From: Methylomonas sp. 11b
GTDB taxonomy: Bacteria > Pseudomonadota > Gammaproteobacteria > Methylococcales > Methylomonadaceae
Length of the DNA stretch: 64,000 nt
Reading direction: 5' to 3'
Assembly (NCBI RefSeq): GCF_000515215.1
Contig: NZ_KI911557.1
Coordinates: forward strand, 1,943,586-2,007,585
Part shown: piece by piece, positions 1 through 64,000 of the stretch
Numbering within the stretch: the first letter of the stretch is position 1
How the letters are laid out: each line of letters begins with the position of its first letter
The notes under the pieces: model-generated
Told to the model about the DNA's origin: nothing
The model's database searches: none
The model's input: only the letters and a program-made list of their open reading frames with translations
Program-made: the position numbers and the translations under genes

Positions 1-909
1 CTCAAAGTGGTGTTCGTTTCGTTTTCGCTCGGCGATACCGCATTGAAAGGCATATTCGAAGAGGCATCGGGACAGGACGATGCGTTGTTGATGTTTCGAG
101 GCCCCAAACCCGGTCAAAAACTACCTGCTCTGTTTGCCGATCTGAAACGACTGCTAAAAGACATCGATCCCGTGCCCAACATCGTCATCGATCCGACTCG
201 CTTTCAGAAATGGGCGGTGTCGTCGGTGCCGGCCATCGTCGTCGAAGCGGATGACAAGGCTTTACTACAAGTCAGAGGCGTCAGCAGTTTGACCTGGCTG
301 AATGATAAATTCAAAGCCGGTGCTGCCGGTGATTTAGGCCGATTGGGCGAAGTCTACGACATTGCCGAAATCGATCTGCTCGAAGAAATCAAACGACGGA
401 TGGCTGCGATCGACTGGCGGCAGAAGCAGCAACAGGCCATTGCTCGTTTCTGGGGACAACAAAAATTCGAAGTGTTGCCAGTCGCGTTGGAAGATCGTGA
501 GCGAGTAATCGATATGACGATCACCGCTCCGCGCAATCTGACGGCGCCGAACGGTCAACTCATTGTCCGGGCCGGACAAACTGTAAATCCATTGGACAAA
601 ATGCCGTTCGGCTTATGCCTGATTGTGTTTGACGCTACTGAAACCGCCCAAGTCCATTGGATTCGCCAGTTGTCATGCCAGGACAAAAAAGCCCGCGTGA
701 TGTATCTGGCCACGTCGGTGTCGCGTCAGGATGGCTGGGACGGCTTGAAAGCATTGGAAACATCGCTGAATTCATCGGTGTACTTGTTGACGCCAGACGT
801 ACGTAGCCGATTTCAATTACAACACGTACCGAGTCTGGTCGAGCAGACAGGCAATCGGCTAGTGGTTCGCGAACGCAAACTGCCGGCTTCGGCGGGAGAA
901 CGGTCATGA
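1..909 (+). CDS. TrbC/TraW-type F pilus assembly protein (5' end outside window)
   Basis: The reading frame is open from base 1, so the true start lies upstream; the GTG at 7 is only the first internal candidate. The first ~100 residues resemble the TrbC pilin-assembly domain (VFVSFSLGD, then IDPTRFQKWAVSSVPAIVV). From about residue 115 the protein resembles TraW (YDIAEIDLLEEI, then a second VYLLTPDVRSRFQLQHVPSLV block). TrbC and TraW are periplasmic proteins of F-type type IV secretion that help build the conjugative pilus, and they occur fused in SXT/R391-like elements. The gene overlaps traU by 4 bp (ATGA), so the genes are translationally coupled. The family call is by motif only, moderately sure. 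Confidence 0.75.
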   Translation, partial: LKVVFVSFSLGDTALKGIFEEASGQDDALLMFRGPKPGQKLPALFADLKRLLKDIDPVPNIVIDPTRFQKWAVSSVPAIVVEADDKALLQVRGVSSLTWLNDKFKAGAAGDLGRLGEVYDIAEIDLLEEIKRRMAAIDWRQKQQQAIARFWGQQKFEVLPVALEDRERVIDMTITAPRNLTAPNGQLIVRAGQTVNPLDKMPFGLCLIVFDATETAQVHWIRQLSCQDKKARVMYLATSVSRQDGWDGLKALETSLNSSVYLLTPDVRSRFQLQHVPSLVEQTGNRLVVRERKLPASAGERS

Positions 910-1937
910 ATTGCCTGATTTTCCCTTGGGCTTTGTGGCTGTTGATGACCTTGGCGACGAATCTTCATGCCGACACCACAACCAACGCTACCGATCCGCT
1001 GTGTGCCGATGCCGAGCTTTGGTCTGGCAAGCTGGTCACCGATATTTGCTGGAGTTGTTTGTTTCCGATTCGGGCGGCCGGGGCGTCGCTGGGTGGCGGC
1101 AATGTCCCCAGCATCGCTACCGATGAAAAGTTTTGCTTCTGCACCGACCCCATGGGCATACCGCAATTGGGCATGACGGTGGGTTTATGGAATCCGGCGC
1201 GGCTGATTGAGATCGTCCGCAATCCTTGGTGTTCGCCGGCACTGGGCGGACATAAAATCAGCGCATCGAATGTGCGACTGATCTCCACCACCGGCAAGGC
1301 AGATTTCGACGCCAGCGAGATGTCGTTTTTCAATTACCACTACTTCGCCTTTCCGCTGACGATCATGCTGGATCTGTTCTGGGATGGACGATGCAATAGC
1401 GACGGCTATCGCGACTTTGATTTGCTCTATGTCTCGGAGCTCGACCCAACCTGGAACAGCGATTTGCTGGCGTTCTTCACCAGTCCGGAAACAGCGTTGT
1501 TCGCAAATCCGGTGGCGATATCGGCCTGTGTCGCCGATGCCGCGGCGGCTGCGACAGGTAATCCCCTGGATGCCTTGTTCTGGTGCGCCGGGGCTTGGGG
1601 GCATATGTATCCTCTCTCTGGTATCTCACCCACCAGTTACGGCACCGATCCGCGTATCACCAGCCTGTTGGTCACGCGGGCGACAGCAGCTTTGCATCGC
1701 CGAGGCCTGGCCTGGAAAACCTCCGGAAACGATGCCCTGTGCGGCGGGACGATTTATCCCTTCATCCCTAAGTCGCAATACCGGCTGAGCATGTTTTATC
1801 CGGTGGCGGAAACCGAGTCCAATCATGTCATCGGCGAGACCACCTTCAAATGGGGTGCGGGACGCACTTATCCAGGGCCAGGCGAGGATCACCTCTACCT
1901 GCTGTGGCGCTGGCAGGACTGTTGCGTGGGGTTGTGA
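906..1937 (+). CDS. traU: Conjugal transfer protein TraU
   Basis: The 343-residue protein starts with a cleavable signal peptide (hydrophobic stretch at residues 3-20, then LHADTTT). Cysteines are frequent and conserved-looking, for example ICWSCLFPI near residue 48 and FCFCTDPMGIPQLGMTVGLWNP near residue 92, which is the hallmark block of TraU. TraU is a periplasmic protein of F-type conjugation needed for mating-pair stabilisation and DNA transfer, acting with TraW, TrbC and TraN. The length fits the family (about 330). The start ATG at 906 overlaps the upstream gene by 4 bp and the stop codon overlaps the traN start by one base. Confidence 0.9.
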   Translation: MNCLIFPWALWLLMTLATNLHADTTTNATDPLCADAELWSGKLVTDICWSCLFPIRAAGASLGGGNVPSIATDEKFCFCTDPMGIPQLGMTVGLWNPARLIEIVRNPWCSPALGGHKISASNVRLISTTGKADFDASEMSFFNYHYFAFPLTIMLDLFWDGRCNSDGYRDFDLLYVSELDPTWNSDLLAFFTSPETALFANPVAISACVADAAAAATGNPLDALFWCAGAWGHMYPLSGISPTSYGTDPRITSLLVTRATAALHRRGLAWKTSGNDALCGGTIYPFIPKSQYRLSMFYPVAETESNHVIGETTFKWGAGRTYPGPGEDHLYLLWRWQDCCVGL

Positions 1938-4720
1938 TGCATATCTGGGCATTATTTGAACCGCAGCGCCGATTTACGCAAGTACTGTCCGCAGTTTTAT
2001 GCGTGACGATGGCCTGGACACCATTTGGGGTGTCGTGGGCCGATGCCATGCAAGCCTCGGCCAGCGAGGGTCAGCAGACAGGGCAACAGATTGTTGGCGA
2101 CTTTCAATTTCCGCTCGATACCGGCAGCGGCTCCTTAACGCTAAATCCCGGCACTTCCCAGGAAAGTGCGATTTCGATCGGCACGCTGTTTCCAGACACA
2201 AACAGCACCAGTACATCGGCCAGCGACTTTGCCAATCTCTATGGCAACAATCCCGGTACCATCGCCGCAGGCTTGAATGCGCAAACCACGTTAAATGGGG
2301 AAGCCAGCTTCACCGGCGAAGCCTATCGCACCCTGATCGACAACGCTCACCAGTCGCATCCGGATTTACACAATGATGCAGTCTGGAATGCCGGCGATCA
2401 GGTGTTTGCCAATTTCACGCCCTGGGCGCAGTCGTTTTCGGACTGTACCACTGTGACCACGCAAACCGAGACCAGTCATTCGGTTCGGATTCCTGATTAC
2501 CAACTGTGTCTGCGCCAACCGACGGTGCCGCAAAGTTGTACGGCGACGCATCAAGTCAACGTAGAGACCCTACTCAGTTTTGTATCCGGGAACGGAGGCA
2601 TGTCCAGTTGTGGATCTGGCTGCATGGATTTATATGTCGGCCGTGTCGGCGATAACTACTGGTCGGCTGGTTGCGGTGTGTTCAACTGGGAAGTGACTTA
2701 CAACGTCCTTCATCCGGAAGCCATCATCAGTGCCACGCTGGAGGACGTCGAGTTCGATGACCATGCCCGCGTGTACTATGGCGGCAATCTGATTTATACC
2801 GGTTCGACCGGCTGGGGCGGTTCTTGCGAACTGAGTAATAGCTGGGTCGATCATCCCAATCGTGATGTCACCTATGCCTTCAACAGCACGGGTAACAAAG
2901 TCTTTAAACAGGAAACCATGGTCGGTGGTAATGGTGAAGGTTATTCCAGGATTCGGCTCCGATATGATTTGTCGAAACTGATCACCCAGGATCAATGGAG
3001 CTGGAGCGGGCCGAATTGCCAAAACCTGGCCAATGCGATCACTGACGGCATTTGCCAGGCGGGCAGCCAGTTGAGTTGCAGCAATGATCCCGCCAATGCC
3101 TCGGGTTGTTATGTGGATCCGACTTCGCAAGTCATGGTCTGTGGTTCCGATTTAGCCCAGGCCCCTGTGGCGAATTCTACAGGGATTCGCAATACCTGCA
3201 TGCGCATCGACGCCGCCGGGCAATGCGATCTCAATCAATACGGTCAATGCTGGACCGATACGGCCGGAACGCATTGCTTGGAGCCACCGGCCAATGATAC
3301 GCCTACGAAGAGTTGTTCGACTTTAGAAACGCAAGGCTGCTCATTCATCAAAAGCCAATGTCTGGATGTTCTGGCATCCGGCACCTGCTGGGACAGCATT
3401 GATACCTACGACTGCGGCCAGACGGTCGGCATTCCCGGCATCCAAAGCAACACCCAGCAGCAATGCGCGGGGCCGGTGCGCTGTATGGGTGAAGACTGCA
3501 TCACGGTGAATCGCACTCAGAGTCAGGATTTCACCAAGGCGGTGGCCTTGCTGAATAGCGCGCAGCAAATGGCGATGGATTTACATTGCAACTACGCCAA
3601 CACCGATCTTCAACAGAAAGATCCCACCACTTGCCAGGTGTTCCAGGGCAAACCTGCCAGTTGCAAGATGGTCGGCGGCGCGCTCAGCTTGGTGGATTGC
3701 TGCGAAACGCCTGAGGGGACCATGGGATTGGGACGCTATATCGATTTACTGTTGGCCACCAGTCAATTGGATAATGCCGTCATGACCATGGACAGCACTT
3801 CCATCGTCCGTGGCGCCTGGGAAACCATGCGTACACCGTTTACCTTGGCCGGCGATGCCTGGAATAGCTTTCAGGCGGACTTTGCCTCAGGTGTAAATGA
3901 TTTGGTCGGTACCGATATGCTCAGTACCTCAGACGTTGCCTCACAAGGTTTGCTGGACTCGCTGAAAGGTGAACTGATGAAATCGGTGGCGGAATGGATA
4001 GGTAATACCTTTGGTGAAGCCGCGGGTAATGCCTTGTTCAGTGCCGGCGGGCAAGCGGCTTTCGATTCGGCGGGCAATTTAACGCCGGCCGCAGAATCCG
4101 GCGGTGTCGAACTGGGCGGCGGCGCGGCAGTGGCAGGCGAAATGCTCAGCACCCTGATGACAGCCTACACCGTGGTGATGATCATTATCATGATCATCCA
4201 GATTGTTTACTCGTGCGAACAGTCCGAGTACGAACTGGCGGCGAAAAAGCAGCTTAAAGTCTGCACCGACTTGGGTACTGTTTGCGAAAGCAAGGTGGCA
4301 GGGCTTTGTCTGGTAAGAAAGGAAAGTTATTGCTGCTACAACTCGCCCCTAGCCCGCATCCTCAACGAACAAATCAAACCGCAATTGGGGATGGATTTTG
4401 GCACACCGGAAAGCCCTGTCTGTACGGGGATTAAAGTGTCCGATCTGGATAGAGTCGATTGGACTCAAGTCAATCTGGACGAATGGCTGGGCATACTTGC
4501 TCAGACGGGGCATTTGCCGACAGCCGCCAATGCCGCCGACATGCTCAATCTCGATCAACTCACCGGCACCGGCAGCAGACTCAATCCACAAAAATACGGC
4601 GCCACCACGACCACTCGCCAGGACACGTTGACCCGCACCCAAGGCCGGATGACCGATCTAGATGTCCCTACGGTCAAACGGCAGTCTGAGCTGGAAGGCT
4701 GGGGCATGGGGCCGCAATAA
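1937..4720 (+). CDS. traN: Mating-pair stabilisation protein TraN
   Basis: This is a large cysteine-rich secreted protein of about 927 residues. I place the start at ATG 1937, which shares one base with the traU stop (TGATG); the frame is open back to 1850 but that would run inside traU. An N-terminal hydrophobic segment (VLSAVLCVTMAWTPFGVSWADA) reads as a signal peptide. Dozens of cysteines follow, and the C-terminal third has the TraN-type CCxxPEG and SYCCYNSPLARIL blocks plus a hydrophobic stretch (TVVMIIIMIIQIVYS). TraN sits in the outer membrane and stabilises donor-recipient contact. The gene closes the traW-traU-traN run; cargo genes follow directly. Confidence 0.88.
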   Translation: MHIWALFEPQRRFTQVLSAVLCVTMAWTPFGVSWADAMQASASEGQQTGQQIVGDFQFPLDTGSGSLTLNPGTSQESAISIGTLFPDTNSTSTSASDFANLYGNNPGTIAAGLNAQTTLNGEASFTGEAYRTLIDNAHQSHPDLHNDAVWNAGDQVFANFTPWAQSFSDCTTVTTQTETSHSVRIPDYQLCLRQPTVPQSCTATHQVNVETLLSFVSGNGGMSSCGSGCMDLYVGRVGDNYWSAGCGVFNWEVTYNVLHPEAIISATLEDVEFDDHARVYYGGNLIYTGSTGWGGSCELSNSWVDHPNRDVTYAFNSTGNKVFKQETMVGGNGEGYSRIRLRYDLSKLITQDQWSWSGPNCQNLANAITDGICQAGSQLSCSNDPANASGCYVDPTSQVMVCGSDLAQAPVANSTGIRNTCMRIDAAGQCDLNQYGQCWTDTAGTHCLEPPANDTPTKSCSTLETQGCSFIKSQCLDVLASGTCWDSIDTYDCGQTVGIPGIQSNTQQQCAGPVRCMGEDCITVNRTQSQDFTKAVALLNSAQQMAMDLHCNYANTDLQQKDPTTCQVFQGKPASCKMVGGALSLVDCCETPEGTMGLGRYIDLLLATSQLDNAVMTMDSTSIVRGAWETMRTPFTLAGDAWNSFQADFASGVNDLVGTDMLSTSDVASQGLLDSLKGELMKSVAEWIGNTFGEAAGNALFSAGGQAAFDSAGNLTPAAESGGVELGGGAAVAGEMLSTLMTAYTVVMIIIMIIQIVYSCEQSEYELAAKKQLKVCTDLGTVCESKVAGLCLVRKESYCCYNSPLARILNEQIKPQLGMDFGTPESPVCTGIKVSDLDRVDWTQVNLDEWLGILAQTGHLPTAANAADMLNLDQLTGTGSRLNPQKYGATTTTRQDTLTRTQGRMTDLDVPTVKRQSELEGWGMGPQ

Positions 4721-4736
4721 ACTCTGCGGCCAGTAA

Positions 4737-5009
4737 CTACTGGACGGCGTCTTTCAAGCCTTTGCCGGCTTTGAAAGATGGTAATTTAGCAGCGGCAATG
4801 GTAATTGCTTCGCCGGTTTGTGGATTCCGACCAGTGCGTTCGGCGCGCTCTTTCACTTCAAAGGTACCGAAGCCGACCAGCGCCACAGAATCACCCGATT
4901 TGAGTGTGGACTGGATAGATTGAGTAAGTCCATCCAGTGCTCGGCCGGCATCTGCTTTGGTCAGGTTGGCGTGGCTGGCGATGGCGTCAATGAGGTCGGA
5001 TTTGTTCAT
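4737..5009 (-). CDS. HU family DNA-binding protein
   Basis: The 90-residue protein has the whole HU/IHF fold: [11 protein letters not shown] start, the [22 protein letters not shown] arm with the RNPQTGE signature, and the [11 protein letters not shown]-terminal helix. HU bends DNA and packs the nucleoid. The start has a good ribosome site (AAGGGAAA, 9 bases before the ATG on the minus strand). It lies opposite to its neighbours, with only 16 bp to the traN stop and about 215 bp to hsdR. A private HU gene on a mobile element probably serves the element's own recombination or silencing; that is inference. Confidence 0.93.
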
Positions 5010-5223
5010 ATATGTTATTTCCCTTGTTGATAAAAACTGCTTGTATGGACGTTTGATCTACGAGATTGAATGATATTACTTAAAATGATTGTGGCCAAAA
5101 ATTGCTGAATAGCTATGCACCAAAATAGTTAATACTTATGCGTTAAGCCCCTTAGCTGCTAACATTCCATCATTTATTGATACTGCATAATAACCGTTAG
5201 GCATTTGATCAGGAAAGAACTGG

Positions 5224-7638
5224 ATGGACAGGGACAACAAACGCGATACGATCATGACCGAGGCCGATACCAGTCGCGAATTCGTTACCCCAAAACTGGT
5301 TCAAGCTGGCTGGTCAATCTCACCCCATTCAATCGGCGAACAACGTACCTTCACCAATGGCCGGATTTTTGTCACCGGTGGCAAAGTTCGTCGCGGCCAA
5401 CAGAAACGTGCCGATTATCTGTTGTATTACCGCCGCGATTTTCCGCTCGCCGTCGTCGAAGTCAAAAGCATCGCCTTTCCCACCGAAACCGGCGTACAAC
5501 AAGCGCGCGAATATGCAGAAATTCTTGGGCTTAAATTCGCTTATGCCACCAATGGTCGGCAAATTATTGAAATCGATTACACGACAGGTACCGAGAAGCT
5601 TATCGATCAATATCCAAGTCCCGCTGAGCTCTGGCAACGCTTGAGCGCTTCAGCGTCATTATCCGAATCGGCCAGCAACCATTTATTGGAACCCTTTAAC
5701 CTGGTATCCGGCAAAACGCCTCGTTACTACCAGGTCATTGCCATCAACCGCATCATCGAAGCGATTTTACTCGGACAAAAACGCATCCTGACTACCATGG
5801 CCACCGGCACCGGTAAAACCTGCGTGGCGTTTCAACTGTGTTGGAAGTTGTGGAATAGCCGCTGGAACAGAACCGGCGAATATCGACGACCCAAAATTCT
5901 GTTTCTCGCCGACCGCAACATCCTGGTCGACGACCCTATGGCCAAGATGTTTGCCCCGTTTGGCGATGCCCGTTTCAAAATTTCCGGTAACGATGTCAGT
6001 CAGGGCCGGGAAATGTATTTCGGCATCTACCAGGCATTGACCAATCCCGCCAGCGATGTGTTTCGTCAGTACCGTCCGGACTTTTTCGATTTGATCATCA
6101 TCGACGAGTGCCATCGCGGCTCCAGTCGCAACGACAGCAGTTGGCGGGCGGTGCTAGATTATTTCCAACCGGCGGTACAAGTCGGCATGACTGCTACCCC
6201 ATTGAGAGAAGACTCGCGCGATAGCTACGAATATTTTGGCAATCCGGTCTACACCTACAGTCTGCGTCAAGGCATTGAAGACGGCTTTCTGGCGCCATAT
6301 CGTGTGCATCGCGTGATTACCACCGTCGACGCCGCTGGCTGGCGCCCCTCGAAAGACGAACTGGATCGTTACGGCCGCCCGGTACCGGATGATGAATATC
6401 AGACCAAGGATTTCGAACGCGTGATTGCCTTACGCGCAAGAACTCGCGCCATGGCCAAGCATCTCAGCGATTTTTTGAAAGGTACTGATCGCTTCGCCAA
6501 AACCTTGGTGTTTTGCGTTGATCAGGAACACGCCTCGGAAATGCGCCAGGAACTGCTCAATCTGAATAGCGACCTGGTCAAGCAATATCCCGATTACGTC
6601 TGCCGAGTTACCGCCGATGAAGGCGCTATCGGCCTGACCCATCTGGCCCATTTTCAGGATGTCGATAAACCGACACCTGCCATCCTGACCACCTCGCAAC
6701 TCCTCACCACCGGCGTCGATGCCGAAATGGTGAAAAACGTGGTTTTAGCTCGTGTCGTCGGTTCGCGCTCGGAATTCAAGCAAATCGTCGGCCGTGGCAC
6801 GCGTCTGAAGGTCGATTACGGCAAGGAATATTTCAACATCATCGATTTCACCGGCACGGCGACACGACATTTCGCTGATCCCGACTTTGACGGCGATCCG
6901 GCACGTATCGAAGAAGTCACCATCGATGAAGAAGGCGAAATTGTCGATACCACGGTCGAGATCATTGATAACGAAGTCCAGGAAATTCCCGGCGAATACC
7001 AGCCGGACGATGACAATCCTCCCGACGGCGACGGCGAAATCACCACCGATCCGCCGCAGGAGCCGCGTAAATTCTATGTCGATGGCGGCACGGTCGAAGT
7101 CATCGGCCACCTGGTCTACGATCTGGATACCGACGGCAAAAAATTGCAGGTCGTGCGCTACACCGAATATTCCGGTCGCGCGGTGCGTTCGATGTATCCC
7201 GGCAGCCAGGAATTCCAGCGCGACTGGGCCAACCCGGATACCCGTAGCGACTTGCTACGCGAACTCACCGAACGCGGCATCAGTTTCGAAGAACTCGCCG
7301 CATCGTCCGACTTGCCGGATGCCGATCCCTTCGATCTGCTTTGCAATCTGGCTTGGAATGCGCCGTTGTTGACCCGCCGGCAACGTGCCGAGCAAGCCCG
7401 CAAATCGGCTCAGAATCTGTTCAGCCAGCACAGCGAAACGGCCCGCGAAATCCTCGCGCTGATGCTGGATAAATACATCGAGCGCGGCATTAGCCAATTC
7501 AATGCCTTATCCGAATTGATGAAAGTCCAGCCGTTCGAACAATACGGCACCCCCACGGAAATCGCCAACCGCCATTTCGGCGGCATTCAGGGCCTGAAAG
7601 CAGCTGTATCGCAATTACAGTCCGCCCTCTACCAATAA
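5224..7638 (+). CDS. hsdR: Type I restriction enzyme, R (motor/nuclease) subunit
   Basis: The 804-residue protein has the HsdR order: an N-terminal PD-(D/E)xK nuclease region (KRADYLLYYRRDFPLAVVEVKS near residue 60-80), a superfamily 2 helicase with Walker A ATGTGKT, the DECH box (IIIDECHRG), motif III (GMTATP) and motif VI (QIVGRGTRLK), and an EcoEI-type C-terminal domain after an acidic linker. It translocates and cleaves unmodified DNA together with HsdM and HsdS. The length is on the short, EcoEI-like side. ATG 5224 is preceded by GGAAAG at 6 nt; an internal ATG at 5254 is the alternative. hsdM follows 15 bp after the stop. Confidence 0.92.
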   Translation: MDRDNKRDTIMTEADTSREFVTPKLVQAGWSISPHSIGEQRTFTNGRIFVTGGKVRRGQQKRADYLLYYRRDFPLAVVEVKSIAFPTETGVQQAREYAEILGLKFAYATNGRQIIEIDYTTGTEKLIDQYPSPAELWQRLSASASLSESASNHLLEPFNLVSGKTPRYYQVIAINRIIEAILLGQKRILTTMATGTGKTCVAFQLCWKLWNSRWNRTGEYRRPKILFLADRNILVDDPMAKMFAPFGDARFKISGNDVSQGREMYFGIYQALTNPASDVFRQYRPDFFDLIIIDECHRGSSRNDSSWRAVLDYFQPAVQVGMTATPLREDSRDSYEYFGNPVYTYSLRQGIEDGFLAPYRVHRVITTVDAAGWRPSKDELDRYGRPVPDDEYQTKDFERVIALRARTRAMAKHLSDFLKGTDRFAKTLVFCVDQEHASEMRQELLNLNSDLVKQYPDYVCRVTADEGAIGLTHLAHFQDVDKPTPAILTTSQLLTTGVDAEMVKNVVLARVVGSRSEFKQIVGRGTRLKVDYGKEYFNIIDFTGTATRHFADPDFDGDPARIEEVTIDEEGEIVDTTVEIIDNEVQEIPGEYQPDDDNPPDGDGEITTDPPQEPRKFYVDGGTVEVIGHLVYDLDTDGKKLQVVRYTEYSGRAVRSMYPGSQEFQRDWANPDTRSDLLRELTERGISFEELAASSDLPDADPFDLLCNLAWNAPLLTRRQRAEQARKSAQNLFSQHSETAREILALMLDKYIERGISQFNALSELMKVQPFEQYGTPTEIANRHFGGIQGLKAAVSQLQSALYQ

Positions 7639-7653
7639 TTGTTAAACCTTTGC

Positions 7654-9432
7654 ATGGCCAAACCTAAAAAAACCAAACCCGTATTAACCACCGCACAACA
7701 ACTGTCCGCATTGATCAAATCGGCGCGCGACATCCTGCGCAAAGACAAAGGCTTGAACGGCGACGTCGACCGCTTGCCGCTGCTCACCTGGGTGATGTTT
7801 CTGAAATTCCTCGACGACCTGGAAATCCTCCATGAACAGGAAGCCGAGCTGGACGGCAAACGTTATCAAGGCATCGTCGAATCGCCTTATCGCTGGCGGG
7901 ATTGGGCGGCACGGGAAGACGGCGTCACCGGCGAAGAGTTATTATCTTTCATCAACCAGGACGAAACCATCCGTCCTGACGGTCAACGCGGCAAAGGCTT
8001 GTTTGCCTATCTGCGCGGCTTGGCTGGCGAAGGTGAAAAAGGCAGTCAGCGCGAAGTCATCGCCAACGTGTTCAAAGGCGTGCAAAACCGCATGGTCAGC
8101 GGCTTTTTGTTGCGTGACATCATCAACAAGATCAACGGCATTCATTTCAACAGCAGCGAAGAGATTCACACCCTGTCGCATCTGTACGAATCCATGCTGC
8201 GGGAAATGCGCGATGCGGCTGGCGATTCCGGCGAATTCTATACCCCGCGCCCGGTAGTTCGTTTCATGGTGCAAGTCACCGACCCCAAGCTCGGCGAAAC
8301 TGTACTCGACCCGGCGAGCGGTACCGGCGGATTTCTGGTGGAATCGTATGACCATTTACTGAAACAAGTCGTCACCCCCGAAGATCGCCGAAAACTCCAG
8401 CGCGAAAGCCTGTTCGGCCAGGAAGCCAAACCGCTGCCGTATATGCTGGTGCAGATGAACTTGCTATTGCATGGTTTGGAAGCCCCACAGATTGCTTACG
8501 GTAACACCTTGGAACGCCGCGTCACCGAAATCGGCCACAGCGAACGCGTCGATGTGATTCTGACCAATCCACCGTTCGGCGGCGAGGAAGAAGCCGGTAT
8601 CAAAGCCAATTTCCCGGCCAACATGCAGACCGCCGAAACCGCTTTGCTGTTCTTGCAGTTCATCATGCGCAAATTGCGTTATGCGGGCTTCGGCGCGGAA
8701 CGTGGCGGTCGCGCCGCCGTAGTCGTGCCCAACGGCACCTTGTTTGGCGACGGCGTTTGCGCCACCATCAAGGAAGAGCTGCTGAAAGAATTCAACCTGC
8801 ATACCATCGTGCGCCTGCCGCAAGGCGTATTCGCGCCCTATACCGATATTCCGGCCAATCTGCTGTTTTTCGAGCGTGGCGGCCCCACCGAAACCATCTG
8901 GTATTACGAACAACCGCTACCAGAGGGCCGCAAGAAATACAGCAAAACCGCACCGTTGCAATTCGAGGAATTGGAACCGGCCTTAAACTGGTGGCACAGC
9001 CGCGAGGAAACTCCGCAAGCCTGGAAAGTCGACTTTGCCGGCAAACTCGCCCAAGCGCTGGCCGCAGCCGAGCCGCATTGGCAACGTGCGGAAAGCGAAC
9101 GCGCCGCCGCACTGGCCTTGGGCAAACAGATTCGCGAACTGGAACAAGCTGTATCCGCCGCCGACAACGGTGACAAAGCCGCGTTGCAAACCCAGCTGCG
9201 CGACCTGAAAGCCAAACAACAAGCCCACGAAGCCGCCGCCAAAGCCGCGCAAAGCGAAAGCGATGCGCTGTACTGGCCGATTTATAACCTCGATCAAAAG
9301 AATCCCCACGCCAAGGCCGGCCTGGAACATGCCGATCCCAAAGACCTGATTGCCAGCATGCGTAGTCACGAAACCGAAGTGATGCGTTTATTGGGCGAGA
9401 TCGAGACATTGGTACATGAGGTGGAACAATGA
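7654..9432 (+). CDS. hsdM: Type I DNA methyltransferase, M subunit
   Basis: The 592-residue protein contains an HsdM N-terminal bundle (LPLLTWVMFLKFLDDLE), the S-adenosylmethionine site (LDPASGTGGFLVES) and the adenine methyltransferase motif NPPF (ILTNPPFGGEEE). The C-terminal quarter is an Ala/Glu/Lys-rich coiled coil, typical of the subunit interface. It methylates adenine in the recognition site defined by HsdS. I prefer ATG 7654 over the in-frame TTG at 7639. The stop overlaps the start of the following DUF1016 gene by 4 bp, so the three genes after hsdR are tightly coupled. Confidence 0.93.
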   Translation: MAKPKKTKPVLTTAQQLSALIKSARDILRKDKGLNGDVDRLPLLTWVMFLKFLDDLEILHEQEAELDGKRYQGIVESPYRWRDWAAREDGVTGEELLSFINQDETIRPDGQRGKGLFAYLRGLAGEGEKGSQREVIANVFKGVQNRMVSGFLLRDIINKINGIHFNSSEEIHTLSHLYESMLREMRDAAGDSGEFYTPRPVVRFMVQVTDPKLGETVLDPASGTGGFLVESYDHLLKQVVTPEDRRKLQRESLFGQEAKPLPYMLVQMNLLLHGLEAPQIAYGNTLERRVTEIGHSERVDVILTNPPFGGEEEAGIKANFPANMQTAETALLFLQFIMRKLRYAGFGAERGGRAAVVVPNGTLFGDGVCATIKEELLKEFNLHTIVRLPQGVFAPYTDIPANLLFFERGGPTETIWYYEQPLPEGRKKYSKTAPLQFEELEPALNWWHSREETPQAWKVDFAGKLAQALAAAEPHWQRAESERAAALALGKQIRELEQAVSAADNGDKAALQTQLRDLKAKQQAHEAAAKAAQSESDALYWPIYNLDQKNPHAKAGLEHADPKDLIASMRSHETEVMRLLGEIETLVHEVEQ

Positions 9433-10601
9433 GCGAATCCAGTCATTTGCCCAGCGCTTACGGCGACATTCATACCGATATTGTCCAACTACTGGAAAAC
9501 GCCCGCCGCGCCGCCGCCCGTAGCGTCAATGCCTTAATGACCGCCAGTTACTGGGAAATTGGCCGCCGCATCGTTGAATTCGAACAAGGCGGCGAAGATC
9601 GCGCCGCGTATGGCGAGGCGTTGATTCAGCGGTTGGCATTGGATTTAAGCAATCGTTTTGGCCGGGGATTTAGCCGCCAAAACCTCCAGCAAATGCGAGC
9701 GTTCTATCTGGCCTGGCCATTGGAGCTAATATGCCAGACAGTGTCTGGCATTTCTTCCCGAAATCCGCAGACACTGTCTGCAGAATCTTCCTCAACGCCA
9801 ATTATCCAGACAGCGTCTGGACAATCACCAACTCTCGCAACCTTGGCCGAAGCCTTCCCGCTGCCCTGGTCGGCTTACGTGCGCTTGCTTTCGGTCAAAA
9901 AACCGGAAGCACGCGGCTTCTATGAAACCGAAGCTCTGCGTTGCGGCTGGACGGTACGGCAACTGGATCGGCAGATCAACAGCCAGTTTTACGAGCGAAC
10001 CGCATTATCCACAAACAAAGTGGCGATGTTGGAACGAGCGGAACACGCCGAACCGGATGACGCCATCACGCCGGAACAAGCCATCAAGGATCCGTTTGTG
10101 CTGGAATTTCTTAACCTGAAAGACCAATACTCGGAATCCGATCTCGAATACGCGCTGATCCAGCATTTAGCCGACTTTCTGCTGGAACTGGGCGACGACT
10201 TTGCCTTTGTCGGTCGTCAGCGCCGCTTGCGGCTTGACGATACCTGGTTTCGCATCGACTTGCTGTTTTTCCATCGCCGCTTGAAATGTCTGGTGGTGAT
10301 CGATCTCAAGGTCGGCAAATTCAGCTATGCCGACGCCGGCCAGATGCACCTGTACCTGAATTACGCCCGCGAACACTGGATGAAGCCCGGCGAAAACCCG
10401 CCGGTGGGCCTGATACTCTGCGCCGCCAAAGGCGCCGCGGAAGCCCATTACGCCTTGGATAACCTGCCGAACAAGGTCCTGGCCGCCGAGTATCAAACCG
10501 TGCTGCCGGATGAAAAGCTGTTGGCGGAGGAATTGGAGCGATCACGGATTGAATTGGAGGCGCGGCGGTTAGTCGGCTCCAAAAATGAAGGTGACGCATG
10601 A
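9429..10601 (+). CDS. YhcG/DUF1016 family PDDEXK nuclease-like protein
   Basis: The 390-residue protein has the YhcG N-terminal domain (ASYWEIGRRIVEFEQGG, then LALDLSNRFGRGFSRQNLQQMRAFY) and the C-terminal PDDEXK-like domain (RIDLLFFHRRLKCLVVIDLKVGKFSYADAGQMHLYLNY), where the D and the DLK give the nuclease-like core. These proteins are often inserted inside type I restriction operons; their role is not settled. The gene overlaps hsdM and hsdS by 4 bp each, so it belongs to the operon. Between the two domains (about residues 100-135) is a low-complexity linker encoded by three short palindromes, listed separately. Confidence 0.88.
   Translation: MSESSHLPSAYGDIHTDIVQLLENARRAAARSVNALMTASYWEIGRRIVEFEQGGEDRAAYGEALIQRLALDLSNRFGRGFSRQNLQQMRAFYLAWPLELICQTVSGISSRNPQTLSAESSSTPIIQTASGQSPTLATLAEAFPLPWSAYVRLLSVKKPEARGFYETEALRCGWTVRQLDRQINSQFYERTALSTNKVAMLERAEHAEPDDAITPEQAIKDPFVLEFLNLKDQYSESDLEYALIQHLADFLLELGDDFAFVGRQRRLRLDDTWFRIDLLFFHRRLKCLVVIDLKVGKFSYADAGQMHLYLNYAREHWMKPGENPPVGLILCAAKGAAEAHYALDNLPNKVLAAEYQTVLPDEKLLAEELERSRIELEARRLVGSKNEGDA
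9732..9821 (+). repeat. Three short palindromes inside the DUF1016 gene
   Basis: Three imperfect copies of a CAGACA-N-TGTCTG palindrome lie in frame: 9732-9750 (arms TGCCAGACA / TGTCTGGCA, one base between), 9767-9781 (GCAGACA / TGTCTGC, one base between) and 9805-9821 (TCCAGAC / GTCTGGA, three bases between). Each encodes a QTxSG/A-like peptide, so the linker of the protein is a degenerate three-fold repeat. They are seen directly in the sequence. Confidence 0.85.
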
Positions 10602-11746
10602 GTCGATGGCCCATGGTTTCTTTAGGTGAGTTGCTTAGGCGAAGCAATGAGACCGCAATACTTGATTTCGATACTGAATATCATGAAGTAACGATTAGGC
10701 TTTGGGGTAAAGGCGTTATCAGCAGAGGTAGAGTAAGAGGCGGTGATGTAGGAACATCTCGCCAAGTGGTTCGAGCCAATCAACTTATTCTCTCGAAGAT
10801 TGATGCCCGAAATGGTGCGATCGGCATTGTTCCCCCGGAATTGGATGGCGCAATCGTTAGTAACGATTTTCCATCATTCGAATTTGCCGAAAAGCTCGAC
10901 TCTTCATTCATGGGTTGGCTAGTTCGGTCAACACCCTTTGTTGAGCTATGCAAAGCTGCTAGCGAAGGTACAACCAACCGGGTTCGAATTAAAGAAGATC
11001 GATTTTTAACTCAGCAAATCCACTTACCCTCGTTAGAAAAGCAGCAAACCATCGTTGCCCGCCTGGATCAATTGGCGGACAAAGTGAGGCGAATCGATCA
11101 ACATCTGGATGCCATCGACGCGGTTGCCGAGGCGCTATTAATCAGCCTGCATCATAAATTCGCGGCAGATCGCGTGGTTCGCCTGGGCGACATCATCGAA
11201 TTATTCGAAGACTCCGAACTCGTCAAACCCGAGGGCCAATATCCTCAAGTCGGTGTGCGCGGATTCGGCGGCGGACTGTTCGCCAAGCCAGCATTGACGG
11301 GAACGGAAACGTCTTATCGAGCCTTCAATCGCTTGTATGCCGATGCCATCGTGCTAAGCCAGGTCAAAGGTTGGGAAGGCGCGTTGGCAGTCTGTCCATC
11401 CGGATTGGCCGACATGTTTGTCTCGCCGGAGTACAGAACTTTCCGTTGCAAACCCGATCTGGCAAGCCCTGCCTATCTGGGAGAACTGATCAGAACGCCG
11501 TGGTTCTGGTCATTGCTACAAGCCGCAACCCGAGGCGTTGGCGCCCGCCGAGAACGTACCCGCCCAGAGCAGTTATTAAACATCGAATTGCCCATGCCGG
11601 AATTACACGAACAGCTACAGATCGTTGAAATCCTGTCCCGTCAAAACGAGCTGAAACAACGACACACCAAAATCCGCGAAGCCAATCAGGCGCTAATCCC
11701 GGCCACGCTGGAGAGGCTGTTTTCTAATGAATTTTTAAAAATCTAA
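10598..11746 (+). CDS. hsdS: Type I restriction enzyme specificity subunit
   Basis: The 382-residue protein shows two target-recognition halves, each ending in a helical spacer: LPSLEKQQTIVARLDQLADKVRRIDQHLD near residue 145-170, and LPMPELHEQLQIVEILSRQNELKQRH near residue 330-355. It reads the two halves of the DNA target and scaffolds HsdM and HsdR. The first recognition domain looks AT-richer than the second and than hsdM, which fits domain swapping, but I did not measure it. The start overlaps the upstream gene (ATGA). The 3' end overlaps the convergent cap3 gene by 12 bp, so two defence operons abut tail to tail. Confidence 0.9.
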   Translation: MSRWPMVSLGELLRRSNETAILDFDTEYHEVTIRLWGKGVISRGRVRGGDVGTSRQVVRANQLILSKIDARNGAIGIVPPELDGAIVSNDFPSFEFAEKLDSSFMGWLVRSTPFVELCKAASEGTTNRVRIKEDRFLTQQIHLPSLEKQQTIVARLDQLADKVRRIDQHLDAIDAVAEALLISLHHKFAADRVVRLGDIIELFEDSELVKPEGQYPQVGVRGFGGGLFAKPALTGTETSYRAFNRLYADAIVLSQVKGWEGALAVCPSGLADMFVSPEYRTFRCKPDLASPAYLGELIRTPWFWSLLQAATRGVGARRERTRPEQLLNIELPMPELHEQLQIVEILSRQNELKQRHTKIREANQALIPATLERLFSNEFLKI

Positions 11747-12223
11747 AATATTAGAGGCTTGGAGCAAATTATCTCCTTTGCCAACCCCAAGCCAAATATC
11801 TCGATGAGTGCCCACTATTAGAAAGATCATCGGGTTTACTTGCGACTGTATTATTTTTCGCCATTCAGTTTTATCTAATATCGAGGGTGAGGGATATTGT
11901 TCCGGATGAGTGTGCCATTCACCCAAATAATCCACTGTTTCCCCACTATTTAACCAGCGCTTAGTGGCATATTCCTGATGCAATTGATCTTTACGAAAAA
12001 ATTGAAACAATGACCTTCTATCATGTAATTGGGGCGCTGTCGCATCGACAATATGTATATGATAATTTCGTCTGTACCCTAAAAGGATACCACCAGACTC
12101 CGGCTTTTCCGGTGAATTCTGTCGATAACGGTCAAAAATATTAAGAACATTTTCCTCAATCAGAATTTTGGAATCTGGATTAAAAGGATGTTTCCACATT
12201 AAACATTTCGACATGCGACACAA
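11735..12223 (-). CDS. cap3: CBASS Cap3, JAMM-type isopeptidase
   Basis: The 162-residue protein has the JAB/JAMM metalloprotease pattern: Glu42 in PESGG, His104 and His106 in GEWHTHPEQ, and Ser114/Asp117 in SPSILD. In type II CBASS, Cap3 cleaves the bond by which Cap2 links the CD-NTase C terminus to target proteins, so it restrains or resets the system. The start overlaps the cap2 stop by 25 bp (other possible starts at codons 4 and 9). It is the last gene of the four-gene minus-strand operon. Confidence 0.9.
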   Translation of the reverse strand: MCRMSKCLMWKHPFNPDSKILIEENVLNIFDRYRQNSPEKPESGGILLGYRRNYHIHIVDATAPQLHDRRSLFQFFRKDQLHQEYATKRWLNSGETVDYLGEWHTHPEQYPSPSILDKTEWRKIIQSQVNPMIFLIVGTHRDIWLGVGKGDNLLQASNILDF

Positions 12224-13899
12224 CCATCCAGTGGAGAGATATTTTGATTTTTCACTTGGCGGATATTTGCATTTTCAACGGCTCTAGTCCTAAACCGTGG
12301 ACTCGGATCACCTTTAATCCAATCAATAATACTATCTGTAGCTAATGCGGCTGCACTTATTGAGGCAGATACCGCATAAGGCGTAAAAGCTTGGCACCCG
12401 ATAAAGCCGCGCTCAGGTTCTGCTTTCAGTATTTTATAGCGCTCTTCTCTATAGTTCTGAGTATTGGGTAATCTCAAACAATGGAAACATCCATACTTTT
12501 CTGAATCAACCCAAAGTGACTGTGTTGCTTCACCATTTCCAACGATCCAGATATGCAGGATTGGAGGAGCTTTAGGTCGCTTAGCTATCTGACTGGCATT
12601 TAACATTTCACTAATGGCTTCCTCGCCTGTAGCATCTATCAATAAATCCGAGGCAAAAAGTTTAGAATACTTCGTTATATTTATAGGTTCTGCAAAAATT
12701 CGAGATAGCGGAAACTGCTTCAATAGTTCATCACGAAGTGCTACAGCTTTTAACTTAAACAAAGACGAATAACCCAAAACATGACGTCCTAAATTATCTG
12801 GCGCGAGCGTATCGGGATCGATCAGTATCAACTCTCCACGACAACCAGTTCCTGCGCCTAAGCGAACTAGGGATTGAGCAAGAAAACCACCTATCGCACC
12901 ACAACCAATTAATACAATACGTTTATCTTTCAAATCAGAAAATGATAGATTCCTATTGTGAACAAAATCAGCGCTTATGTCGGTAATATGAACTCTAAAG
13001 ATATTTCCACCGCTACCTCTTCCGTGCAGAAACTGTTTGTATAATTTAGGACCACGTTTTCCAGCGGTTTTTTTTGCAGCAAGAAGAGTTATTGTGTCTA
13101 AATCAAATCCAAAACCAACCCATCCAACTGGACTGCTTATTGCAAAAGTAACAAAACTATATTGTAAATATTCTTGTTCTTTTTCTAGGATATTTTGAAA
13201 TCTAACGTATAAAATGTTGTCCCAACTTTTTAACCATTCAAAAAGTTCTTTGACTGTCTTTGGCAGTGTATTGTCAGGAATAGTTGGAAATTTCTCAGTG
13301 TGCAATATCCAACATTTGCATTTGCTAATTTTAGGCTTAGAAAACCCAAGTGAGCCCGCAATAATTTCAACTTCATTGGCATCATCAGATATGATCGCCT
13401 TGCGATTATCATCATCCCCAAGAATGAAGTAATTAGTGGATACTTTCGTTGTATCGATTGTACCTTTTAAGACCAACCAAGGAATACGGCCCTGATCTAA
13501 AAGCCAATGAGACAAAAATTCGTTCTGAATATCATGGATACGGTAATCAGAATCTTCTAGTATTTTATTTAATACATCTGTGGCTTGGACCAAACATTGA
13601 TCAATTGCAGTTGCTGGGTTATAGCGATCTAAAACGATAGAACCCGGCGCGAAATAGCATAAATTTCCCTCTGAACTCAAATGCGGCAAAAGAGCCGGCA
13701 AGTGACTTGGATACTCAAGAATCTTAATTACTGGATAAACCAAAAAATCCCAATCACTTATTTCTAAACTTATAGATATTGGCAGCGATGAACAATTAAG
13801 AATACCTCTAAAAGTTCGACGTCCATGTCGATGTCCAGTGGAAACAAATCCCTTAGAAGTTAGTAGTCTAAATGCAGCACCAAGCTGGTCATTCGCCAT
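12199..13899 (-). CDS. cap2: CBASS Cap2, fused E2-E1 ubiquitin-transfer-like protein
   Basis: The 566-residue protein carries an N-terminal E2-like domain with a candidate catalytic Cys81 (EGNLCYFAPG) and a C-terminal ThiF/E1 adenylation domain starting near residue 325 (IVLIGCGAIGGFLA, then LILIDPDTLAPDNLGRH). Cys502 (GCQAFTPYA) is the likely E1 catalytic cysteine. Two CxxC pairs, Cys471/474 and Cys560/563, look like a structural zinc site. Cap2 adenylates and conjugates the C terminus of the CD-NTase, which primes it for signalling. It starts 4 bp after the CD-NTase stop. The gene is clearly AT-richer than the conjugation backbone, consistent with recent acquisition. Confidence 0.92.
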   Translation of the reverse strand: MANDQLGAAFRLLTSKGFVSTGHRHGRRTFRGILNCSSLPISISLEISDWDFLVYPVIKILEYPSHLPALLPHLSSEGNLCYFAPGSIVLDRYNPATAIDQCLVQATDVLNKILEDSDYRIHDIQNEFLSHWLLDQGRIPWLVLKGTIDTTKVSTNYFILGDDDNRKAIISDDANEVEIIAGSLGFSKPKISKCKCWILHTEKFPTIPDNTLPKTVKELFEWLKSWDNILYVRFQNILEKEQEYLQYSFVTFAISSPVGWVGFGFDLDTITLLAAKKTAGKRGPKLYKQFLHGRGSGGNIFRVHITDISADFVHNRNLSFSDLKDKRIVLIGCGAIGGFLAQSLVRLGAGTGCRGELILIDPDTLAPDNLGRHVLGYSSLFKLKAVALRDELLKQFPLSRIFAEPINITKYSKLFASDLLIDATGEEAISEMLNASQIAKRPKAPPILHIWIVGNGEATQSLWVDSEKYGCFHCLRLPNTQNYREERYKILKAEPERGFIGCQAFTPYAVSASISAAALATDSIIDWIKGDPSPRFRTRAVENANIRQVKNQNISPLDGCVACRNV

Positions 13900-13902
13900 C
13901 TC

Positions 13903-15093
13903 TTAACCAGCTTTTGTTCTGCGAACAACAGGCTGAGATACTCGTTGCGGGGGAGTTGTTCTGACTTCGTCGGCACCATTATCGACTTCGACCCAATCAT
14001 GCTTATAAGGAATACGTTCACCTAATTTATTTTGGAGTTCAGTAATAGCTTGATGTTTCATGTGCCATTCATAGGAACGAGCCATTCGAATAGCTTGAAC
14101 AAATTGTTTTGCTCGCTGTGCTGCTAGTGTTTTTTCAACATTTGATAATCGATTATTAAAGTCTTCTGCACCTTCATCAATACCAAACTCACGAATTTCG
14201 CCAAGAATCACATTCGAAAGATGTTCTGCGGAAGATTCTAAAACAAGGTCGTCGCGACCTCTATTAGGTTTAAAGGCTTGAGCTATTGCAATCATAATTG
14301 AAACTGATGTAGGTCCACCTCCATCCTTCCAATGATAATCCCTCCAAGCTTTAAGATAGCAGCAAACCCTTCGTAATTGTTCTCCATGCTCTTCTACCCT
14401 GTCATTGAACCACCTTGAAACAGCTTCTGGGTCCGAGGCTTTCCATTCCCCAGAACGCGTCGCCATCATGATGTCATCCAAGTCCTCCCAAACTTGCTCC
14501 GGAATTTCTCCAAATTCTGCACTTTCGGATAGAAAAGCTGAGTCATGAACCATGCTTCGCCCTCTGTTATCTATAGACAGTAGTGCTAAAGATTTCTCCA
14601 CAATTTCATTAAATTTGTGTTCGGGAGCCGCGTATAGCGGAATATCAATATGGGCCCAGTTTGCTACTTGGATACGAATACAAGTCGATTTCCCTGTCTG
14701 TAACTCCCAACCTTTAGACTTACAGAGATCGTAAAGCAATCGCTCTACAAGATCGAAATAAAGCTTTGCCATGGCATGCGGAGGTCCATTTTGCTCCCAC
14801 ACCGCCACAGGAAGATAAACACCATAATCCCAATCCATTTCCTGGTGAGGAGAATATGCGGGCTGGATACATGTTTTATAAGACCATGAACCTTGCGTAC
14901 GAAAGCGAGGTTCTACAGACTTATCCATATTCAATATCTTTCTGGTTGCCTCTTTAATTCTGGGGCGGAGATGGTCACGAATATCATTTTTACAAGAAAC
15001 CAAGTAATCACGTTGTTCTTGAGATGGTCGAATAACCTCATTGAATACATCTTTCTCATCGGCATAGAAAAACAGCTTATTTAATTTCAGCAT
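13903..15093 (-). CDS. CBASS CD-NTase (DncV-like cyclic nucleotide synthase)
   Basis: The 396-residue protein has the nucleotidyltransferase signature: Gly68-Ser69 in QGSWSYKT, Asp87 and Asp89 in QEMDWDYGVYLP, and a third acidic residue Asp150 in HIDIPLYA. This pattern and the operon are those of DncV-type enzymes, which make a cyclic di- or trinucleotide after phage infection. The product cannot be told from sequence. The protein ends in a flexible basic tail finishing with glycine (RRTKAG), the type of C terminus that Cap2 activates and conjugates. It lies between capV and cap2, with 3 bp to each neighbour. Confidence 0.9.
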   Translation of the reverse strand: MLKLNKLFFYADEKDVFNEVIRPSQEQRDYLVSCKNDIRDHLRPRIKEATRKILNMDKSVEPRFRTQGSWSYKTCIQPAYSPHQEMDWDYGVYLPVAVWEQNGPPHAMAKLYFDLVERLLYDLCKSKGWELQTGKSTCIRIQVANWAHIDIPLYAAPEHKFNEIVEKSLALLSIDNRGRSMVHDSAFLSESAEFGEIPEQVWEDLDDIMMATRSGEWKASDPEAVSRWFNDRVEEHGEQLRRVCCYLKAWRDYHWKDGGGPTSVSIMIAIAQAFKPNRGRDDLVLESSAEHLSNVILGEIREFGIDEGAEDFNNRLSNVEKTLAAQRAKQFVQAIRMARSYEWHMKHQAITELQNKLGERIPYKHDWVEVDNGADEVRTTPPQRVSQPVVRRTKAG

Positions 15094-15096
15094 GAA

Positions 15097-16116
15097 TTAT
15101 CCTTTTTCAGAATTGGAATGTTCACCGTAATAAAATACGGGTGTCTTGGGCGTATGCTCCATAAAGCTATTAAATTTAGAGTTGCCAAGACAGATCTTTG
15201 CACTTTCGACTGCCGAACCTTGTAATACTTCTTGAGCAGCAATATCAACCTTGTCTAAGGAAACAGCATTCGCACGTTGATCTGTTAAATCTTCATCAAT
15301 ATGCATGTAATGTTCGGGTTTAAGGCGATGCTTCAACATGTAGTCGGTTAAAGACTCTTGAACTGATATTGACAACCCAAACAATTTTTTCGGAGTGTTG
15401 GCTGGATTCAACCCACCCCAATCAATTGTGCCGCCATCACGATTTTTTCGTGGATCAACAGTGAACTTGGACGACATTGTCCCTACGGATAAAAGGTGTA
15501 TATTGTCTAAATTGTATTCAAAAAAATTCTCCGCCTCATGCAACGCTAATATTCCGGGTGCGTTTGCAAATAACCCACCGTCCACATATTGGTTATTATC
15601 AAATACATGTCGTGGGAAATACGCGGGAGCAGCACTAGTAGCTAATGCAATATCAGTGATCTTATGTTGGTGGTCAGTTTTGAAGTTTTTATGATGCGGA
15701 GTTTTAAATATAACTGGCTTACCGGTCGTGTAGTTGATTGCAGGAATTATTACAGGATGTTTTAATGAGCCTAACATGCGCTCACCAAATAATTTTTCAT
15801 CGGAAAGCAGGTTTTTTAAAGAATTATTAGAATACAGTGCTTTAAACATACCAAAAAACGACCAGCGTTGTGGCTTAAAAATTTTATCTCCGTGCTTGAC
15901 GAATAAATCCACAATGTCTTTAGCAGGTATTTCCAGTGCGAGTGCGAGTGCCAGAATTCCGCCTACAGAAGTACCAGCAATTAAGTCAAACTTTGTCGCT
16001 ATTGGCGCTTTTATATCTTCCTCAATATTTGCTATTACCTTTGCAGTATAGAGACCCCGGTACCCTCCACCGGATAACGCAAGTATCTGAAACCGATCTA
16101 CTGTTGACTCGCCCAC
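15097..16116 (-). CDS. capV: CBASS effector CapV, patatin-like phospholipase
   Basis: I choose the GTG at 16116 because GGAGG lies 5 nt upstream of it; the frame extends to a TTG at 16149 with no ribosome site. From the GTG the protein is 339 residues. It has the patatin oxyanion loop (SGGGYRGLY), the nucleophile Ser50 in GTSVGG and the catalytic Asp179 in VDGG. CapV enzymes bind the cyclic nucleotide made by the CD-NTase and degrade membrane phospholipids, killing the infected cell. It is the first gene of the operon (capV, CD-NTase, cap2, cap3), the same order as in the Vibrio cholerae dncV locus. Confidence 0.9.
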   Translation of the reverse strand: MGESTVDRFQILALSGGGYRGLYTAKVIANIEEDIKAPIATKFDLIAGTSVGGILALALALEIPAKDIVDLFVKHGDKIFKPQRWSFFGMFKALYSNNSLKNLLSDEKLFGERMLGSLKHPVIIPAINYTTGKPVIFKTPHHKNFKTDHQHKITDIALATSAAPAYFPRHVFDNNQYVDGGLFANAPGILALHEAENFFEYNLDNIHLLSVGTMSSKFTVDPRKNRDGGTIDWGGLNPANTPKKLFGLSISVQESLTDYMLKHRLKPEHYMHIDEDLTDQRANAVSLDKVDIAAQEVLQGSAVESAKICLGNSKFNSFMEHTPKTPVFYYGEHSNSEKG

Positions 16117-16216
16117 ATCATCCTCCAATGAAAATAATTCAATTGGCAAAGATGGGGATAGGCGACTAAGTTTTCAAGTTTGGTCCTGGCGTTTTTTTTG
16201 CCCAGATATTCTCTAA

Positions 16217-16873
16217 CTATTGAGTTTTCTCCATAGTTATAACGTCGCCACCATTTTCAAGATCAGCCATGTCTTCGGGTTCTGCTTGTAATCCGGACTC
16301 TTCCCGTGCCAACCGCACCTCTTCACCATGCCCTTGCGCATATGCCGCCCGATGCGCCTGCCGTTCTATCGTGACGATGCGGTTGGCCAAACGCTGCAAG
16401 CGTTGCTGCCAATGGTAGCGGGCTTCCACGCAGTGCTTATTGTCGATGACCTGGCAAAGCCACAAGGTATCCATGACGATCATCAGTTGATCCAGTAAGC
16501 GAATCAGTTCAACGAACTGAGCAATTTGCGGCGATGCGATCTTGGCTACGAATTCGGTTGGATGAGTGTAGGTCGGCGTTTCGGTTATGCCGTTGTCGGC
16601 TTTGAGTTTTTCCAGGCGAGTTTTTTCCTGCTGAAGTTGCGTGGCGCAATCGGCAATCATCGTGCTGACGATAGCCTCGATTTCATCAATGGCTTGTTCC
16701 TGTCCGACGATGCGCAAAATCACATCGATCGCGTACAGCGACTTGATCAGACGGTCATAACTCTTGCGTATGACCCGAATCGCCTGTTCGCTGTTGATCT
16801 TGAAGGTGCGTTCGAATACCGGGCGGCTTATTTCAAGTCGAGCTGGTTTTACTGGTGCGGAGGTTTCAGCCAT
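16217..16873 (-). CDS. AcaB-like (DUF1845) family protein
   Basis: This protein is of about 218 residues if it starts at ATG 16873, which has AAGGA 6 nt upstream; the frame stays open to 17077 but that part holds a strong hairpin and reads as leader. The sequence is helical, with RPVFERTFKINSEQAIRVIRKSYDRLI and a Leu-rich C-terminal half (FVELIRLLDQLMIVMDTLWLCQVIDNKH) that resembles the AcaB/DUF1845 proteins of IncA/C plasmids and related integrative elements, some of which act as transcription activators. No DNA-binding motif is obvious. It is divergent from ssb and lies upstream of the CBASS operon on the same strand. The family call is tentative. Confidence 0.6.
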   Translation of the reverse strand: MAETSAPVKPARLEISRPVFERTFKINSEQAIRVIRKSYDRLIKSLYAIDVILRIVGQEQAIDEIEAIVSTMIADCATQLQQEKTRLEKLKADNGITETPTYTHPTEFVAKIASPQIAQFVELIRLLDQLMIVMDTLWLCQVIDNKHCVEARYHWQQRLQRLANRIVTIERQAHRAAYAQGHGEEVRLAREESGLQAEPEDMADLENGGDVITMEKTQ

Positions 16874-16936
16874 TTGCATTCCTTGATGAGTGTGGGATGG
16901 ACTCCGATAGTAATCGAAGATTTTTTCATCCCTTTT

Positions 16937-16966
16937 GCAGCTAATGGTGAATTCGACATTAGCTGC
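16937..16966 (-). repeat. 10-bp inverted repeat in the leader of the AcaB-like gene
   Basis: GCAGCTAATG and CATTAGCTGC are perfect complements separated by 10 bases containing GAATTC. The hairpin sits 64 bp upstream of the preferred start of the AcaB-like gene and about 110 bp from the first structured RNA element on the other strand. It has no following T-run, so it is not an ordinary terminator; an operator or an mRNA hairpin is possible. Confidence 0.6.
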
Positions 16967-17077
16967 AAGATCACTCCAAAAAATTTCTGCTTCAATGTTG
17001 GCAACCGTTGTTGGCCGGAGTTTGACCGGAATTTCGCGCAAATCGATCCTGCCCATCAACGCTATCCGACAGTTCAT

Positions 17078-17174
17078 GTTGTCTTTCCAGACAACTTGAT
17101 CCGGTTTCGACCGGCGTTCCGTCTTCAGGCGGCGTAGGTGGTTTTCATCGGCGAGTCAGGTGCGTCAAGCCTGA
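17078..17174 (+). ncRNA. Structured RNA element, copy 1 (upstream of ssb)
   Basis: This is the first of three related ~100-nt elements. Helices: P1 GTTGTCT-ttcc-AGACAAC (17078-17095); P2 CCGG-6 nt-CCGG (17101-17114); P3 CCG/CGG (17119-17132); an optional GGTG-gtttt-CATC helix; P4 TCAGG-TGCGTCAAG-CCTGA (17156-17174). The other copies (20482, 26050) change both sides of P1, P2 and P4 so that pairing is kept, while the P4 loop and CGTTCCG stay constant. It lies about 150 bp before ssb on the same strand and is followed by the hairpin leader. It could be a cis-regulatory RNA or a small RNA. The function is unknown. Confidence 0.72.
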
Positions 17175-17203
17175 TGTGATTTCTGTTGTTTGATCAGTTT
17201 TCG

Positions 17204-17327
17204 ACCCTACCCTGTCTTGGGAACGCCTATTCCCCTGCTGGGGAGTATGCCTCCGGGATCCAACCCATCACCGCGCAGGTGGGTTTATTTCTCACTTGTC
17301 GGGCGCGGCCAATTGGAGGATTTCATC
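17204..17327 (+). promoter_or_regulatory. Hairpin leader of ssb
   Basis: The inner stem GGGAA-cgccta-TTCCC (17219-17234) is flanked by CCC (17210-17212) and GGGG (17240-17243), the two-tier pattern seen before eleven other genes. A further hairpin AACCCA/TGGGTT follows near 17263-17286. The ribosome site GGAGGA (17315-17320) is 7 nt from the ATG. Unlike the others, I see no convincing helix hiding this ribosome site. Confidence 0.6.
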
Positions 17328-17768
17328 ATGGCAAGTCGTGGTGTAAACAAAGTCATATTGCTGGGCCGACTCGGCGCCGATCCGGATATTCGGTATTTAC
17401 CCAATAACGGCGGCAAGGTGGTGGCAATACGTTTGGCGACTAGCGAAGTCTGGAAAGACCAAGCTAAAGCCAAACAAGAACACACCGAGTGGCACCGGTT
17501 GGTGTTTTTCAAAAAACTGGCCGATACGGCCGAGCAGTATCTGCGCAAAGGCAGCAAGATCTATGTGGAAGGTAGTCTTCGCACCCAGCAATGGGATAAA
17601 AATGGCGAAAAACGCTACCGCACGGAAGTGGTTGTCCGTGAGTTACAGATGCTGGACCGTGCTGATGAAAACGGGGCTCCTCGTCACTCCAGTCAACCCT
17701 CTACACCGCCTACTGCGGCTAATGACGCAGGTTTGGATGAGGATTTCGATGACATTCCGTTTTTCTGA
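17328..17768 (+). CDS. ssb: Single-stranded DNA-binding protein
   Basis: The 146-residue protein starts at ATG 17328 after GGAGGA; an open frame reaches back to 17190 but crosses the leader. The OB fold is standard ([37 protein letters not shown], then [36 protein letters not shown]). The C terminus is the acidic protein-docking tip ending DDIPFF, one residue longer than the usual DDIPF. It coats single-stranded DNA during conjugation and recombination. It heads the ssb-bet-exonuclease recombination block found in SXT/R391 and IncA/C elements. Confidence 0.95.
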
Positions 17769-17850
17769 GTAGCTTTTTGCCCTTGTTATTCGCTATTCAG
17801 ATTGATCTTTAATTAACCCGCCTGGCAGCATCCGCTGTTTAGGTGTTTCA

Positions 17851-17914
17851 CCCCATGGGGACGTCACTCCCCAGATGGGGCATTGCGTCCTCTATTTTTT
17901 TAAGGAGACACGCC
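17851..17914 (+). promoter_or_regulatory. Hairpin leader of bet, occluding its ribosome site
   Basis: The outer CCCC (17851-17854) pairs with GGGG (17877-17880) around the inner GGGGA-cgtcac-TCCCC (17857-17872). A second helix, GCGT-c-CTC (17885-17892) with GAG-ac-ACGC (17905-17913), covers the AGGAG ribosome site and ends next to the ATG at 17915; a T-run forms its loop. Confidence 0.7.
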
Positions 17915-18979
17915 ATGAGCAATCAACCTCGCAATAATCCTGTAAAAACCCGCAATTTGCCAATGCCCATCGATGTCAATCAGGTCTATGGCATTTCGGA
18001 GCAGTCCTGGAAAGTCCTCACCGACGTGACGTTCCCAACCGCTAAAACCCCGGAAGCCATCATGATGGCGCTGGATTACTGCAAGGCCCGCAAACTGGAT
18101 ATATTCAAAAAACCAGTTCATGTGGTGCCGATGTGGAGTGCCGCCTTGGGTCGTAATGTCGAAACTGTCTGGCCGTCCATCATGGAAATCCAGACTACTG
18201 CGTCGCGTACCGGTGTTTGGGCCGGCATGGATAGACCGGTTTGGGGACCTGACATCACCAAGACCTTCACCGGCCGCTACAAAGACGACAACGAGCAATG
18301 GCAAGAATCCAGTGTCACCGTAACCTTCCCGGAATGGGTCGCGGTCACGGTGTACCGGATTGTTGGCGGCAAGCGCTGTGCATTCACCGAGGAAGTGTAT
18401 TGGCAAGAAGCCTATAGCACCGCCGGCGGTAAAAACTCACAAGTGCCTACGGCTATGTGGATCAAACGGCCGAAAGGTCAGTTGGCCAAGTGCGGTAAAG
18501 CCGCTTCGCTACGTGCAGCCTTTCCGGAGGAGTGCGGATACGCCGCCGAGGAAATGGATGGCAAAAGCATCGACGACATGAATGACAGCAGCGTGATTAA
18601 CGGCACTGCCAGTCGTATCGACGAAGCGGACGTTATCGATGATGCGATTGTCGGCAGCGTCGAACCACCGCGGGTGATTGATTTATCCATGATACCGCCC
18701 AAGGTGCAAAAAGCCGTCAGTGAACTGGTTAGGCGCACAGCACTTGCCGGCGCCTGGAAAGCTGCCTACGACTATGCCAATAACAAGTTTGTGGGACTGG
18801 ATCTGACCTATGCCATTGCTGAACTGGATAAAGCATCAGCGGTTGCCAAGACCACATCGGCTCAGGGTGATGTTAATCATCAGCCCCAAGACGCTTCTGG
18901 TATGCCACCCGCTCATGATCCGGCTTCGGAGGCGTTGAACAAGGCTCGCGAGACCTTGGGATCGACGCGTCAGTCATAG
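17915..18979 (+). CDS. bet: Bet/RecT-family single-strand annealing recombinase
   Basis: The 354-residue protein starts at ATG 17915 (AAGGAG at 8 nt). The N-terminal ~210 residues have the phage Bet pattern: EAIMMALDYCKARKLDIFKKPVHVVPMW, then VWPSIMEIQTTASRTG, and the AMWIKRPKGQLAKCGKAASLRAAFPEE block. It anneals complementary single strands and works with the exonuclease encoded two genes downstream. The C-terminal third is less conserved and acidic. SXT-type elements encode the same pair and use it to recombine with each other. It is a free-standing gene with its own leader. Confidence 0.92.
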   Translation: MSNQPRNNPVKTRNLPMPIDVNQVYGISEQSWKVLTDVTFPTAKTPEAIMMALDYCKARKLDIFKKPVHVVPMWSAALGRNVETVWPSIMEIQTTASRTGVWAGMDRPVWGPDITKTFTGRYKDDNEQWQESSVTVTFPEWVAVTVYRIVGGKRCAFTEEVYWQEAYSTAGGKNSQVPTAMWIKRPKGQLAKCGKAASLRAAFPEECGYAAEEMDGKSIDDMNDSSVINGTASRIDEADVIDDAIVGSVEPPRVIDLSMIPPKVQKAVSELVRRTALAGAWKAAYDYANNKFVGLDLTYAIAELDKASAVAKTTSAQGDVNHQPQDASGMPPAHDPASEALNKARETLGSTRQS

Positions 18980-19025
18980 CCGTTTTAGCTATCAACCGCC
19001 GGTAAATTGCCGGTGACTATTTTCA

Positions 19026-19100
19026 ACCCTACCTGGGCGTCCTGAATCGCCCTTGGGGTGAAATTCATGACGCCCTTTTTGTTTATGAGGAGATGTCATG
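19026..19100 (+). promoter_or_regulatory. Hairpin leader of the 110-residue gene, covering its start codon
   Basis: The outer ACCC/GGGT (19026-19029, 19056-19059) surrounds GGGCG-tcctgaat-CGCCC (19035-19052). CATGAC (19066-19071) then pairs with GTCATG (19095-19100), which contains the start codon itself and encloses the GAGGAG ribosome site (19087-19092). Confidence 0.7.
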
Positions 19101-19430
19101 AATGCCATTGATCAATCATCCAACCGCATACCGTGTCATACCGACTGGCATCGCTACGATTCACCCACGGTGATTCGCCGGCATGGCCGTGGTTACTTGG
19201 AGCGTAACTGGAGTCCGGGCAATCCTGTCCATGAAATCCAAGCGCCTACCAAGCCAGAACTGCAAAGTCTGGTCGAAAGCTATGGCGGTTTGGTCATGCC
19301 GACCCCCGATCTCGTGTTGCTGCTGTTTGCAGACTATCACTGGGCCCGGCGTTGTGAGAACCAACTCATCAAACGCGGCGTGTCGACACTGCGCCTAGGC
19401 TGCCATATCCAATTGCAGGAGTATCGGTGA
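19098..19430 (+). CDS. Hypothetical protein between bet and exonuclease
   Basis: The protein has 110 residues and I recognise no family. It is basic and aromatic at the start (DWHRYDSPTVIRRHGRGYLERNW) and has a mixed helix-strand pattern afterwards (PDLVLLLFADYHWARRCENQLIKRGVSTLRLG). The gene has its own hairpin leader and its stop overlaps the start of the exonuclease gene by one base (TGATG), so the two are translationally coupled. A role as exonuclease partner is possible from position only. Confidence 0.7.
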   Translation: MNAIDQSSNRIPCHTDWHRYDSPTVIRRHGRGYLERNWSPGNPVHEIQAPTKPELQSLVESYGGLVMPTPDLVLLLFADYHWARRCENQLIKRGVSTLRLGCHIQLQEYR

Positions 19431-20431
19431 TGAAAGTCATCAATGTCTCTCAGCGATCGCCGGAATGGCGGTTATGGCGTTCACAAGGGCTTAGTGCCAG
19501 TGAGGCGGCGATCATTATGAATCGTTCGCCGCACAAGACGCCTTGGCGATTGTGGGCCGAAAAGACTGGTCTCGTGCTGGAACAAAGCCTGGACAACAAT
19601 CCGTTGATCCGAGTAGGTATCGAGCAAGAACCAGAAGCCTTACAGCGCTTTGAAGATAAACACGATGTCATGCTGCTGCCCCTCTGCGGCGAATCAGATT
19701 GGTATTCGCTAATGCGGGCGTCCTTCGATGGTTTGTCGGAAAACAACGAACCGGTTGAAATCAAATGCCCGCATGAAACGACTTTTCTGGATGTGGTGCT
19801 AAACCGTGAGCAATCTGAAGCCTATCAACTTTACTGGTGCCAAGTGCAACAGCAAATGCTGGTGGCGGATGCACAGCGCGGCTTTTTGTTCTTCTATCAC
19901 CAAGGTCAGGATGTGGAGTTTGAGATCGAGCGGGATGAAGTCTTTTTAAACCGGCTCGTCGATACCGCCATGGAATTCTGGTCGAACGTCAAACAGCGAC
20001 AGGAACCCGAAAAAAATCCTGACCGCGATCTTTATCTACCCAAAGGCCATGCCGAACTGCAATGGCAGCAATTGGCGGCGAATTATCGCGACCATGCGGT
20101 AAAGATCGATGACCTGAAAGCTCAGCTCAAAGCGTTGGAAGCCACTCAATTCGACATCGAGCAAACCTTGGTGTTGTTGATGGGGGATTTCATGGCAGCC
20201 GAGCATTCTGGCTTACGTGTCAGTCGCTTTCAGATCCAAGGCAGTGTGGATTACAAAGCGGTGATGAAGGCCTTACTGCCGGATGTCACCGAAGCAATGC
20301 TTGACACTTATCGAAAACAACCGTCCAGCCGCATCCGCATAACCTGTCGGGATGACTCCGGCAGGCTGGCGGAAGTGCCTTTTGATGCTGACGCGTTGAA
20401 AGAGATGGTCGGTGCTGATTTCTGGTTCTGA
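19430..20431 (+). CDS. YqaJ/lambda-type exonuclease
   Basis: The 333-residue protein starts at ATG 19430 (a GTG at 19427 is the alternative). It has the YqaJ-family signature: RSPEWRLWRSQGLSASEAAIIMNRSP at the start, GIEQEPEALQRFE near residue 65, then SFDGLSE (Asp) and VEIKCP (Glu-x-Lys), which complete the PD-(D/E)xK centre, and YWCQVQQQMLV. It chews one strand of duplex DNA to make the tail that Bet anneals. It has no leader of its own and depends on the upstream gene. The protein ends in ADFWF, a tail shared with two other proteins of this module. Confidence 0.88.
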   Translation: MKVINVSQRSPEWRLWRSQGLSASEAAIIMNRSPHKTPWRLWAEKTGLVLEQSLDNNPLIRVGIEQEPEALQRFEDKHDVMLLPLCGESDWYSLMRASFDGLSENNEPVEIKCPHETTFLDVVLNREQSEAYQLYWCQVQQQMLVADAQRGFLFFYHQGQDVEFEIERDEVFLNRLVDTAMEFWSNVKQRQEPEKNPDRDLYLPKGHAELQWQQLAANYRDHAVKIDDLKAQLKALEATQFDIEQTLVLLMGDFMAAEHSGLRVSRFQIQGSVDYKAVMKALLPDVTEAMLDTYRKQPSSRIRITCRDDSGRLAEVPFDADALKEMVGADFWF

Positions 20432-20481
20432 TCTCGGGTTTTGACGTCAGTGAAGAAAATTTAGCTGGAAAACAGTTTGGC

Positions 20482-20580
20482 TGTTTCATTCGAAACACGC
20501 TGAATCCGGTGTGAACCGGCGTTCCGCTATCAGGCGGCATGAAGGTGAATAACGTTTATGTATCAGGTGCGTCAAGCCTG
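20482..20580 (+). ncRNA. Structured RNA element, copy 2
   Basis: P1 is TGTTTC-attc-GAAACA (20482-20497), P2 CCGG-6 nt-CCGG (20506-20519), P3 CCG/CGG (20524-20537) and P4 CAGG-TGCGTCAAG-CCTG (20564-20580). P1 differs on both sides from copies 1 and 3 and still pairs. The constant parts are CGTTCCG, GCGGC and the P4 loop. It lies directly upstream of the leader of the 73-residue gene, on the same strand. Confidence 0.72.
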
Positions 20581-20589
20581 GTTTGCAGT

Positions 20590-20653
20590 CCCGTCGGGGT
20601 TCATCACCCTAGCGGGTCATGGTGGCCCCTTTTATCAACAAAGGAGGTTCGCT
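20590..20653 (+). promoter_or_regulatory. Hairpin leader, ribosome site buried
   Basis: The outer CCCG/CGGG (20590-20593, 20613-20616) encloses GGGT-tcatc-ACCC (20597-20609). CCCCTTT (20626-20632) then pairs with AAAGG and, past a bulged A, GG (20640-20647), so the strong AAGGAGG ribosome site lies entirely within a helix. Confidence 0.68.
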
Positions 20654-20875
20654 ATGAATAAAGACTTTTGGAAATGCCTATTTTGCTGGTTGGAAACGGC
20701 CAGTGTGGACGAGATTAGAGATAAACAGCGTGTGGTTCGGCAGATGCTCGGTCAAACCCGAGATCCGGATTTCAAAGCCGACATTCGTCGTATTTTGCGC
20801 TTTATGGACGAGGAAATCCTCGCCCGCGCGGAATTGGCGAACCTGATGCGAATGTCAGTATCGATGCCTCGCTAA
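20654..20875 (+). CDS. Small hypothetical protein
   Basis: The protein has 73 residues from ATG 20654, which follows AAGGAGG at 6 nt. It begins MNKDFWKCLFCWLETA and continues as two amphipathic, charged helices (VDEIRDKQRVVRQML and DFKADIRRILRFMDEEILARAELANLMRM). I do not recognise the family. An upstream frame to 20558 is only the structured element read through. The element, leader and strong ribosome site support a real gene. Confidence 0.7.
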   Translation: MNKDFWKCLFCWLETASVDEIRDKQRVVRQMLGQTRDPDFKADIRRILRFMDEEILARAELANLMRMSVSMPR

Positions 20876-20950
20876 AGGTAGTTTTGACACCACTTTAACC
20901 TTTTATCGTTCAACGTACTAACCCCCTGGCTAGCCAGGAATTTATCTCAA

Positions 20951-21028
20951 CCCGACGGGGACACACTACCCGTCAGGGGAATGGTGCGCCTCGTGTTGCG
21001 GGTTTAACCCAAACATAAGGAGTTCACC
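20951..21028 (+). promoter_or_regulatory. Hairpin leader of the CobS-like gene
   Basis: CCC-GACGGG (20951-20959) pairs with CCCGTC-a-GGG (20969-20978), nine pairs with one bulge. Downstream, GGTG-cgc-CTC (20983-20992) can pair with GAG-tt-CACC (21020-21028), covering the AAGGAG site, with a small GGGTT/AACCC hairpin inside. A separate palindrome CCTGGCTAGCCAGG lies at 20925-20938. Confidence 0.68.
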
Positions 21029-21970
21029 ATGTATCAATCCTATTCGATTGCCGACACCTTCGGCATACCTGCACCGGTCTCCATGAAAGTGGAAGGCTTT
21101 ATCCCAGGACAAAACGCTTATGTCCCGGCGCAAAAACCCTATGTGTTTCGCAAGGATCATTTGCGCGACGTATTGGCGTTTTTAGGTTCTGCTAATGGTG
21201 ACGGCTTATATCTGACTGGTCCTACCGGTTCCGGTAAAACCTCGTTGTTGGAACAAGTCGCTGCGCGTCTCAATTGGGGTGTGCATTCGGTCACCGGCCA
21301 TGGTCGACTGGAACTCAACGATCTGCTCGGCCAATACATGCTGGTCGACGGCGGTGCGATGAAGTGGATCGATGGCCCCTTGACCTTGGCGGTACGCTTG
21401 GGCCATGTGTTGTTGATCAACGAAATCGATGCCATTGATCCCGCAGAGTTGATCGGCCTGAATGAAATCGTCGAAGGCAAGCCGTTGACGATTCCGCAGA
21501 CCGGCGATGTGATTGCCCCACATCCCAAATTCCGTTTGGTCGCCACCGGCAATAGTGCAGGTAGCGGCGATCAGTCGGGCTTGTATCAGGGCGTGTTACG
21601 TCAAAACCTGGCGTTTCTGGATCGCTTTCGTTTAATGGAAGTCGGTTACCCGGAGCCTGAAGACGAAATGAAACTGTTGGCCGATGTGGTGCCGAGCATG
21701 CCGGAAACGGTGCGCGAAAGCATGATCAAGGTCGCCAATCAGATTCGCAAGGTGTTTATCGGTGGTGTCGATGGTAGCGGTATGTTATCCGTGACCCTGT
21801 CGACCCGCGGTTTAGTGCGTTGGGCGTCATTGGTGGCCACCTTCAAAAGTGCGCCCAATGCCTTGGCCTATTCGCTGGATCGGGCCTTGACCTTCCGAGC
21901 CGAGCCCGCCGAACGCGAAGCGATTCATCGCATCGCCAAGGATGTGTTTGGCGATGACTGGCAGGTCTAG
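21029..21970 (+). CDS. CobS/MoxR-type AAA+ ATPase
   Basis: The 313-residue protein has Walker A GPTGSGKTS (near residue 66), Walker B LLINEIDAIDP (near residue 130), sensor 1 ATGNS (near residue 172) and an arginine-finger-like FLDRFR. The N-terminal VEGFIPGQNAYVPAQKPYVFRKD region is as in the CobS subunit of cobaltochelatase-like proteins carried by SXT/R391 and IncA/C elements. Such ATPases usually work with a VWA partner, here encoded three genes downstream, to remodel a client protein; the client is unknown. The next gene starts 2 bp after the stop. Confidence 0.88.
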   Translation: MYQSYSIADTFGIPAPVSMKVEGFIPGQNAYVPAQKPYVFRKDHLRDVLAFLGSANGDGLYLTGPTGSGKTSLLEQVAARLNWGVHSVTGHGRLELNDLLGQYMLVDGGAMKWIDGPLTLAVRLGHVLLINEIDAIDPAELIGLNEIVEGKPLTIPQTGDVIAPHPKFRLVATGNSAGSGDQSGLYQGVLRQNLAFLDRFRLMEVGYPEPEDEMKLLADVVPSMPETVRESMIKVANQIRKVFIGGVDGSGMLSVTLSTRGLVRWASLVATFKSAPNALAYSLDRALTFRAEPAEREAIHRIAKDVFGDDWQV

Positions 21971-21972
21971 TC

Positions 21973-22740
21973 ATGGCCGCCTGGAATCTCTATCGTCATC
22001 ATAACAGTGACGGCAGTTCTAAAGACTGGGCGGTCAGGAGTAACTCGGATGGCAGTATAACTACTCGTTGGGGCAAAACGGCAGATCGATTGCCGGGCGT
22101 AAGTAACCGTTACGGCCTGAAGCAACCCGACATCGAACGACAAAAACAGGCCAAAGGCTATGTGTTGGTCGCCGAGGTGGATATTGATGTTAACGGCAAT
22201 GTGGTGGTTCCGGGTAAGACTCCGGCAACGTCATCACAATTGCCTGAACCTGATGCAAATCCCGAGTCTGTGCCAGCACCGCCAGTCGAGGCACTTTATT
22301 GGACCATTGATTGCCATGCAAAGCAGTCTATCCGTGTGGAATTGGGTATCGAGATCGAGCGACTGATCGGCGTTATTCAATCGGTATCGGATCAGCAATC
22401 TAAGCCTGAACAAGACTGGGATGGTTGGCAACAATTGATTGATACCACCCTCAATGCTGAAACCTTTGAACTAAGTGGTCAGATCAAATCAGTGCATGGT
22501 GTTTTGCCCTGGCTGTTTTTACTGGCACTGAAAGCAAAAGGCTTTAAAGGCGCGGACATTGATATTGCCACCGAAACCGCCCGAGATCTCTCGGCCGATC
22601 TGAAAGCTGAACAGGACGTGCTGGCATTTTTCGGCACCGACCTCGACAGTATTCGTGAAACTGCTGAAATCTTAGGTCTACTCAAACCCCGATTAAATCT
22701 GGCAGCGGCCATGTCCGACACGGACGACTGCTGGTTTTAA
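21973..22740 (+). CDS. WGR-like domain protein
   Basis: The 255-residue protein begins with a WGR-like fold (WNLYRHHNSDGSSKDWAVRSNSDGSITTRWGKTADRLPG and KAKGY-type ending near residue 60), a module thought to bind nucleic acids. A proline-rich linker follows (residues 80-100), then a helical C-terminal half of unknown type. It is coupled to the CobS-like gene (2 bp) and has no leader of its own. The protein ends in DTDDCWF, resembling the acidic tip of SSB and the ends of two neighbours. Confidence 0.75.
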   Translation: MAAWNLYRHHNSDGSSKDWAVRSNSDGSITTRWGKTADRLPGVSNRYGLKQPDIERQKQAKGYVLVAEVDIDVNGNVVVPGKTPATSSQLPEPDANPESVPAPPVEALYWTIDCHAKQSIRVELGIEIERLIGVIQSVSDQQSKPEQDWDGWQQLIDTTLNAETFELSGQIKSVHGVLPWLFLLALKAKGFKGADIDIATETARDLSADLKAEQDVLAFFGTDLDSIRETAEILGLLKPRLNLAAAMSDTDDCWF

Positions 22741-22761
22741 CCCATATTGTTTTTTATTTAA

Positions 22762-22823
22762 CCCGAAAGGGGCGCATCGGCCCCAACGGGATGGGTGTGC
22801 CTCTAATTTTTTAGGAGGTTCCC
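22762..22823 (+). promoter_or_regulatory. Hairpin leader of the DUF3150 gene
   Basis: The outer CCCG/CGGG (22762-22765, 22787-22790) surrounds GGGGC-gcatcg-GCCCC (22769-22784). Then GGG-tgtg-CCTC (22793-22803) pairs with GAGG-tt-CCC (22815-22823), hiding AGGAGG and ending at the ATG. Confidence 0.72.
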
Positions 22824-24014
22824 ATGTCTCATGAAACGCAAGTGATATTAGATCGCGTGGTATTGGTGAAAGTCGAAGCCAATATCTACGGCGCACGCAA
22901 GAAACTGAAAAAAGAAGACCTGGTGCTGGCCGATGGTAGCAAATTGCCGCCGGAGGATTTAGCCAGCCTAGGCTCCAAACGTTTGCTCGATCCCGATAAG
23001 CTGACGGTATTCAACCGCCTGAAGAAAGAAGCTGAACGCATATGTTTGCGCGTCGGCACCCGCTTTCTGGGTGGTTTTGCCGTGCCGGTTGAGTCCGCAG
23101 CCAGCATTACTGCTGAACTCGAGCGCATTGCGCTGGATTTTGCAGCAGCTAAAACCGAGTTTATTGCCGGTTACGATGCGGCGGTCACTGACTGGGTGGT
23201 TCGCCATCCGGAATTTGCCGGCATCATCGAACAAGCGGTGGATTCAGTGGAGTTTGTCTCGACGCGACTATCGTTTGATTTTCTGGTGGTGAGTGTCGGT
23301 TTACCCGATAGCTTGCCGCCGGCGGATGTTGCACGTCTGGAAAGCAAAATCGGTTCACTCAGTGAGCAGATGTTCTACGAAATCTCCGTGGAAGCCAATC
23401 AACTCATCGAGCAGTCGTTGCTAGGTAAGGAGCAAGTGACGCGTAATGCGTTACGGCCGATTCGCCGCATGCGCGACAAGCTCGATGGGCTAGGTTTTCT
23501 GGATCATCGGGTCGCGCCGGTCGTCAGCACCATTGACGATTTATTGGCGAGAATTCCCAACAAAGGCGCTATTGAAGGCAGCATTTTGCAGGAGATTCTA
23601 GCCACGGCGATGCTGTTGTCCGATCCGGATAAAACCCGGCGGCACGGCGAAGGACTTTTGACGACTCAACCGCCCGTTGTTGAAGAGACTGAAGAAGTCA
23701 TCGAATACGCGGAGCCCGAGCCACCAGCAGTACTCGTCGCGCCAACAGCACCAACACCAGTCATCGCTGAAAGCGTTTCAGACACTCCCGATTTTACCGA
23801 TCTGTTTGATGGCATCTTTGATGATGAACTCGAAGCGGAATCGACAGCGGATAACTGGGCGCTTGAGGTCTTGCTGGATAAAAGTCAGACCGCTCTAAAA
23901 ACCGGTAACGATACCGATGAATCCAACCCTTCTGAGCATTCAGCAGAACCTGAAACGGTGACTGCGGGAGACGATGAGGAGGCGGACGATTCTGACCAGG
24001 ACTACTGGTTCTGA
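22824..24014 (+). CDS. DUF3150 family protein
   Basis: The 396-residue protein matches the DUF3150 pattern at its start (VILDRVVLVKVEANIYGARKKL, then KRLLDPDKLTVFNRLKKEAERICLRVGTRFLGGFAVP). It is mostly helical up to about residue 280, then a Pro/Glu/Ala-rich disordered tail leads to a very acidic end (DDEEADDSDQDYWF). DUF3150 genes sit between CobS-like and VWA genes in conjugative elements and may link the ATPase to its partner. The function is not known. The AGGAGG ribosome site is 6 nt from the ATG. Confidence 0.82.
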   Translation: MSHETQVILDRVVLVKVEANIYGARKKLKKEDLVLADGSKLPPEDLASLGSKRLLDPDKLTVFNRLKKEAERICLRVGTRFLGGFAVPVESAASITAELERIALDFAAAKTEFIAGYDAAVTDWVVRHPEFAGIIEQAVDSVEFVSTRLSFDFLVVSVGLPDSLPPADVARLESKIGSLSEQMFYEISVEANQLIEQSLLGKEQVTRNALRPIRRMRDKLDGLGFLDHRVAPVVSTIDDLLARIPNKGAIEGSILQEILATAMLLSDPDKTRRHGEGLLTTQPPVVEETEEVIEYAEPEPPAVLVAPTAPTPVIAESVSDTPDFTDLFDGIFDDELEAESTADNWALEVLLDKSQTALKTGNDTDESNPSEHSAEPETVTAGDDEEADDSDQDYWF

Positions 24015-24035
24015 TCTGACGCCATTTAACTATTC

Positions 24036-24098
24036 ACCCACTGGGGCAAATTCATGTCCCTCTGGGGTCGTGGTTTGCTCCAACTTTTGGAGCAAACC
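24036..24098 (+). promoter_or_regulatory. Hairpin leader of the VWA gene with a 12-bp stem over the ribosome site
   Basis: The outer ACCC/GGGT (24036-24039, 24065-24068) surrounds GGGGCA-aattca-TGTCCC (24043-24060). GGTTTGCTCCAA (24072-24083) then pairs perfectly over 12 bases with TTGGAGCAAACC (24087-24098). The GGAG ribosome site is inside this stem and the start codon follows at once. It is the strongest such structure in the window. Confidence 0.8.
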
Positions 24099-25913
24099 AT
24101 GAAAAATAGAACCTTACACCACGCATTTCCCATCGTCGCGGCGGCCATTGGCAATCGCTTTGGCATTAAAGTCTGTGTCGGCGGAGATCAAGCCGAAACC
24201 GATGGCCAAACCATTTGGCTGCCGGCCTATGAGGGCGACGATGCGGATTATCAGGATTACGCCTGGGGGCTATTGGCTCATGAAGCCGCGCATATTCGTT
24301 ATTCGGATTTTACGCTGCGCTATGGCAGTTCGGTATTACGGCGGCGCTTATGCAATGCGATTGAAGATGTCCGTATCGAGCACGAACTGGCCAAGGACTT
24401 TCCGGGTACCAGGCTGACGATACGCACGGTGATTGAAAAGATGATTGCCAAAGGCGACTTTGTGGCCAACAGCATTGATGATCATCCGGCCAATATCCTC
24501 TATAGTTTTGTCTTGAAAAGTTTGCGTGCCAGGGTGTTGGGTCAAACGGCCTTACTGCCTTTGGTCGAGCAAACCGAAATGGCGCTGAAGGCAAAGTTTC
24601 CGAAAGGTGCGGTGACCCGGCTGAAAGGCTTGTTGTCCGAAGTGCCGATGGGTTTGCAGTCTGAATCCGATTGCCTGCAATTGACTGATCGCATCCTGAC
24701 CATGATTGAGCAGGAATTCGAGCAACAACGGCAGCGCAATCAGCAATCGGCAGATGATGGAAACACCCCTGAACCGGATGATACGGATCAGGATACTGAA
24801 TCAGCCGATTCGGACGATTCGAATGGCTCGGATTCCCAGGATGAAATGGAGCCCAATGAACGATTGCCCGCCGACACTGACGACGATCCGTCATCAGCAT
24901 CGGCGGGTAGCGATGATTCAAATCCGGAAAATCCTGACGATGAGCCGACAACGCACTCCGATAACAATTCATCCAACCCACAAGGGGATGCTGAAGAGGT
25001 CACGGAAATTGCCGACCCGATGGGCATCTTACAAACCCTGTTGTCCGCTGGTGACAGTGACATCGAGCAAGACCTTTTCGAATCGCTGAAATCCGCGTTG
25101 TCGTTGGCAGCGGAAAACGCATCGGAACTGCTGATGCCCAGTGGCATCGAGCCGCCTATGGACGATCGGGCGGGTGCGTTTTTGCTGCGTAAGGTGCAAA
25201 GCGAATCGGGGAAAATCCGTGCTGCTCTACAAGGCTTGGTGCAATCGCAAACCATCAACCGCTCGCAACACGCATGTCGTGGACGTCGGATGGATGGCAA
25301 GCGTTTACACCGCTTGCCACTGGGTGAAACCAAACTGTTTCAGCGCAAAGAGATCAAAGCGTCACCCAATACGGCCATTCATCTGTTACTCGATAAATCC
25401 GAAAGCATGGGTTATCAGGTCACCGATAGCCAAGGTCAGTCCGTTGGATCACGAATGCCAATTGCGTTGGAAGCGACCTTGGCACTGGCGTTGGCCTTTG
25501 AAGGCATTCCGGGGGTTAACCCTGGCGTGACTGCGTTTCCAGGCCATCAAAACGATTCGGTATTCCGATTACTGGAGCATGGCCAACGCGTGAACGCCCG
25601 AACCGGCGCCTTTTCGCTAGCCGCTACGGGTAGTACGCCGATGACCGAAGCGATTTGGTTTGGTGCGGCGTCGCTGCTGCGTTGCCGGGAACCGCGCAAG
25701 GTATTGATGGTAATGACCGATGGTCAACCCAACGATACCTTGAGCACGCTGGATATTTTGCAGCGTTGCCGGGATAGCGGTATTGAAACGGTCGGCATTG
25801 GTTTGGGGCTGGATGTCAGTCATCTATTCCCGATTGCCATTACCATCAACGAGCTTCAGGAGTTGAGAGCGCAATTGTTCGATCTCTCGAAAGCGGTGTT
25901 GTTGGCGGCCTAA
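24099..25913 (+). CDS. CobT-like VWA protein with an HExxH motif
   Basis: The 604-residue protein starts at ATG 24099; the frame is open to 24054 but crosses the hairpin. Near residue 60 is LLAHEAAHIRYSDF, a zinc-protease-like HExxH motif (His61, Glu62, His65). A very acidic Ser/Asp/Asn linker spans about residues 215-305. The C-terminal VWA domain has the MIDAS motif DKSESMG and later MTDGQPND. VWA proteins pair with MoxR/CobS ATPases, here encoded upstream. The HExxH motif suggests a metal-dependent peptidase or a metal site, not shown. A 350-bp spacer follows. Confidence 0.82.
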   Translation: MKNRTLHHAFPIVAAAIGNRFGIKVCVGGDQAETDGQTIWLPAYEGDDADYQDYAWGLLAHEAAHIRYSDFTLRYGSSVLRRRLCNAIEDVRIEHELAKDFPGTRLTIRTVIEKMIAKGDFVANSIDDHPANILYSFVLKSLRARVLGQTALLPLVEQTEMALKAKFPKGAVTRLKGLLSEVPMGLQSESDCLQLTDRILTMIEQEFEQQRQRNQQSADDGNTPEPDDTDQDTESADSDDSNGSDSQDEMEPNERLPADTDDDPSSASAGSDDSNPENPDDEPTTHSDNNSSNPQGDAEEVTEIADPMGILQTLLSAGDSDIEQDLFESLKSALSLAAENASELLMPSGIEPPMDDRAGAFLLRKVQSESGKIRAALQGLVQSQTINRSQHACRGRRMDGKRLHRLPLGETKLFQRKEIKASPNTAIHLLLDKSESMGYQVTDSQGQSVGSRMPIALEATLALALAFEGIPGVNPGVTAFPGHQNDSVFRLLEHGQRVNARTGAFSLAATGSTPMTEAIWFGAASLLRCREPRKVLMVMTDGQPNDTLSTLDILQRCRDSGIETVGIGLGLDVSHLFPIAITINELQELRAQLFDLSKAVLLAA

Positions 25914-26049
25914 ATCACCGCCAGTCAATTATCCGTAGCCCAATCCTTAGGTCATAACCTAAGCGATTGTGGCTATGGGTAGCTGATTGTCTCCAGGTTT
26001 GTCGAATGCACTCACTTCCTAGAGCTCATTCAACAAACAGACATTTCAT

Positions 26050-26147
26050 GCGTTCTTTCCAGAATGCTGAATCCGACTTTGGTCGGCGTTCCGTCTTTAA
26101 GCGGCGAGCACGTTAAACCGTGATCGTGTCGGGTGCGTTAAGCCCGA
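26050..26147 (+). ncRNA. Structured RNA element, copy 3
   Basis: P1 is GCGTTCT-ttcc-AGAATGC (26050-26067, one G-T pair), P2 CCGA-6 nt-TCGG (26073-26086), P3 CCG/CGG (26091-26104), an extra helix CACG-ttaaac-CGTG (26109-26122), and P4 TCGGG-TGCGTTAAG-CCCGA (26129-26147). Relative to copies 1 and 2, both P2 and P4 change on both strands and keep pairing. It fills most of the 350-bp spacer after the VWA gene. Confidence 0.74.
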
Positions 26148-26184
26148 TGTAAATCGCAGAGGTATTCACCCCTGCAAATCTAAA

Positions 26185-26263
26185 ACCCGCTTCGGGCGAC
26201 CATCGCCCGGCCGGGTGCTGTTCATTCGAAGTGCTTTCTTAAATTTTATAAAGGAGAACTTCA
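26185..26263 (+). promoter_or_regulatory. Hairpin leader of the membrane-anchored gene
   Basis: The outer ACCCG/CGGGT (26185-26189, 26212-26216) surrounds CGGGCG-accat-CGCCCG (26193-26209). GAAG-tgct-TTCT (26228-26239) can pair with AGAA-CTTC (26255-26262), which overlaps the end of the AAGGAG site just before the ATG. Confidence 0.68.
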
Positions 26264-26800
26264 ATGAACTTTATCTTCGGCATCATTATTTTGGCGATGT
26301 TTATTCTCGCCTTGCGAGTCCTTTGGGCAACGGCGTTGCAAATGTTTAATGCTTTGAAACATGCGTCTCAAACATTTCGCAGCTATCAAAGCAAGCGCCA
26401 ATCGCGAAACCGATTACCGGTGATCATGTCCAGCATCCGTCATGAGGTGGATTGGTTGGCCCTATCGGATTCGGTGCGACAGGAAATTCATAGTCGCAAC
26501 GCAGGCTCCAATCGGCAAGTTGATCGATTGGATGAGGAGTTGCAGGTAAAAACCAAAACCATGGAACTGATCAAGGCCGATATTCAACTTGCCAAGTTGC
26601 AGCTGGAATTGGAAAAAGTCAGGCCAATGGCAGCTTTAGATGAGTCGAAAGCCGGTAAACCGACAAAACGCTCGAAAAAAGCTACTTCGGTGATGGATCA
26701 TGATTTATCAAAATCATCCCATCCTGTACGCCAATTACGGACTGCTCTCAAGTCTGGCAATGGCCTGGTGATTCAGGCTAATGAGCTTGCCCACCATTGA
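26264..26800 (+). CDS. Hypothetical membrane-anchored coiled-coil protein
   Basis: The 178-residue protein begins with one membrane segment (FIFGIIILAMFILALRVLWATAL, residues 3-25). A basic stretch follows (SYQSKRQSRNR), then a helical, probably coiled region from about residue 85 to 125 (LDEELQVKTKTMELIKADIQLAKLQLELEKV) and a Lys/Ser-rich tail. I do not recognise the family. The ribosome site AAGGAG and the leader support the start. Its 3' end overlaps the convergent gene by 23 bp. Confidence 0.72.
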   Translation: MNFIFGIIILAMFILALRVLWATALQMFNALKHASQTFRSYQSKRQSRNRLPVIMSSIRHEVDWLALSDSVRQEIHSRNAGSNRQVDRLDEELQVKTKTMELIKADIQLAKLQLELEKVRPMAALDESKAGKPTKRSKKATSVMDHDLSKSSHPVRQLRTALKSGNGLVIQANELAHH

Positions 26801-27155
26801 AAACCGACCACTGAGCACCCGTTTGTGTTTTGACGATACGAACGGGGTTTCTGTTGATGGGGTGATCAAATTGAGTCGGCAATAAGTCTGATGGCAACAA
26901 AGCCGAAAGATCTTGTTGGCTATCTCGCCTGAGTTGACGAATACGACTTAATAGCGTCCAAGCGATTTCTGGATCGTCAATATCGTTCAAGACTTCTGCT
27001 TCGGCGGCATCCAAATCAGCAAATAATTTTTTGCAGATTGATGTGGATTGATCGTTGGAGTCCAACGGAATCGCCATCGGTTTTCGACTTGGATACGGCT
27101 CCTTGGTCTGCTTAGGACTGAGGAAATCAAAAATGCACAAAATATCGTCAAACAT
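26778..27155 (-). CDS. Hypothetical protein, opposite strand
   Basis: The protein has 125 residues and no family is recognised. It starts MFDDILCIFDFLSPKQ, has an acidic helical middle (KKLFADLDAAEAEVLNDIDDPEIAWTLLSRIRQLRRDSQQD) and ends with a strand-rich segment (VRIVKTQTGAQWSVFNGG). It is the only minus-strand gene inside the leader-linked module and has no such leader. Its 3' end overlaps the neighbour by 23 bp. The coding pattern looks natural, so I keep it. Confidence 0.6.
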   Translation of the reverse strand: MFDDILCIFDFLSPKQTKEPYPSRKPMAIPLDSNDQSTSICKKLFADLDAAEAEVLNDIDDPEIAWTLLSRIRQLRRDSQQDLSALLPSDLLPTQFDHPINRNPVRIVKTQTGAQWSVFNGGQAH

Positions 27156-27260
27156 GGCTCGTTCTCTGCTTTTTAAAGAGTTTTAGCCACCATATACCGT
27201 TTTTTGCGCGAATTCAACCCCGCTGTGCGAGCCGATTTTCGGCTTTATTCAGCGATTTTT

Positions 27261-27319
27261 ACCTGCGGGAACCTCATCCTGCCGGGTGGTCGTTCCTGCA
27301 TTTTTTGGAGGACATGACC
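27261..27319 (+). promoter_or_regulatory. Hairpin leader of the zinc-ribbon gene
   Basis: The outer ACC/GGT (27261-27263, 27285-27287) surrounds GCGGGA-acctca-TCCTGC (27265-27282, one G-T pair). GGTC-gt-TCCT (27288-27297) pairs with AGGA-cat-GACC (27309-27319) over the GGAGG site and ends at the ATG; TTTTTT lies in the loop. Confidence 0.72.
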
Positions 27320-27982
27320 ATGAAAAAAATCAACCAATCCAGCAGTGGCACAACCCCTGCCGAAAACAGCGCGGTTCGCTATCTGAATCAATACCGCTGC
27401 CCTTACTGCCAAACCGAATGGGAGGATGTATGGGATTGCGGCTGTAACGATCGCTGCCCGGACTGCAACAAGGAGATCGAGCCTTATGAAAGCGCATTGA
27501 TCGAGGGTGAGTCGGCGGAAACCGAATTGCCAGTCGAAGAACCCGCCTCAGCCAATGTCACGGCGGCTGGGGTTAATCGGTTCTTCGTAGTTTCCTACGA
27601 AATCGACTATGTGCACCGGGTGTCGGTGGGTATTACCGCGGATAGTCCCGAAGCGGCACAACAGATTGCCGAGCAGGCATTCAATGATGCCAGCATTTGG
27701 GACGACACCGCTGCTATGCCGTTATTGTCCGATGAATACCATGAAGTGGAGGGTGAAAGCTTGGTCTGGGAATGCGTTGCCGTTGCACAGTTTCCGGAAC
27801 CGGATTATTCGGTACGGCAATTGAAGAAAGAGCAAGCGGCCATGAGGGTTTGCCGAGGTTTGGTTGAAGCCTATCAACAAGGCGAAGCCAACGGCGGCAG
27901 TATCGATTGGGACGATTTGGATCAGTTGATTCCTGTGGCATTGCAAGCCTTGGGAAAACCTGCACTGGAAAACAAATCCTAA
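27320..27982 (+). CDS. Zinc-ribbon hypothetical protein
   Basis: The 220-residue protein starts at ATG 27320, 8 nt from GGAGG (an ATG at 27314 is too close). An N-terminal zinc ribbon is clear: CPYC near residue 28 and CGCNDRCPDC near residue 41. A linker rich in Glu and Pro follows, then a FFVVSYEIDYVHRVSVGITADSPEAAQQIAEQAF domain that resembles small sensor or adaptor folds. I cannot name a family. The ribbon suggests nucleic acid or protein binding. It is set apart by its own leader. Confidence 0.72.
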   Translation: MKKINQSSSGTTPAENSAVRYLNQYRCPYCQTEWEDVWDCGCNDRCPDCNKEIEPYESALIEGESAETELPVEEPASANVTAAGVNRFFVVSYEIDYVHRVSVGITADSPEAAQQIAEQAFNDASIWDDTAAMPLLSDEYHEVEGESLVWECVAVAQFPEPDYSVRQLKKEQAAMRVCRGLVEAYQQGEANGGSIDWDDLDQLIPVALQALGKPALENKS

Positions 27983-28063
27983 AAAATAGTGCGTCGTTCA
28001 GACGCGTAATTCGTAAATGCCTGAGTTAGCCAAGTCATTCGATTCGGTGCTTATTTTTATCCA

Positions 28064-28129
28064 CCCACACGGGAATGTCCTATTCCCGCAGGGGAATCGT
28101 GATGTTTCCGTTTTTTTGAGGACAACATC
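28064..28129 (+). promoter_or_regulatory. Hairpin leader of the 166-residue gene
   Basis: CCC/GGG outer pairs (28064-28066, 28091-28093) surround CGGGAAT-gtcct-ATTCCCG (28070-28088). GATGTTTCC (28101-28109) then pairs with GGA-c-AACATC (28120-28129), nine pairs with one bulge, over the GAGGA site and up to the ATG. The loop is a T-run. Confidence 0.75.
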
Positions 28130-28630
28130 ATGAACTCACACATCTTTGAACACACCTTCAGCACAGGTCATTGCATCCAGTATCAGCGTTTGCCATCCGG
28201 CACCTGTTATCACGCCGACACACCGGAACCGGTGGTCGAGTTGTTGGAACAGCTTCGCCATAGCCGGCGCAAAATCCGGCTGTATTACGGCGATCCAGCT
28301 ACCGGTCAGTCCTGGCTCGATGAACACGATGTCATCGGCTGGATTGGCCGCTCGACCGGTACGATCAAAGTGCTGCTATTGATCGAACCCGGCGACATTG
28401 GTGGTCCGGCCTTGCTGGATCAGTGCATCGTTCGAATCGACAGCCCACGCCAGGTGCTTTACCAACATGATGATTTTCGGGTTGGCGAGGTGGAACTGGT
28501 TAGAGGTGAGCTTAAACGCTTGCCCTGGGAAATCTGGATCGACGGCAGCGTGCATGCCCGGTTCAAGGCAAAAAATGAAGCCCGGCAGTATCAGGACTTC
28601 ATTCAAGGTAAGCGGTTTGCGTTGATCTGA
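28130..28630 (+). CDS. Hypothetical protein of the mobile-element backbone
   Basis: The protein has 166 residues and I recognise no domain. It is strand-rich, with KIRLYYGDPATGQSWLDEHDVIGWIGRSTGTIKVLLLI in the middle and a C-terminal RLPWEIWIDGSVHARFKAKNEARQYQDFI block. No signal or membrane segment is present, so it is probably cytoplasmic. It lies between the zinc-ribbon gene and the methyltransferase-like gene, has its own leader and is followed by a probable terminator. Confidence 0.72.
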   Translation: MNSHIFEHTFSTGHCIQYQRLPSGTCYHADTPEPVVELLEQLRHSRRKIRLYYGDPATGQSWLDEHDVIGWIGRSTGTIKVLLLIEPGDIGGPALLDQCIVRIDSPRQVLYQHDDFRVGEVELVRGELKRLPWEIWIDGSVHARFKAKNEARQYQDFIQGKRFALI

Positions 28631-28650
28631 CGCGCCGTTTGATTTCGACA

Positions 28651-28677
28651 CTCGGTTAAACCGAGATTTTTTATTTT
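28651..28677 (+). terminator. Probable intrinsic terminator
   Basis: CTCGG-ttaaa-CCGAG (28651-28665) is followed by ATTTTTTATTTT. It lies 20 bp after the 166-residue gene and directly before the next leader hairpin, so the DUF4942 gene may be partly separated from upstream transcription. Confidence 0.7.
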
Positions 28678-28679
28678 AC

Positions 28680-28744
28680 CCCTGCGGGATGATTCTATCC
28701 CGCCAGGGATAAATCGGTCGTCAGGGGATTCTTTGGAGTACACC
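28680..28744 (+). promoter_or_regulatory. Hairpin leader of the DUF4942 gene
   Basis: CCCT-GCGGGAT (28680-28690) pairs with ATCCCGC-c-AGGG (28697-28708), eleven pairs with one bulge and loop gattct. The second helix is weaker here: GGT/ACC with ATTC-tttg-GAGT near the start codon. The TTTGGAG ribosome site is 7 nt from the ATG. Confidence 0.65.
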
Positions 28745-30508
28745 ATGACAGACCCTTATCAATATTACCCCACGCCAGAAGCACTGAGTCGTAAAGCTTG
28801 GGAGATGTTCAAGAACCAGCAATTCGCTCGGGTATTAGAGCCTTCAGCAGGCGAAGGACATTTGCTTCGTCCAGGGCCATACCAGTACGGTAAACGTTTG
28901 CCGATCGATTGCATTGAAATCGATATCCGCAAACACGCGGTTCTGCGCGATGAAGGTTATGCGGTGGTAGGGATGGATTTTCTGCAGTTTCAAAGCGGCA
29001 GTGTCTATTCTCACATCATCATGAATCCGCCGTTTGCCGAAGGCGCCAAACACGTGTTGAAGGCTTGGGAGATATTGTTTGACGGTGAAATCGTCGCCAT
29101 TCTCAATGCCGAAACCGTGCGCAATCCGTTTTCGAAAGAACGCCAGCTGTTATTACGGTTGATCGAGCAGCACGGCGAGGTCGAGTTTCTGCAAGAAATG
29201 TTCGCCGGCGAGGATGCCGAACGCAAAACGCCGGTCGACGTGGCCCTGATCTGGTTGAAAAAAACTTCGACGTTCGAACAGGACATCCTCGGCAGTATTC
29301 TGGACGATTTGCGCCAGGATAGGCGGGAGGCCGACGATTTAGCGGGCGAATTTCAACTGCCCCATGAGCTGGCCTTGCCGAATGCCTTCATCGATAACGC
29401 GGTGTTGATGTTCAATGCCGCGGTCGAAGCAGCGCGACAGGCCGTGGTCAGTGAAGCCCGAGCCAGCCGTTATCGAACCATGCTGGGCAAAACGCTCGGC
29501 GAACTGAGCGGTGGCGGTATCAGCAGTGAAGACGAGTCGTCTTCGGATGCGGTGAAACTGACACTGTTTAAACGCTATCACGATCTGAAGAATCGGGCCT
29601 GGGCCAGCATCTTACGCTCGACACAGGTCACATCACGCTTGTCATCGGCAGCGCAGAAACGCTTGGAGTCAGATTTCGAAACGGTGAAGTCCTTGGAATT
29701 TACCGTGCCGAATATCTATGGATTTCTGCAAGGCATCATCGATCAGCAAGGTGAAATTCAACTGAGCATGGTGTGCGATGTGTTCGATCTGATCACCCGC
29801 TATTACAGCGATAACGCGGTGTTTTACATGGGCTGGAAATCCAATGACAAACACCGCACGCTGGGCATGCGGATCAAAACCACTCGGTTCGTTCTACCAG
29901 GGCACAAAGTTGAGTCGTACCATAGTAGTCTGAACTGGGAGTCAGAACGGCTGTTAGCGGATTTCGACAAGGTGTTTGCCTTGCTCGATGGTAAGACCGA
30001 AGCGGAAGTGAGTTTGGTGTCGGTGTTTCGACAGCATTTTCACGCGCTTCGGGTTGGAGAACGGATAGGCGGCAGTTATTTTGACGTTCGCTATTATCCG
30101 GGCGTCGGCACCATTCACTTTTTTCCGAAAAGTAAAACCCTGATCGACCGGATGAACCGTTGGGTTGGCCGCCAGCGCCGCTGGTTACCGCCCGTGGATA
30201 CGCAAGCCGGTCATGGTTTCTGGCAGCAGTTCGACCAGGCAGAGAACTTAGATCGGGCGTTTCACACCGAAGTGAACAAGCAGTGTCCACGCAGTAGCCG
30301 GCATGTCCATTTCGATCCCTTTTGGGCGATCAAGCACGGCGGCGAGTCGGAACGGGAAAAAGGTCATTGTCTGTTAACCCAGGCGATGAGCAGCGTATTG
30401 ACCAGCCGAGGCATCGATCCCGATGCGGTATTGGAAAACGAACAATCCAGCTTGTTGGAATGGACGGGCTCCCTACCATCGACTACAGACCTGGCTTTGG
30501 CATCGTAA
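28745..30508 (+). CDS. Methyltransferase-like protein with DUF4942 region
   Basis: The 587-residue protein starts at ATG 28745. Its N-terminal 180 residues have the pattern of an adenine N6 methyltransferase: YYPTPEALSRKAWEMF, the cofactor site VLEPSAGEGHLL, the IDCIEID strand, and the catalytic motif NPPF (IIMNPPFAEGAKHV). The rest matches the DUF4942 type, a long helical region followed by NAVFYMGWKSNDKHRTLGMRIKTTRFVLPG. It probably methylates element DNA, for example against restriction; the target is unknown. It is preceded by a terminator and its own leader. Confidence 0.8.
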   Translation: MTDPYQYYPTPEALSRKAWEMFKNQQFARVLEPSAGEGHLLRPGPYQYGKRLPIDCIEIDIRKHAVLRDEGYAVVGMDFLQFQSGSVYSHIIMNPPFAEGAKHVLKAWEILFDGEIVAILNAETVRNPFSKERQLLLRLIEQHGEVEFLQEMFAGEDAERKTPVDVALIWLKKTSTFEQDILGSILDDLRQDRREADDLAGEFQLPHELALPNAFIDNAVLMFNAAVEAARQAVVSEARASRYRTMLGKTLGELSGGGISSEDESSSDAVKLTLFKRYHDLKNRAWASILRSTQVTSRLSSAAQKRLESDFETVKSLEFTVPNIYGFLQGIIDQQGEIQLSMVCDVFDLITRYYSDNAVFYMGWKSNDKHRTLGMRIKTTRFVLPGHKVESYHSSLNWESERLLADFDKVFALLDGKTEAEVSLVSVFRQHFHALRVGERIGGSYFDVRYYPGVGTIHFFPKSKTLIDRMNRWVGRQRRWLPPVDTQAGHGFWQQFDQAENLDRAFHTEVNKQCPRSSRHVHFDPFWAIKHGGESEREKGHCLLTQAMSSVLTSRGIDPDAVLENEQSSLLEWTGSLPSTTDLALAS

Positions 30509-30556
30509 TTCGGCGTTAGACCGGCCTTTAACTTAACCACTGGCCTAGCCAGTATC

Positions 30557-30642
30557 ACCCGCCTCGGGGAGATGATCCGTTCTCCCCGTCGGGGTTGGAC
30601 TGTGTCGTGTCCTCGGGGCTTTTTTATACCTGGAGATAACAC
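30557..30642 (+). promoter_or_regulatory. Hairpin leader of the GHKL ATPase gene
   Basis: The outer ACCC/GGGT (30557-30560, 30592-30595) surrounds CGGGGAGA-tgatccgt-TCTCCCCG (30565-30588), the longest inner stem of the set. GTGT-c-CTC (30607-30614) pairs with GAG-ata-ACAC (30633-30642) over the TGGAG site. A further ACTGGC-cta-GCCAGT hairpin lies at 30539-30553. Confidence 0.74.
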
Positions 30643-32298
30643 ATGAACACACAAACCAGCGAAGTCGCGATGAAAGTTAATCAAGCCAATTTGGTCAAAA
30701 GTCTGCGCTTCAGCTTCACCAACAAAACTACTGTGCTGGGCGAGTTAATTCAAAATGCGCGCCGGGCCAATGCGGCCATGGTGGTGATTAACTTCTGTCC
30801 TGAAACCAAAACGCTACAGGTTTTGGATGATGGCTGCGGCATCGACTCGATTGCAATACTACTGACAGTCGCCGAATCCGGTTGGGATGCAGACGTGGTT
30901 GCCCACGAACACCCGTTTGGAATCGGCTTCTTATCGGCACTGTTTGCCTGTCGGCACATCAGCGTCATCAGCAAAAGTGGTTCGATCGACATCGAAACCG
31001 ACCACATTTTGGCATTTAAACCGGTGCCGATCACACCAGTCCAGGACTGGAACGGCATCACTAGCATTACCTTGCAGGATGTGGATATGGAAATGGGTCA
31101 AATTGCCAGCACGCTAAAACGCTTGGTGCTCGGTTTCCCCATTCCAGTGCTGTTCAACGAACAATTGCTTGAGCGTTCATGCGCCCTGGATGGCGGATTG
31201 AGCTTTGTTAACACCGAGATTGGCACGATTTATCTGCATGGCATGGACCAACCCAATGGAGCGCAATATGAGTTCGATGTCTATCTGCAAGGTTTGCCCA
31301 TTTATACCTCGCACAGCTACACATCGCATCGTCATATCATTCATCTGGACTCTTGCCGTTTTCACGCCCGCTTGCCGGATCGTGACAAATTGGTGGATGA
31401 AGCTGATGTCATCAAACGGGTTAAAGCCGTTTTGGCGCAAACCATCGAACAGCGGTTTATCCAGATGAAAGCCACTCTCTCTGCCGAAGCGTTCGTTGGT
31501 TTTTATGAAATGCTGCGGCATTGGGAGCTGTTGAAGTTACTCAATGATGTGCCAGTAGTGCCGCCTGAGGCTTTACGCGAAATCATTGCTTATCCGGTTT
31601 GCGATACCGAAGTTTTTGGAAACTTCGAACAGCGACCGGAAAAAGCCATGACCCTTGAAGAAATTATGGATCGAGGCGTTGTCTCGATTGATGATGACAT
31701 CAAACAGGACGGCGCAGGGCGTTATTTGTTTGCCTGGAGTCGAGATTATTTGCTGTACCACGGCACACTGGATAACGGGCATTGGATTCATACACTGGTT
31801 CGGCATCTCAATGATGAAGAACTGGTAATTGAAACGGTCAATGAAAGCCATCAGGCTCAATTCCAAGGTGATTGGTGTTGGGTAGTTGTGCGTTTTTGCG
31901 AGGGTTACCGAATCTGGCTTGGGCGGGATGTTGTTGAAATCAGGGATCAGGCCTGCTACCAAGGCCAGGAAAACGCCGATGACATCATCGTACCCAAAGG
32001 CGATTGCTCGGCTCAGGTGTTGCAACAAATGGCCAGCTTCAGAAGCGAATACGATGAATTTCAGGAATCGACCTTCGAAAGCGATTCGGATGCCTTCATC
32101 GCCTTTGTGGTTGCCAATACCGCCAGCGATCCGGCCAATGCCATGCAACGCTTGTTACCAGATTTTTGCGGCTGTCCTGCGCTGTACGGCAAAGCCTTCG
32201 TGGTTGAGTTGGATCAGCAAGGCAAACCGGCATCGGTGATGGCGTATCCAGTTCAATCCGGTCAAACGCAAACACTCGAAGCAGGCATGGGTAGTTAA
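30643..32298 (+). CDS. GHKL-type ATPase (HSP90-like fold)
   Basis: The 551-residue protein has the Bergerat ATP-binding motifs: N box ELIQNARRANA (residues 31-41), G1 box LDDGCGID (near residue 62), G2 box HPFGIGFLSALF (near residue 92) and the LQDVDM strand. The C-terminal 300 residues are unknown. Similar genes sit next to the CobS/VWA block in IncA/C and SXT-like elements. The fold is shared by HSP90, MutL and histidine kinases; no kinase or endonuclease motif is seen. It ends the leader-linked plus-strand module. Confidence 0.8.
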   Translation: MNTQTSEVAMKVNQANLVKSLRFSFTNKTTVLGELIQNARRANAAMVVINFCPETKTLQVLDDGCGIDSIAILLTVAESGWDADVVAHEHPFGIGFLSALFACRHISVISKSGSIDIETDHILAFKPVPITPVQDWNGITSITLQDVDMEMGQIASTLKRLVLGFPIPVLFNEQLLERSCALDGGLSFVNTEIGTIYLHGMDQPNGAQYEFDVYLQGLPIYTSHSYTSHRHIIHLDSCRFHARLPDRDKLVDEADVIKRVKAVLAQTIEQRFIQMKATLSAEAFVGFYEMLRHWELLKLLNDVPVVPPEALREIIAYPVCDTEVFGNFEQRPEKAMTLEEIMDRGVVSIDDDIKQDGAGRYLFAWSRDYLLYHGTLDNGHWIHTLVRHLNDEELVIETVNESHQAQFQGDWCWVVVRFCEGYRIWLGRDVVEIRDQACYQGQENADDIIVPKGDCSAQVLQQMASFRSEYDEFQESTFESDSDAFIAFVVANTASDPANAMQRLLPDFCGCPALYGKAFVVELDQQGKPASVMAYPVQSGQTQTLEAGMGS

Positions 32299-32317
32299 GT
32301 CTCTTTCAATACATGAA

Positions 32318-32365
32318 CGCATTATCCAGTCGGATAATGCGCTCATTTTCATTACCGAAAATGAG
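32318..32365. terminator. Two perfect tandem hairpins between convergent genes
   Basis: CGCATTATCC-agtc-GGATAATGCG (32318-32341) is followed directly by CTCATTTTC-attacc-GAAAATGAG (32342-32365). Neither has a T-run. They lie between the ends of the GHKL ATPase gene and the minus-strand membrane gene, where a bidirectional terminator would be expected; a protein-binding site is the alternative. Confidence 0.5.
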
Positions 32366-32420
32366 AACAAGCTACAGTTCTATGTCCACCCTAAAAGGGC
32401 TGAGATGCACCTTCGAAATG

Positions 32421-33404
32421 CTATCTATCTACCAGTAACCGCCCGCAACGCGTGATTCGATCAAAACTAAAGACATGCTCTCTTGGGCTTTCATAACATC
32501 GCCCCACCAATCTGCGCCGGTAATCCGGTTCGCCTTTTTCGAGATAAATCGTGGCCCCACAAATGGGACATGCCGCCGAATACCGAACTAACCGCACCAC
32601 TCTTAAATCCCCATCTCGTAGCAGTTCGAACTGCGCAGACTGTTCATGAAAATTTGTGAACAGTTCATGGGCTACTACGATTCGATCATCCAACAATAAT
32701 ATCCAAGGCTTGATGATCGTGACCCAGGAACCATAGGGAATCGCGAAAATACTTACCAGTAATGTCAAATCTTGCGTTGTCACCGGCCTGGGCACGGATA
32801 ACGATAGCCATCCGGCATAGGCAATTAACACCGCGAACCCAGCTATGATTGCTAGCCATCCCAATATAACCCAGACATGCCATTGTCTTAATTCGATCTG
32901 TCCATGCCGGAATAACCAACGCGCGACCCAACTGGGTTTGACTTCACCCAATTCAGTCATTTGATAGCTGGCTTGCAAATCGGCTGCGTTGCTCCCAGCC
33001 CGAACGTCCTCGATTGCTTGGTCTTCTTCCAATATCTCCGGAACCGGTTCAGCTTTGATATAGAACGTCGTGTGTCGTCCCGGCCCTCCCTTTGTGCTTT
33101 TACGCTCCGGCTTTGGATAATGAGGAAGCCCACGCTTACGGGCAAATTCCATGATTTGCGGTTCGCGGATTTCGCAATATTTTTTTAACGAACCCGGCCA
33201 GTCGATCCATTTTTTAGGTTCGGCACTTTCTAAGGACTCACCAACAGCAGCGACGATTGCATCGGCCGTGAAACGTCGCTTCGACTCTTCGAAATCCGCT
33301 TTCATTAACGATTCCTGGGCTAACGCGCGCAATATGCGGTGGCCTTTTTCATCGCTTGGCTCGCTATCCAACCAATCGATCAAGCATTGAATTACCTCAC
33401 GCAT
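32421..33404 (-). CDS. Hypothetical membrane protein with a zinc-ribbon-like C terminus
   Basis: The protein has about 327 residues from ATG 33404 (an in-frame TTG at 33416 is less likely). The N-terminal half is soluble and helical (VIQCLIDWLDSEPSDEKGHRILRALAQESL) with a KGGPGRHTTFYI stretch. Two membrane segments follow (WHVWVILGWLAIIAGFAVLIAYAGWLSL and LTLLVSIFAIPYG). The C-terminal part has CPICGATIYLEKG and a second cysteine pair further on, a possible zinc site. No family is recognised. It is divergent from the FlhDC-like regulator block. Confidence 0.7.
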   Translation of the reverse strand: MREVIQCLIDWLDSEPSDEKGHRILRALAQESLMKADFEESKRRFTADAIVAAVGESLESAEPKKWIDWPGSLKKYCEIREPQIMEFARKRGLPHYPKPERKSTKGGPGRHTTFYIKAEPVPEILEEDQAIEDVRAGSNAADLQASYQMTELGEVKPSWVARWLFRHGQIELRQWHVWVILGWLAIIAGFAVLIAYAGWLSLSVPRPVTTQDLTLLVSIFAIPYGSWVTIIKPWILLLDDRIVVAHELFTNFHEQSAQFELLRDGDLRVVRLVRYSAACPICGATIYLEKGEPDYRRRLVGRCYESPREHVFSFDRITRCGRLLVDR

Positions 33405-33841
33405 AAACCACCCCAAACCAGGTAACCGACAGTAACGGACTGGTTAGCGAATAGCCGATTCATAACAATGTCCTCCATAGCCAATGCGATATGAGTGAAG
33501 TAAAAATGATTTTGGAATGTAGTTATTCAGATCAAACGCCAAGTAAGATGCCGCTTGTCAGGGACAAAGCCTTTGGTAAACAGAACGAGGTTAGAAGAAT
33601 TTCAGGATCATTCAATTCTTCAAGCCGCACAAATAGCCTAACGATATCAAATTGGCCGTTCATCACATGCCGAAAAAGGCATCGACAGCTCAATAGACCA
33701 ATGATATTCAACGACGCAAACCGCTATCTAACAAGGCTTCCAGAGCAAAGTGACCCAAAACAGGTCACTTTGCGACCGGGACATTTGCGCGTTGCCCTCC
33801 TAGCATATCGACAACAGTCGTTAATCAACACAGAGGCGTTT
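33405..33841. other. 437-bp intergenic region before the regulator block
   Basis: This spacer separates the minus-strand membrane gene from the FlhD-like gene. An open frame covers it from 33491, but it reads as low-quality protein and runs into the FlhD-like frame. The main feature is an 11-bp inverted repeat at 33745-33773, listed separately. It should contain divergent promoters; I cannot assign their boxes with confidence. Confidence 0.5.
33745..33773. repeat. 11-bp inverted repeat GCAAAGTGACC upstream of the FlhD-like gene
   Basis: GCAAAGTGACC (33745-33755) and GGTCACTTTGC (33763-33773) are perfect complements with 7 bases between. The 10-mer CAAAGTGACC occurs again at the element's right edge (36209-36218), with AAGTGACC once more at 36223-36230. 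A dimeric regulator or excision protein could bind such sites. Confidence 0.7.
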
Positions 33842-34135
33842 ATGTCAACACTGGATGAAGATCTTGCCCGGTTAAATTTCGAATATCTCATGTTAGCCAG
33901 GGAATGCGCACGCAGTAATCCGGCGGAAACGGCCTGGCGCTTTGGATTAGACCGGGCTGGCATAGACATTCTCGCCAGCATGACACAGGAAAAACTTCGT
34001 GAACACGCCGAAAGCAGTCGTGCAGTAATTCAGTTATTGCCTGTCTATGCCCCAAGCAACTTACCCATGGTTGCCTATGTGGATCTGCTCCAACCCAATA
34101 TCACTGGAACCGCGGATAAAACCAATGCCCTTTAA
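33842..34135 (+). CDS. FlhD-like activator subunit (SetD/AcaD type)
   Basis: The 97-residue protein starts at ATG 33842. The block LNFEYLMLARECARSNPAETAWRFGLDRAGIDILASMTQEKLREHAESSRAVIQLLP follows the FlhD pattern, and it aligns by eye with the C-terminal half of the STAS-fused protein two genes on. In SXT/R391 (SetCD) and IncA/C (AcaCD), FlhDC-like complexes are the master activators of transfer and excision genes. It overlaps the FlhC-like gene by 11 bp. The 33745 inverted repeat is about 70 bp upstream. Confidence 0.78.
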   Translation: MSTLDEDLARLNFEYLMLARECARSNPAETAWRFGLDRAGIDILASMTQEKLREHAESSRAVIQLLPVYAPSNLPMVAYVDLLQPNITGTADKTNAL

Positions 34136-34733
34136 AAACAGGCCAAACATTGGCGCAGACTTACTCTTGGCGGAAAGACTGATCCAACTCGGCGCCCGTC
34201 CGCCAATTGTCAGCCAGCTCTGCCATTTAACCCGAAAACAAAGCATAGTTTTTTTTAAGGCGGTACAAGGACAATCGCCCAAACAAGGCATGCTGCCACA
34301 CGATCATCAATGGGCCATCCGCTCGGCGTTCAACAACATTCATGCCTCGCTATTTTTAAGCATGATTGAAGACATTCGGCACCGGCTTTCTACCCCGAAC
34401 CTGAGTGCGACCTTACTGGTTGCAGCCTATGAGATCTACAGCAACGTCGCTTCCAAAATTTTAGCCGATCGGCAATTTATCCAACCACGCTCCAGCGAAC
34501 ATTATCCGTTAGATATAAACCGGGCTTGGTATTTAATTACCATGCGCTCAACAGGTGATTTGGTATTCATTCTTTGCGGGCGTTGCCACGCCCGTTACCT
34601 GGGCATGATTCACCCGGATGCCGCATTTAGCCAATGCCCTATCTGCGAGGTGTGGACCGATCGCTCAGGTCGGCGACGCTGGGTTTCCGCAAAATCAAAA
34701 ATGCTCACATTGAACAAACTAAGCGCTCGTTAG
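34125..34733 (+). CDS. FlhC-like activator subunit (SetC/AcaC type)
   Basis: The 202-residue protein starts at ATG 34125, inside the end of the FlhD-like gene. It has the FlhC layout: helical N-terminal part (LLLAERLIQLGARPPIVSQLCHLTRKQSIVFFKAVQGQSPKQG), a central helical region, and a C-terminal four-cysteine zinc site, CGRCHARYLG and CPICEVW. FlhC binds DNA with FlhD. Together with the preceding gene it should form the D/C complex that switches on conjugation genes. Confidence 0.82.
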   Translation: MPFKNRPNIGADLLLAERLIQLGARPPIVSQLCHLTRKQSIVFFKAVQGQSPKQGMLPHDHQWAIRSAFNNIHASLFLSMIEDIRHRLSTPNLSATLLVAAYEIYSNVASKILADRQFIQPRSSEHYPLDINRAWYLITMRSTGDLVFILCGRCHARYLGMIHPDAAFSQCPICEVWTDRSGRRRWVSAKSKMLTLNKLSAR

Positions 34734-34765
34734 AGACGATCCATCAGCTACTAAGGAGAAGTCGC

Positions 34766-35359
34766 ATGCATATCGTTGTCGTCACAGCCACCAATTCCCA
34801 AATACCTCAGCCAATCCATGGCAAAAATCTCGCAAGACTGGCTCGCGAGTGCTTTGCCAATCAGCAATTGCTGACAATTGATTTTAAGGACGTCAAAACC
34901 ATCACGCAGGGGTTCATTCAGGAATTGTTTTTGCCACTGGTCGCTGAATTCGGATCCGATTATCTGAAATCGAAACTGAAAATAGTCAATATGGCGGGGC
35001 ACATCGATAACATGATGCAGTCAGCATTCAAAAATCTGGAGGTCTACTTTGACAAACTAACGGCGATCGATCAACTGGGTTGCGATGAAGAGATTTATGC
35101 CATGAATCAGGCCTGGCTCATCAAAGCCAGAGAAATTGCACGGGAGAACCCGGTACTGACCGAGCTGGTACTTGGCATTACGGATGAAACCATGCGCTTG
35201 GCAGTTGGACGTTTATCTTTAGAAGACATTGATTTCATTGCCCGCTCTAACTGGTTATGTTTTACCCCCCGATTTTCGCGTCAGTTTATTCAAAACATCA
35301 ACAGAGAATCGCCACCGATGTTGGAAGCCATGCTCGGATTAAGTGGCAATATTGGCTAA
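34766..35359 (+). CDS. STAS-like domain fused to an FlhD-like domain
   Basis: The 197-residue protein starts at ATG 34766 (AAGGAG at 8 nt). Residues 1-95 resemble the STAS-like DUF4325 domain (LLTIDFKDVKTITQGFIQELFLPLVAEFGSDYL, then KLKIVNMAGHIDNMM). Residues 100-195 repeat the FlhD-like pattern (AMNQAWLIKAREIARENPVLTELVLGITDETMRLAVGRLSLEDIDFIARSN). It thus looks like a second D subunit with a sensory or partner-binding module. It lies between the first FlhC-like gene and a second, shorter one, 12 bp before the latter. Confidence 0.75.
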   Translation: MHIVVVTATNSQIPQPIHGKNLARLARECFANQQLLTIDFKDVKTITQGFIQELFLPLVAEFGSDYLKSKLKIVNMAGHIDNMMQSAFKNLEVYFDKLTAIDQLGCDEEIYAMNQAWLIKAREIARENPVLTELVLGITDETMRLAVGRLSLEDIDFIARSNWLCFTPRFSRQFIQNINRESPPMLEAMLGLSGNIG

Positions 35360-35371
35360 GGGGGACAGCTA

Positions 35372-35839
35372 ATGCTCAAGAAATTTCAACAGCAATCCCT
35401 GGCAATTGAACTGCTCAATCGTCACGCAAAGGTCAAAATCGTTCATCAAGCAACTGGAATTCCGATCAAGCTATTGAGACAGACATACCGTCAATTACAT
35501 GGCCGTTCGCCCAGCCGTGGATCCATCAAATTTTCCACCCGTGGCTTGACTGGAAGCCGGCGGAAATACAAGGACGTAACGCTGTTTGCCGTGTGCTATC
35601 GGGCTGCTTCAAACAAATCGGCCGACAGTCAAATCCAAACACTGATAACCGCTTTTGACGCCTACAAGCGTTCCTATCCTTCCGGACAACTCGACTTTTC
35701 GGCTGCTTGGGTGGTAGCCCAGGACATCAAAGATAAAAAAGTTCAGATTTCGACATGCACGAATTGTCGAGCCTGGGTTTTATTGAATGCGAGGGAAGAT
35801 CTATCTGAACGTTGCGGTGTGTGTAACAACTCTTTGTAA
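35372..35839 (+). CDS. Second FlhC-like protein (short)
   Basis: The 155-residue protein begins LLNRHAKVKIVHQATGIPIKLLRQTYRQLHGRSPSRG, the FlhC-type N-terminal helix pattern, and ends with the zinc site CTNCRAW and CGVCNNSL. It is about 45 residues shorter than the first FlhC-like protein, missing part of the central region. It follows the STAS-FlhD fusion by 12 bp, so they are likely a second D/C pair, perhaps antagonist or alternative activator. Confidence 0.78.
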   Translation: MLKKFQQQSLAIELLNRHAKVKIVHQATGIPIKLLRQTYRQLHGRSPSRGSIKFSTRGLTGSRRKYKDVTLFAVCYRAASNKSADSQIQTLITAFDAYKRSYPSGQLDFSAAWVVAQDIKDKKVQISTCTNCRAWVLLNAREDLSERCGVCNNSL

Positions 35840-35852
35840 TTAGGTTGATCCT

Positions 35853-36083
35853 GTGAATACTGAAAGCGAACAAAAGACGACAGAAATTGCCAAAGAAAAA
35901 GAGTTCTTAAAGATCAGTGATATGTTGGAGAAATTAGGTGTGACTCGCACTCAATTTTGGCGAATGAGGAAGGCAGGCGAAGTACCTCCACCGGTAATTA
36001 AGAATCCTCAAATGTGGCTAGCAAGCAAAGTAAACGCTTTCTATGAAAGTAGGGCAAACAAAGAGAGTGACAGTTCGCTTTAG
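35853..36083 (+). CDS. AlpA-like excisionase/regulator
   Basis: The 76-residue protein begins at GTG 35853, 14 bp after the FlhC-like stop. It has the winged-helix pattern of AlpA/Xis proteins (FLKISDMLEKLGVTRTQFWRMRKAGEVPPPVIKNPQMWLASKVNAFYES). Such proteins bind near attachment sites, act as recombination directionality factors or activate the integrase gene. Its place as the last gene before the tRNA cluster supports that role. No strong ribosome site is visible, so it may be coupled to the upstream gene. Confidence 0.82.
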   Translation: MNTESEQKTTEIAKEKEFLKISDMLEKLGVTRTQFWRMRKAGEVPPPVIKNPQMWLASKVNAFYESRANKESDSSL

Positions 36084-36177
36084 TTAACGATTGCAAAGCT
36101 TCCAGATCTTAATTCCAAGCGTTACTATGACTTTGGCGAAAATATTTGCTTATGTAACGTACGTTTTTCAGATGGTG

Positions 36178-36230
36178 AACCGAAAAATTTTCGGTTTTAA
36201 GAGAAAAACAAAGTGACCATAAAAGTGACC
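36178..36230. repeat. Palindrome and AAGTGACC repeats at the right end of the element
   Basis: AACCGAAAA-a-TTTTCGGTT (36178-36196) is a near-perfect palindrome that may end the regulator transcript. It is followed by CAAAGTGACC (36209-36218) and AAAAGTGACC (36221-36230), 12 bases apart in the same direction. The spacing of about one helical turn suggests paired protein sites, for example integrase or Xis arm sites next to the tRNA attachment gene. The role is inferred. Confidence 0.5.
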
Positions 36231-36234
36231 ACGC

Positions 36235-36271
36235 ATAAAAAAAGGGCTTAGGTATTTCTACCTAAGCCCTT
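36235..36271 (-). terminator. Intrinsic terminator of the tRNA operon
   Basis: On the minus strand, a 13-bp stem (36242-36254 with 36259-36271, loop of four) is followed by a run of T bases (A-run at 36236-36243 on the plus strand). It lies 9 bp after the 3' end of tRNA-Asn. Confidence 0.88.
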
Positions 36272-36279
36272 GATTTATT

Positions 36280-36355
36280 TGGCTCCCCCGGACGGGCTCG
36301 AACCGCCGACCTAGTGATTAACAGTCACCCGCTCTACCGACTGAGCTACAGGGGA
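36280..36355 (-). tRNA. tRNA-Asn (GTT)
   Basis: This 76-nt gene on the minus strand has the anticodon GTT, the T-loop GGTTCGAGCCC, a 7-bp acceptor stem and an encoded CCA end. It is the last tRNA of a Ser-Arg-Asn run. Its 3' end faces the mobile element, which makes it the likely attachment gene. Confidence 0.95.
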
Positions 36356-36378
36356 TTAATATTTTGCTGTTCTCGATA

Positions 36379-36455
36379 TGGCGCGCCCGGAGAGATTCGA
36401 ACTCCCGACCGCTCGGTTCGTAGCCGAGTACTCTATCCAGCTGAGCTACGGGCGC
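36379..36455 (-). tRNA. tRNA-Arg (ACG)
   Basis: This 77-nt gene on the minus strand has anticodon ACG (read with inosine), GTTCGAATC T loop, acceptor GCGCCCG paired with CGGGCGC and an encoded CCA. Confidence 0.95.
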
Positions 36456-36511
36456 TTATCTGAGCCGCTTATTATCTTTCTTTTAGAAACCTATGTCAAG
36501 GCTTTATTTAG

Positions 36512-36602
36512 TGGCGGAGAGAGAGGGATTCGAACCCTCGATGCGCTTTTGGCACATACTCCCTTAGCAGGGGAGCGCCTTCGGCCTCTCGGCCATCTCT
36601 CC
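36512..36602 (-). tRNA. tRNA-Ser (GCT)
   Basis: This 91-nt class II tRNA on the minus strand has anticodon GCT, a long variable arm, acceptor GGAGAGA paired with TCTCTCC and an encoded CCA. It follows csrA by 10 bp, the order known from pseudomonads and relatives. Confidence 0.95.
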
Positions 36603-36612
36603 TATAACTTAC

Positions 36613-36804
36613 TCAGCCCTCCGTACTCCCTGCTTCGGACTGCTCTTTCTTAATTCTCTCGTAGATTTCTTCCCTATGAACAGATATATCTTTTGGTGCA
36701 TTTACGCCAATTCTAACTTGATTTCCTTTTACCCCGAGAACTGTAACAGTCACATCGTCACCAATCATCAAGGTCTCTCCTACTCTACGAGTCAAGATAA
36801 GCAT
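36613..36804 (-). CDS. csrA: Carbon storage regulator CsrA
   Basis: The 63-residue protein is a textbook Csr[52 protein letters not shown]. It binds GGA motifs in mRNA leaders and controls translation and stability. Upstream of the start, AGGGAGAT gives a ribosome site that contains GGA, the usual basis of autoregulation. It lies just upstream of tRNA-Ser on the same strand. It belongs to the chromosome, not the element. Confidence 0.96.
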
Positions 36805-36965
36805 ACTATCTCCCTACACTATTAATGCGCTTTGTTACTGCAACATACTCGAACCGACGATTATATCCGTTTTTGAGAAAAAATAAAGATATATTTACTA
36901 GCCTTAAAGAAAACCACACGTACAGCTACCACATCTGAATAGACAAATTCGTGCGTTTTTCTTAA

Positions 36966-37157
36966 CTATCCCTTAGACAACCACTCATGGCGCATTGTAT
37001 CCAGACTCTGCATCAGCTCATCTAATGCTTTAACCGATTCTTTGTGCAAAGGATGAGCATGATTGTGAACCGGGTGCTTGGTGTCGTTCATTAGTTCATC
37101 AATGAAACGCTCTGCCTCCATAATATCTTGTGGAAGCGAATCTGATTTTTCGGCCAT
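36966..37157 (-). CDS. Small hypothetical protein
   Basis: The 63-residue protein is acidic and helical, with histidine-rich middle: IMEAERFIDELMNDTKHPVHNHAHPLHKESVKALDELMQSLDTMRHEWLSKG. I do not recognise it by name. The composition and repeated heptad-like Leu positions look like a real small protein. It is 160 bp upstream of csrA on the same strand. Confidence 0.65.
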   Translation of the reverse strand: MAEKSDSLPQDIMEAERFIDELMNDTKHPVHNHAHPLHKESVKALDELMQSLDTMRHEWLSKG

Positions 37158-37192
37158 CTGAATAACAAACAGGTTTATGGTAATTTGCGCAT

Positions 37193-37216
37193 AAAAAAGC
37201 CCACTATTAAGTGGGC
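37193..37216 (-). terminator. Intrinsic terminator, minus strand
   Basis: GCCCACT-atta-AGTGGGC (37199-37216) is followed on the minus strand by six T bases. No annotated minus-strand gene lies immediately to the right, so it may end a small RNA or a long untranslated transcript from the 37.2-38.0 kb gap. Confidence 0.75.
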
Positions 37217-38058
37217 TTCGTCCGGTGTTATTTTTATGTTTTTTGGACGCCTGATATCTGCGATAACAGGTTAATAGCTTGCGCTTTTATTATTGTTGTA
37301 CCGTTACACGGTCGCATTCCCTCCCCCAATAGATACGAAGCTTTTCGGCTCGTATTGACCTAAGTCAAGGTGGGCGCATTCTAGTGTACTTAAATCGCTT
37401 TGTCCAGAAAAAGTGCGACGATTTGTCGCAACCTTAAAACACTGACATGTCAAGGCTTTCGGCAATCGGTCAAGCAGATGAGTTTTTACCGTTATCATTC
37501 TCGCGCCGTCATCTCCTGGCCGGTCGGCCGCTCGCGTTTTGATGAGTTATTGTTCCGGCAAGAAAGCAACGTAGACTGCATCTGGCTTCCAAACACTAAA
37601 TCCGCGCGAGATACCAATAATTCATAAAGCCGGGTTATGATTTGTCGTCGAATCCCGGTATTAAGCAAAGCACATATTCGATTACACAAAGCAAGCGGGT
37701 TCAAATACCGGACTGAACGTCCATATACTCGTCGCTTCAGCTTAAATTCCCCGGATTCGTCATTCCAGAAAATGGCAGCCGCTAGACCGAGCAGCGAATT
37801 CGTTATAGCCGCTTACTTTCTAAATCAACCTTTCAGCTAGGTGCCGGAAAAGGTTGATAGCCAAACCTAACTGTAAAACGGTGATCGTTGGATTACCGAT
37901 CTCCAGACTATCGGAATAGCTCGAAAACAGTACTCAGTGCCTGTCGATGCTCTTATCCCGGCCAGTATGATGGAGTTTGTGATTTTAGGGGATGCGGCTA
38001 ATCTGGATTTTTTCATTAAACCTGCTGTCATGCAGCTTATCAATACAACGGAACAACC
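37217..38058. other. 840-bp region without a clear gene
   Basis: Several short frames exist (37304-37498 minus, 37400-37627 plus, 37637-37840 plus) but overlap each other, lack good ribosome sites and show no recognisable family. Next to the 37193 terminator, CGTCC and GGACG (about 37220-37254) close an A/T-rich loop, which could be part of a small RNA read leftward. I see no promoter I would defend. Confidence 0.4.
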
Positions 38059-38400
38059 ATGAACGATTTACCTAACTGCCCAAAATGCGGCTCTGAATAC
38101 ACCTATCACGACGGCACCATGAATATTTGTCCGGACTGCGCCCACGAATGGTCGAACGATGCCGCCGGTGACAGCGACGATGAGGCGAAAGTAGTCAAGG
38201 ACGCCAACGGCAACCAGCTGCAAGACGGCGATACCGTCACCGTGATTAAAGACCTGAAAGTGAAAGGCTCTTCACTCGTTGTCAAAGTCGGCACCCGAGT
38301 TAAAAACATCCGCCTAGTGGACGGCGACCACGATATCGACTGCAAAATCGACGGCATCGGCGCGATGAAATTGAAATCGGAATTTGTAAAAAAAGTCTGA
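38059..38400 (+). CDS. PhnA/YjdM family zinc-ribbon protein
   Basis: The 113-residue protein has the N-terminal zinc ribbon ([28 protein letters not shown]) and the PhnA C-terminal domain ([66 protein letters not shown]). The family is named after the phosphonate operon but does not itself cleave phosphonates; its role is unclear. The length fits (about 110). It is a monocistronic gene. Confidence 0.92.
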
Positions 38401-38715
38401 TCCCACCCACTAATCGCAAGGTGCATGTGGTTCTAATAACCCGGCTCTTAAATACCGTTGAGTTTATCGAAGGGCACACCAGCCTGGGCTTCGACGAGCT
38501 TGTATGGTAAAGGTTAAGAGAATCGGGGAGACTTTGGTTGTCGGGATGGAGGGACATCGACAAGCATCTGCTAAGACAGACCTCACTGAGAAATCATCCC
38601 ATCGCGTCTTCCAGAGTCGATGAAGAATCTAGCGGTTAGACCGCCGATTTGTGCACAAGCTTACTCGGCAGACGCACCACCCCGACTCTCTTATTTTTCA
38701 ACAGGTGGAGGACGT

Positions 38716-39069
38716 ATGACAAGCGAAATGTTGATCGGTATCGATGTAGCAAAAGATGAACTGGTGATAGATTCAGAGCAGGGTTTGTTGACGCTTGCCA
38801 ATACGGCAGAGGCCATCGATGCCTGGCTGAAGACGTTACCGACCGGGAGTTATATTGGCCTGGAAGCCACCAGCGATTATCATCAACTCATGGCAGAGCA
38901 AGCGGTATTGATGGGCATGGTCGTCTATGTGCTGAACCCACGGGATATGCGCCATTATGCCCTGGGTTTGGGCAGACGGGGCAAGACGGATCGAGTGGAC
39001 GCCCAAATGATCCGGCGATTTATCACCGCTGACGCTCAGAAAATTGCTTGCCTCAACAATGCAGCTTGA
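38716..39069 (+). pseudogene. Truncated IS110-family transposase
   Basis: About 118 residues remain: MLIGIDVAKDELVID and GLEATSDYHQLMAEQAVLMGMVVYVLNPRDMRHYALGLGRRGKTDRVDAQMI, the N-terminal DEDD (RuvC-like) domain of IS110 transposases with its first Asp and the TDRVDA block. A stop at 39069 cuts it; full-length enzymes have over 300 residues and a C-terminal transposase_20 domain, which is absent. The start ATG 38716 has GGAGG at 4 nt. Confidence 0.85.
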
Positions 39070-39570
39070 CGAAAACCATAGAATCTCAGCCCGAACGGAA
39101 TACCAGTGGTAAATAGGGCCGGGTTACTAGATGATTTAACCCTAGCCGCCCGCGACTCACAGACACCCGGCGAAGCGGCCTGAACCCGCTTCGACAATTT
39201 GATATTCGGAGCCAAACCCATCAAATATTAGGAGGCTCCGAAACCGCTTCGCCGGCTCATTCTGCATGCCCGCCAAACAGCAGGATTGAATACTTCGGCA
39301 TAATCGGTGCTATCATGTAGCTCGTGCAACGCTGCACCTTCTGCTCCCTTCAACAACGACGTTGGAAATAGGCTGACTCACGTTCAGCTAAGCGATTTAC
39401 TCGTCTGTTGTGCCTGCCTTCGCTCGTTTCAGGACACCCACACTTCATGAGTAAATAAGCCCATTTCAAGGGGAGCAATAGCTTGTGCATGCGAGCTGAT
39501 TGATACGAATTTCCAACGCCAGACCCGGCCAGCGGAATTCATTTTGTTCCCTACTTTTCAAAGGTAAGTT
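39070..39570. other. 500-bp region after the broken transposase
   Basis: No gene of quality is seen. Several short repeated words around GGCGAAGCGG and GGAGCC suggest remains of inserted DNA. It ends with the leader of the NarK-type gene, where AAAGGTAAG lies before the ATG at 39571. Confidence 0.45.
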
Positions 39571-41046
39571 ATGTCCTCGAGCAAACTCAATCTTTTTAGC
39601 TTTACCGGCAAAATGCAGATTTTGCACATGAGCTGGCTGGCGTTTTTCATTAGCTTTGTGGTGTGGTTCAACCATGCGCCGCTAATGTTGGCGATTGCCG
39701 AGAGCCTTAAACTCAGTCAACCGGAAATTAAAACCATCTTGATACTGAACGTGGCGTTGACGATCCCGTCACGGATTGCGATTGGTATTTTGGTGGATAA
39801 ATTTGGCCCCAAACGCACCTACTCAAGCTTGTTGGCGATCAGCAGTATTCCCTGCTTCATGTTTGCAGCTGCCGACGACTTTCAGCAATTAGCCCTGGCG
39901 AGATTTTTGATGGGTTTCGTCGGCGCCGGCTTTGTCATCGGAATCCGTATGGTCGGCGAATGGTTCCCGGCCAGACAACTCGGTGTTGCCGAAGGCATCT
40001 ACGGCGGCTGGGGCAATTTCGGCTCAGCCGCTGCGGCCATCGCCTTACCGTCATTAGCCTTGGCATTCGGCGGCGAAAACGGTTGGCGTTATGCAATTGC
40101 CTGCACCGGCATCATGGCTTTGCTCTATTCGGTGATTTATTTTTTCAGCGTCAGCGATACGCCCCAAGGTTCGACGTATTTCAAACCCAAGAAAGCCGGC
40201 GCGATGGAAGTGACCAGCATCTGGGATCTGTTCTTCTACATTCTGATGACCATTCCTTTGTATGCAGCGCTAAGTTTGCTGACCTGGAAACTGTCGCCAA
40301 CGGGCATGAAGCTGTTATCCGGTGACGCCACAATCGGTCTTTACATCGGGATTTGGCTATTGTTTCTCTACAACTTGTACAAAATCGTGCATGTTAATCA
40401 GGAACACCTCACCCAACCCATTGAAGCGATACACCAATACAAGTTTAAACAGGTTGCCATTCTGGATCTGGCATACCTGGTGACCTTCGGCTCCGAACTC
40501 GCTGTCGTCTCCATGCTGCCGCTGTTTTTCCACGAGACATTCAAACAGACGGGCATCACCCCAGTGCAAGCGGGCTTATTGGCATCGAGCTTCGCGTTCA
40601 TGAACCTAGTCGCCCGGCCTGGCGGCGGCTGGCTGAGCGATAAGTACGGTCGCAAATTGTCGTTGAGCGTTTGTGTAATCGGTTGCGCACTGGGCTATGC
40701 CGCCATGTCGCAAATCAATTCGGAATGGCCGATTGCCATGGCGTTTACCGTGACCTTTTTGTGTTCATTTTTCGTCCAGGCGGGATGCGGCGCGGTCTAC
40801 GCAATGGTGCCTTTGATCAAACGCCGCATGACCGGGCAAATCGCCGGCATGGTCGGTGCTTACGGCAATGTGGGCGGAGTCACCTTTCTGACGGTATTGT
40901 CTTTCGTCACACCGGAAGCCTTTTTTCTCACCATCGCCGGCACCGCCGTCGTGGTCGCATTGGCAGTGCAATTTATCGAAGAACCCGCCGGCCACATGGC
41001 AGAAATCATGGAAGACGGCAGCGTGGCCATGATCGAATTAGTCTAA
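39571..41046 (+). CDS. NarK/NasA-type nitrate-nitrite transporter (MFS)
   Basis: The 491-residue membrane protein has the major facilitator pattern with about 12 segments. [19 protein letters not shown] at the start, the [39 protein letters not shown] block and [19 protein letters not shown] are the nitrate/nitrite porter signatures. It imports nitrate or exports nitrite across the inner membrane. The usual family length is 400-480; the extra length is a loop near residues 210-290. It is followed by a small membrane protein gene and a PP2C-kinase fusion, a layout known next to nitrate assimilation transporters. Confidence 0.88.
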
Positions 41047-41123
41047 CCAGCAAAGCATCCCTTCGTCATCTGCCGAAGATTGTTATAGCAATTTTTAACA
41101 TTTAGTGATTTGGAGAAATACCC

Positions 41124-41423
41124 ATGATCGAAGCATTATTGGCCGTCTTAACCCTGACTTTAATCGTTTGCTGGCGTTGCGCCTGCCAAACATCCAGCGG
41201 AGAACACTACGCTGCTCAACAACCCGCCCAGTCCCAAAACAGCCCTTTTTTGCCGGAAGATGCCGTTCTGAGACGGCATGTCATTTCCCTGGTCCACCAC
41301 GAAATCGAAGCCACCCTGCCCCCGCGCCCCAGCGACTCGGTGTTACTGCGTCATCACCAAGCTTTGCTGATGACTAAACTGGAACAGCGCCTGACGGAAT
41401 TGCGCCATTACCGCGCCTGCTAA
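41124..41423 (+). CDS. Small membrane-anchored protein
   Basis: The 99-residue protein has one N-terminal hydrophobic stretch (MIEALLAVLTLTLIVCWRC) and a soluble helical part ending VLLRHHQALLMTKLEQRLTELRHY. A ribosome site (GGAG) is 9 nt from the ATG. I do not recognise the family. It lies between the NarK-type gene and the PP2C-kinase gene on the same strand, spaced 77 and 30 bp. Confidence 0.65.
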   Translation: MIEALLAVLTLTLIVCWRCACQTSSGEHYAAQQPAQSQNSPFLPEDAVLRRHVISLVHHEIEATLPPRPSDSVLLRHHQALLMTKLEQRLTELRHYRAC

Positions 41424-41453
41424 GCCACGCACAACTTCAATTATCCGCAGCCT

Positions 41454-43181
41454 ATGGCCAAAACCTTATCAGTCAAACTCGGTTCGCACAGCGACAAAGG
41501 TGTGAAACCCGAAAATGAAGATTGTTGGGGCGCTGTCGTCCCTGCGGAACCGCAACTGACCCTAAAAGGCATCGTAGCGGGTATTGCGGACGGCATGAGC
41601 GGCAGTGAAGCCGGCAAGGAAGCCAGCCATTGCTGTATCACCGCGTTTCTGGAGGATTACTACAGCACGCCGGATTCCTGGTCAGTAGCCAAAGCCGGAC
41701 AAAAAATCCTGTCAGCTACCAACTCCTGGCTGCACAGTCAGGGACAAATACGCTATGCCTCGGTAAAAGGCATGGTCAGCACGCTCAGTGTGTTGGTGCT
41801 TAAATCCAACACCGCCCATATTCTGCACGTCGGCGATTCTCGAATTTATTTATGGCGGCAACATGGGCTGGAGCAACTGACGCGCGACCACAGGCTTTGG
41901 GTGTCCAACGACAAAAGCTATCTGAATCGAGCGATGGGTATCGAACCGCATTTGGAAGTGGATTACAAATCGCTGACCGTCGAAAAAAACGACTTATTCT
42001 TGATGACTTCGGACGGGCTCCACGATTTTATAAGCGAGCACCACCTAAAAACGCTGCTCTCGCAGGATTCCGATCTGCAAACCCTTGCCGAAGTCTTGGT
42101 CAAAACCGCCCTGGCTAACGGGAGCAACGACAATGTGACCTGCCAACTGGTTCGAATCGACGACTTGCCGCAACTACGCGAAGACGAAATATTGCGACAT
42201 CATGGGCACTTGCCTTTCCCACCGCCACTGGCACCCGGCATGCTGCTGGATGGCTACCGGATCGAAGCGGAATTGCATGCCAGCAAGCGCACCCAAATTT
42301 ACCAAGCCTTCGATACGCTGCATAACCGGTGGGTCATTTTGAAGACGCCGTCGGTGCTGTATAACGACGACACCCATTATATCGAGCATTTTTTGCACGA
42401 AGAATGGGCTGGCAAACGAATCAACCATCCCAACGTCTTAACGGTACTCGAATCCGACCGCACTAAAAGCTGTCTTTACTATGTAACCGAATTTATCGAA
42501 GGGCAAACCCTAAGACAATGGATCAGTCAGAACCCCAAGCCGGAGATCAAGCGGGTTCGCACCCTAATCGAACAAATCGCCAAAGGGCTGCGCGCTTTTC
42601 ATCGTATGGAAATGCTGCATCAGGATTTGAAACCGGAAAACATCATGATCACCGAGCAAGGCAGCGTTAAGATCATAGACTTCGGTTCGGTCAAGATCGC
42701 CGGCATCGCCGAGATCACCCCACTCGACCGGAATCAAGCCGAGAATATTCTCGGTACGCTGAACTACACCGCACCGGAGTATCACTTAGGTCAATCCGGC
42801 ACGGTGAAGTCGGATTTATTCTCCTTAGGCGTCATCTGTTACGAAATGCTCAACGGCAATTTGCCATTCGCCAACATGCCGGAAAAACCCAACCGCAACA
42901 ATCTCGAGCGCCTGGTTTACATTCCCAGCATCCGCCGCAACGAGATGGTGCCGATCTGGATAGACGGTGCCTTGAAAAAGGCCACGACGATTTCGCCACG
43001 GTTTCGGTATGACGAATTGTCCGAATTCCTGCACGACCTATCCACTCCCAACCCGCAATTTCTGAAAGCGGAAGATAAAATCCCACTTATAGAGCGCAAT
43101 CCGCTGTTGTTCTGGAAAAGTACGACAGCGCTGTTCTTTCTGAGCAGCGTCGTTTTACTGTTCTTACTGAGCAGGCAATAA
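41454..43181 (+). CDS. Bifunctional PP2C phosphatase / Ser-Thr kinase
   Basis: The 575-residue protein joins two domains. Residues 1-240 are a PP2C phosphatase (HSDKGVKPENEDCWG, VAGIADGMSGSEAG, LHVGDSRIYLWR, MTSDGLHDF, NGSNDNVTCQLV). Residues 265-525 are a kinase: ILKTPS (Lys), HQDLKPENIMI (catalytic loop with Gln for Arg), IDFGSVKI, and LNYTAPEY. The glycine loop is poorly kept. One membrane segment ends the protein (STTALFFLSSVVLLFLLSR). Proteins of this type are often linked to nitrate transporters; targets are not known. Confidence 0.9.
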   Translation: MAKTLSVKLGSHSDKGVKPENEDCWGAVVPAEPQLTLKGIVAGIADGMSGSEAGKEASHCCITAFLEDYYSTPDSWSVAKAGQKILSATNSWLHSQGQIRYASVKGMVSTLSVLVLKSNTAHILHVGDSRIYLWRQHGLEQLTRDHRLWVSNDKSYLNRAMGIEPHLEVDYKSLTVEKNDLFLMTSDGLHDFISEHHLKTLLSQDSDLQTLAEVLVKTALANGSNDNVTCQLVRIDDLPQLREDEILRHHGHLPFPPPLAPGMLLDGYRIEAELHASKRTQIYQAFDTLHNRWVILKTPSVLYNDDTHYIEHFLHEEWAGKRINHPNVLTVLESDRTKSCLYYVTEFIEGQTLRQWISQNPKPEIKRVRTLIEQIAKGLRAFHRMEMLHQDLKPENIMITEQGSVKIIDFGSVKIAGIAEITPLDRNQAENILGTLNYTAPEYHLGQSGTVKSDLFSLGVICYEMLNGNLPFANMPEKPNRNNLERLVYIPSIRRNEMVPIWIDGALKKATTISPRFRYDELSEFLHDLSTPNPQFLKAEDKIPLIERNPLLFWKSTTALFFLSSVVLLFLLSRQ

Positions 43182-43357
43182 GCTCATAAACGCAGCCATC
43201 GCTGAATCTGTAGCCAGGGGTTTACACCGGCCAACCGATTGCATAACCCATTTTAGCGATGTTCATAGAGCCACTTTCGATATTTGGCCTCTACCGCTTG
43301 ACCACCTAGTTTTACTTTGGCAAACCGTCTTGTACGGCTTATTTGTGTTCGTTTGTT

Positions 43358-45238
43358 TTAAAAAACCGCCTCTCTCAGCTCAACGGGCCGCCCCATGCAA
43401 AGCCTTAAATAGACTCTGGCGATGGCAATGCCATTAATCACAAAGGACACGGTAATCGGCGCGGCAAACCAGGGGTGTTGGCTACTGGCATGTGACAACA
43501 GCAAATCCTCGCCCAAGAATGCCGGCGTAATCGGAAAGCCAACCAAGCCCAGGAAGCTCAAAAATAGCATCAGCGACCAACCAGGGCGGGTTTCTGCGAA
43601 GGCCCGGAATACGAAAGGCTCATCGGCAAAATGATAATGCCTCAGCAACACGCTCAGCGCCCAGATGCCCAAGATCCAGGATGGAATAATGCCGCTGAAG
43701 AACAAAGCCACATCGGCCCAAGCCGAAGGCACCATCAACCACACCGCCACACCGGCCAAAATGCTGCTCAAGGCCACGCTATGCCAAACCTGGAAGGGGC
43801 TGTGTTTGTTGCTGAACGCGCTCAACGATACCACGGCCATCGCCAGCGAAATCGGCATAGACAGGTAAATTCTGGCGACGCTGCTGACGCCGGATGCGGC
43901 GATAGCGATGATCGCCAACAGGGCAAGGCCCGCCAAAATCTTGATCCACAGGCTCACCGCGTTCAGTTGCCGACCCAGGTTTTTGAGCGGCTCCCATAAA
44001 ATCTTCTTCACCAATAGTTCCAAATGCCCTTCCTGCAGGGCAAATACATACAAGGTGTTTTGCAAAACGTCAGGCAAGGAATCGCGAATCGACGCCGGCA
44101 AAAAAGTCAGTTGATCATTGTTTTTAATATAAAAATCGCTATCGACATTCCCTTCAACCCGCAGTAAATGAGCGACGATGGATGGCGACACCAGCAATTG
44201 ATAGCAGCGCAAAAACGCGTTGCCCATAAAGTGCAGCAACACCAAGTCTTCCAGGCCTAATGCCAGCTCGACGAACATAATCCCTACTTGTGCGATGGAG
44301 GCGTAAGCCACTTGACCTTTGATATTGGATTGGGTCTTTTCCGCCAGCGTCGCGACAAACACCGTCAACACGCCGATACTCAGAACAATCAAACGCGGTA
44401 GATAGTGATAACTCCAGATCGGCATGGTCCGCAATAACAGAAACACCCCTAAATGAATCGACAAGGCTCCATAGAAAATCGCACTGGACGGTGTTGGCCC
44501 TTCCATCGCACGCGGCAACCAAAAACTGAACGGAAACTGCGCCGATTTGCCGGAGGCAGCCAAAATAATCAGCCAGGATAAAATCGACAAGGAGGCATAC
44601 CCGGCCGGCGGAATATTGTTGGGATCGAACATGGTCAACAACTGGCTAAAATGTTGGCTCTCGTGAAACAGCAAATGGCTCATCCAGGTACCGACCAGTA
44701 GTCCTACATCGCAAAAGCGATAAATCGTGTAAGCGCGCAAGGCGTTACGTACCGGTTGCGGCCGATGCCGATAAAAGGCGATCAGCAGGAATGAGGATAT
44801 GCCGACGATTTCCCAGCCGGCAAACAGCATATCGATACTGCCGGACAGTACGATCAGATTCAAGCCGAAAGCAAACCCAAAAATGGCCTGAAAGAAGCGT
44901 TTGTAGCCCGCTTCCCGGTGCAAATAAACCCGGCAATATTTCACAATAGCCGAAAACACCGCCCACACCACAAATAGATACGCCGCACCGACCCTATCCA
45001 GAAAAAACAGCAAGGGGAACTGGTAATCGTCGTGTTGATACAACACCAGCCATTGATATTCAAAGTTAGCGAAGCCATGGCCCGCCCACGCAGCCAGCAG
45101 GCCCAATACCGCGATACCTTTGAGCCGGGTCATCCATAGGCTGATCGCGGCGATTCTATGCTCGTTGTCCGGGCTGAAAAAAATCAGCAAAAAACCGATT
45201 AACGGCAATAACACGCATGCCAATAATAAAATACTCAT
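43358..45238 (-). CDS. dabB: DabB-like proton-channel subunit (NuoL-like)
   Basis: The 626-residue polytopic protein resembles NuoL/MrpA antiporter subunits (GWEIVGISSFLLIAFYRHRPQ, SLSILSWLIILAASGKSAQFPFSFWLPRAMEGPTPSSAIFYGALSIHLGVFLL). It is encoded directly downstream of dabA (4-bp overlap), the gene order of the DAB inorganic carbon pump. In that complex DabB passes ions and energises CO2 hydration by DabA at the inner membrane. It lacks the other complex I genes nearby, which supports DabB rather than NuoL. Confidence 0.88.
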   Translation of the reverse strand: MSILLLACVLLPLIGFLLIFFSPDNEHRIAAISLWMTRLKGIAVLGLLAAWAGHGFANFEYQWLVLYQHDDYQFPLLFFLDRVGAAYLFVVWAVFSAIVKYCRVYLHREAGYKRFFQAIFGFAFGLNLIVLSGSIDMLFAGWEIVGISSFLLIAFYRHRPQPVRNALRAYTIYRFCDVGLLVGTWMSHLLFHESQHFSQLLTMFDPNNIPPAGYASLSILSWLIILAASGKSAQFPFSFWLPRAMEGPTPSSAIFYGALSIHLGVFLLLRTMPIWSYHYLPRLIVLSIGVLTVFVATLAEKTQSNIKGQVAYASIAQVGIMFVELALGLEDLVLLHFMGNAFLRCYQLLVSPSIVAHLLRVEGNVDSDFYIKNNDQLTFLPASIRDSLPDVLQNTLYVFALQEGHLELLVKKILWEPLKNLGRQLNAVSLWIKILAGLALLAIIAIAASGVSSVARIYLSMPISLAMAVVSLSAFSNKHSPFQVWHSVALSSILAGVAVWLMVPSAWADVALFFSGIIPSWILGIWALSVLLRHYHFADEPFVFRAFAETRPGWSLMLFLSFLGLVGFPITPAFLGEDLLLSHASSQHPWFAAPITVSFVINGIAIARVYLRLCMGRPVELREAVF

Positions 45239-47808
45239 CCATGCCTCCTTTCCAATTCGTGGACCGGAATGGTCCGGGTTTGTCCCACAATGATTTTTTC
45301 TGAGCGACTAGCAACCGGCAACGGTCTGCCCGCCGCTGGTTCGGCCACCTTCCAGCCATCGTTACTGTACAAATACAAGACGCGGCTAACCGGATCGCAA
45401 GCCACCAGGCGTATCCACTCGTTATCCAGCCATTCCCGCAAGCCCCCCAGCATGGCGATCGCCTGATCCGCTATCTCGGTAGTCTGTTCCACCACCATCA
45501 GCAAGCGGGCCGGCTCGTGCACCTCGATCATTTGCGACGGCAAGCCGGTGCGCAAATCGCCTTCCACCCCGTTGGCTACGCCCAACAGACCGATCACGTT
45601 ATGCGGCAGCTTGGTGCCGGCGCCGTAGACCGAATTATCGATGCGAGAAAATAGGTACTCCAGATTGATTCCGCCACAAACCGGAATCACCGCCGACAAC
45701 ACCTTGACCAATATCGAGCCGTCACTATCGCTATTGGGGTCGTATGATTGCAAAAACGCCCGTCTATCCATGAATAGATGCCGGGTCAAATCGCGCCGCC
45801 CTACTACACAATACAAATTATTGGAATGATTGAGTTCAGGGCGCGGCTCGAAAATCGACGAAGCTCGCGCCACCACATGGCGATGCGCTTCTTCGTTTTT
45901 ATGAGATTTTGGCCCCAACTCGAACCAACGGCAGCGTTCTCGCGCATTACGCTGCAAAGCATGCTGCATGCTGTGTTGGAAACTGTGAAGCTCATGACGC
46001 GCGGCCTTATCCAGTTGCTGTTGGTCGAAGTAAGTGATCTCGTCGCGGCTGGTATTGTGCAAAGCAGGGACAAAATGTGTACTGTCTGGAATGTCTATAC
46101 CTCGTTCACGCAGGATGTCGCGCACCTGCGGATAGTTGGCCATCCAGGCAAAGGCCCGCGCATTGGGTGCGCCGGGCTTGCCGGAGCAAGCACCGCAATC
46201 ATAGGCGGCGAAATGCGGGTTGTTGACGCTGCTGGAGCCATGCGCCACTACTACGACCAACGGCGCAAACTGCTTTGTCAGCCCAATGTTGCGCAGCAAG
46301 CCACCCACCCGATCGGCCATTTCCGTCAACGAAAAACCCAGCAGGTAGCCGTCTTCATTGAGTTCATCGCTCTCGCGCAGCAAATGCAAATGACCATGGG
46401 CTTCCACTTCACTTAAGCTTTGGATACCCGGCAACTGTCCGCCGGGGCGCAACACACTCCAGCCCAATCGTAAGGCGTAAGCCAAACCCAGGGTTTGCGT
46501 GTACAACCACCCGCGCACCATGGAATGCGCACCAAAATGCATGGTCGACAAGGATTCGCCCTTCTCCGATTTGTTCAGGTTTGGCTTATCCGTGGATTCC
46601 AGAATCAAATGTTTGGGCTTGATCACCACCGGACATTGCGCCACCGGATACACATCGTCCAGACCTTGATACAGAAAATCGATACCGAAAAATCCCGGCG
46701 CACCGAAGGTTTCGATTCCCGGATCCATTTCTTCCAAGTAACGCCTCAATGAACATTCTCTATCGTCGATGCAAAACAATGCCTGCACTTTAGGCTGATG
46801 CTCCGCTGCCGGGTCAATAGGGGCTTGTTCACGCAGAGCAAGCAACAACTCGGAATGCAGCGACCACTCCATCGCCTCGTGCCACACGCGCATTTTCAAA
46901 GGCACTTGCGGCTTGGTTGCATCACGTTCCAATAAGGGAATTTCATGTAAATTAGGCAGTTGTGCGATCTGTAAAAAACGGTGCCCATGTTTTTTATCGA
47001 TAAACGCCAACTCGCAAGCCAGTTCCACCGCCAACAATTCTTTTAGCGAAATAGCTCGAGGCGCCAAAAGCACATTGGGTTGGGTTTCGATAATTCGCAC
47101 CATCCCGGACCAACCGGGATGCGCCAGCAATACTTCCAGGAGATATTGCCCGTACAATGATTCATCGCCGACGATTTTAGCCAGACAGTTCAAAATCACC
47201 TGATCAGGGCCGGCATCCAGCATTTGCCGCACCACAGGCTGATGAAACGGATAAAGAGGTAACAGGCTGTTTTGCACCAAGCGCAAGACGCAATCCCAAA
47301 AGCGCTCGTCCGGTTTCGGCATCGCCCAACGACTAATGCCTTGATCGAGAAAATTACTTAGCAATCTGAACATCACCGGATGCACCATACCGTTTAAATC
47401 GATTTCCAATCGATTCAACCAGGCGCTGCGAATGCCGTGGTTAGCCAAGGACTGCGGTGGATAATGACTGTGACCGTCGGGCTGAAATAAAGAAGCCCGC
47501 AAAGACTCTTCTTGATAAACACTGCAATTGGCCTGCGCGATCGCCCAGTCCAGCGCTTGATCGCTGATGCGGCCTTCGTTATAGCGTTTCAGGTAATCGG
47601 CCAAGGGCAAATAGCTTTTCGCACCATACACCTGAGCCGCCACCGCGACCCCTTCGTGAAACGGATAGTCCTGCACGGCATGCAAGGTGTTGTGGTGAAT
47701 AAAATCCTTGATTGGTCCCTGGCTGGGCAGCCAATGAGCGATGTGCTCGATTGCCGCATCCAGATCGAAAGCAGCGTTGTGAACATTTTGATGGTCAGAA
47801 GCAGACAT
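45235..47808 (-). CDS. dabA: DabA-like inorganic carbon transporter subunit (DUF2309)
   Basis: The 857-residue protein matches DabA in length and in its zinc site: Cys346 and Asp348 in LFCIDDREC, His523 in VVVAHGSSSVNN and Cys538 in AAYDCGACSGKPG. The spacing copies the beta carbonic anhydrase-like site of characterised DabA. It is thought to hydrate CO2 to bicarbonate in one direction, trapping inorganic carbon in the cytoplasm. It is encoded upstream of dabB and divergent from a SulP transporter gene. Confidence 0.92.
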   Translation of the reverse strand: MSASDHQNVHNAAFDLDAAIEHIAHWLPSQGPIKDFIHHNTLHAVQDYPFHEGVAVAAQVYGAKSYLPLADYLKRYNEGRISDQALDWAIAQANCSVYQEESLRASLFQPDGHSHYPPQSLANHGIRSAWLNRLEIDLNGMVHPVMFRLLSNFLDQGISRWAMPKPDERFWDCVLRLVQNSLLPLYPFHQPVVRQMLDAGPDQVILNCLAKIVGDESLYGQYLLEVLLAHPGWSGMVRIIETQPNVLLAPRAISLKELLAVELACELAFIDKKHGHRFLQIAQLPNLHEIPLLERDATKPQVPLKMRVWHEAMEWSLHSELLLALREQAPIDPAAEHQPKVQALFCIDDRECSLRRYLEEMDPGIETFGAPGFFGIDFLYQGLDDVYPVAQCPVVIKPKHLILESTDKPNLNKSEKGESLSTMHFGAHSMVRGWLYTQTLGLAYALRLGWSVLRPGGQLPGIQSLSEVEAHGHLHLLRESDELNEDGYLLGFSLTEMADRVGGLLRNIGLTKQFAPLVVVVAHGSSSVNNPHFAAYDCGACSGKPGAPNARAFAWMANYPQVRDILRERGIDIPDSTHFVPALHNTSRDEITYFDQQQLDKAARHELHSFQHSMQHALQRNARERCRWFELGPKSHKNEEAHRHVVARASSIFEPRPELNHSNNLYCVVGRRDLTRHLFMDRRAFLQSYDPNSDSDGSILVKVLSAVIPVCGGINLEYLFSRIDNSVYGAGTKLPHNVIGLLGVANGVEGDLRTGLPSQMIEVHEPARLLMVVEQTTEIADQAIAMLGGLREWLDNEWIRLVACDPVSRVLYLYSNDGWKVAEPAAGRPLPVASRSEKIIVGQTRTIPVHELERRHG

Positions 47809-48134
47809 CTGTAACTTAAACCTCGCTAGTCAAACAGAAGTTGAGGCAAACAGCCTCTTATGCTTCACTTTGCATAGTGCGTGCCAAATCCCTAAACCCT
47901 TACATACCGCCGTTTCCAGCTTATTATTTAAATCCCAAGTCAAGCACCATCGGTGCAAATAAACCATCCAACTGGTTGAAGCCGACGAATCAACCAGACC
48001 AGCAAATCAAATCGACAACAATTTTCCGGGCGACCACGGCCACAACCCTTGATATATCTGTACTGACGCAGTTCGTGCAAAATTGGCATGTTTCTCGCTG
48101 TACTTTGGTTTTCCTTGGCTTCTTGAGAAAAACC
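47809..48134. other. Divergent promoter region of dabA and the SulP gene
   Basis: The 326-bp spacer between the two divergent starts has an open plus-strand frame back to 47841, but it lacks a ribosome site and SulP-like sequence begins only at 48135. It presumably carries both promoters. I see no clear operator. Confidence 0.5.
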
Positions 48135-49781
48135 ATGAACACATCTTCTTCGGCCACCTTGCCAAAAACCGGGCTTCCCGGTTTAATCGAAAACTGGCGT
48201 AGCGATCTGCTATCCGGGTTCTTAGTGTTTTTGATTGCCCTGCCTTTGTGTCTGGGTATCGCCATGGCGTCGGGCTTTCCACCCATGTCCGGCATCATCA
48301 CCGCTATTATTGGCGGCGTACTGGTATCCAGAATCAACGGCTCTTATGTGACGATTAACGGCCCAGCCGCTGGATTGATCGTGGTAATCGTCGACGCGGT
48401 GCAGGCTTTAGGCGAAGGTGATGCAATGGCGGGTTACCGTTACACACTCGCGGCCATTGTGATAGCCAGCGTACTGCAAATCCTTCTCGGGGTTTTCAAA
48501 GCAGGCAAACTCAGCGCCTTTTTTCCCTCATCGGTCGTCCACGGCATGCTGGCAGCCATCGGCATCATTATCATGGCCAAGCAAATTCACACGTTGCTTG
48601 GTGTGAAACCTGCCGCCAAATCACTATTGGGCACCATCGCCGAGATTCCGCACTCCATCATGGAATTCAATCCCGAAGTGACCTTGATTGGCCTATTGGG
48701 TTTAGCGTTGCTGATCAGTTGGACGATGATCAAAAATCCTACACTGAAGATGATTCCGGCCCCCTTATTAGTGGTATTGGTAGGTCTTGGCTTGGGTCAG
48801 TATTTCGATCTGGACCATATCCACGAATACATGTTTTTGCAGGATGAACCGATTCTTGCACATCACGTATTTACAATAGGCCCCGCCTTTTTGGTTGCGG
48901 TCCCGGAAAACTTCCTCTCCGGATTTTATTTTCCGGATTTTTCCAAAATCGCCACGCCAGAATTCTGGACATCGGTGATTACCATCTGGCTGGTCGGCAG
49001 CTTAGAAAGTCTGTTGAGCGCCTCAGCTGTCGATAAGCTCGATCCCTACAAGCGCAACTCCAACCTCAACCGCGACTTGACTGCCGTTGGAATTGGTAAC
49101 TTAGTCGCTGGCTTGATTGGTGGCTTGCCGATGATCGCAGAAATTGTTCGTAGCTCGGCGAATATCAACAACGGCGCCAAAACCGGCTGGTCCAACTTCT
49201 TTCACGGCTTGTTTTTATTAATCTTCGTGGCGCTGTTTCCTAAGTTGATACATGAAATTCCCTTAGCTGCGCTGGCGGCACTCTTGGTATTTACCGGGTT
49301 TCGCCTGGCCTCGCCAAAAGAATTTGCAAAGACGCTGGCGGTAGGTCTGGACCATTTCGCAGTATTCGTCATCACCATCCTGGGTGTATTGGCAACCGAT
49401 TTGCTGGTCGGCGTGGCGATAGGTATCGCGGTTGAACTGGCGATTCACGTCAGCCGAGGTTTAAAGCTGCGTAACGCTTTTTCGATGGCTTTTCATGTGC
49501 GTCAAACCGATGTTGATACCCACCACATCGAGGTATCCGGCGCGGCCGTGTTTTCCAACTTTATTACGCTGAAAAGCTTGCTGGCCGATTTTCCACAACG
49601 CAAAACCGTATTTTTTGATTTGACCGAAGCCAATTTGATCGACCATACGGTAATGGAATTCATCCACCACTTTGCTGAAGATTACAACCAAGCCGGAGGC
49701 CGCTGCCAAATTGTCGGCCTGGACGATCACGAAAGTTATTCCGACCATCATCTCTCGGCACGTCGCAAAATTGCGCTCTGA
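48135..49781 (+). CDS. SulP family anion transporter (possible bicarbonate)
   Basis: The 548-residue protein has the SulP signature near its start (LIENWRSDLLSGFLVFLIALPLCLGIAMASGFPPMSGIITAIIGGVLVSRINGS and GPAAGLIVVIVDAV), about 11 membrane segments and a C-terminal STAS domain from about residue 450 (GAAVFSNFITLKSLLADFPQRKTVFFDLTEANLIDHTVMEFI). SulP proteins carry sulfate, bicarbonate or related anions. Divergence from dabA and the carbonic anhydrase gene nearby favour bicarbonate; this is inference. The start is ATG 48135. Confidence 0.88.
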   Translation: MNTSSSATLPKTGLPGLIENWRSDLLSGFLVFLIALPLCLGIAMASGFPPMSGIITAIIGGVLVSRINGSYVTINGPAAGLIVVIVDAVQALGEGDAMAGYRYTLAAIVIASVLQILLGVFKAGKLSAFFPSSVVHGMLAAIGIIIMAKQIHTLLGVKPAAKSLLGTIAEIPHSIMEFNPEVTLIGLLGLALLISWTMIKNPTLKMIPAPLLVVLVGLGLGQYFDLDHIHEYMFLQDEPILAHHVFTIGPAFLVAVPENFLSGFYFPDFSKIATPEFWTSVITIWLVGSLESLLSASAVDKLDPYKRNSNLNRDLTAVGIGNLVAGLIGGLPMIAEIVRSSANINNGAKTGWSNFFHGLFLLIFVALFPKLIHEIPLAALAALLVFTGFRLASPKEFAKTLAVGLDHFAVFVITILGVLATDLLVGVAIGIAVELAIHVSRGLKLRNAFSMAFHVRQTDVDTHHIEVSGAAVFSNFITLKSLLADFPQRKTVFFDLTEANLIDHTVMEFIHHFAEDYNQAGGRCQIVGLDDHESYSDHHLSARRKIAL

Positions 49782-49790
49782 CCCGGTTTA

Positions 49791-49824
49791 GCGTCACGCG
49801 GCTGCAACAACGGTCGCGTGACGC
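49791..49824 (+). terminator. Strong hairpin after the SulP gene
   Basis: GCGTCACGCG (49791-49800) pairs with CGCGTGACGC (49815-49824) around a 14-nt loop, starting 10 bp after the stop codon. There is no clean T-run, so termination is likely but not certain. Confidence 0.55.
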
Positions 49825-49931
49825 CTTAGCCGTCTTCAGCGCTACACTTTAACAATATCGCCAAAAGCCCATTCCTCTCCCGACGACACCGGGAGATGCG
49901 GCCGCTTTTGCTTAAATTTTGGAGAATCGTC

Positions 49932-50645
49932 ATGCACACGCTATCGCGAACATTCTTTTATTCCTGCTACGTATGCTCGCTACTGGCTATATCGAACACT
50001 GTAAACGCCGCTGAATTGCTTGAGGACTCCGGCGCCTGGTTACAAGCCGTGGCCGAAGGCAGTATGGGCTTTATCGATCCTAGTCTGAAAAACGGGCGCA
50101 TCTGGCTAGAAGGCCAATCACGCTTCGATGGTGATTGGGGCCATTGGTATCAAGGCATGGTTCGCACAGCTGCCGGTTATTCCTTGAGCGACCGAGCCAC
50201 CCTCTGGGCAGGTTACACTTGGCTGCCCACCCAAAACATCGGTAAAGCTTATGTCTCGCAACAGGATATTTGGCCGGCATTCCGTTATGTGTTGCCCACG
50301 GAGATAGGCACTTTTACCTTCCGCACAATGTGGGAAACCAACTTTCTAAACGGCAGCCAATTACGCGAACGGCCCCGGCAAATGATCAAATTCATGCACC
50401 CATTCGACTTCGAACCGCGCTTGAGTTTGATTGCCTGGGATGAAGCCTTTTACCGGGTCAATTCCACCACTTTTGGCGGCAAATCAGGGTTCGATCAAAA
50501 CCGCGCGTTTGCCGGCTTCGGTTGGAGCTTCAACAAAAATGTTAGAACCGAATTGGGTTACATGAACCAATATCTCGATAACGCCAATCACAGTGCGGCG
50601 ACGATGCGGCATTTGGGCATGGCGTCGGTGTTTGTAAATTTCTAA
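49932..50645 (+). CDS. DUF2490-like outer membrane protein
   Basis: The 237-residue protein starts at ATG 49932 (GGAGAAT at 4 nt). It has a signal peptide (FFYSCYVCSLLAISNTVNAAEL). The mature part is made of amphipathic strands (RIWLEGQSRFDGDWGHWYQGMVRTAAGYSLSDRATLWAGYTWLP), ends in a phenylalanine (VFVNF) and looks like a small beta barrel of the DUF2490 type. The function is unknown. It lies between the carbon transport genes and the cytochrome genes. Confidence 0.75.
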   Translation: MHTLSRTFFYSCYVCSLLAISNTVNAAELLEDSGAWLQAVAEGSMGFIDPSLKNGRIWLEGQSRFDGDWGHWYQGMVRTAAGYSLSDRATLWAGYTWLPTQNIGKAYVSQQDIWPAFRYVLPTEIGTFTFRTMWETNFLNGSQLRERPRQMIKFMHPFDFEPRLSLIAWDEAFYRVNSTTFGGKSGFDQNRAFAGFGWSFNKNVRTELGYMNQYLDNANHSAATMRHLGMASVFVNF

Positions 50646-50701
50646 TCGACGCCTCGCCAAAATTGTATGCACGAATAAAAAAATCAACCTGATAGGGGCA
50701 T

Positions 50702-52066
50702 ATGAAAATTAACAACACAATTTCGCCTAGCCTATGGGCCACGGCACTAGTACTACTCACAAACCTGTTCGCTTCCCAAACGGCACAGGCCTTACCAAGT
50801 TTCGCCCGGCAAACCGGCATGCCATGCACATCCTGCCACACCCAAGCGTTTGGTCCCAATCTGAACGCGTATGGCCGATCGTTCAAACTGAACGGTTATA
50901 CCTGGGGCGGTAACGAATCGGCTTTGAGCCGATTTGGCGGCATGGCTATGGCCTCAATCAGCAATACCAAGAAAAATAACGACGACATCCCGAATGATCA
51001 CGTGCTAGCCAATCGCGGGTTCAACAGCAATAACAACGTCGCCTTTGATCAAGCCTCGTTATTCTATGGCGGTAAAGTATTCGGCAAAATGGGGGCTTTC
51101 GTTCAATTCACCTACGACGGCGTGGCCAGCCGCTTTGCGCTGGACAACACAGATATTCGCATAGCTAACGACGTGGATTGGCTGGATCAAAATTTCGTTT
51201 ACGGCGTTTCATTCAATAACGGCCCAACCGTTCAAGACCTTTGGAATAGCACACCCGCCTGGGGCTTCCCGTACGCGTCATCGCCGTTTGGCCCTAGCTA
51301 TGCCGGCCCGATTATTGACGGGGTGGCCGGCCAAGTGGGCGGCGCAACGCTATATACCATGATTAACAACACGTTCTTCTTGGAGGCCGGCGCTTACAGT
51401 AGCTTTGCCAAATATGTACAAAAAGGCATGGGGCAATGGAGTCCCGACGGCACGGTTAAAATTAACGGTGGAGCTCCTTATTGGCGAATCGGTCTACAAC
51501 ACGAAGCGAAAGGACATTATGTCTCGCTGGGCCATTTTGGTTTCCGCACCGATATTCAACCCGATCCCAATGCGCCGGTCACCGACCGTTACACCGATCT
51601 CGGCGTTGATTTCAATTATCAATACCTTGCCAACCCGCTGCACATATACGAAGTCAAAGCCAACTATACGCGCGAACAACAACAATTATTCGCGACGTAC
51701 AATGGTGGCGACGGTTCTGAGCGCATCAATCAGCAGTTAGGCTTTTTTGGGTTGAACGGTACCTACACCTATGACCAGACCTATGGCATAACCGCCGGTT
51801 TTAATCATATCTACGGTAATCGGGATAGCGTCGTTTACAGTGCGTCGCCAACCAACAAACCTAATTCCGAATATTTCACATTTGAATTGGATTACGTACC
51901 GTTTGGTAAAAAAGCCGCGACGGATGATTCCTACTTGAATTTGAAGTTCGCCGCCCAATATATCGCCTATACGCGACTGAACGGCGCCGATAAAAATTAC
52001 GACAATACCGGCCGCAACGCCAGCGATAACAACACGCTATATTTCAACACCTGGCTAGCGTTTTAA
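50702..52066 (+). CDS. Mono-heme c-type cytochrome fused to a porin-like barrel
   Basis: The 454-residue protein has a signal peptide (WATALVLLTNLFASQTAQA) and one CXXCH heme motif just after it (MPCTSCHTQAFGPNLNAYGRSFKLNGY). The remaining ~390 residues are strand-rich with alternating hydrophobic residues (GGKVFGKMGAFVQFTYDG, YWRIGLQHEAKGHYVSLGHFGF, YLNLKFAAQYIAYTRLNG) and end in F, like an outer membrane barrel. A heme at the mouth of a barrel suggests electron exchange across the outer membrane; this is inference. A strong terminator follows. Confidence 0.72.
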   Translation: MKINNTISPSLWATALVLLTNLFASQTAQALPSFARQTGMPCTSCHTQAFGPNLNAYGRSFKLNGYTWGGNESALSRFGGMAMASISNTKKNNDDIPNDHVLANRGFNSNNNVAFDQASLFYGGKVFGKMGAFVQFTYDGVASRFALDNTDIRIANDVDWLDQNFVYGVSFNNGPTVQDLWNSTPAWGFPYASSPFGPSYAGPIIDGVAGQVGGATLYTMINNTFFLEAGAYSSFAKYVQKGMGQWSPDGTVKINGGAPYWRIGLQHEAKGHYVSLGHFGFRTDIQPDPNAPVTDRYTDLGVDFNYQYLANPLHIYEVKANYTREQQQLFATYNGGDGSERINQQLGFFGLNGTYTYDQTYGITAGFNHIYGNRDSVVYSASPTNKPNSEYFTFELDYVPFGKKAATDDSYLNLKFAAQYIAYTRLNGADKNYDNTGRNASDNNTLYFNTWLAF

Positions 52067-52113
52067 CGATCTACCTTGACTATGAGCCTCACAGGCATAG
52101 TCGGCTCCTGCCT

Positions 52114-52141
52114 GACCGGCACTTCGGTGCCGGTCTTTTTT
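52114..52141 (+). terminator. Intrinsic terminator
   Basis: GACCGGCAC-ttcg-GTGCCGGTC (52114-52135) is a perfect 9-bp stem with a UUCG loop, followed by six T bases. It ends the cytochrome-porin transcript. Confidence 0.93.
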
Positions 52142-52164
52142 CCTCGACTCAATACCCGAATACT

Positions 52165-52893
52165 ATGCAATCACCCAACCGTTACCGACGTTTTGCGGAT
52201 ATTTCCACCAGTGAACGCATTCTTAATACCGTATTTTTGTTGACCATAGGTCTAGCCTACATCATGGCTTTGATCAATATGTACTATACCCATCAAGGCC
52301 GAGACGGCAAACCGGGCCTCTCGATAGAAGACATCGTCATCATGTACCACGGTTCCAGCAACCAAACGCGTTTGGGTTCGGCAATTTCCGGCATTATGGA
52401 GCCGAATCTGAAATACAAAAACGACAAGGACGTCATTCTGAAATGGATACACGATGGCGCCGAAAAACCCGCTTATGAACAAGACATTGTCCCCATTCTG
52501 AATCGGGACTGTGTGCATTGCCATACGCCCAGCATCAATCCGTCGTTACCGGACTTAAGCAATTATGCTGGCGTCGCAGGCGTCGCGCATGCCGGCGGAG
52601 CGACACTACCCGCTTTAGTCCGAGTCTCGCACATCCATCTTTTCGGCATCGCCTTTATCCTATTTTTTATCGGCAAAATATTTTTGCTTTGCGATATGAA
52701 TATATACGTTAAACGGGTGGCGGTCGTGATACCGTTCGTGGCGATGTTGTTGGATGTGCTGTCTTGGTTTGTCACGAAAAACATTGCCCAGTTTGCTTAC
52801 GTCGTCGTGCTAAGCGGCGCGCTGATGGGCTTGTCGATGGGCGTACAGATATTATTGAGTATCCAACAAATGTGGTTTTATCGAAAAAATTAG
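52165..52893 (+). CDS. Membrane-anchored protein with one heme motif
   Basis: The 242-residue protein has one membrane segment near the start (VFLLTIGLAYIMALINMYYTH), a soluble part with CVHCH (NRDCVHCHTPSINPSLPDLSNYAG), which is a single c-type heme site, and then three or four further membrane segments (LFGIAFILFFIGKIFLL, VAVVIPFVAMLLDVLSW, FAYVVVLSGALMGLSMGVQILL). It is thus a membrane cytochrome facing the periplasm. It lies just after the cytochrome-porin gene and could pass electrons to it. The family is not recognised by name. Confidence 0.7.
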   Translation: MQSPNRYRRFADISTSERILNTVFLLTIGLAYIMALINMYYTHQGRDGKPGLSIEDIVIMYHGSSNQTRLGSAISGIMEPNLKYKNDKDVILKWIHDGAEKPAYEQDIVPILNRDCVHCHTPSINPSLPDLSNYAGVAGVAHAGGATLPALVRVSHIHLFGIAFILFFIGKIFLLCDMNIYVKRVAVVIPFVAMLLDVLSWFVTKNIAQFAYVVVLSGALMGLSMGVQILLSIQQMWFYRKN

Positions 52894-53031
52894 CCTGCGA
52901 ATCTGAGCAACAGACGCGCATACATATTTTATTACCGACAAACCGAAGCGGTTAAATTCGAACAAGCAGATGCCTTTTCCTGATCCTCCTCAGGCAATTG
53001 CTATAATCAAAACGCCAAACACGGAGCCGAC

Positions 53032-53595
53032 ATGAACCGCTTCATTATTGTTTTCATCATATTTTTTAATGCCATAGCCTGTTCCACTGAGCCTAGACTA
53101 GACCCTGCTGCGGCGCAACAATCATCAGACACCCGCCCGGCATTGGCAAAAAGTGACAAGCTCCCCGAACCGCCGGAAACCGGCGAACCCGCCATGCATG
53201 CCATCCAAAACAATCGCCTGCAACGCGTGATGCAGCAAATCAACGAACTGGTCTACAGTCAACTCAGTGGCGAAATTAACCTTAAAGAACAACGCGAGTT
53301 AAAAACCGCGGAAATCGCCAGAATCGCCAACGAGCTGGCTGCTAGCAAAACATCCATTGTGGAAACGCTGCCCACGCTAAACTTAAAGCCGGACGAACAA
53401 ACCACTTTTCTCGCATTGGCCGATAAATTGCGCATGAGCGCGGCGCAAATGCGAGAGCATGCTGACAACTATCAACTGCAAGCGATTCCGGCAACATTGG
53501 ATACCATCACCAATACCTGTATCTCCTGTCATGTATTATTCAGAAAGAGCCGGAGTTTATTAGAAAAATGCAAAGACCCCCGATACACTTGCTAA
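53032..53595 (+). CDS. Lipoprotein cytochrome c'-like protein
   Basis: The 187-residue protein has a lipoprotein signal (IIFFNAIACST, Cys17). After a disordered stretch, four helices can be drawn, and the last carries the heme motif (NTCISCHVLFRKSR) close to the C terminus, as in cytochrome c'. The protein ends with two more cysteines (CKDPRYTC). It is probably tethered to a membrane in the periplasm. It precedes the carbonic anhydrase gene by about 60 bp on the same strand. Confidence 0.7.
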   Translation: MNRFIIVFIIFFNAIACSTEPRLDPAAAQQSSDTRPALAKSDKLPEPPETGEPAMHAIQNNRLQRVMQQINELVYSQLSGEINLKEQRELKTAEIARIANELAASKTSIVETLPTLNLKPDEQTTFLALADKLRMSAAQMREHADNYQLQAIPATLDTITNTCISCHVLFRKSRSLLEKCKDPRYTC

Positions 53596-53656
53596 GAAGC
53601 TTTTGATGCTCCACCGGCCTTTATTCATCTGACAATCGATGGTTTCTAATCGCACC

Positions 53657-54442
53657 ATGAACCACCACTTCAAATTGCTCGCCTGTTTGACCGTTCTCAG
53701 TCAGGTATTAAAACCCCTGGAAGCATGCGCAGCTGACGGCCATGCCGACCCACACTGGACATACGAAGAACAAGAAAGTTGGGGCGAATTAAAAGACCAA
53801 CTGTACAAACCACCCTATCCTTACGCGGAATGCGGCATCGGCCAAAAGCAATCGCCGGTGAATATAGAAGCAGCCAACACCCTGAAAATCGAAAAAATCG
53901 ACGAACTGCGGCCCGATTATGCGGAAATACCCCTTAGCCTGACCAACAACGGTCATACCATCAGAGCCAACACCAGCAAAGGCAAGTTAAACTTCGGCAA
54001 TAACGAATACGATTTGCTGCAATTTCATTTTCATGCACCCAGCGAGCACTTGCTGAATGGTATGACCTACCCTCTGGAGATTCATTTTGTCAACGGTACT
54101 GCCGACGGCAGGATGGCAGTGCTGGGCGTACTGGTCAAAGCCGGCGCACACAACCCGGCATTCCAGGAAATTCTTGAACAATCGCCCAAGCAGATCGGGA
54201 ATACTGCCAATCCGCCGCTGATGATCCGCCCCGCGCGCTTACTGCCGGAACATACTCAACATTTCTATACCTATGCCGGCTCGTTAACCACCCCGCCCTG
54301 CAGCGAAGGCGTGCAATGGTTTGTCCTCCAGGACATCTTGGAAGTATCGGAACAACAGATAAGAGATTTCAGCAGCAAGTTCTATCACGACAATGCTCGC
54401 GCCGAACAAAAACTAAACGGTCGGGTATTGGACGTTCATTAA
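53657..54442 (+). CDS. Alpha-class carbonic anhydrase, periplasmic
   Basis: The 261-residue protein starts at ATG 53657 (53639 is an alternative) and has a signal peptide (LLACLTVLSQVLKPLEACAADG). The alpha-class pattern is complete: ECGIGQKQSPVNI, the zinc histidines in LLQFHFHAPSEHLL and LEIHFVN, and YAGSLTTPPCSEGVQWFVL. It interconverts CO2 and bicarbonate in the periplasm. The neighbouring DAB and SulP genes point to inorganic carbon supply as the shared theme. Confidence 0.95.
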   Translation: MNHHFKLLACLTVLSQVLKPLEACAADGHADPHWTYEEQESWGELKDQLYKPPYPYAECGIGQKQSPVNIEAANTLKIEKIDELRPDYAEIPLSLTNNGHTIRANTSKGKLNFGNNEYDLLQFHFHAPSEHLLNGMTYPLEIHFVNGTADGRMAVLGVLVKAGAHNPAFQEILEQSPKQIGNTANPPLMIRPARLLPEHTQHFYTYAGSLTTPPCSEGVQWFVLQDILEVSEQQIRDFSSKFYHDNARAEQKLNGRVLDVH

Positions 54443-54542
54443 AACTGGCATGCCCCAACTCCAACAGATCGTAGTGCGTGATCTAGCCATATTCATTGCT
54501 GCAAAAACCACGCACACGGCTTTAATACCGTATAAATACCCC

Positions 54543-54845
54543 ATGAGAACTAACAACAACGACCTATCCCTACACATTTTGCCGAATTCGGCCACGATGG
54601 TAGGTGTTTGTATTATGGTCATCAGCATCGTGAAAGGTCAGCCTTCAGATATGGTTGGCTATGTTATCGACAAGGCGCTGGCGATAGACAGTTTGCTATT
54701 CACCATCAGCGCACTACTATCGTTTTTATCGATTCGACTGGAGCGGTCAACAATAGGCTTGGAACGCTGGGCGGAAGTGCTTTTTATAATTGGGCTGGTG
54801 TCGATGACAGTCATTGCCGTCATTTTTTCCTTTGAAATTGTTTGA
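54543..54845 (+). CDS. Small membrane protein
   Basis: The protein has about 100 residues from ATG 54543; the frame extends to 54450 but the first ATG leaves no ribosome site. Three hydrophobic segments are visible (MVGVCIMVISIVKG, IDSLLFTISALLSFLSIRL and VLFIIGLVSMTVIAVIFSFEI). No family is recognised. It stands alone between the carbonic anhydrase gene and a secreted protein gene. Confidence 0.68.
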   Translation: MRTNNNDLSLHILPNSATMVGVCIMVISIVKGQPSDMVGYVIDKALAIDSLLFTISALLSFLSIRLERSTIGLERWAEVLFIIGLVSMTVIAVIFSFEIV

Positions 54846-54983
54846 TCTATTTTGACTACCAATCCGCGAACATTGGCCCCTTTTGAAAGAGAGATTTAAC
54901 GTGATTTTAATGTGGAATTAACATTGAGTTCATGACCGACCGATAAATTAGACCTCTCTAATTAATCTATAGGCGTATGGAAT

Positions 54984-55685
54984 ATGAAAACGATAAAAAG
55001 CTTGTCAATAAATCTATTGGCTATTATCTCGGTGTTGTCTTCATTACCATCGGTTGAAGCGGCAACAAACGTCCAAATCGGCCCAAGCGGAAAAACCTTT
55101 GCATCATCCATGGTTCAGTGCGCCGTAAACCCAGCAACCGGTTTGCAGGCCGCAACCGTGCAAACCGGCTTATTCAACCCAAAACCGAAAGATAAGGCCA
55201 CGATCACTCTCAATGGAGGAGCTATAGCTAAGGTTAGTGCCGCGCAATCCTCCGCCAACGTCTGGCTTTACGACGGCAATAACACTGTAGTGGTCGCGCT
55301 GTCCGCCAGAACAGCCGACACTTACACTTTTACCGTACAACCGGGCTTCTGCAATTTACCGGATACGTCAGGTAACACGTTCAGCGCCGACAGCACCCTA
55401 GAATACGCCGCCAGCGGTAAATCCTATACTCTTACGACCCCTGGCTGCGCCTTGAATCCCGCCACCGGCAATACTCAGTTTTTTGTCAACCTGTTCGATA
55501 ACGGTAGCTATTTGCTGAATGTATCAATCAACGGCACGCCTTTAACCCAATTGAACGGAACCACCCGAAGATCAGTGCCTATCTTTCTGGGTGCGGGTTT
55601 AAACGTAATTTCGGCCGCCAATGGCACACTGTCCACCGACTACTACGTTAGAGACGGCGGAAACGGCATTTGCACCTTACCTTAA
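54984..55685 (+). CDS. Secreted hypothetical protein
   Basis: The 233-residue protein has a clear signal peptide (LSINLLAIISVLSSLPSVEAAT). The mature part seems to be a two-fold repeat: QCAVNPATGLQAATVQTGLFNPKPKDKATITLNG and GCALNPATGNTQFFVNLFDNGSYLLNVSING, each followed by an immunoglobulin-like strand pattern and a cysteine-ended segment (QPGFCNLPD, NGICTLP). I do not recognise the family. The repeat and cysteines suggest an extracytoplasmic domain pair. Confidence 0.68.
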   Translation: MKTIKSLSINLLAIISVLSSLPSVEAATNVQIGPSGKTFASSMVQCAVNPATGLQAATVQTGLFNPKPKDKATITLNGGAIAKVSAAQSSANVWLYDGNNTVVVALSARTADTYTFTVQPGFCNLPDTSGNTFSADSTLEYAASGKSYTLTTPGCALNPATGNTQFFVNLFDNGSYLLNVSINGTPLTQLNGTTRRSVPIFLGAGLNVISAANGTLSTDYYVRDGGNGICTLP

Positions 55686-56125
55686 ATCGGAATTCGAATT
55701 TACGGCAAGAGTTAATTATCTCTCGATTCGCTGCCAAGGATTGGCGGCATTTTTTAAAGCTAAAAATTCCGACTACCCGGCGAGCGCTTAATCCGCTTAG
55801 CCTACCCCAAATGCCCGCTGCCGAGTGCGCCTGGCGACACTGCAACGGTTCCGCCATAAAATCCAGCAAACGTTCAACACGACTTGCTCCCGCCACCCGG
55901 AATGCTTGCCTCAACGGCTGGGTTTTTCCGGCCAATCCCCGAAAACCACTGGTTTAAATAAACCGTATTTGTTGTAAATAACCACTGGCTTGACCATCCC
56001 TAACTAGAAACAAGGTTGAAATCAGCCAAATTTCCGACGTTTACTTGGTATGCAGACACCTTGGCAAACTAATTGCTGACATTGGTTACCAACCACGTTC
56101 AATGGTTCGACCACGGTGACTAACC
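55686..56125. other. 440-bp region without a gene
   Basis: Frames on both strands (55670-55957 plus, 55648-55935 minus) overlap each other and the preceding gene and show no protein-like pattern. The region before 56126 should carry the promoter of the metal-efflux operon. No operator is evident to me. Confidence 0.45.
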
Positions 56126-57481
56126 ATGAAATACCAGCGTTTAATCCAAAAAGCGGCATTAGGCTTGCTAGGCTGTTTGACGGCGATGCAGAGTAACGCT
56201 CAGAGCATACCTTTATCGATAGACGAAGCCCTGGTTCTGTTTTACCAACGCAATCTCGATCTGATCGCCGCCCAATACAATATCGACCAATCCCGCGCCG
56301 ATGCGGTGATTGCCGCAGCGATACCCAATCCGACCTTGGGGGTACAAATTTCGGAAATCAGCAACCGGCCCAACATGGGCTCGAACGCCAGCGGCTGCAA
56401 TCACGATCCCAGCGTTTCGTGCGGTCCGGCCGAATATTTCTCCTTCAGTCAGTTAATCGAGGTGGCGGGAAAGCGCGGCCTGCGCATCGAAAGCAGCGGT
56501 TTTGCCACCCAGGCGGCGGAAAGCGATTTTCGGGATGCGGTGCGCATCTTTTCCAATATGGTCAGAGACGCCTATTACGACTTGCTGTTAGCGCAAAAGA
56601 ATCGCTGGTTGGCACAGGAAATTGTCGATCATTACCAAACCATCACCAAGGCCAATCAACTCAGAATGAACAGCGGCGATATCGCCGAATCCGATTTTCT
56701 GCGGGTAAAAATGGAAGCCATGCGCGCCCAATCCGATCTGGATACAGCGCAAACCGCGGTGGAACAGGCGCGAGCCGGTTTGGCGGTGATCTTACGCTGG
56801 CCGAAAGACGGCCTGGCATTTGAGGCCAAAGAGCAATGGCCTGAGGTCAAAGACCTTGGGCAAAACGGCTCGATTGATGCCTTAATGCAGACTGCTTTAA
56901 AGCAACGCCCGGATTTACTGGCCGATAAACAAAGAGCCGCCCAAGCCGAAAAAGAACTGGAATTGGCCCGACGCCTGAAATACCCGGATGTAACGGTCAA
57001 TGCCGGCTATGCGCGTGATCCCAGCAACAATGCGCTGAATTCGTTTTTTGTCGGCGTGAGCGTGCCGGTACCGCTGTTCGATCAATATCAAGGCCAATCT
57101 GACAAAGCGGCGGTGTCTTTAAACCAGAACCAACTGGCGGTGGAACAAACCGAGTTGCGCATTCGTAACGAGATCACCACTGCCTTAGCGACCTGGCAAA
57201 GCGCGGACAAAATCGTACAACGTTTTCAAAGCGGCTTGCTGGACGATGCGCGGGCGGTGCGCAACAGCGCTGAACTCGCCTACAGCAAGGGAGCCACCAG
57301 CGTGCTGGACTTTATCGAAGCACAACGCAGCTACAAAAATGTGATGCGCGATTACAGCCAGGCCCTGATCAACCGCGCCAATGCATATTACGATTTGGCC
57401 AAAGCCGTGGGCGAGGACCTGGGAAATGACAGCGCCGCCAGCGACCAGGCCTCCGAACGCACTCAAATGCAAATTCAATAG
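56126..57481 (+). CDS. TolC-family outer membrane factor (CzcC-like)
   Basis: The 451-residue protein has a signal peptide (LGLLGCLTAMQSNAQS) and the TolC-type repeat of helical hairpins (LSIDEALVLFYQRNLDLIAAQYNIDQSRADAVIAAAIPNPTLGVQ, and in the second half ALKQRPDLLADKQRAAQAEKELELARRLKYPDVTVNAGYAR). It forms the outer membrane channel for the adaptor and pump encoded next. Its sequence style is that of the CzcC branch. The adaptor gene follows 16 bp later. Confidence 0.88.
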   Translation: MKYQRLIQKAALGLLGCLTAMQSNAQSIPLSIDEALVLFYQRNLDLIAAQYNIDQSRADAVIAAAIPNPTLGVQISEISNRPNMGSNASGCNHDPSVSCGPAEYFSFSQLIEVAGKRGLRIESSGFATQAAESDFRDAVRIFSNMVRDAYYDLLLAQKNRWLAQEIVDHYQTITKANQLRMNSGDIAESDFLRVKMEAMRAQSDLDTAQTAVEQARAGLAVILRWPKDGLAFEAKEQWPEVKDLGQNGSIDALMQTALKQRPDLLADKQRAAQAEKELELARRLKYPDVTVNAGYARDPSNNALNSFFVGVSVPVPLFDQYQGQSDKAAVSLNQNQLAVEQTELRIRNEITTALATWQSADKIVQRFQSGLLDDARAVRNSAELAYSKGATSVLDFIEAQRSYKNVMRDYSQALINRANAYYDLAKAVGEDLGNDSAASDQASERTQMQIQ

Positions 57482-57497
57482 CAGGTTTGAACGCATA

Positions 57498-58673
57498 ATG
57501 GACATCAAAAACCCCATGCAATCGCTCATCAAAATACCACCGGTTTATTGCGTATTGCTGGCCGTCGGCATACTGACGGCTTGTTCCGATGGCGCCGACC
57601 ATGCGCCTAAACCGCCAAAGCCGGCCATTCCGGTCGGTGAAGTCGTCCTGGCACCGGACTCACCGAAAAAAGCCTACGTCAAAACCGCCAAACTAAGCCT
57701 GGCTCAACATCCTTTACTGGAACCCCTGGCCGGTAAAATCGTATACGACGAGAGTTTGACCTCGCGCATTAGTTCGCCAGTGGCCGGGCGAGTGATTAGC
57801 AAGCCCATCGCACTGGGCACAGCGGTTCAAGCCGGATCAACCTTGTTGGAACTGGACAGCCCCGATGTTGCCGACGCCGAAGCCGACTTTGCCAAGGCCC
57901 AAGCCGCTGCCACCTTGGCCGAGCACAGCTTGACGCGCCAGCAAGAGTTATTCGCCGGCAAAGCGATTTCCCGCAAAGAATTGGAACAAGCGCAAAGCGA
58001 CTTAAGCAGCGCCCGCAGCGACCTGCAACGCGCGTCAGACCGCCTAAAAAATCTGCACTTGTCGGCCCGGCAAGCCGATGGCCGCTTTGCACTGCGCGCG
58101 CCGCTCGCCGGGGTGGTGGTGGAACGCAATGTCAATCCGGGCTTGGAAGTCAGGTCGGATTTTGACAAGCCCTTGTACGTAGTCACCGATCTGCAACATC
58201 TTACGGTGTTAATGGAGGTATTTGAAATCAATATCGGCAAAATCAAATTGGGCCAGAAGGTAGCCGTAACCGTACCCGCCTACCCCGGCGAAATATTTCC
58301 AGCGACAGTGGAATACATCGGCCAAGTACTCGATGAAACCACGCGCACAGTGCAAGTGCGCTGCAAACTCGATAATCCGGAGGGTCGGCTGATGCCGGGT
58401 ATGTACGCCACCATCACGGTAGAAAGCGCAGCCGATGATTTGGCTTTCGTGATTCCACTAACCGCCGTGTTTACCGAAGGCGACGCCGATTATGTGTTTA
58501 TTGCGTTAGACGACAATCGTTACCGACAACGCCGCGTCGATATAGGTTTGCGTTTGAAAGACCAGGCGGTGGTCACCCAAGGACTGGACGCCAACGAAAT
58601 GCTGGTGACCGCAGGGGCGTTGATGTTGCGCGCCGAAGAAGAAGTCGAAACCGAAAGCACCCACCAGCCCTAG
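57498..58673 (+). CDS. RND efflux periplasmic adaptor (CzcB-like)
   Basis: The protein has about 391 residues from ATG 57498. It has a lipoprotein-like signal (VGILTACSD). The membrane fusion pattern is clear: lipoyl half (SSPVAGRVISKPIALGTAVQAGSTLLELDSPDV), helical hairpin (LTRQQELFAGKAISRKELEQAQSDLSSARSDLQRA) and barrel parts (GVVVERNVNPGLEV, GKIKLGQKVAVTVPAYPGEIFPATVEYIG). It links the inner membrane pump to the TolC-like channel. It lies between the two in the operon. Confidence 0.9.
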   Translation: MDIKNPMQSLIKIPPVYCVLLAVGILTACSDGADHAPKPPKPAIPVGEVVLAPDSPKKAYVKTAKLSLAQHPLLEPLAGKIVYDESLTSRISSPVAGRVISKPIALGTAVQAGSTLLELDSPDVADAEADFAKAQAAATLAEHSLTRQQELFAGKAISRKELEQAQSDLSSARSDLQRASDRLKNLHLSARQADGRFALRAPLAGVVVERNVNPGLEVRSDFDKPLYVVTDLQHLTVLMEVFEINIGKIKLGQKVAVTVPAYPGEIFPATVEYIGQVLDETTRTVQVRCKLDNPEGRLMPGMYATITVESAADDLAFVIPLTAVFTEGDADYVFIALDDNRYRQRRVDIGLRLKDQAVVTQGLDANEMLVTAGALMLRAEEEVETESTHQP

Positions 58674-58694
58674 CGCCTTACCCAGGACACTGAC

Positions 58695-61600
58695 ATGATC
58701 GAGCGTCTTATCGCGTTTTGTTTACAACAACGGCTGATGGTCATCGGTGCCACACTGTCCATCGCCGTATCCGGCATCATCGCCTTTGAAAATCTACCGG
58801 TGCAGGCCTTCCCCGATGTACAAAACGTTTTTGTACAGGTAGTCACCCAATTTCCCGGCCAGGCACCGGAAGAAGTGGAAAAGCAAATCTCCCTGCCCAT
58901 CGAGCGGGAAATGAACGGCCTGCCGCATCTATTGAATATGCGTTCGGTATCCATTTTCGGCTTATCGGTGGTAACGCTGACCTTCGATGACACAGCCGAG
59001 GATTATTTCTCCCGGCAACAAGTGCTGGAACGTCTGCAATATGCCGACCTTCCCGACGATACCAAACCACAATTGGGGCCGTTATCGACGGGCGTCGGCG
59101 AGATTTTGCGTTACGTGATCGATGCGAAAAATCTACCGTTAGTGGAGCAGCGCGCCTTGCAGGATTGGATCATCGAACCCCGGCTGCGCTCGGTACAGGG
59201 GGTTGCCGATGTCGTCGGTTTCGGCGGTGGGGTGAAAGAATACAAAGTCGCCGCTAAACCCGACCGCTTAAAAAATTATCGCGTCGATCTCAACCAAGTG
59301 TTCGCAGCCATCGCCGCCAATAACACCAATACCGGCGGCGGCTACATAGAACACGGCGATGAAGCCTTGGTGGTGCGGGGTACCGGCTTGTTGAAGTCTG
59401 CGGAGGAAATCGGCGAAATTGTCGTCGCTACCAACGACGGCGTACCGGTGCGCATCAAAGATGTGGCGGATATCAGCGTCGGGCCGCAACCACGCAATGG
59501 CATGGTCGGCATGAATCAGCGCGATGATGTGGTTGAAGGCATCGTGCTCTTAATTAAGGGTCGTGATGCGGTGAATGTGCTGAATGGCGTGAAACAGAAA
59601 GTCCAGGAACTCAACGACTTCGGCTTGCCGCCCGGCGTGAAAATCACGCCGTTTTACGATAGAACCGAGCTGGTCGGACATACCATCCATACCGTCGAAC
59701 ATAACATGATCGAAGGCGCGGTCTTGATCCTGATCATCTTGCTGGTGTTTTTACGGCGCTTTGTCGCGGCGCTGCTGGTGACCTTGATTATTCCCTTATC
59801 TTTGCTGTTCGCGTTCATCCTGGTGGATCTCGGCGGCATCTCCGCCAACCTGATTTCGCTAGGCGCCATCGACTTCGGCATCATCGTCGACGGCGCGGTG
59901 GTGCTGGTGGAAGCCGTGATGGTGCAAGTGACGCTGGATTTGCAACGTAATGCCGACATCCGGCATTTGCGGCAATCGCTACTCACCACGGCCACCGAAA
60001 TGGGCCGCCCCATCCTATTTTCCAAAGCCATTATCATCATCGCCTTTTTGCCGATTTTTACCTTCCAGCGCGTCGAAGCCAAAATCTTTTCGCCGATGGC
60101 TTATACCCTGAGCTTTGCCTTGGTAGCGTCCATGCTGTTCAGTCTGACCTTCGTACCGGCGATGCTGACCTATCTGTTGGGTCCGAAACTGGCTGAGCAA
60201 CACAATCCGCTGGTGCACGCGATGGAAACTCGTTACCGTCAGTTGCTGGAATGGGTATTGCGCCATGCGCGGGCAGTATTTATCTCCGCCATCACCGCCT
60301 TGGTGTTGAGCTTTATGTCGGTGAAACTGATAGGCACCGAGTTTATGCCCAAACTTGACGAAGGCAATATCTGGCTCACCATCACCCTGCCGACGCCGGT
60401 GTCTCTAACCACGGCCAAACAATTGGAAAGACAGGTGCGCGAAACCCTGGAAACCTTTTCGGAAGCCAAAACCATCATCACCCAATTGGGACGTCCGGAA
60501 GACGGCACCGACCCCAAAGGTTTTAATAACTTGGAGGTGTTGATCGATCTGAAACCTAAGGATACCTGGCGCTATAAGCGAAAAGACGATTTGGTACAGG
60601 CCATGGATAAAGCGCTGGCGATTTTTCCGGGCATCCTCACCAACTTTTCCCAGGCAATTCAGGACAATGTCGAAGAAGCCATTTCCGGCGTAAAAGGTGA
60701 AATCGCCATCAAAATCTTCGGCAGCGATTTGCAAACCTTGCAAGACCGAGCCGATCAAGTCACCCATATCCTGGCCGGCATTCAAGGCGCCACCGACGTC
60801 GCCGCCGAACAGCAAGCTGGCTTGGCGCAAGTCATCGTCGATATCGACCGGGCCAAGGTGTCGCGCTACGGCATCAATGTCGCCGACGTGGAGCGGGTGA
60901 TGGAAATCGGCATGGGCGGCAAAGCGGCATCGCAATTTCTGGAAGGCGAACGCCGCTTCGACATCACTTTGCGTTACCAGGATAGCGCCCGCAATTCGGT
61001 GGCCAATCTGGAAAGCTTGACGGTGCAAACCCCAAGCGGCCAGCGCATCCCCATTTCGGAGCTGGCCACCATCAAAATCAATCAAGGCGCTTCCCGTATC
61101 AGTCGCGAAGACAATATGCGGCGGATTGCCATCAAATGTAATCTGATCGACCGCGACCAGGGCAGCTTCGTCGCCGAAGCTCAACAAAAAGTGGCAGCGC
61201 AAGTTGATTTACCGCCCGGCTATAACATCGTCTGGAGCGGCCAATTCGAGAATCAGCAGCGGGCGATGAAACGCTTGTCTGTGATCGTACCGATCAGTCT
61301 CGGACTCATTTTCGTGTTGCTGTTCTGGGCGTTCATGTCGATCAAAAATGCCTTGCTGATCGTGATGAACGTGCCGTTCGCCATGATCGGAGGCTTGCTG
61401 ATTTTATTAGCAACCGGTATCAACCTGAGCGTGTCGGCGGCGGTTGGCTTCATTGCCCTATTTGGGATTGCCGTCCAAAATGGGGTGATTCTGGTATCAC
61501 AATTGAACAAGCTGCGCCGAGACGGCCAAAAATTGCATGACGCGATTGTCAATGGCTCGGTGAGCCGCTTGCGGCCGGTGGTGATGACTGCCTTAATGGC

Positions 61601-61763
61601 GATGCTGGGTTTACTGCCCGCCGCGTTATCGACCAGCGTCGGCTCGGAGACCGCCAAGCCGTTTGCCATCGTCATTATCGGTGGATTGATCACTGCCACC
61701 CTTTTGACCTTGACCCTGCTACCCGCGCTATATCGTTACTTTGCCGAACCTGACGAGCTTTAG
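58695..61763 (+). CDS. Heavy-metal RND efflux pump (CzcA family)
   Basis: The 1022-residue protein has the RND layout, two six-segment halves with large periplasmic loops. The CzcA-branch features are FPDVQNVFVQVVTQFPGQAPEEVEKQISLPIEREMNGLP near the start and DFGIIVDGAVVLVEA in segment 4, the proton-relay motif of heavy-metal pumps. The metal cannot be fixed from this; Co/Zn/Cd are typical for CzcA. It is the third gene of the czcCBA-like operon and is followed 9 bp later by a PII-like gene. Confidence 0.92.
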   Translation: MIERLIAFCLQQRLMVIGATLSIAVSGIIAFENLPVQAFPDVQNVFVQVVTQFPGQAPEEVEKQISLPIEREMNGLPHLLNMRSVSIFGLSVVTLTFDDTAEDYFSRQQVLERLQYADLPDDTKPQLGPLSTGVGEILRYVIDAKNLPLVEQRALQDWIIEPRLRSVQGVADVVGFGGGVKEYKVAAKPDRLKNYRVDLNQVFAAIAANNTNTGGGYIEHGDEALVVRGTGLLKSAEEIGEIVVATNDGVPVRIKDVADISVGPQPRNGMVGMNQRDDVVEGIVLLIKGRDAVNVLNGVKQKVQELNDFGLPPGVKITPFYDRTELVGHTIHTVEHNMIEGAVLILIILLVFLRRFVAALLVTLIIPLSLLFAFILVDLGGISANLISLGAIDFGIIVDGAVVLVEAVMVQVTLDLQRNADIRHLRQSLLTTATEMGRPILFSKAIIIIAFLPIFTFQRVEAKIFSPMAYTLSFALVASMLFSLTFVPAMLTYLLGPKLAEQHNPLVHAMETRYRQLLEWVLRHARAVFISAITALVLSFMSVKLIGTEFMPKLDEGNIWLTITLPTPVSLTTAKQLERQVRETLETFSEAKTIITQLGRPEDGTDPKGFNNLEVLIDLKPKDTWRYKRKDDLVQAMDKALAIFPGILTNFSQAIQDNVEEAISGVKGEIAIKIFGSDLQTLQDRADQVTHILAGIQGATDVAAEQQAGLAQVIVDIDRAKVSRYGINVADVERVMEIGMGGKAASQFLEGERRFDITLRYQDSARNSVANLESLTVQTPSGQRIPISELATIKINQGASRISREDNMRRIAIKCNLIDRDQGSFVAEAQQKVAAQVDLPPGYNIVWSGQFENQQRAMKRLSVIVPISLGLIFVLLFWAFMSIKNALLIVMNVPFAMIGGLLILLATGINLSVSAAVGFIALFGIAVQNGVILVSQLNKLRRDGQKLHDAIVNGSVSRLRPVVMTALMAMLGLLPAALSTSVGSETAKPFAIVIIGGLITATLLTLTLLPALYRYFAEPDEL

Positions 61764-61772
61764 GGGACTACT

Positions 61773-62099
61773 ATGAAAGAAATTCGCGCTTATGTGCAGC
61801 CGCACAAGCTCAGCCAGATCACGATGGCCTTGATGGAGATACCGGGCTTTCCTGGGATGTCGATCGTGGATTGCGAAGGCTTCGGCCGCGAGCGGACGGA
61901 GCACAGTCAAGACTACAAGCCGTTTCTCGTGAAAAAGCGCCTGGAGATTTTCGCGCCGGACGACTTAGTGGAGATTATTTTCGAGACCATCATGCGTAGC
62001 GCCCACAGCGGGCATCATGGCGACGGCAAGGTGTACATCCTGGACGCGCTGGAAGGCGGCCGCGTCAGCAGCGGCGAGCGGGACAAGGATTTAGGCTGA
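61773..62099 (+). CDS. PII-like signalling protein of metal-efflux operons
   Basis: The 108-residue protein has the PII fold pattern: MKEIRAYVQPHKLSQITMALMEIPGFPGMSIVDCEGFGRE at the start, the KKRLEIFAPDDLVEIIFETIMRSAHSGHHGDGKVYILDALEGGRVSSGERD end. It lacks the uridylylation loop tyrosine region of GlnB/GlnK and is of the group (PII-NG) found beside heavy-metal RND pumps. It might sense metal or nucleotide and tune the pump. The gene follows czcA by 9 bp. Confidence 0.88.
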   Translation: MKEIRAYVQPHKLSQITMALMEIPGFPGMSIVDCEGFGRERTEHSQDYKPFLVKKRLEIFAPDDLVEIIFETIMRSAHSGHHGDGKVYILDALEGGRVSSGERDKDLG

Positions 62100-62104
62100 A
62101 CCCT

Positions 62105-63568
62105 ATGTGCCATCTATCTCTCCCGACATGTTCCTACGGCGCGCTGTTGGCGCTAACACTTAGTTTTGCCAACGCTGAAGCCACGGAACACCCATCTGAT
62201 GGGGAAGACGCTAACTTTTCGTTTATGCAATTGCTGGCCGACCACGCTCTGCACGATACGGTCGACGAGCGCTGGAATGCTTATGGCCAAGCCACTTATA
62301 TTTCCAGCTGGAAACCGGCCTTCCCGGCTCAATACACCAACCTAAATGGTACGCCGCATTCGTTGTTGCCGAATGCCGAGCGCAGTTTCACCGGCACAGT
62401 CACGGCGTATTTCGGCTTGAAAGCCTGGCAAGGCGGTGAAATTTATCTAGCGCCGGAGATGATTTCCGAACTGCCCTTGTCCGACTTAAAAGGTCTCGGC
62501 GGCAGCATCCAAAACTTTGAATTGCAAAAATCCGGTTCGGTCAGCGCGACTTGGTATAAATCGCGTTTCTATTTAAAACAGACTTTCAATCTGGGTGGCG
62601 ACAGCCATTCGGTGAGCTCCGGGCCCATGCAATTGGCCGGCAGTTTTAATAGCCAGCGCTTGGTCATTGCCGGCGGCAACCTCAGTGTCCTGGATATTTT
62701 CGATAAAAACAGCTATGCCGCCGATTTGCGCCAGCAGTTTCTAAACATGGCCTTTCTAACCAATGCCGCATACGATTTTGCCGCCGATGCCCGAGGTTAC
62801 AGTGTAGGCTTGGCGGCAGAATATTATTTTGACGACTGGACCTTTCGCCTGGGCCGCTTCGCCACCCCGCAAAATCCAAACGACTTACCGCTGGATTTTC
62901 GGCTGTTCAAATACTACGGCGATCAAGCGGAGCTTGAGCATCGCCATGAACTTTTTAAGCAACCGGGTGCGATCAGGCTATTGGCCTATCGTAACCGCGA
63001 ACGCATGGGGCGCTGGGACCATGCCATCGCCGCCTACCAAGCCAATCCGGCGCAAAACGCCGCGAATTGCACCAGCTTTAACTACGACTCGGCTAATAGC
63101 AGCGCCCCCGATCTGTGCTGGGTGCGAAGAGCCAACGTCAAAATGGGCATAGGCATCAACATGGAGCAACAGTTGGTTGATGGTGTCGGCGTGTTTTTAC
63201 GCGGCATGGTCAGCGACGGCAAAACCGAAGTGTATTCCTATACCTCGGCGGATCGCTCGCTATCGTTTGGCACGTTAATCGGCGGCGAGAGTTGGGGCCG
63301 ACATTACGACGCACTGGGGATCGCCTATGCCACGAGCTGGATTTCCGCGGGCCATGCCGAGTATTTACGCCTGGGCGGGGTGGACGGTTTTATCGGCGAC
63401 GGCAATCTGCGTTACCGGCCCGAACAAGTAGTGGATATTTATTACAAACTGCGCTTGCTGCAGTCCGCCTGGATGACGCTTGATTACCAGCACATCGCCA
63501 ACCCCGCTTACAACGCGGATCGCGGACCTGTCGATGTGTATGGTGTCAGGGCGCATTTTGAGTTTTAG
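62105..63568 (+). CDS. OprB-like porin
   Basis: The 487-residue protein has a signal peptide (YGALLALTLSFANAEA) and the OprB-type pattern (WNAYGQATYISSWKPAFPAQYTNLNGTPHSLLPNAERSFTGTVTAYFGLKAWQGGEIYLAPEM), with long strands and a final F (VRAHFEF). The family includes carbohydrate-selective porins, but the substrate is not readable. It is 5 bp after the PII-like gene, so it may belong to the efflux operon; a role in metal or solute passage is open. Confidence 0.8.
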   Translation: MCHLSLPTCSYGALLALTLSFANAEATEHPSDGEDANFSFMQLLADHALHDTVDERWNAYGQATYISSWKPAFPAQYTNLNGTPHSLLPNAERSFTGTVTAYFGLKAWQGGEIYLAPEMISELPLSDLKGLGGSIQNFELQKSGSVSATWYKSRFYLKQTFNLGGDSHSVSSGPMQLAGSFNSQRLVIAGGNLSVLDIFDKNSYAADLRQQFLNMAFLTNAAYDFAADARGYSVGLAAEYYFDDWTFRLGRFATPQNPNDLPLDFRLFKYYGDQAELEHRHELFKQPGAIRLLAYRNRERMGRWDHAIAAYQANPAQNAANCTSFNYDSANSSAPDLCWVRRANVKMGIGINMEQQLVDGVGVFLRGMVSDGKTEVYSYTSADRSLSFGTLIGGESWGRHYDALGIAYATSWISAGHAEYLRLGGVDGFIGDGNLRYRPEQVVDIYYKLRLLQSAWMTLDYQHIANPAYNADRGPVDVYGVRAHFEF

Positions 63569-63607
63569 TCTAGCCCGCTCAACACAGTCCGCCCCGGAGA
63601 ATTAGTC

Positions 63608-63985
63608 ATGCCTAAAACAAACACAACAGAGATTCATTGGTTGCCCGATGTCGAAGAACATGATTACCCGGCAGCCGGCTCTTATCTCAGCATTCTTTAC
63701 AGCGACGACAAGGTAGCCGAGATGATAGCCCGATTAAGAGGCGCTGCCGTGGTGCAATTCAAGGCCAAGGACCTCTTCAGGGCTTCACAGCTGTCATTAT
63801 TGGGCGTCAGCAATTCGCACGTAGAGAAGGATATAAAGAAGATCCGGAAACAGAAAAGTCTTTCCCCTTTACTACTGGTCCGAGATTCACAAAATGGCAA
63901 AGTGATCATTGCCGATGGCTACCACCGTTTGTGCGCCATTTACGAGTTTAATGAGGATGCATTAATCAGTTGCAAGATTATATAA
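63608..63985 (+). CDS. Small ParB-fold-like hypothetical protein
   Basis: The 125-residue protein starts at ATG 63608 (CCGGAGAA at 7 nt). The sequence VQFKAKDLFRASQLSLLGVSNSHVEKDIKKIRKQKSLSPLLLVRDSQNGKVIIADGYHRLCAIYEF has the arrangement of ParB-like/sulfiredoxin-like proteins, where DGYHRL matches the DGxHR-type nucleotide site. The role is unknown. It is the last gene of the window and lies 40 bp after the porin gene. Confidence 0.75.
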   Translation: MPKTNTTEIHWLPDVEEHDYPAAGSYLSILYSDDKVAEMIARLRGAAVVQFKAKDLFRASQLSLLGVSNSHVEKDIKKIRKQKSLSPLLLVRDSQNGKVIIADGYHRLCAIYEFNEDALISCKII

Positions 63986-64000
63986 GCCTGATTAGCTCAA

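Follow-up and report, generated by a model that had tools for sequence, protein, structure and literature searches.

The stretch of DNA analyzed here (the window), 64,000 nucleotides of the Methylomonas sp. 11b genome (assembly GCF_000515215.1, contig NZ_KI911557.1, positions 1,943,586 to 2,007,585 of the forward strand), contains a gene module in which one gene after another is preceded by a two-tier hairpin, with an outer CCC/GGG pairing and an inner stem that differs from gene to gene. This raises the question of what the hairpins do and why each gene should have its own. Inspection of the sequence confirmed the hairpins at all twelve sites of the preliminary description, which begin between positions 17204 and 30557. 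The pattern as such was discarded as evidence: a loose scan (CCC, 0-6 nt, stem of at least 4, loop of 4-12, stem, 0-4 nt, GGG) gave 31 plus-strand matches in the window versus 23-50 in 20 shuffles. The non-chance features of the hairpins are their placement, their conservation and the sequence downstream from them. Two genes, the exonuclease gene (19430) and the gene at 21973, have neither a spacer nor a leader, as previously noted; no Pfam domain was found in the latter, which leaves its WGR label unconfirmed.

The hairpin is the 5' half of a larger leader. The arms of the inner hairpin (segments A and B) are followed by a segment just downstream (C) and by a segment comprising the Shine-Dalgarno (SD) sequence plus the AUG (D), and C and D belong to the same element. 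Segment A can pair with B or with C, and C with A or with D. C is pyrimidine-rich (consensus CAUGGUGUCCCC), D has the consensus GGAGAnACACCAUG, and A resembles the SD region. A model built from the hairpin only (R1) recovered ten of the twelve sites (plus strand, E<=0.08), all ten being its own training rows; the two non-training sites, 17204 and 27255, scored E 2.7 and 4.3. With a model of the full leader (R2), 11 of the 12 sites were matched at E<=0.01, each match ending on a start codon. Six of these sites are training rows and five (20583, 20945, 26180, 27256 and 30552) are not, the latter scoring between E 1.2e-7 and 0.010. The ssb site at 17204 fits R2 badly (E 0.93). Genome-wide, all 13 R1 matches at E<=0.1 (150 of 263 first-look candidates scored) and 27 of 29 R2 matches at E<=1 (150 of 490 scored) fell within three copies of the module. 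Because the matches are concentrated in this way, the objection that the same hairpins might occur at random places in the genome fails.

All leaders in the window are on the plus strand (duplex energies below are in kcal/mol). The ssb leader (17199..17330; start codon 17328) is divergent, longer and weakly matched by both models; its two-tier hairpin lies at about 17204-17243, and a C-like segment (17238-17257) can pair with the SD/AUG region at 17312-17329 (duplex -12.3). The leader of the recT-like gene (17915) spans 17845..17917 (R2 57.6 bits, E 7.2e-13, training row), with the hairpin at 17851-17879, A at 17856-17871, C at 17878-17893 and D at 17902-17915 (A:C -17.1, C:D -11.0). Five more leaders are training rows. 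That of the 19098 gene (110 aa), at 19021..19100 (E 2.7e-7), has A at 19034-19047, C at 19062-19078 and D, including the AUG, at 19086-19100 (A:C -19.2, C:D -12.2). For the DUF3150 gene (22824; leader 22756..22826, E 3.5e-10) the segments are A 22767-22782, C 22789-22805 and D 22813-22826 (A:C -21.1, C:D -16.3), and for the VWA/CobT-type gene (24099; 24031..24101, E 1.6e-11) A 24041-24057, C 24068-24084 and D 24086-24101 (A:C -17.4, C:D -24.7). The 28130 gene (166 aa; 28058..28132, E 1.2e-11) has A at 28068-28081, C at 28097-28112 and D at 28119-28132 (A:C -13.4, C:D -13.8); the DUF4942 gene (28745; 28673..28747, E 9.1e-6) has A at 28679-28699, outer arm included, C at 28707-28730 and D at 28728-28745 (A:C -19.7, C:D -9.7). 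Among the non-training leaders, that of the 20654 gene (73 aa; 20583..20656, E 2.1e-4) consists of A 20595-20607, C 20617-20633 and D 20639-20656 (A:C -14.6, C:D -16.5), and that of the CbbQ-type AAA ATPase gene (21029; 20945..21031, E 1.2e-7) of A 20951-20971, C 20978-21003 and D 21012-21031 (A:C -21.1, C:D -15.2). Ahead of the 26264 gene (178 aa; 26180..26266, E 0.010; A:C -15.8, C:D -10.3), the partners of C (about 26214-26241) include the outer arm and the internal loop besides the inner arm. The last two precede the 27320 gene (220 aa; 27256..27322, E 8.4e-4; A 27263-27276, C 27289-27301, D 27305-27319; A:C -15.8, C:D -12.8) and the GHKL-ATPase gene (30643; 30552..30645, E 6.9e-4; A 30560-30577, C 30600-30620, D 30628-30644; A:C -26.6, C:D -14.5). 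A second structured element, with several hairpins including a conserved GGTGCGTYAAGCC hairpin, occurs on the same strand at 17064..17176, upstream of the ssb leader, at 20471..20583, directly upstream of the leader at 20583, and at 26037..26149, upstream of the leader at 26180; it is separate from the switch proper described below.

The preliminary description held that pairing is kept while sequence changes, and proposed a covariance test. In an alignment of 108 leaders (A5; 108 of 117 candidates used, nine omitted by eye), the percentage paired was 72.2 versus 68.8 and the covariation score 0.172 versus 0.132, with 0 of 500 shuffles reaching the observed value of either; all slid registers were lower on both. 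These two measures bear the claim out, whereas two others are less clear: the number of pairs changed on both sides was reached in 66 of 500 shuffles and that of further pair types in 11 of 500, and a slide of -1 equals both. An alignment of the hairpin only gave weaker results (5, 8 and 140 of 500 shuffles); alignment A3 used 49 of 52 hairpins. Structure counts from MAFFT alignments, which suffer from A:C register errors, are less telling than tests in which a segment is offered its own partner or those of other genes.

The A:C pairing, which lies outside the R2 model, passed such partner swaps. Of 166 R2 hits in 20 regions, the best 150 were aligned; 147 of these 150 have an ATG at their end, and 144 run into an ORF that has at least 40 codons or stays open as far as the stretch reaches. 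The 148 with a start codon were retained, with a similarity to training leaders of at most 0.71 and no blastn match of at least 90% to the named loci. Own A:C duplexes came to -18.55 kcal/mol versus -12.60 for swapped ones (0 of 20,000 permutations), and in 130 of the 148 leaders the own C gave a better duplex than the C segments of the locus's other genes. The preference persisted in a non-redundant set (n=44, z -15.0) and in leaders below 0.7 similarity (n=146, z -24.9). Nucleotides of the apical loop, unpaired in A:B, also pair with the own C more than with swapped ones (4.07 versus 3.07; 0 of 20,000). Own C:D pairs were preferred in the 148- and 44-leader sets too, where C:D is part of the model, and this pairing was also examined among hits of the hairpin-only model. 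Out of 169 R1 hits the best 150 were aligned and 132 retained, R1 training loci included, after dropping those with no ORF start, a start outside 24-52 nt, or a minus-strand echo. Own partners were preferred in this set and in its non-redundant part of 36 leaders, for A:C as well as for C:D (C:D in the 36 leaders, -13.34 versus -9.49; 0 of 20,000). An initial swap test on 281 leaders with a hairpin score of at least 18 (ssb, exo and the 21973 gene omitted) included exceptions: for the inner-arm A:C, the 26264 gene did no better than with other genes' C (z +1.0) and the DUF3150 (-0.70) and DUF4942 (-0.59) genes were weak, and for C:D, taken from crude windows, values near zero (z -0.06 to -0.31) were obtained for the DUF3150, 28130, DUF4942 and GHKL genes.

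The complementary strand likewise prefers its own pairs (A:C -15.34 versus -10.12; C:D -13.53 versus -9.81). G-U pairs show an asymmetry of the kind expected of mRNA (56/434 versus 17/386 in A:C), which swapped pairs partly share (0.188 versus 0.097), and the wobble asymmetry was accordingly downgraded as proof of an RNA. Because the complementary strand and the swapped pairs give similar signals, the strand is argued mainly from the position of the leaders before start codons.

Taken as RNA, each site probably forms the 5' part of a translational switch that acts in cis, has two states and measures about 70-90 nt. In one fold, A would pair with B, the outer ACCC/GGG would close the two-tier hairpin and C would pair with D, turning translation off. 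In the other, A would pair with C, B would fold onto the outer 3' GGG to give one long hairpin, and D would be left free, so that translation could start. Ensemble folding without D placed A:C above A:B in 116 of the 148 leaders versus 103 of 444 with a swapped C; with D present this was so in 20 of 148. The corresponding figures in the 36-leader set were 35/36 and 6/36. In the window, removal of D makes nine of 11 leaders adopt the A:C hairpin (the exceptions are those of 20654 and 26264), and the full fold conceals the SD/AUG in ten of 11; the DUF4942 leader keeps the A:C fold even with D. At least 50% of the SD-AUG is paired in the full minimum free energy structure of 32 of 36 leaders versus 92 of 180 controls in which the upstream part was shuffled, and opening it costs about 8 kcal/mol. 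The flip is one of equilibrium folding, not of kinetics. In a constrained calculation in which B was forced to be unpaired, A:C equalled or exceeded A:B in stability in just 12 of 36 leaders; because unconstrained ensemble folding reverses this result, a model based on timing was reinstated. The A:C fold is predicted to be preferred before D is transcribed and the A:B fold once D is present; a new message might pass through the translatable fold before closing, or a factor might reopen it.

What comes from the sequence or from computed folding is the gene-specific A:B, A:C and C:D pairing, the location directly before start codons and the predicted flip with D. We infer that the A:C fold is the on state in the cell, set by timing or by a trans-acting factor. 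A bistable translational switch appears the most likely reading. The narrower proposal, that the leaders form a family of metastable per-gene switches whose fold changes over during transcription of the start site, with A:C forming first and the SD being hidden later, is a tentative one. In the window, the upstream stop codon lies 22 to 461 nt from the hairpin; because this distance varies so much, opening by the ribosomes of the upstream gene is not a general solution. The outer CCC/GGG is nearly invariant and shows no covariation, perhaps because the same runs also pair elsewhere in the alternative fold. Since ensemble folding gives each run two partners, the idea of a protein reading the CCC/GGG is weakened. 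An unpaired adenine precedes the CCC in 105 of 108 leaders.

Mutually exclusive helices governing access to the SD, through anti-SD and anti-anti-SD segments, are familiar from translational riboswitches and leaders. The present elements have such helices at the SD, with a segment of the gene's own leader complementary to the SD/AUG and a predicted alternative helix that would free it; they differ in that each gene has its own switch sequence and in that no conserved aptamer is seen beyond A-CCC/GGG. The leader of the phage MS2 maturation gene is translatable only while newly made, a transient fold giving way to one that covers the start site. The proposed behavior is similar, a transient fold during synthesis and then closure over the start site, but here the transient fold is a prediction and recurs before each gene of the module. 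Closer still is a translational attenuator upstream of bet, reportedly described by Garriss et al. in 2013 in SXT/R391 ICEs. A review places this attenuator upstream of bet in SXT and in IncA/C plasmids and, in its passage on bet, calls it strong and hindering translation of a highly transcribed message (PMC4542580). The bet gene belongs to the same kind of module and the IncA/C bet leader has the A/B/C/D layout; in the review's account the attenuator concerns a single gene, whereas the leaders here make up a family (11 in the window's module, about 20 in the examined IncC stretch) in which sequences are specific to each gene and A:C offers an alternative helix.

The bet attenuator also qualifies the earlier remark that no named RNA family fits. 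Rfam 15 gave no match at the gathering score in the window or in seven relatives, and two matches at E<=5 in 16900-33500, both far below gathering. However, because the review's passage describes the bet attenuator in SXT, it would not hold that nothing is known: one member of the family seems to be already known experimentally. For the suggested comparison with the DUF3577 motif, no Rfam match was found in the module at gathering or at E<=5 among 4227 families, of which DUF3577 is not confirmed to be one, and the term was absent from the literature among the matches listed. The STAXI RNA (RF01728), which the corresponding entry of Weinberg 2010 (PMC2864571) describes as a pseudoknot in tandem repeats, often with UUCG loops, and lists for Enterobacteriales, resembles the present elements in being a structured repeat near ssb and DNA-handling genes. 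It differs from that entry's description in that the window has one leader per gene, ending on the start codon, with one hairpin and one SD helix in place of tandem pseudoknots; the RF01728 model had no match in the window or in the seven relatives.

The chief alternative is a transcription attenuator, in which A:C plus a U-run would form an intrinsic terminator and A:B the antiterminator, C:D being at most a second gate. The long A:C-closed hairpin that nine of the window leaders form without D suits this idea, and several of them have a T-run within a few bases of it. TTTT occurs between C and the SD in 80 of 132 leaders versus AAAA in 5 of 132, and in 61 of 71 leaders with GC<0.55; the R2 consensus reads CCcUUUUUUUUaGGAG. 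The run is found, however, in only 6 of 29 GC-rich leaders (GC>=0.62), so that a GC-rich stem with a U-run is not common to all members; moreover, C also covers the SD/AUG, which a terminator does not need, and with a terminator ahead of every one of a dozen genes, the distal ones would be starved. We consider this alternative unlikely as a general account; a terminator role is possible where a U-run follows C. It is improbable that the hairpin and C:D are a static insulator that merely lowers translation to a fixed level, with A:C as a by-product and no switching. The hidden-SD fold, favored by about 8 kcal/mol in the presence of D, would fit, as would the word attenuator in the review's passage (PMC4542580) and the fact that no trigger has been identified; a static C:D helix, however, requires neither the pairing of A:C into the apical loop beyond swapped controls nor a flip that is specific to the own C. 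More improbable again is that the element acts as structured single-stranded DNA in conjugative transfer, as proposed for STAXI: the module is indeed part of conjugative elements and has ssb and recombination genes next to it, and the complementary strand forms the same pairs almost equally well, but the element contains the SD, ends on start codons and is missing from genes without a spacer. Finally, the idea that the sites are double-stranded operator palindromes recognized by a DNA-binding regulator (an FlhDC-like activator, for example) can hardly be credited despite the near-palindromic inner stems and the FlhD/FlhC-like genes downstream, as such a protein would need constant half-sites and the inner stems vary by gene while pairing, also to two further segments, persists.

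The leaders are not confined to Methylomonas. Hits at E<=1e-3 came from 48 genomes (that of the window included) out of 370 sampled in the class, representing 46 of 273 genera, and the module is found in conjugative elements, with ssb and recombination genes alongside. In an IncC plasmid, leaders precede ssb, bet, exo and many genes of uncharacterized function. Its bet leader, which is not a training row, matched R2 at E 5.6e-11, and the bet leaders of IncC, IncA, Edwardsiella, Vibrio and pT413A plasmids all match. The family appears to inhabit IncC plasmids as well as conjugative elements in many Gammaproteobacteria and in a few lineages besides. The E. coli plasmid pKFu015 has a DUF3150 module but no R2 match at E<=0.1, the bet gene of a lambda prophage has no R2 match, and no DUF3150 relative was seen in viral contigs. 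The SXT sequence was not found in E. coli genomes among the matches listed (30 of 6075 records; 60 of 106); one E. coli candidate for SXT was a prophage.

The original reading, a repeated structured element of RNA type tied to spacer-bearing genes, is thus upheld, although it had taken in only the 5' half. Most of the separately spaced DNA-processing genes in the window's conjugative element are predicted to carry their own two-fold RNA leader, and in one of the two folds the ribosome-binding site of the gene would be hidden. If this is correct, the leaders constitute a new, widespread RNA family, the segments of which yield exact base-pair predictions, the bet attenuator would be one case of a general system, and conjugative elements would regulate an entire module one gene at a time by the folding of RNA; the occurrence in IncC plasmids bears on how such elements restrain their recombination genes. 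Should the metastable version hold, every gene would have its own SD-mimicking sequence, and messages from the recombination module could be translated for a limited period after they are made, or only once a common factor had reopened them.

The window (positions 1,943,586-2,007,585 of the 5.41-Mb chromosome) contains a portion of a conjugative element. First come F-type T4SS genes (TrbC, TraU and TraN; 7-4717). Next are plus-strand type I restriction-modification genes (5224-11743), whose methylase and specificity genes are separated by a YhcG-type nuclease gene, and then a minus-strand CBASS-like cluster (12202-16149) encoding a DncV-like nucleotidyltransferase, a patatin-like phospholipase and an E2/ThiF-type protein. 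The leader-bearing module comes after this cluster and comprises ssb, RecT, exonuclease (YqaJ), CbbQ-type AAA ATPase, DUF3150, VWA/CobT, DUF4942 and GHKL ATPase genes. Two FlhD/FlhC-like pairs follow in tandem on the plus strand (33491-34730 and 34634-35836); passages in PMC4207636 and PMC4542580 describe activators of this type (SetCD/AcaCD) as driving bet/exo in SXT and IncA/C elements. Three minus-strand tRNA genes just downstream (36283-36602) possibly mark the island end. The genome holds three copies of the module (contig C1, at 72-89.5k, 321-338.5k and 1961-1974k) and three of the RecT gene, one with an internal stop. The window's DUF3150 protein is 100% identical to one in Methylomonas sp. 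LW13 and 72-93% identical to those of many further Methylomonas loci; in related genomes DUF3150 sequence turns up at as many as five places, some holding fragments.

The 12 two-tier hairpins (an inner stem closed by outer CCC/GGG) that the preliminary description placed between ssb and the GHKL ATPase gene are present in the sequence. A loose hairpin pattern matched the window's plus strand 31 times, with no excess over shuffled sequences (23-50); the pattern alone therefore proves nothing. When the window was compared with the two other copies in the genome and with 28 regions of related genomes, most orthologous leaders among those listed shared the hairpin, placed at comparable distances, and its stems varied in paired fashion, as they do before the GHKL gene (CGGGGAGA/TCTCCCCG vs TTGGGGAGA/TCTCCCCAA). 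Pairing is thus kept while the inner-stem sequence changes, as originally proposed. Some orthologous leaders, chiefly those of ssb and of distant GHKL homologues, lacked the hairpin. The consensus of 108 leaders reads TTAACCC-nnnn-GGGG...TCCCC-nnn-GGGG-nCnTGGTGTCCCC...TTTT...GGAGA...ACCATG, and the unpaired A preceding CCC is kept in 105 of them. Neither the pairing nor the covariation score observed in this alignment was reached by any of 500 shuffles, in favor of the suggested covariation; two further measures were less clear (66/500 and 11/500). That the outer stem hardly covaries would be explained if each CCC and GGG run had two partners.

Aligning leaders side by side revealed a segment 3' of the hairpin (C) that is complementary both to the 5' arm and loop (A) and to the Shine-Dalgarno (SD) sequence and AUG (D). 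In one predicted fold A pairs with the 3' arm (B) and C hides D; in the other A pairs with C and the SD is free. In the window, 10 bp are possible between GGGGCGCATC and GGTGTGCCTC of the DUF3150 leader, and in the VWA leader the duplex of C with SD and AUG has -24.7 kcal/mol. Partners were swapped between leaders as a control for the biased composition of A, C and D. In a first test on 281 leaders, with A taken as inner arm plus loop, the own C was preferred in 8 of 11 gene sets (mean z -1.7 to -2.7), weakly so for DUF3150 (z -0.70) and DUF4942 (z -0.59), and not for the 26264 gene (z +1.0); C:D, with crude windows, gave z from -2.39 to -0.06, near zero in four gene sets. Counting A from the outer arm onward, a second test on 132 leaders yielded -18.1 kcal/mol (own) vs -11.6 (swapped) for A:C and -14.1 vs -9.8 for C:D, with nearly equal own-partner preference on the complementary strand. 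For the 36 non-redundant leaders among these the z values were -14.3 (A:C) and -8.8 (C:D), neither reached in 20,000 permutations.

An independent test made use of a full-leader covariance model (R2), built from 108 leaders on the hairpin and the C:D helix, with A:C left out. Among the best 150 of 166 R2 matches in 20 newly found regions, 147 end on ATG and 144 are followed by an ORF that either has 40 or more codons or is still open where the stretch ends. A:C again favored the own partner (-18.55 vs -12.60, n = 148; 0/20,000 permutations), including in 130/148 cases when the swap was confined to the same locus. Similarity of these leaders to any training leader is at most 0.71, and the preference holds for the 146 below 0.7 (z -24.9). 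The apical loop, unpaired in A:B, pairs with the own C over 4.07 nucleotides vs 3.07 with a swapped one (0/20,000).

Partition-function folding of the 148 test leaders, cut just before D or complete, predicts a switch between the two folds. Without D, 0.51 of A's nucleotides pair with C and 0.12 with B, A:C exceeding A:B in 116/148 leaders (103/444 with another leader's C), and the CCC of B lies on the outer 3' GGG at 0.30 (0.09 with swapped C). With D, A:B is back at 0.38 and C:D at 0.57, and A:C wins in only 20/148. In the 36-leader set A:C wins in 35 without D and in 6 with it. From these results, A:C is a selected own-partner state and not merely a resemblance of C to B. Of 11 window leaders, 9 flip, the exceptions being those of the 20654 and 26264 genes, and SD/AUG is hidden in the complete fold of 10. 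The DUF4942 leader (28673-28747) differs from the other ten in that its predicted fold is A:C even when complete, with the SD mostly open; it may be on by default.

Half or more of SD-AUG is paired in 32/36 complete leaders (92/180 with a shuffled upstream part), and opening it would cost about 8 kcal/mol; from these values, off is the predicted end state. The A:C fold, leaving SD/AUG free, would be the on state, reached during synthesis or through the help of a factor. Where C precedes a U-run, an A:C hairpin followed by that run is shaped like an intrinsic terminator, which makes transcription attenuation a serious alternative for such leaders. A U-run follows C in 80/132 leaders, in 61/71 of those with low GC and 6/29 of those with high GC.

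The hairpins are not scattered at random in the genome. A hairpin-only model (R1, built from 49 hairpins) gave 13 matches at E≤0.1, all 13 within the three module copies; as 10 window hairpins are training rows, this result supports specificity, not sensitivity. R2, with 150 of 490 candidates scored, gave 29 matches at E≤1, 27 in the three modules and two outside (E 0.16 and 0.37). In the window R2 recovered 11 of the 12 reported sites at E≤0.01, five of them outside its training rows; the twelfth, the ssb leader, is divergent. No R2 match at E≤0.1 was found in a lambda prophage or in E. coli plasmid pKFu015, whose DUF3150 module (RecT, exonuclease, MoxR, DUF3150, VWA) has other leaders. This plasmid offers a natural comparison as a module without an R2 match.

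R2 matched 48/370 genomes (46/273 genera) of a class sample at E≤1e-3 and 23/397 of a phylum sample at E≤1e-4, three outside the class; at most 13 and 12 candidates, respectively, were scored per genome, and the samples share our genome and a few others. One genome (G277, contig C2) has equal-score matches (42.9 bits) at 1502750, 3136386 and 3491154, suggesting duplicated elements. The analysis also covered DUF3150 relatives and their flanks from 65 named loci, none of which contributed R1 training rows. Searched in 37 loci, R1 gave 258 matches at E≤1, minus-strand echoes counted, with at least one in 34; matching loci include Methylobacter, Methylocaldum, Marinobacterium, Thiohalocapsa, Lamprocystis, Pseudomonas and two deltaproteobacterial records. 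Among 72,556 plasmid records, 1,148 have a DUF3150 relative, none spanning >80% of its length. A 28.8-kb stretch of IncC plasmid pEA1509_B contains 20 plus-strand R2 matches at E≤0.1, preceding the AAA gene, ssb, bet, exo, DUF3150, VWA and others; ten of these leaders are training rows, the bet leader not among them. A Pseudomonas putida plasmid gave a similar picture, and a Photobacterium damselae plasmid has weak, AT-rich leaders of like layout before many genes (four R2 matches at E≤0.1). Across five plasmids at varied distances, the bet leaders all fold as a hairpin plus SD/AUG helix, the hairpin being two-tier in four and continuous in Edwardsiella.

Another structured element, ~110 nt long and containing several hairpins, among them a conserved GGTGCGTYAAGCC hairpin, occurs at 17064-17176, 20471-20583 and 26037-26149, upstream of three window leaders, and is also found in relatives such as L049, L080, L089 and L097. 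Its 24 distinct copies show both-side changes in 12 of 24 predicted pairs, and no Rfam family matched it in the window, L080 or L089. It is a candidate for a separate RNA (or ssDNA) family.

Searches of the window and of seven relatives gave no Rfam match, in agreement with the preliminary description, which placed the hairpins in no named RNA family. In the open-licence literature one relevant account was found, a review's remark on a translational attenuator upstream of bet in SXT and IncA/C plasmids (PMC4542580). Term searches of two SXT papers (PMC4344509 and PMC2786100) gave no passage about hairpins or leaders, and passages of an IncA/C paper (PMC4207636) describe AcaCD activation of bet/exo without them. 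We file the element as a translational SD-sequestering leader, a known kind. Three features set it apart from the usual ones: every gene of a whole module has one, each with a sequence specific to that gene; a flip is predicted while the leader is being synthesized; and conjugative elements carry it widely.
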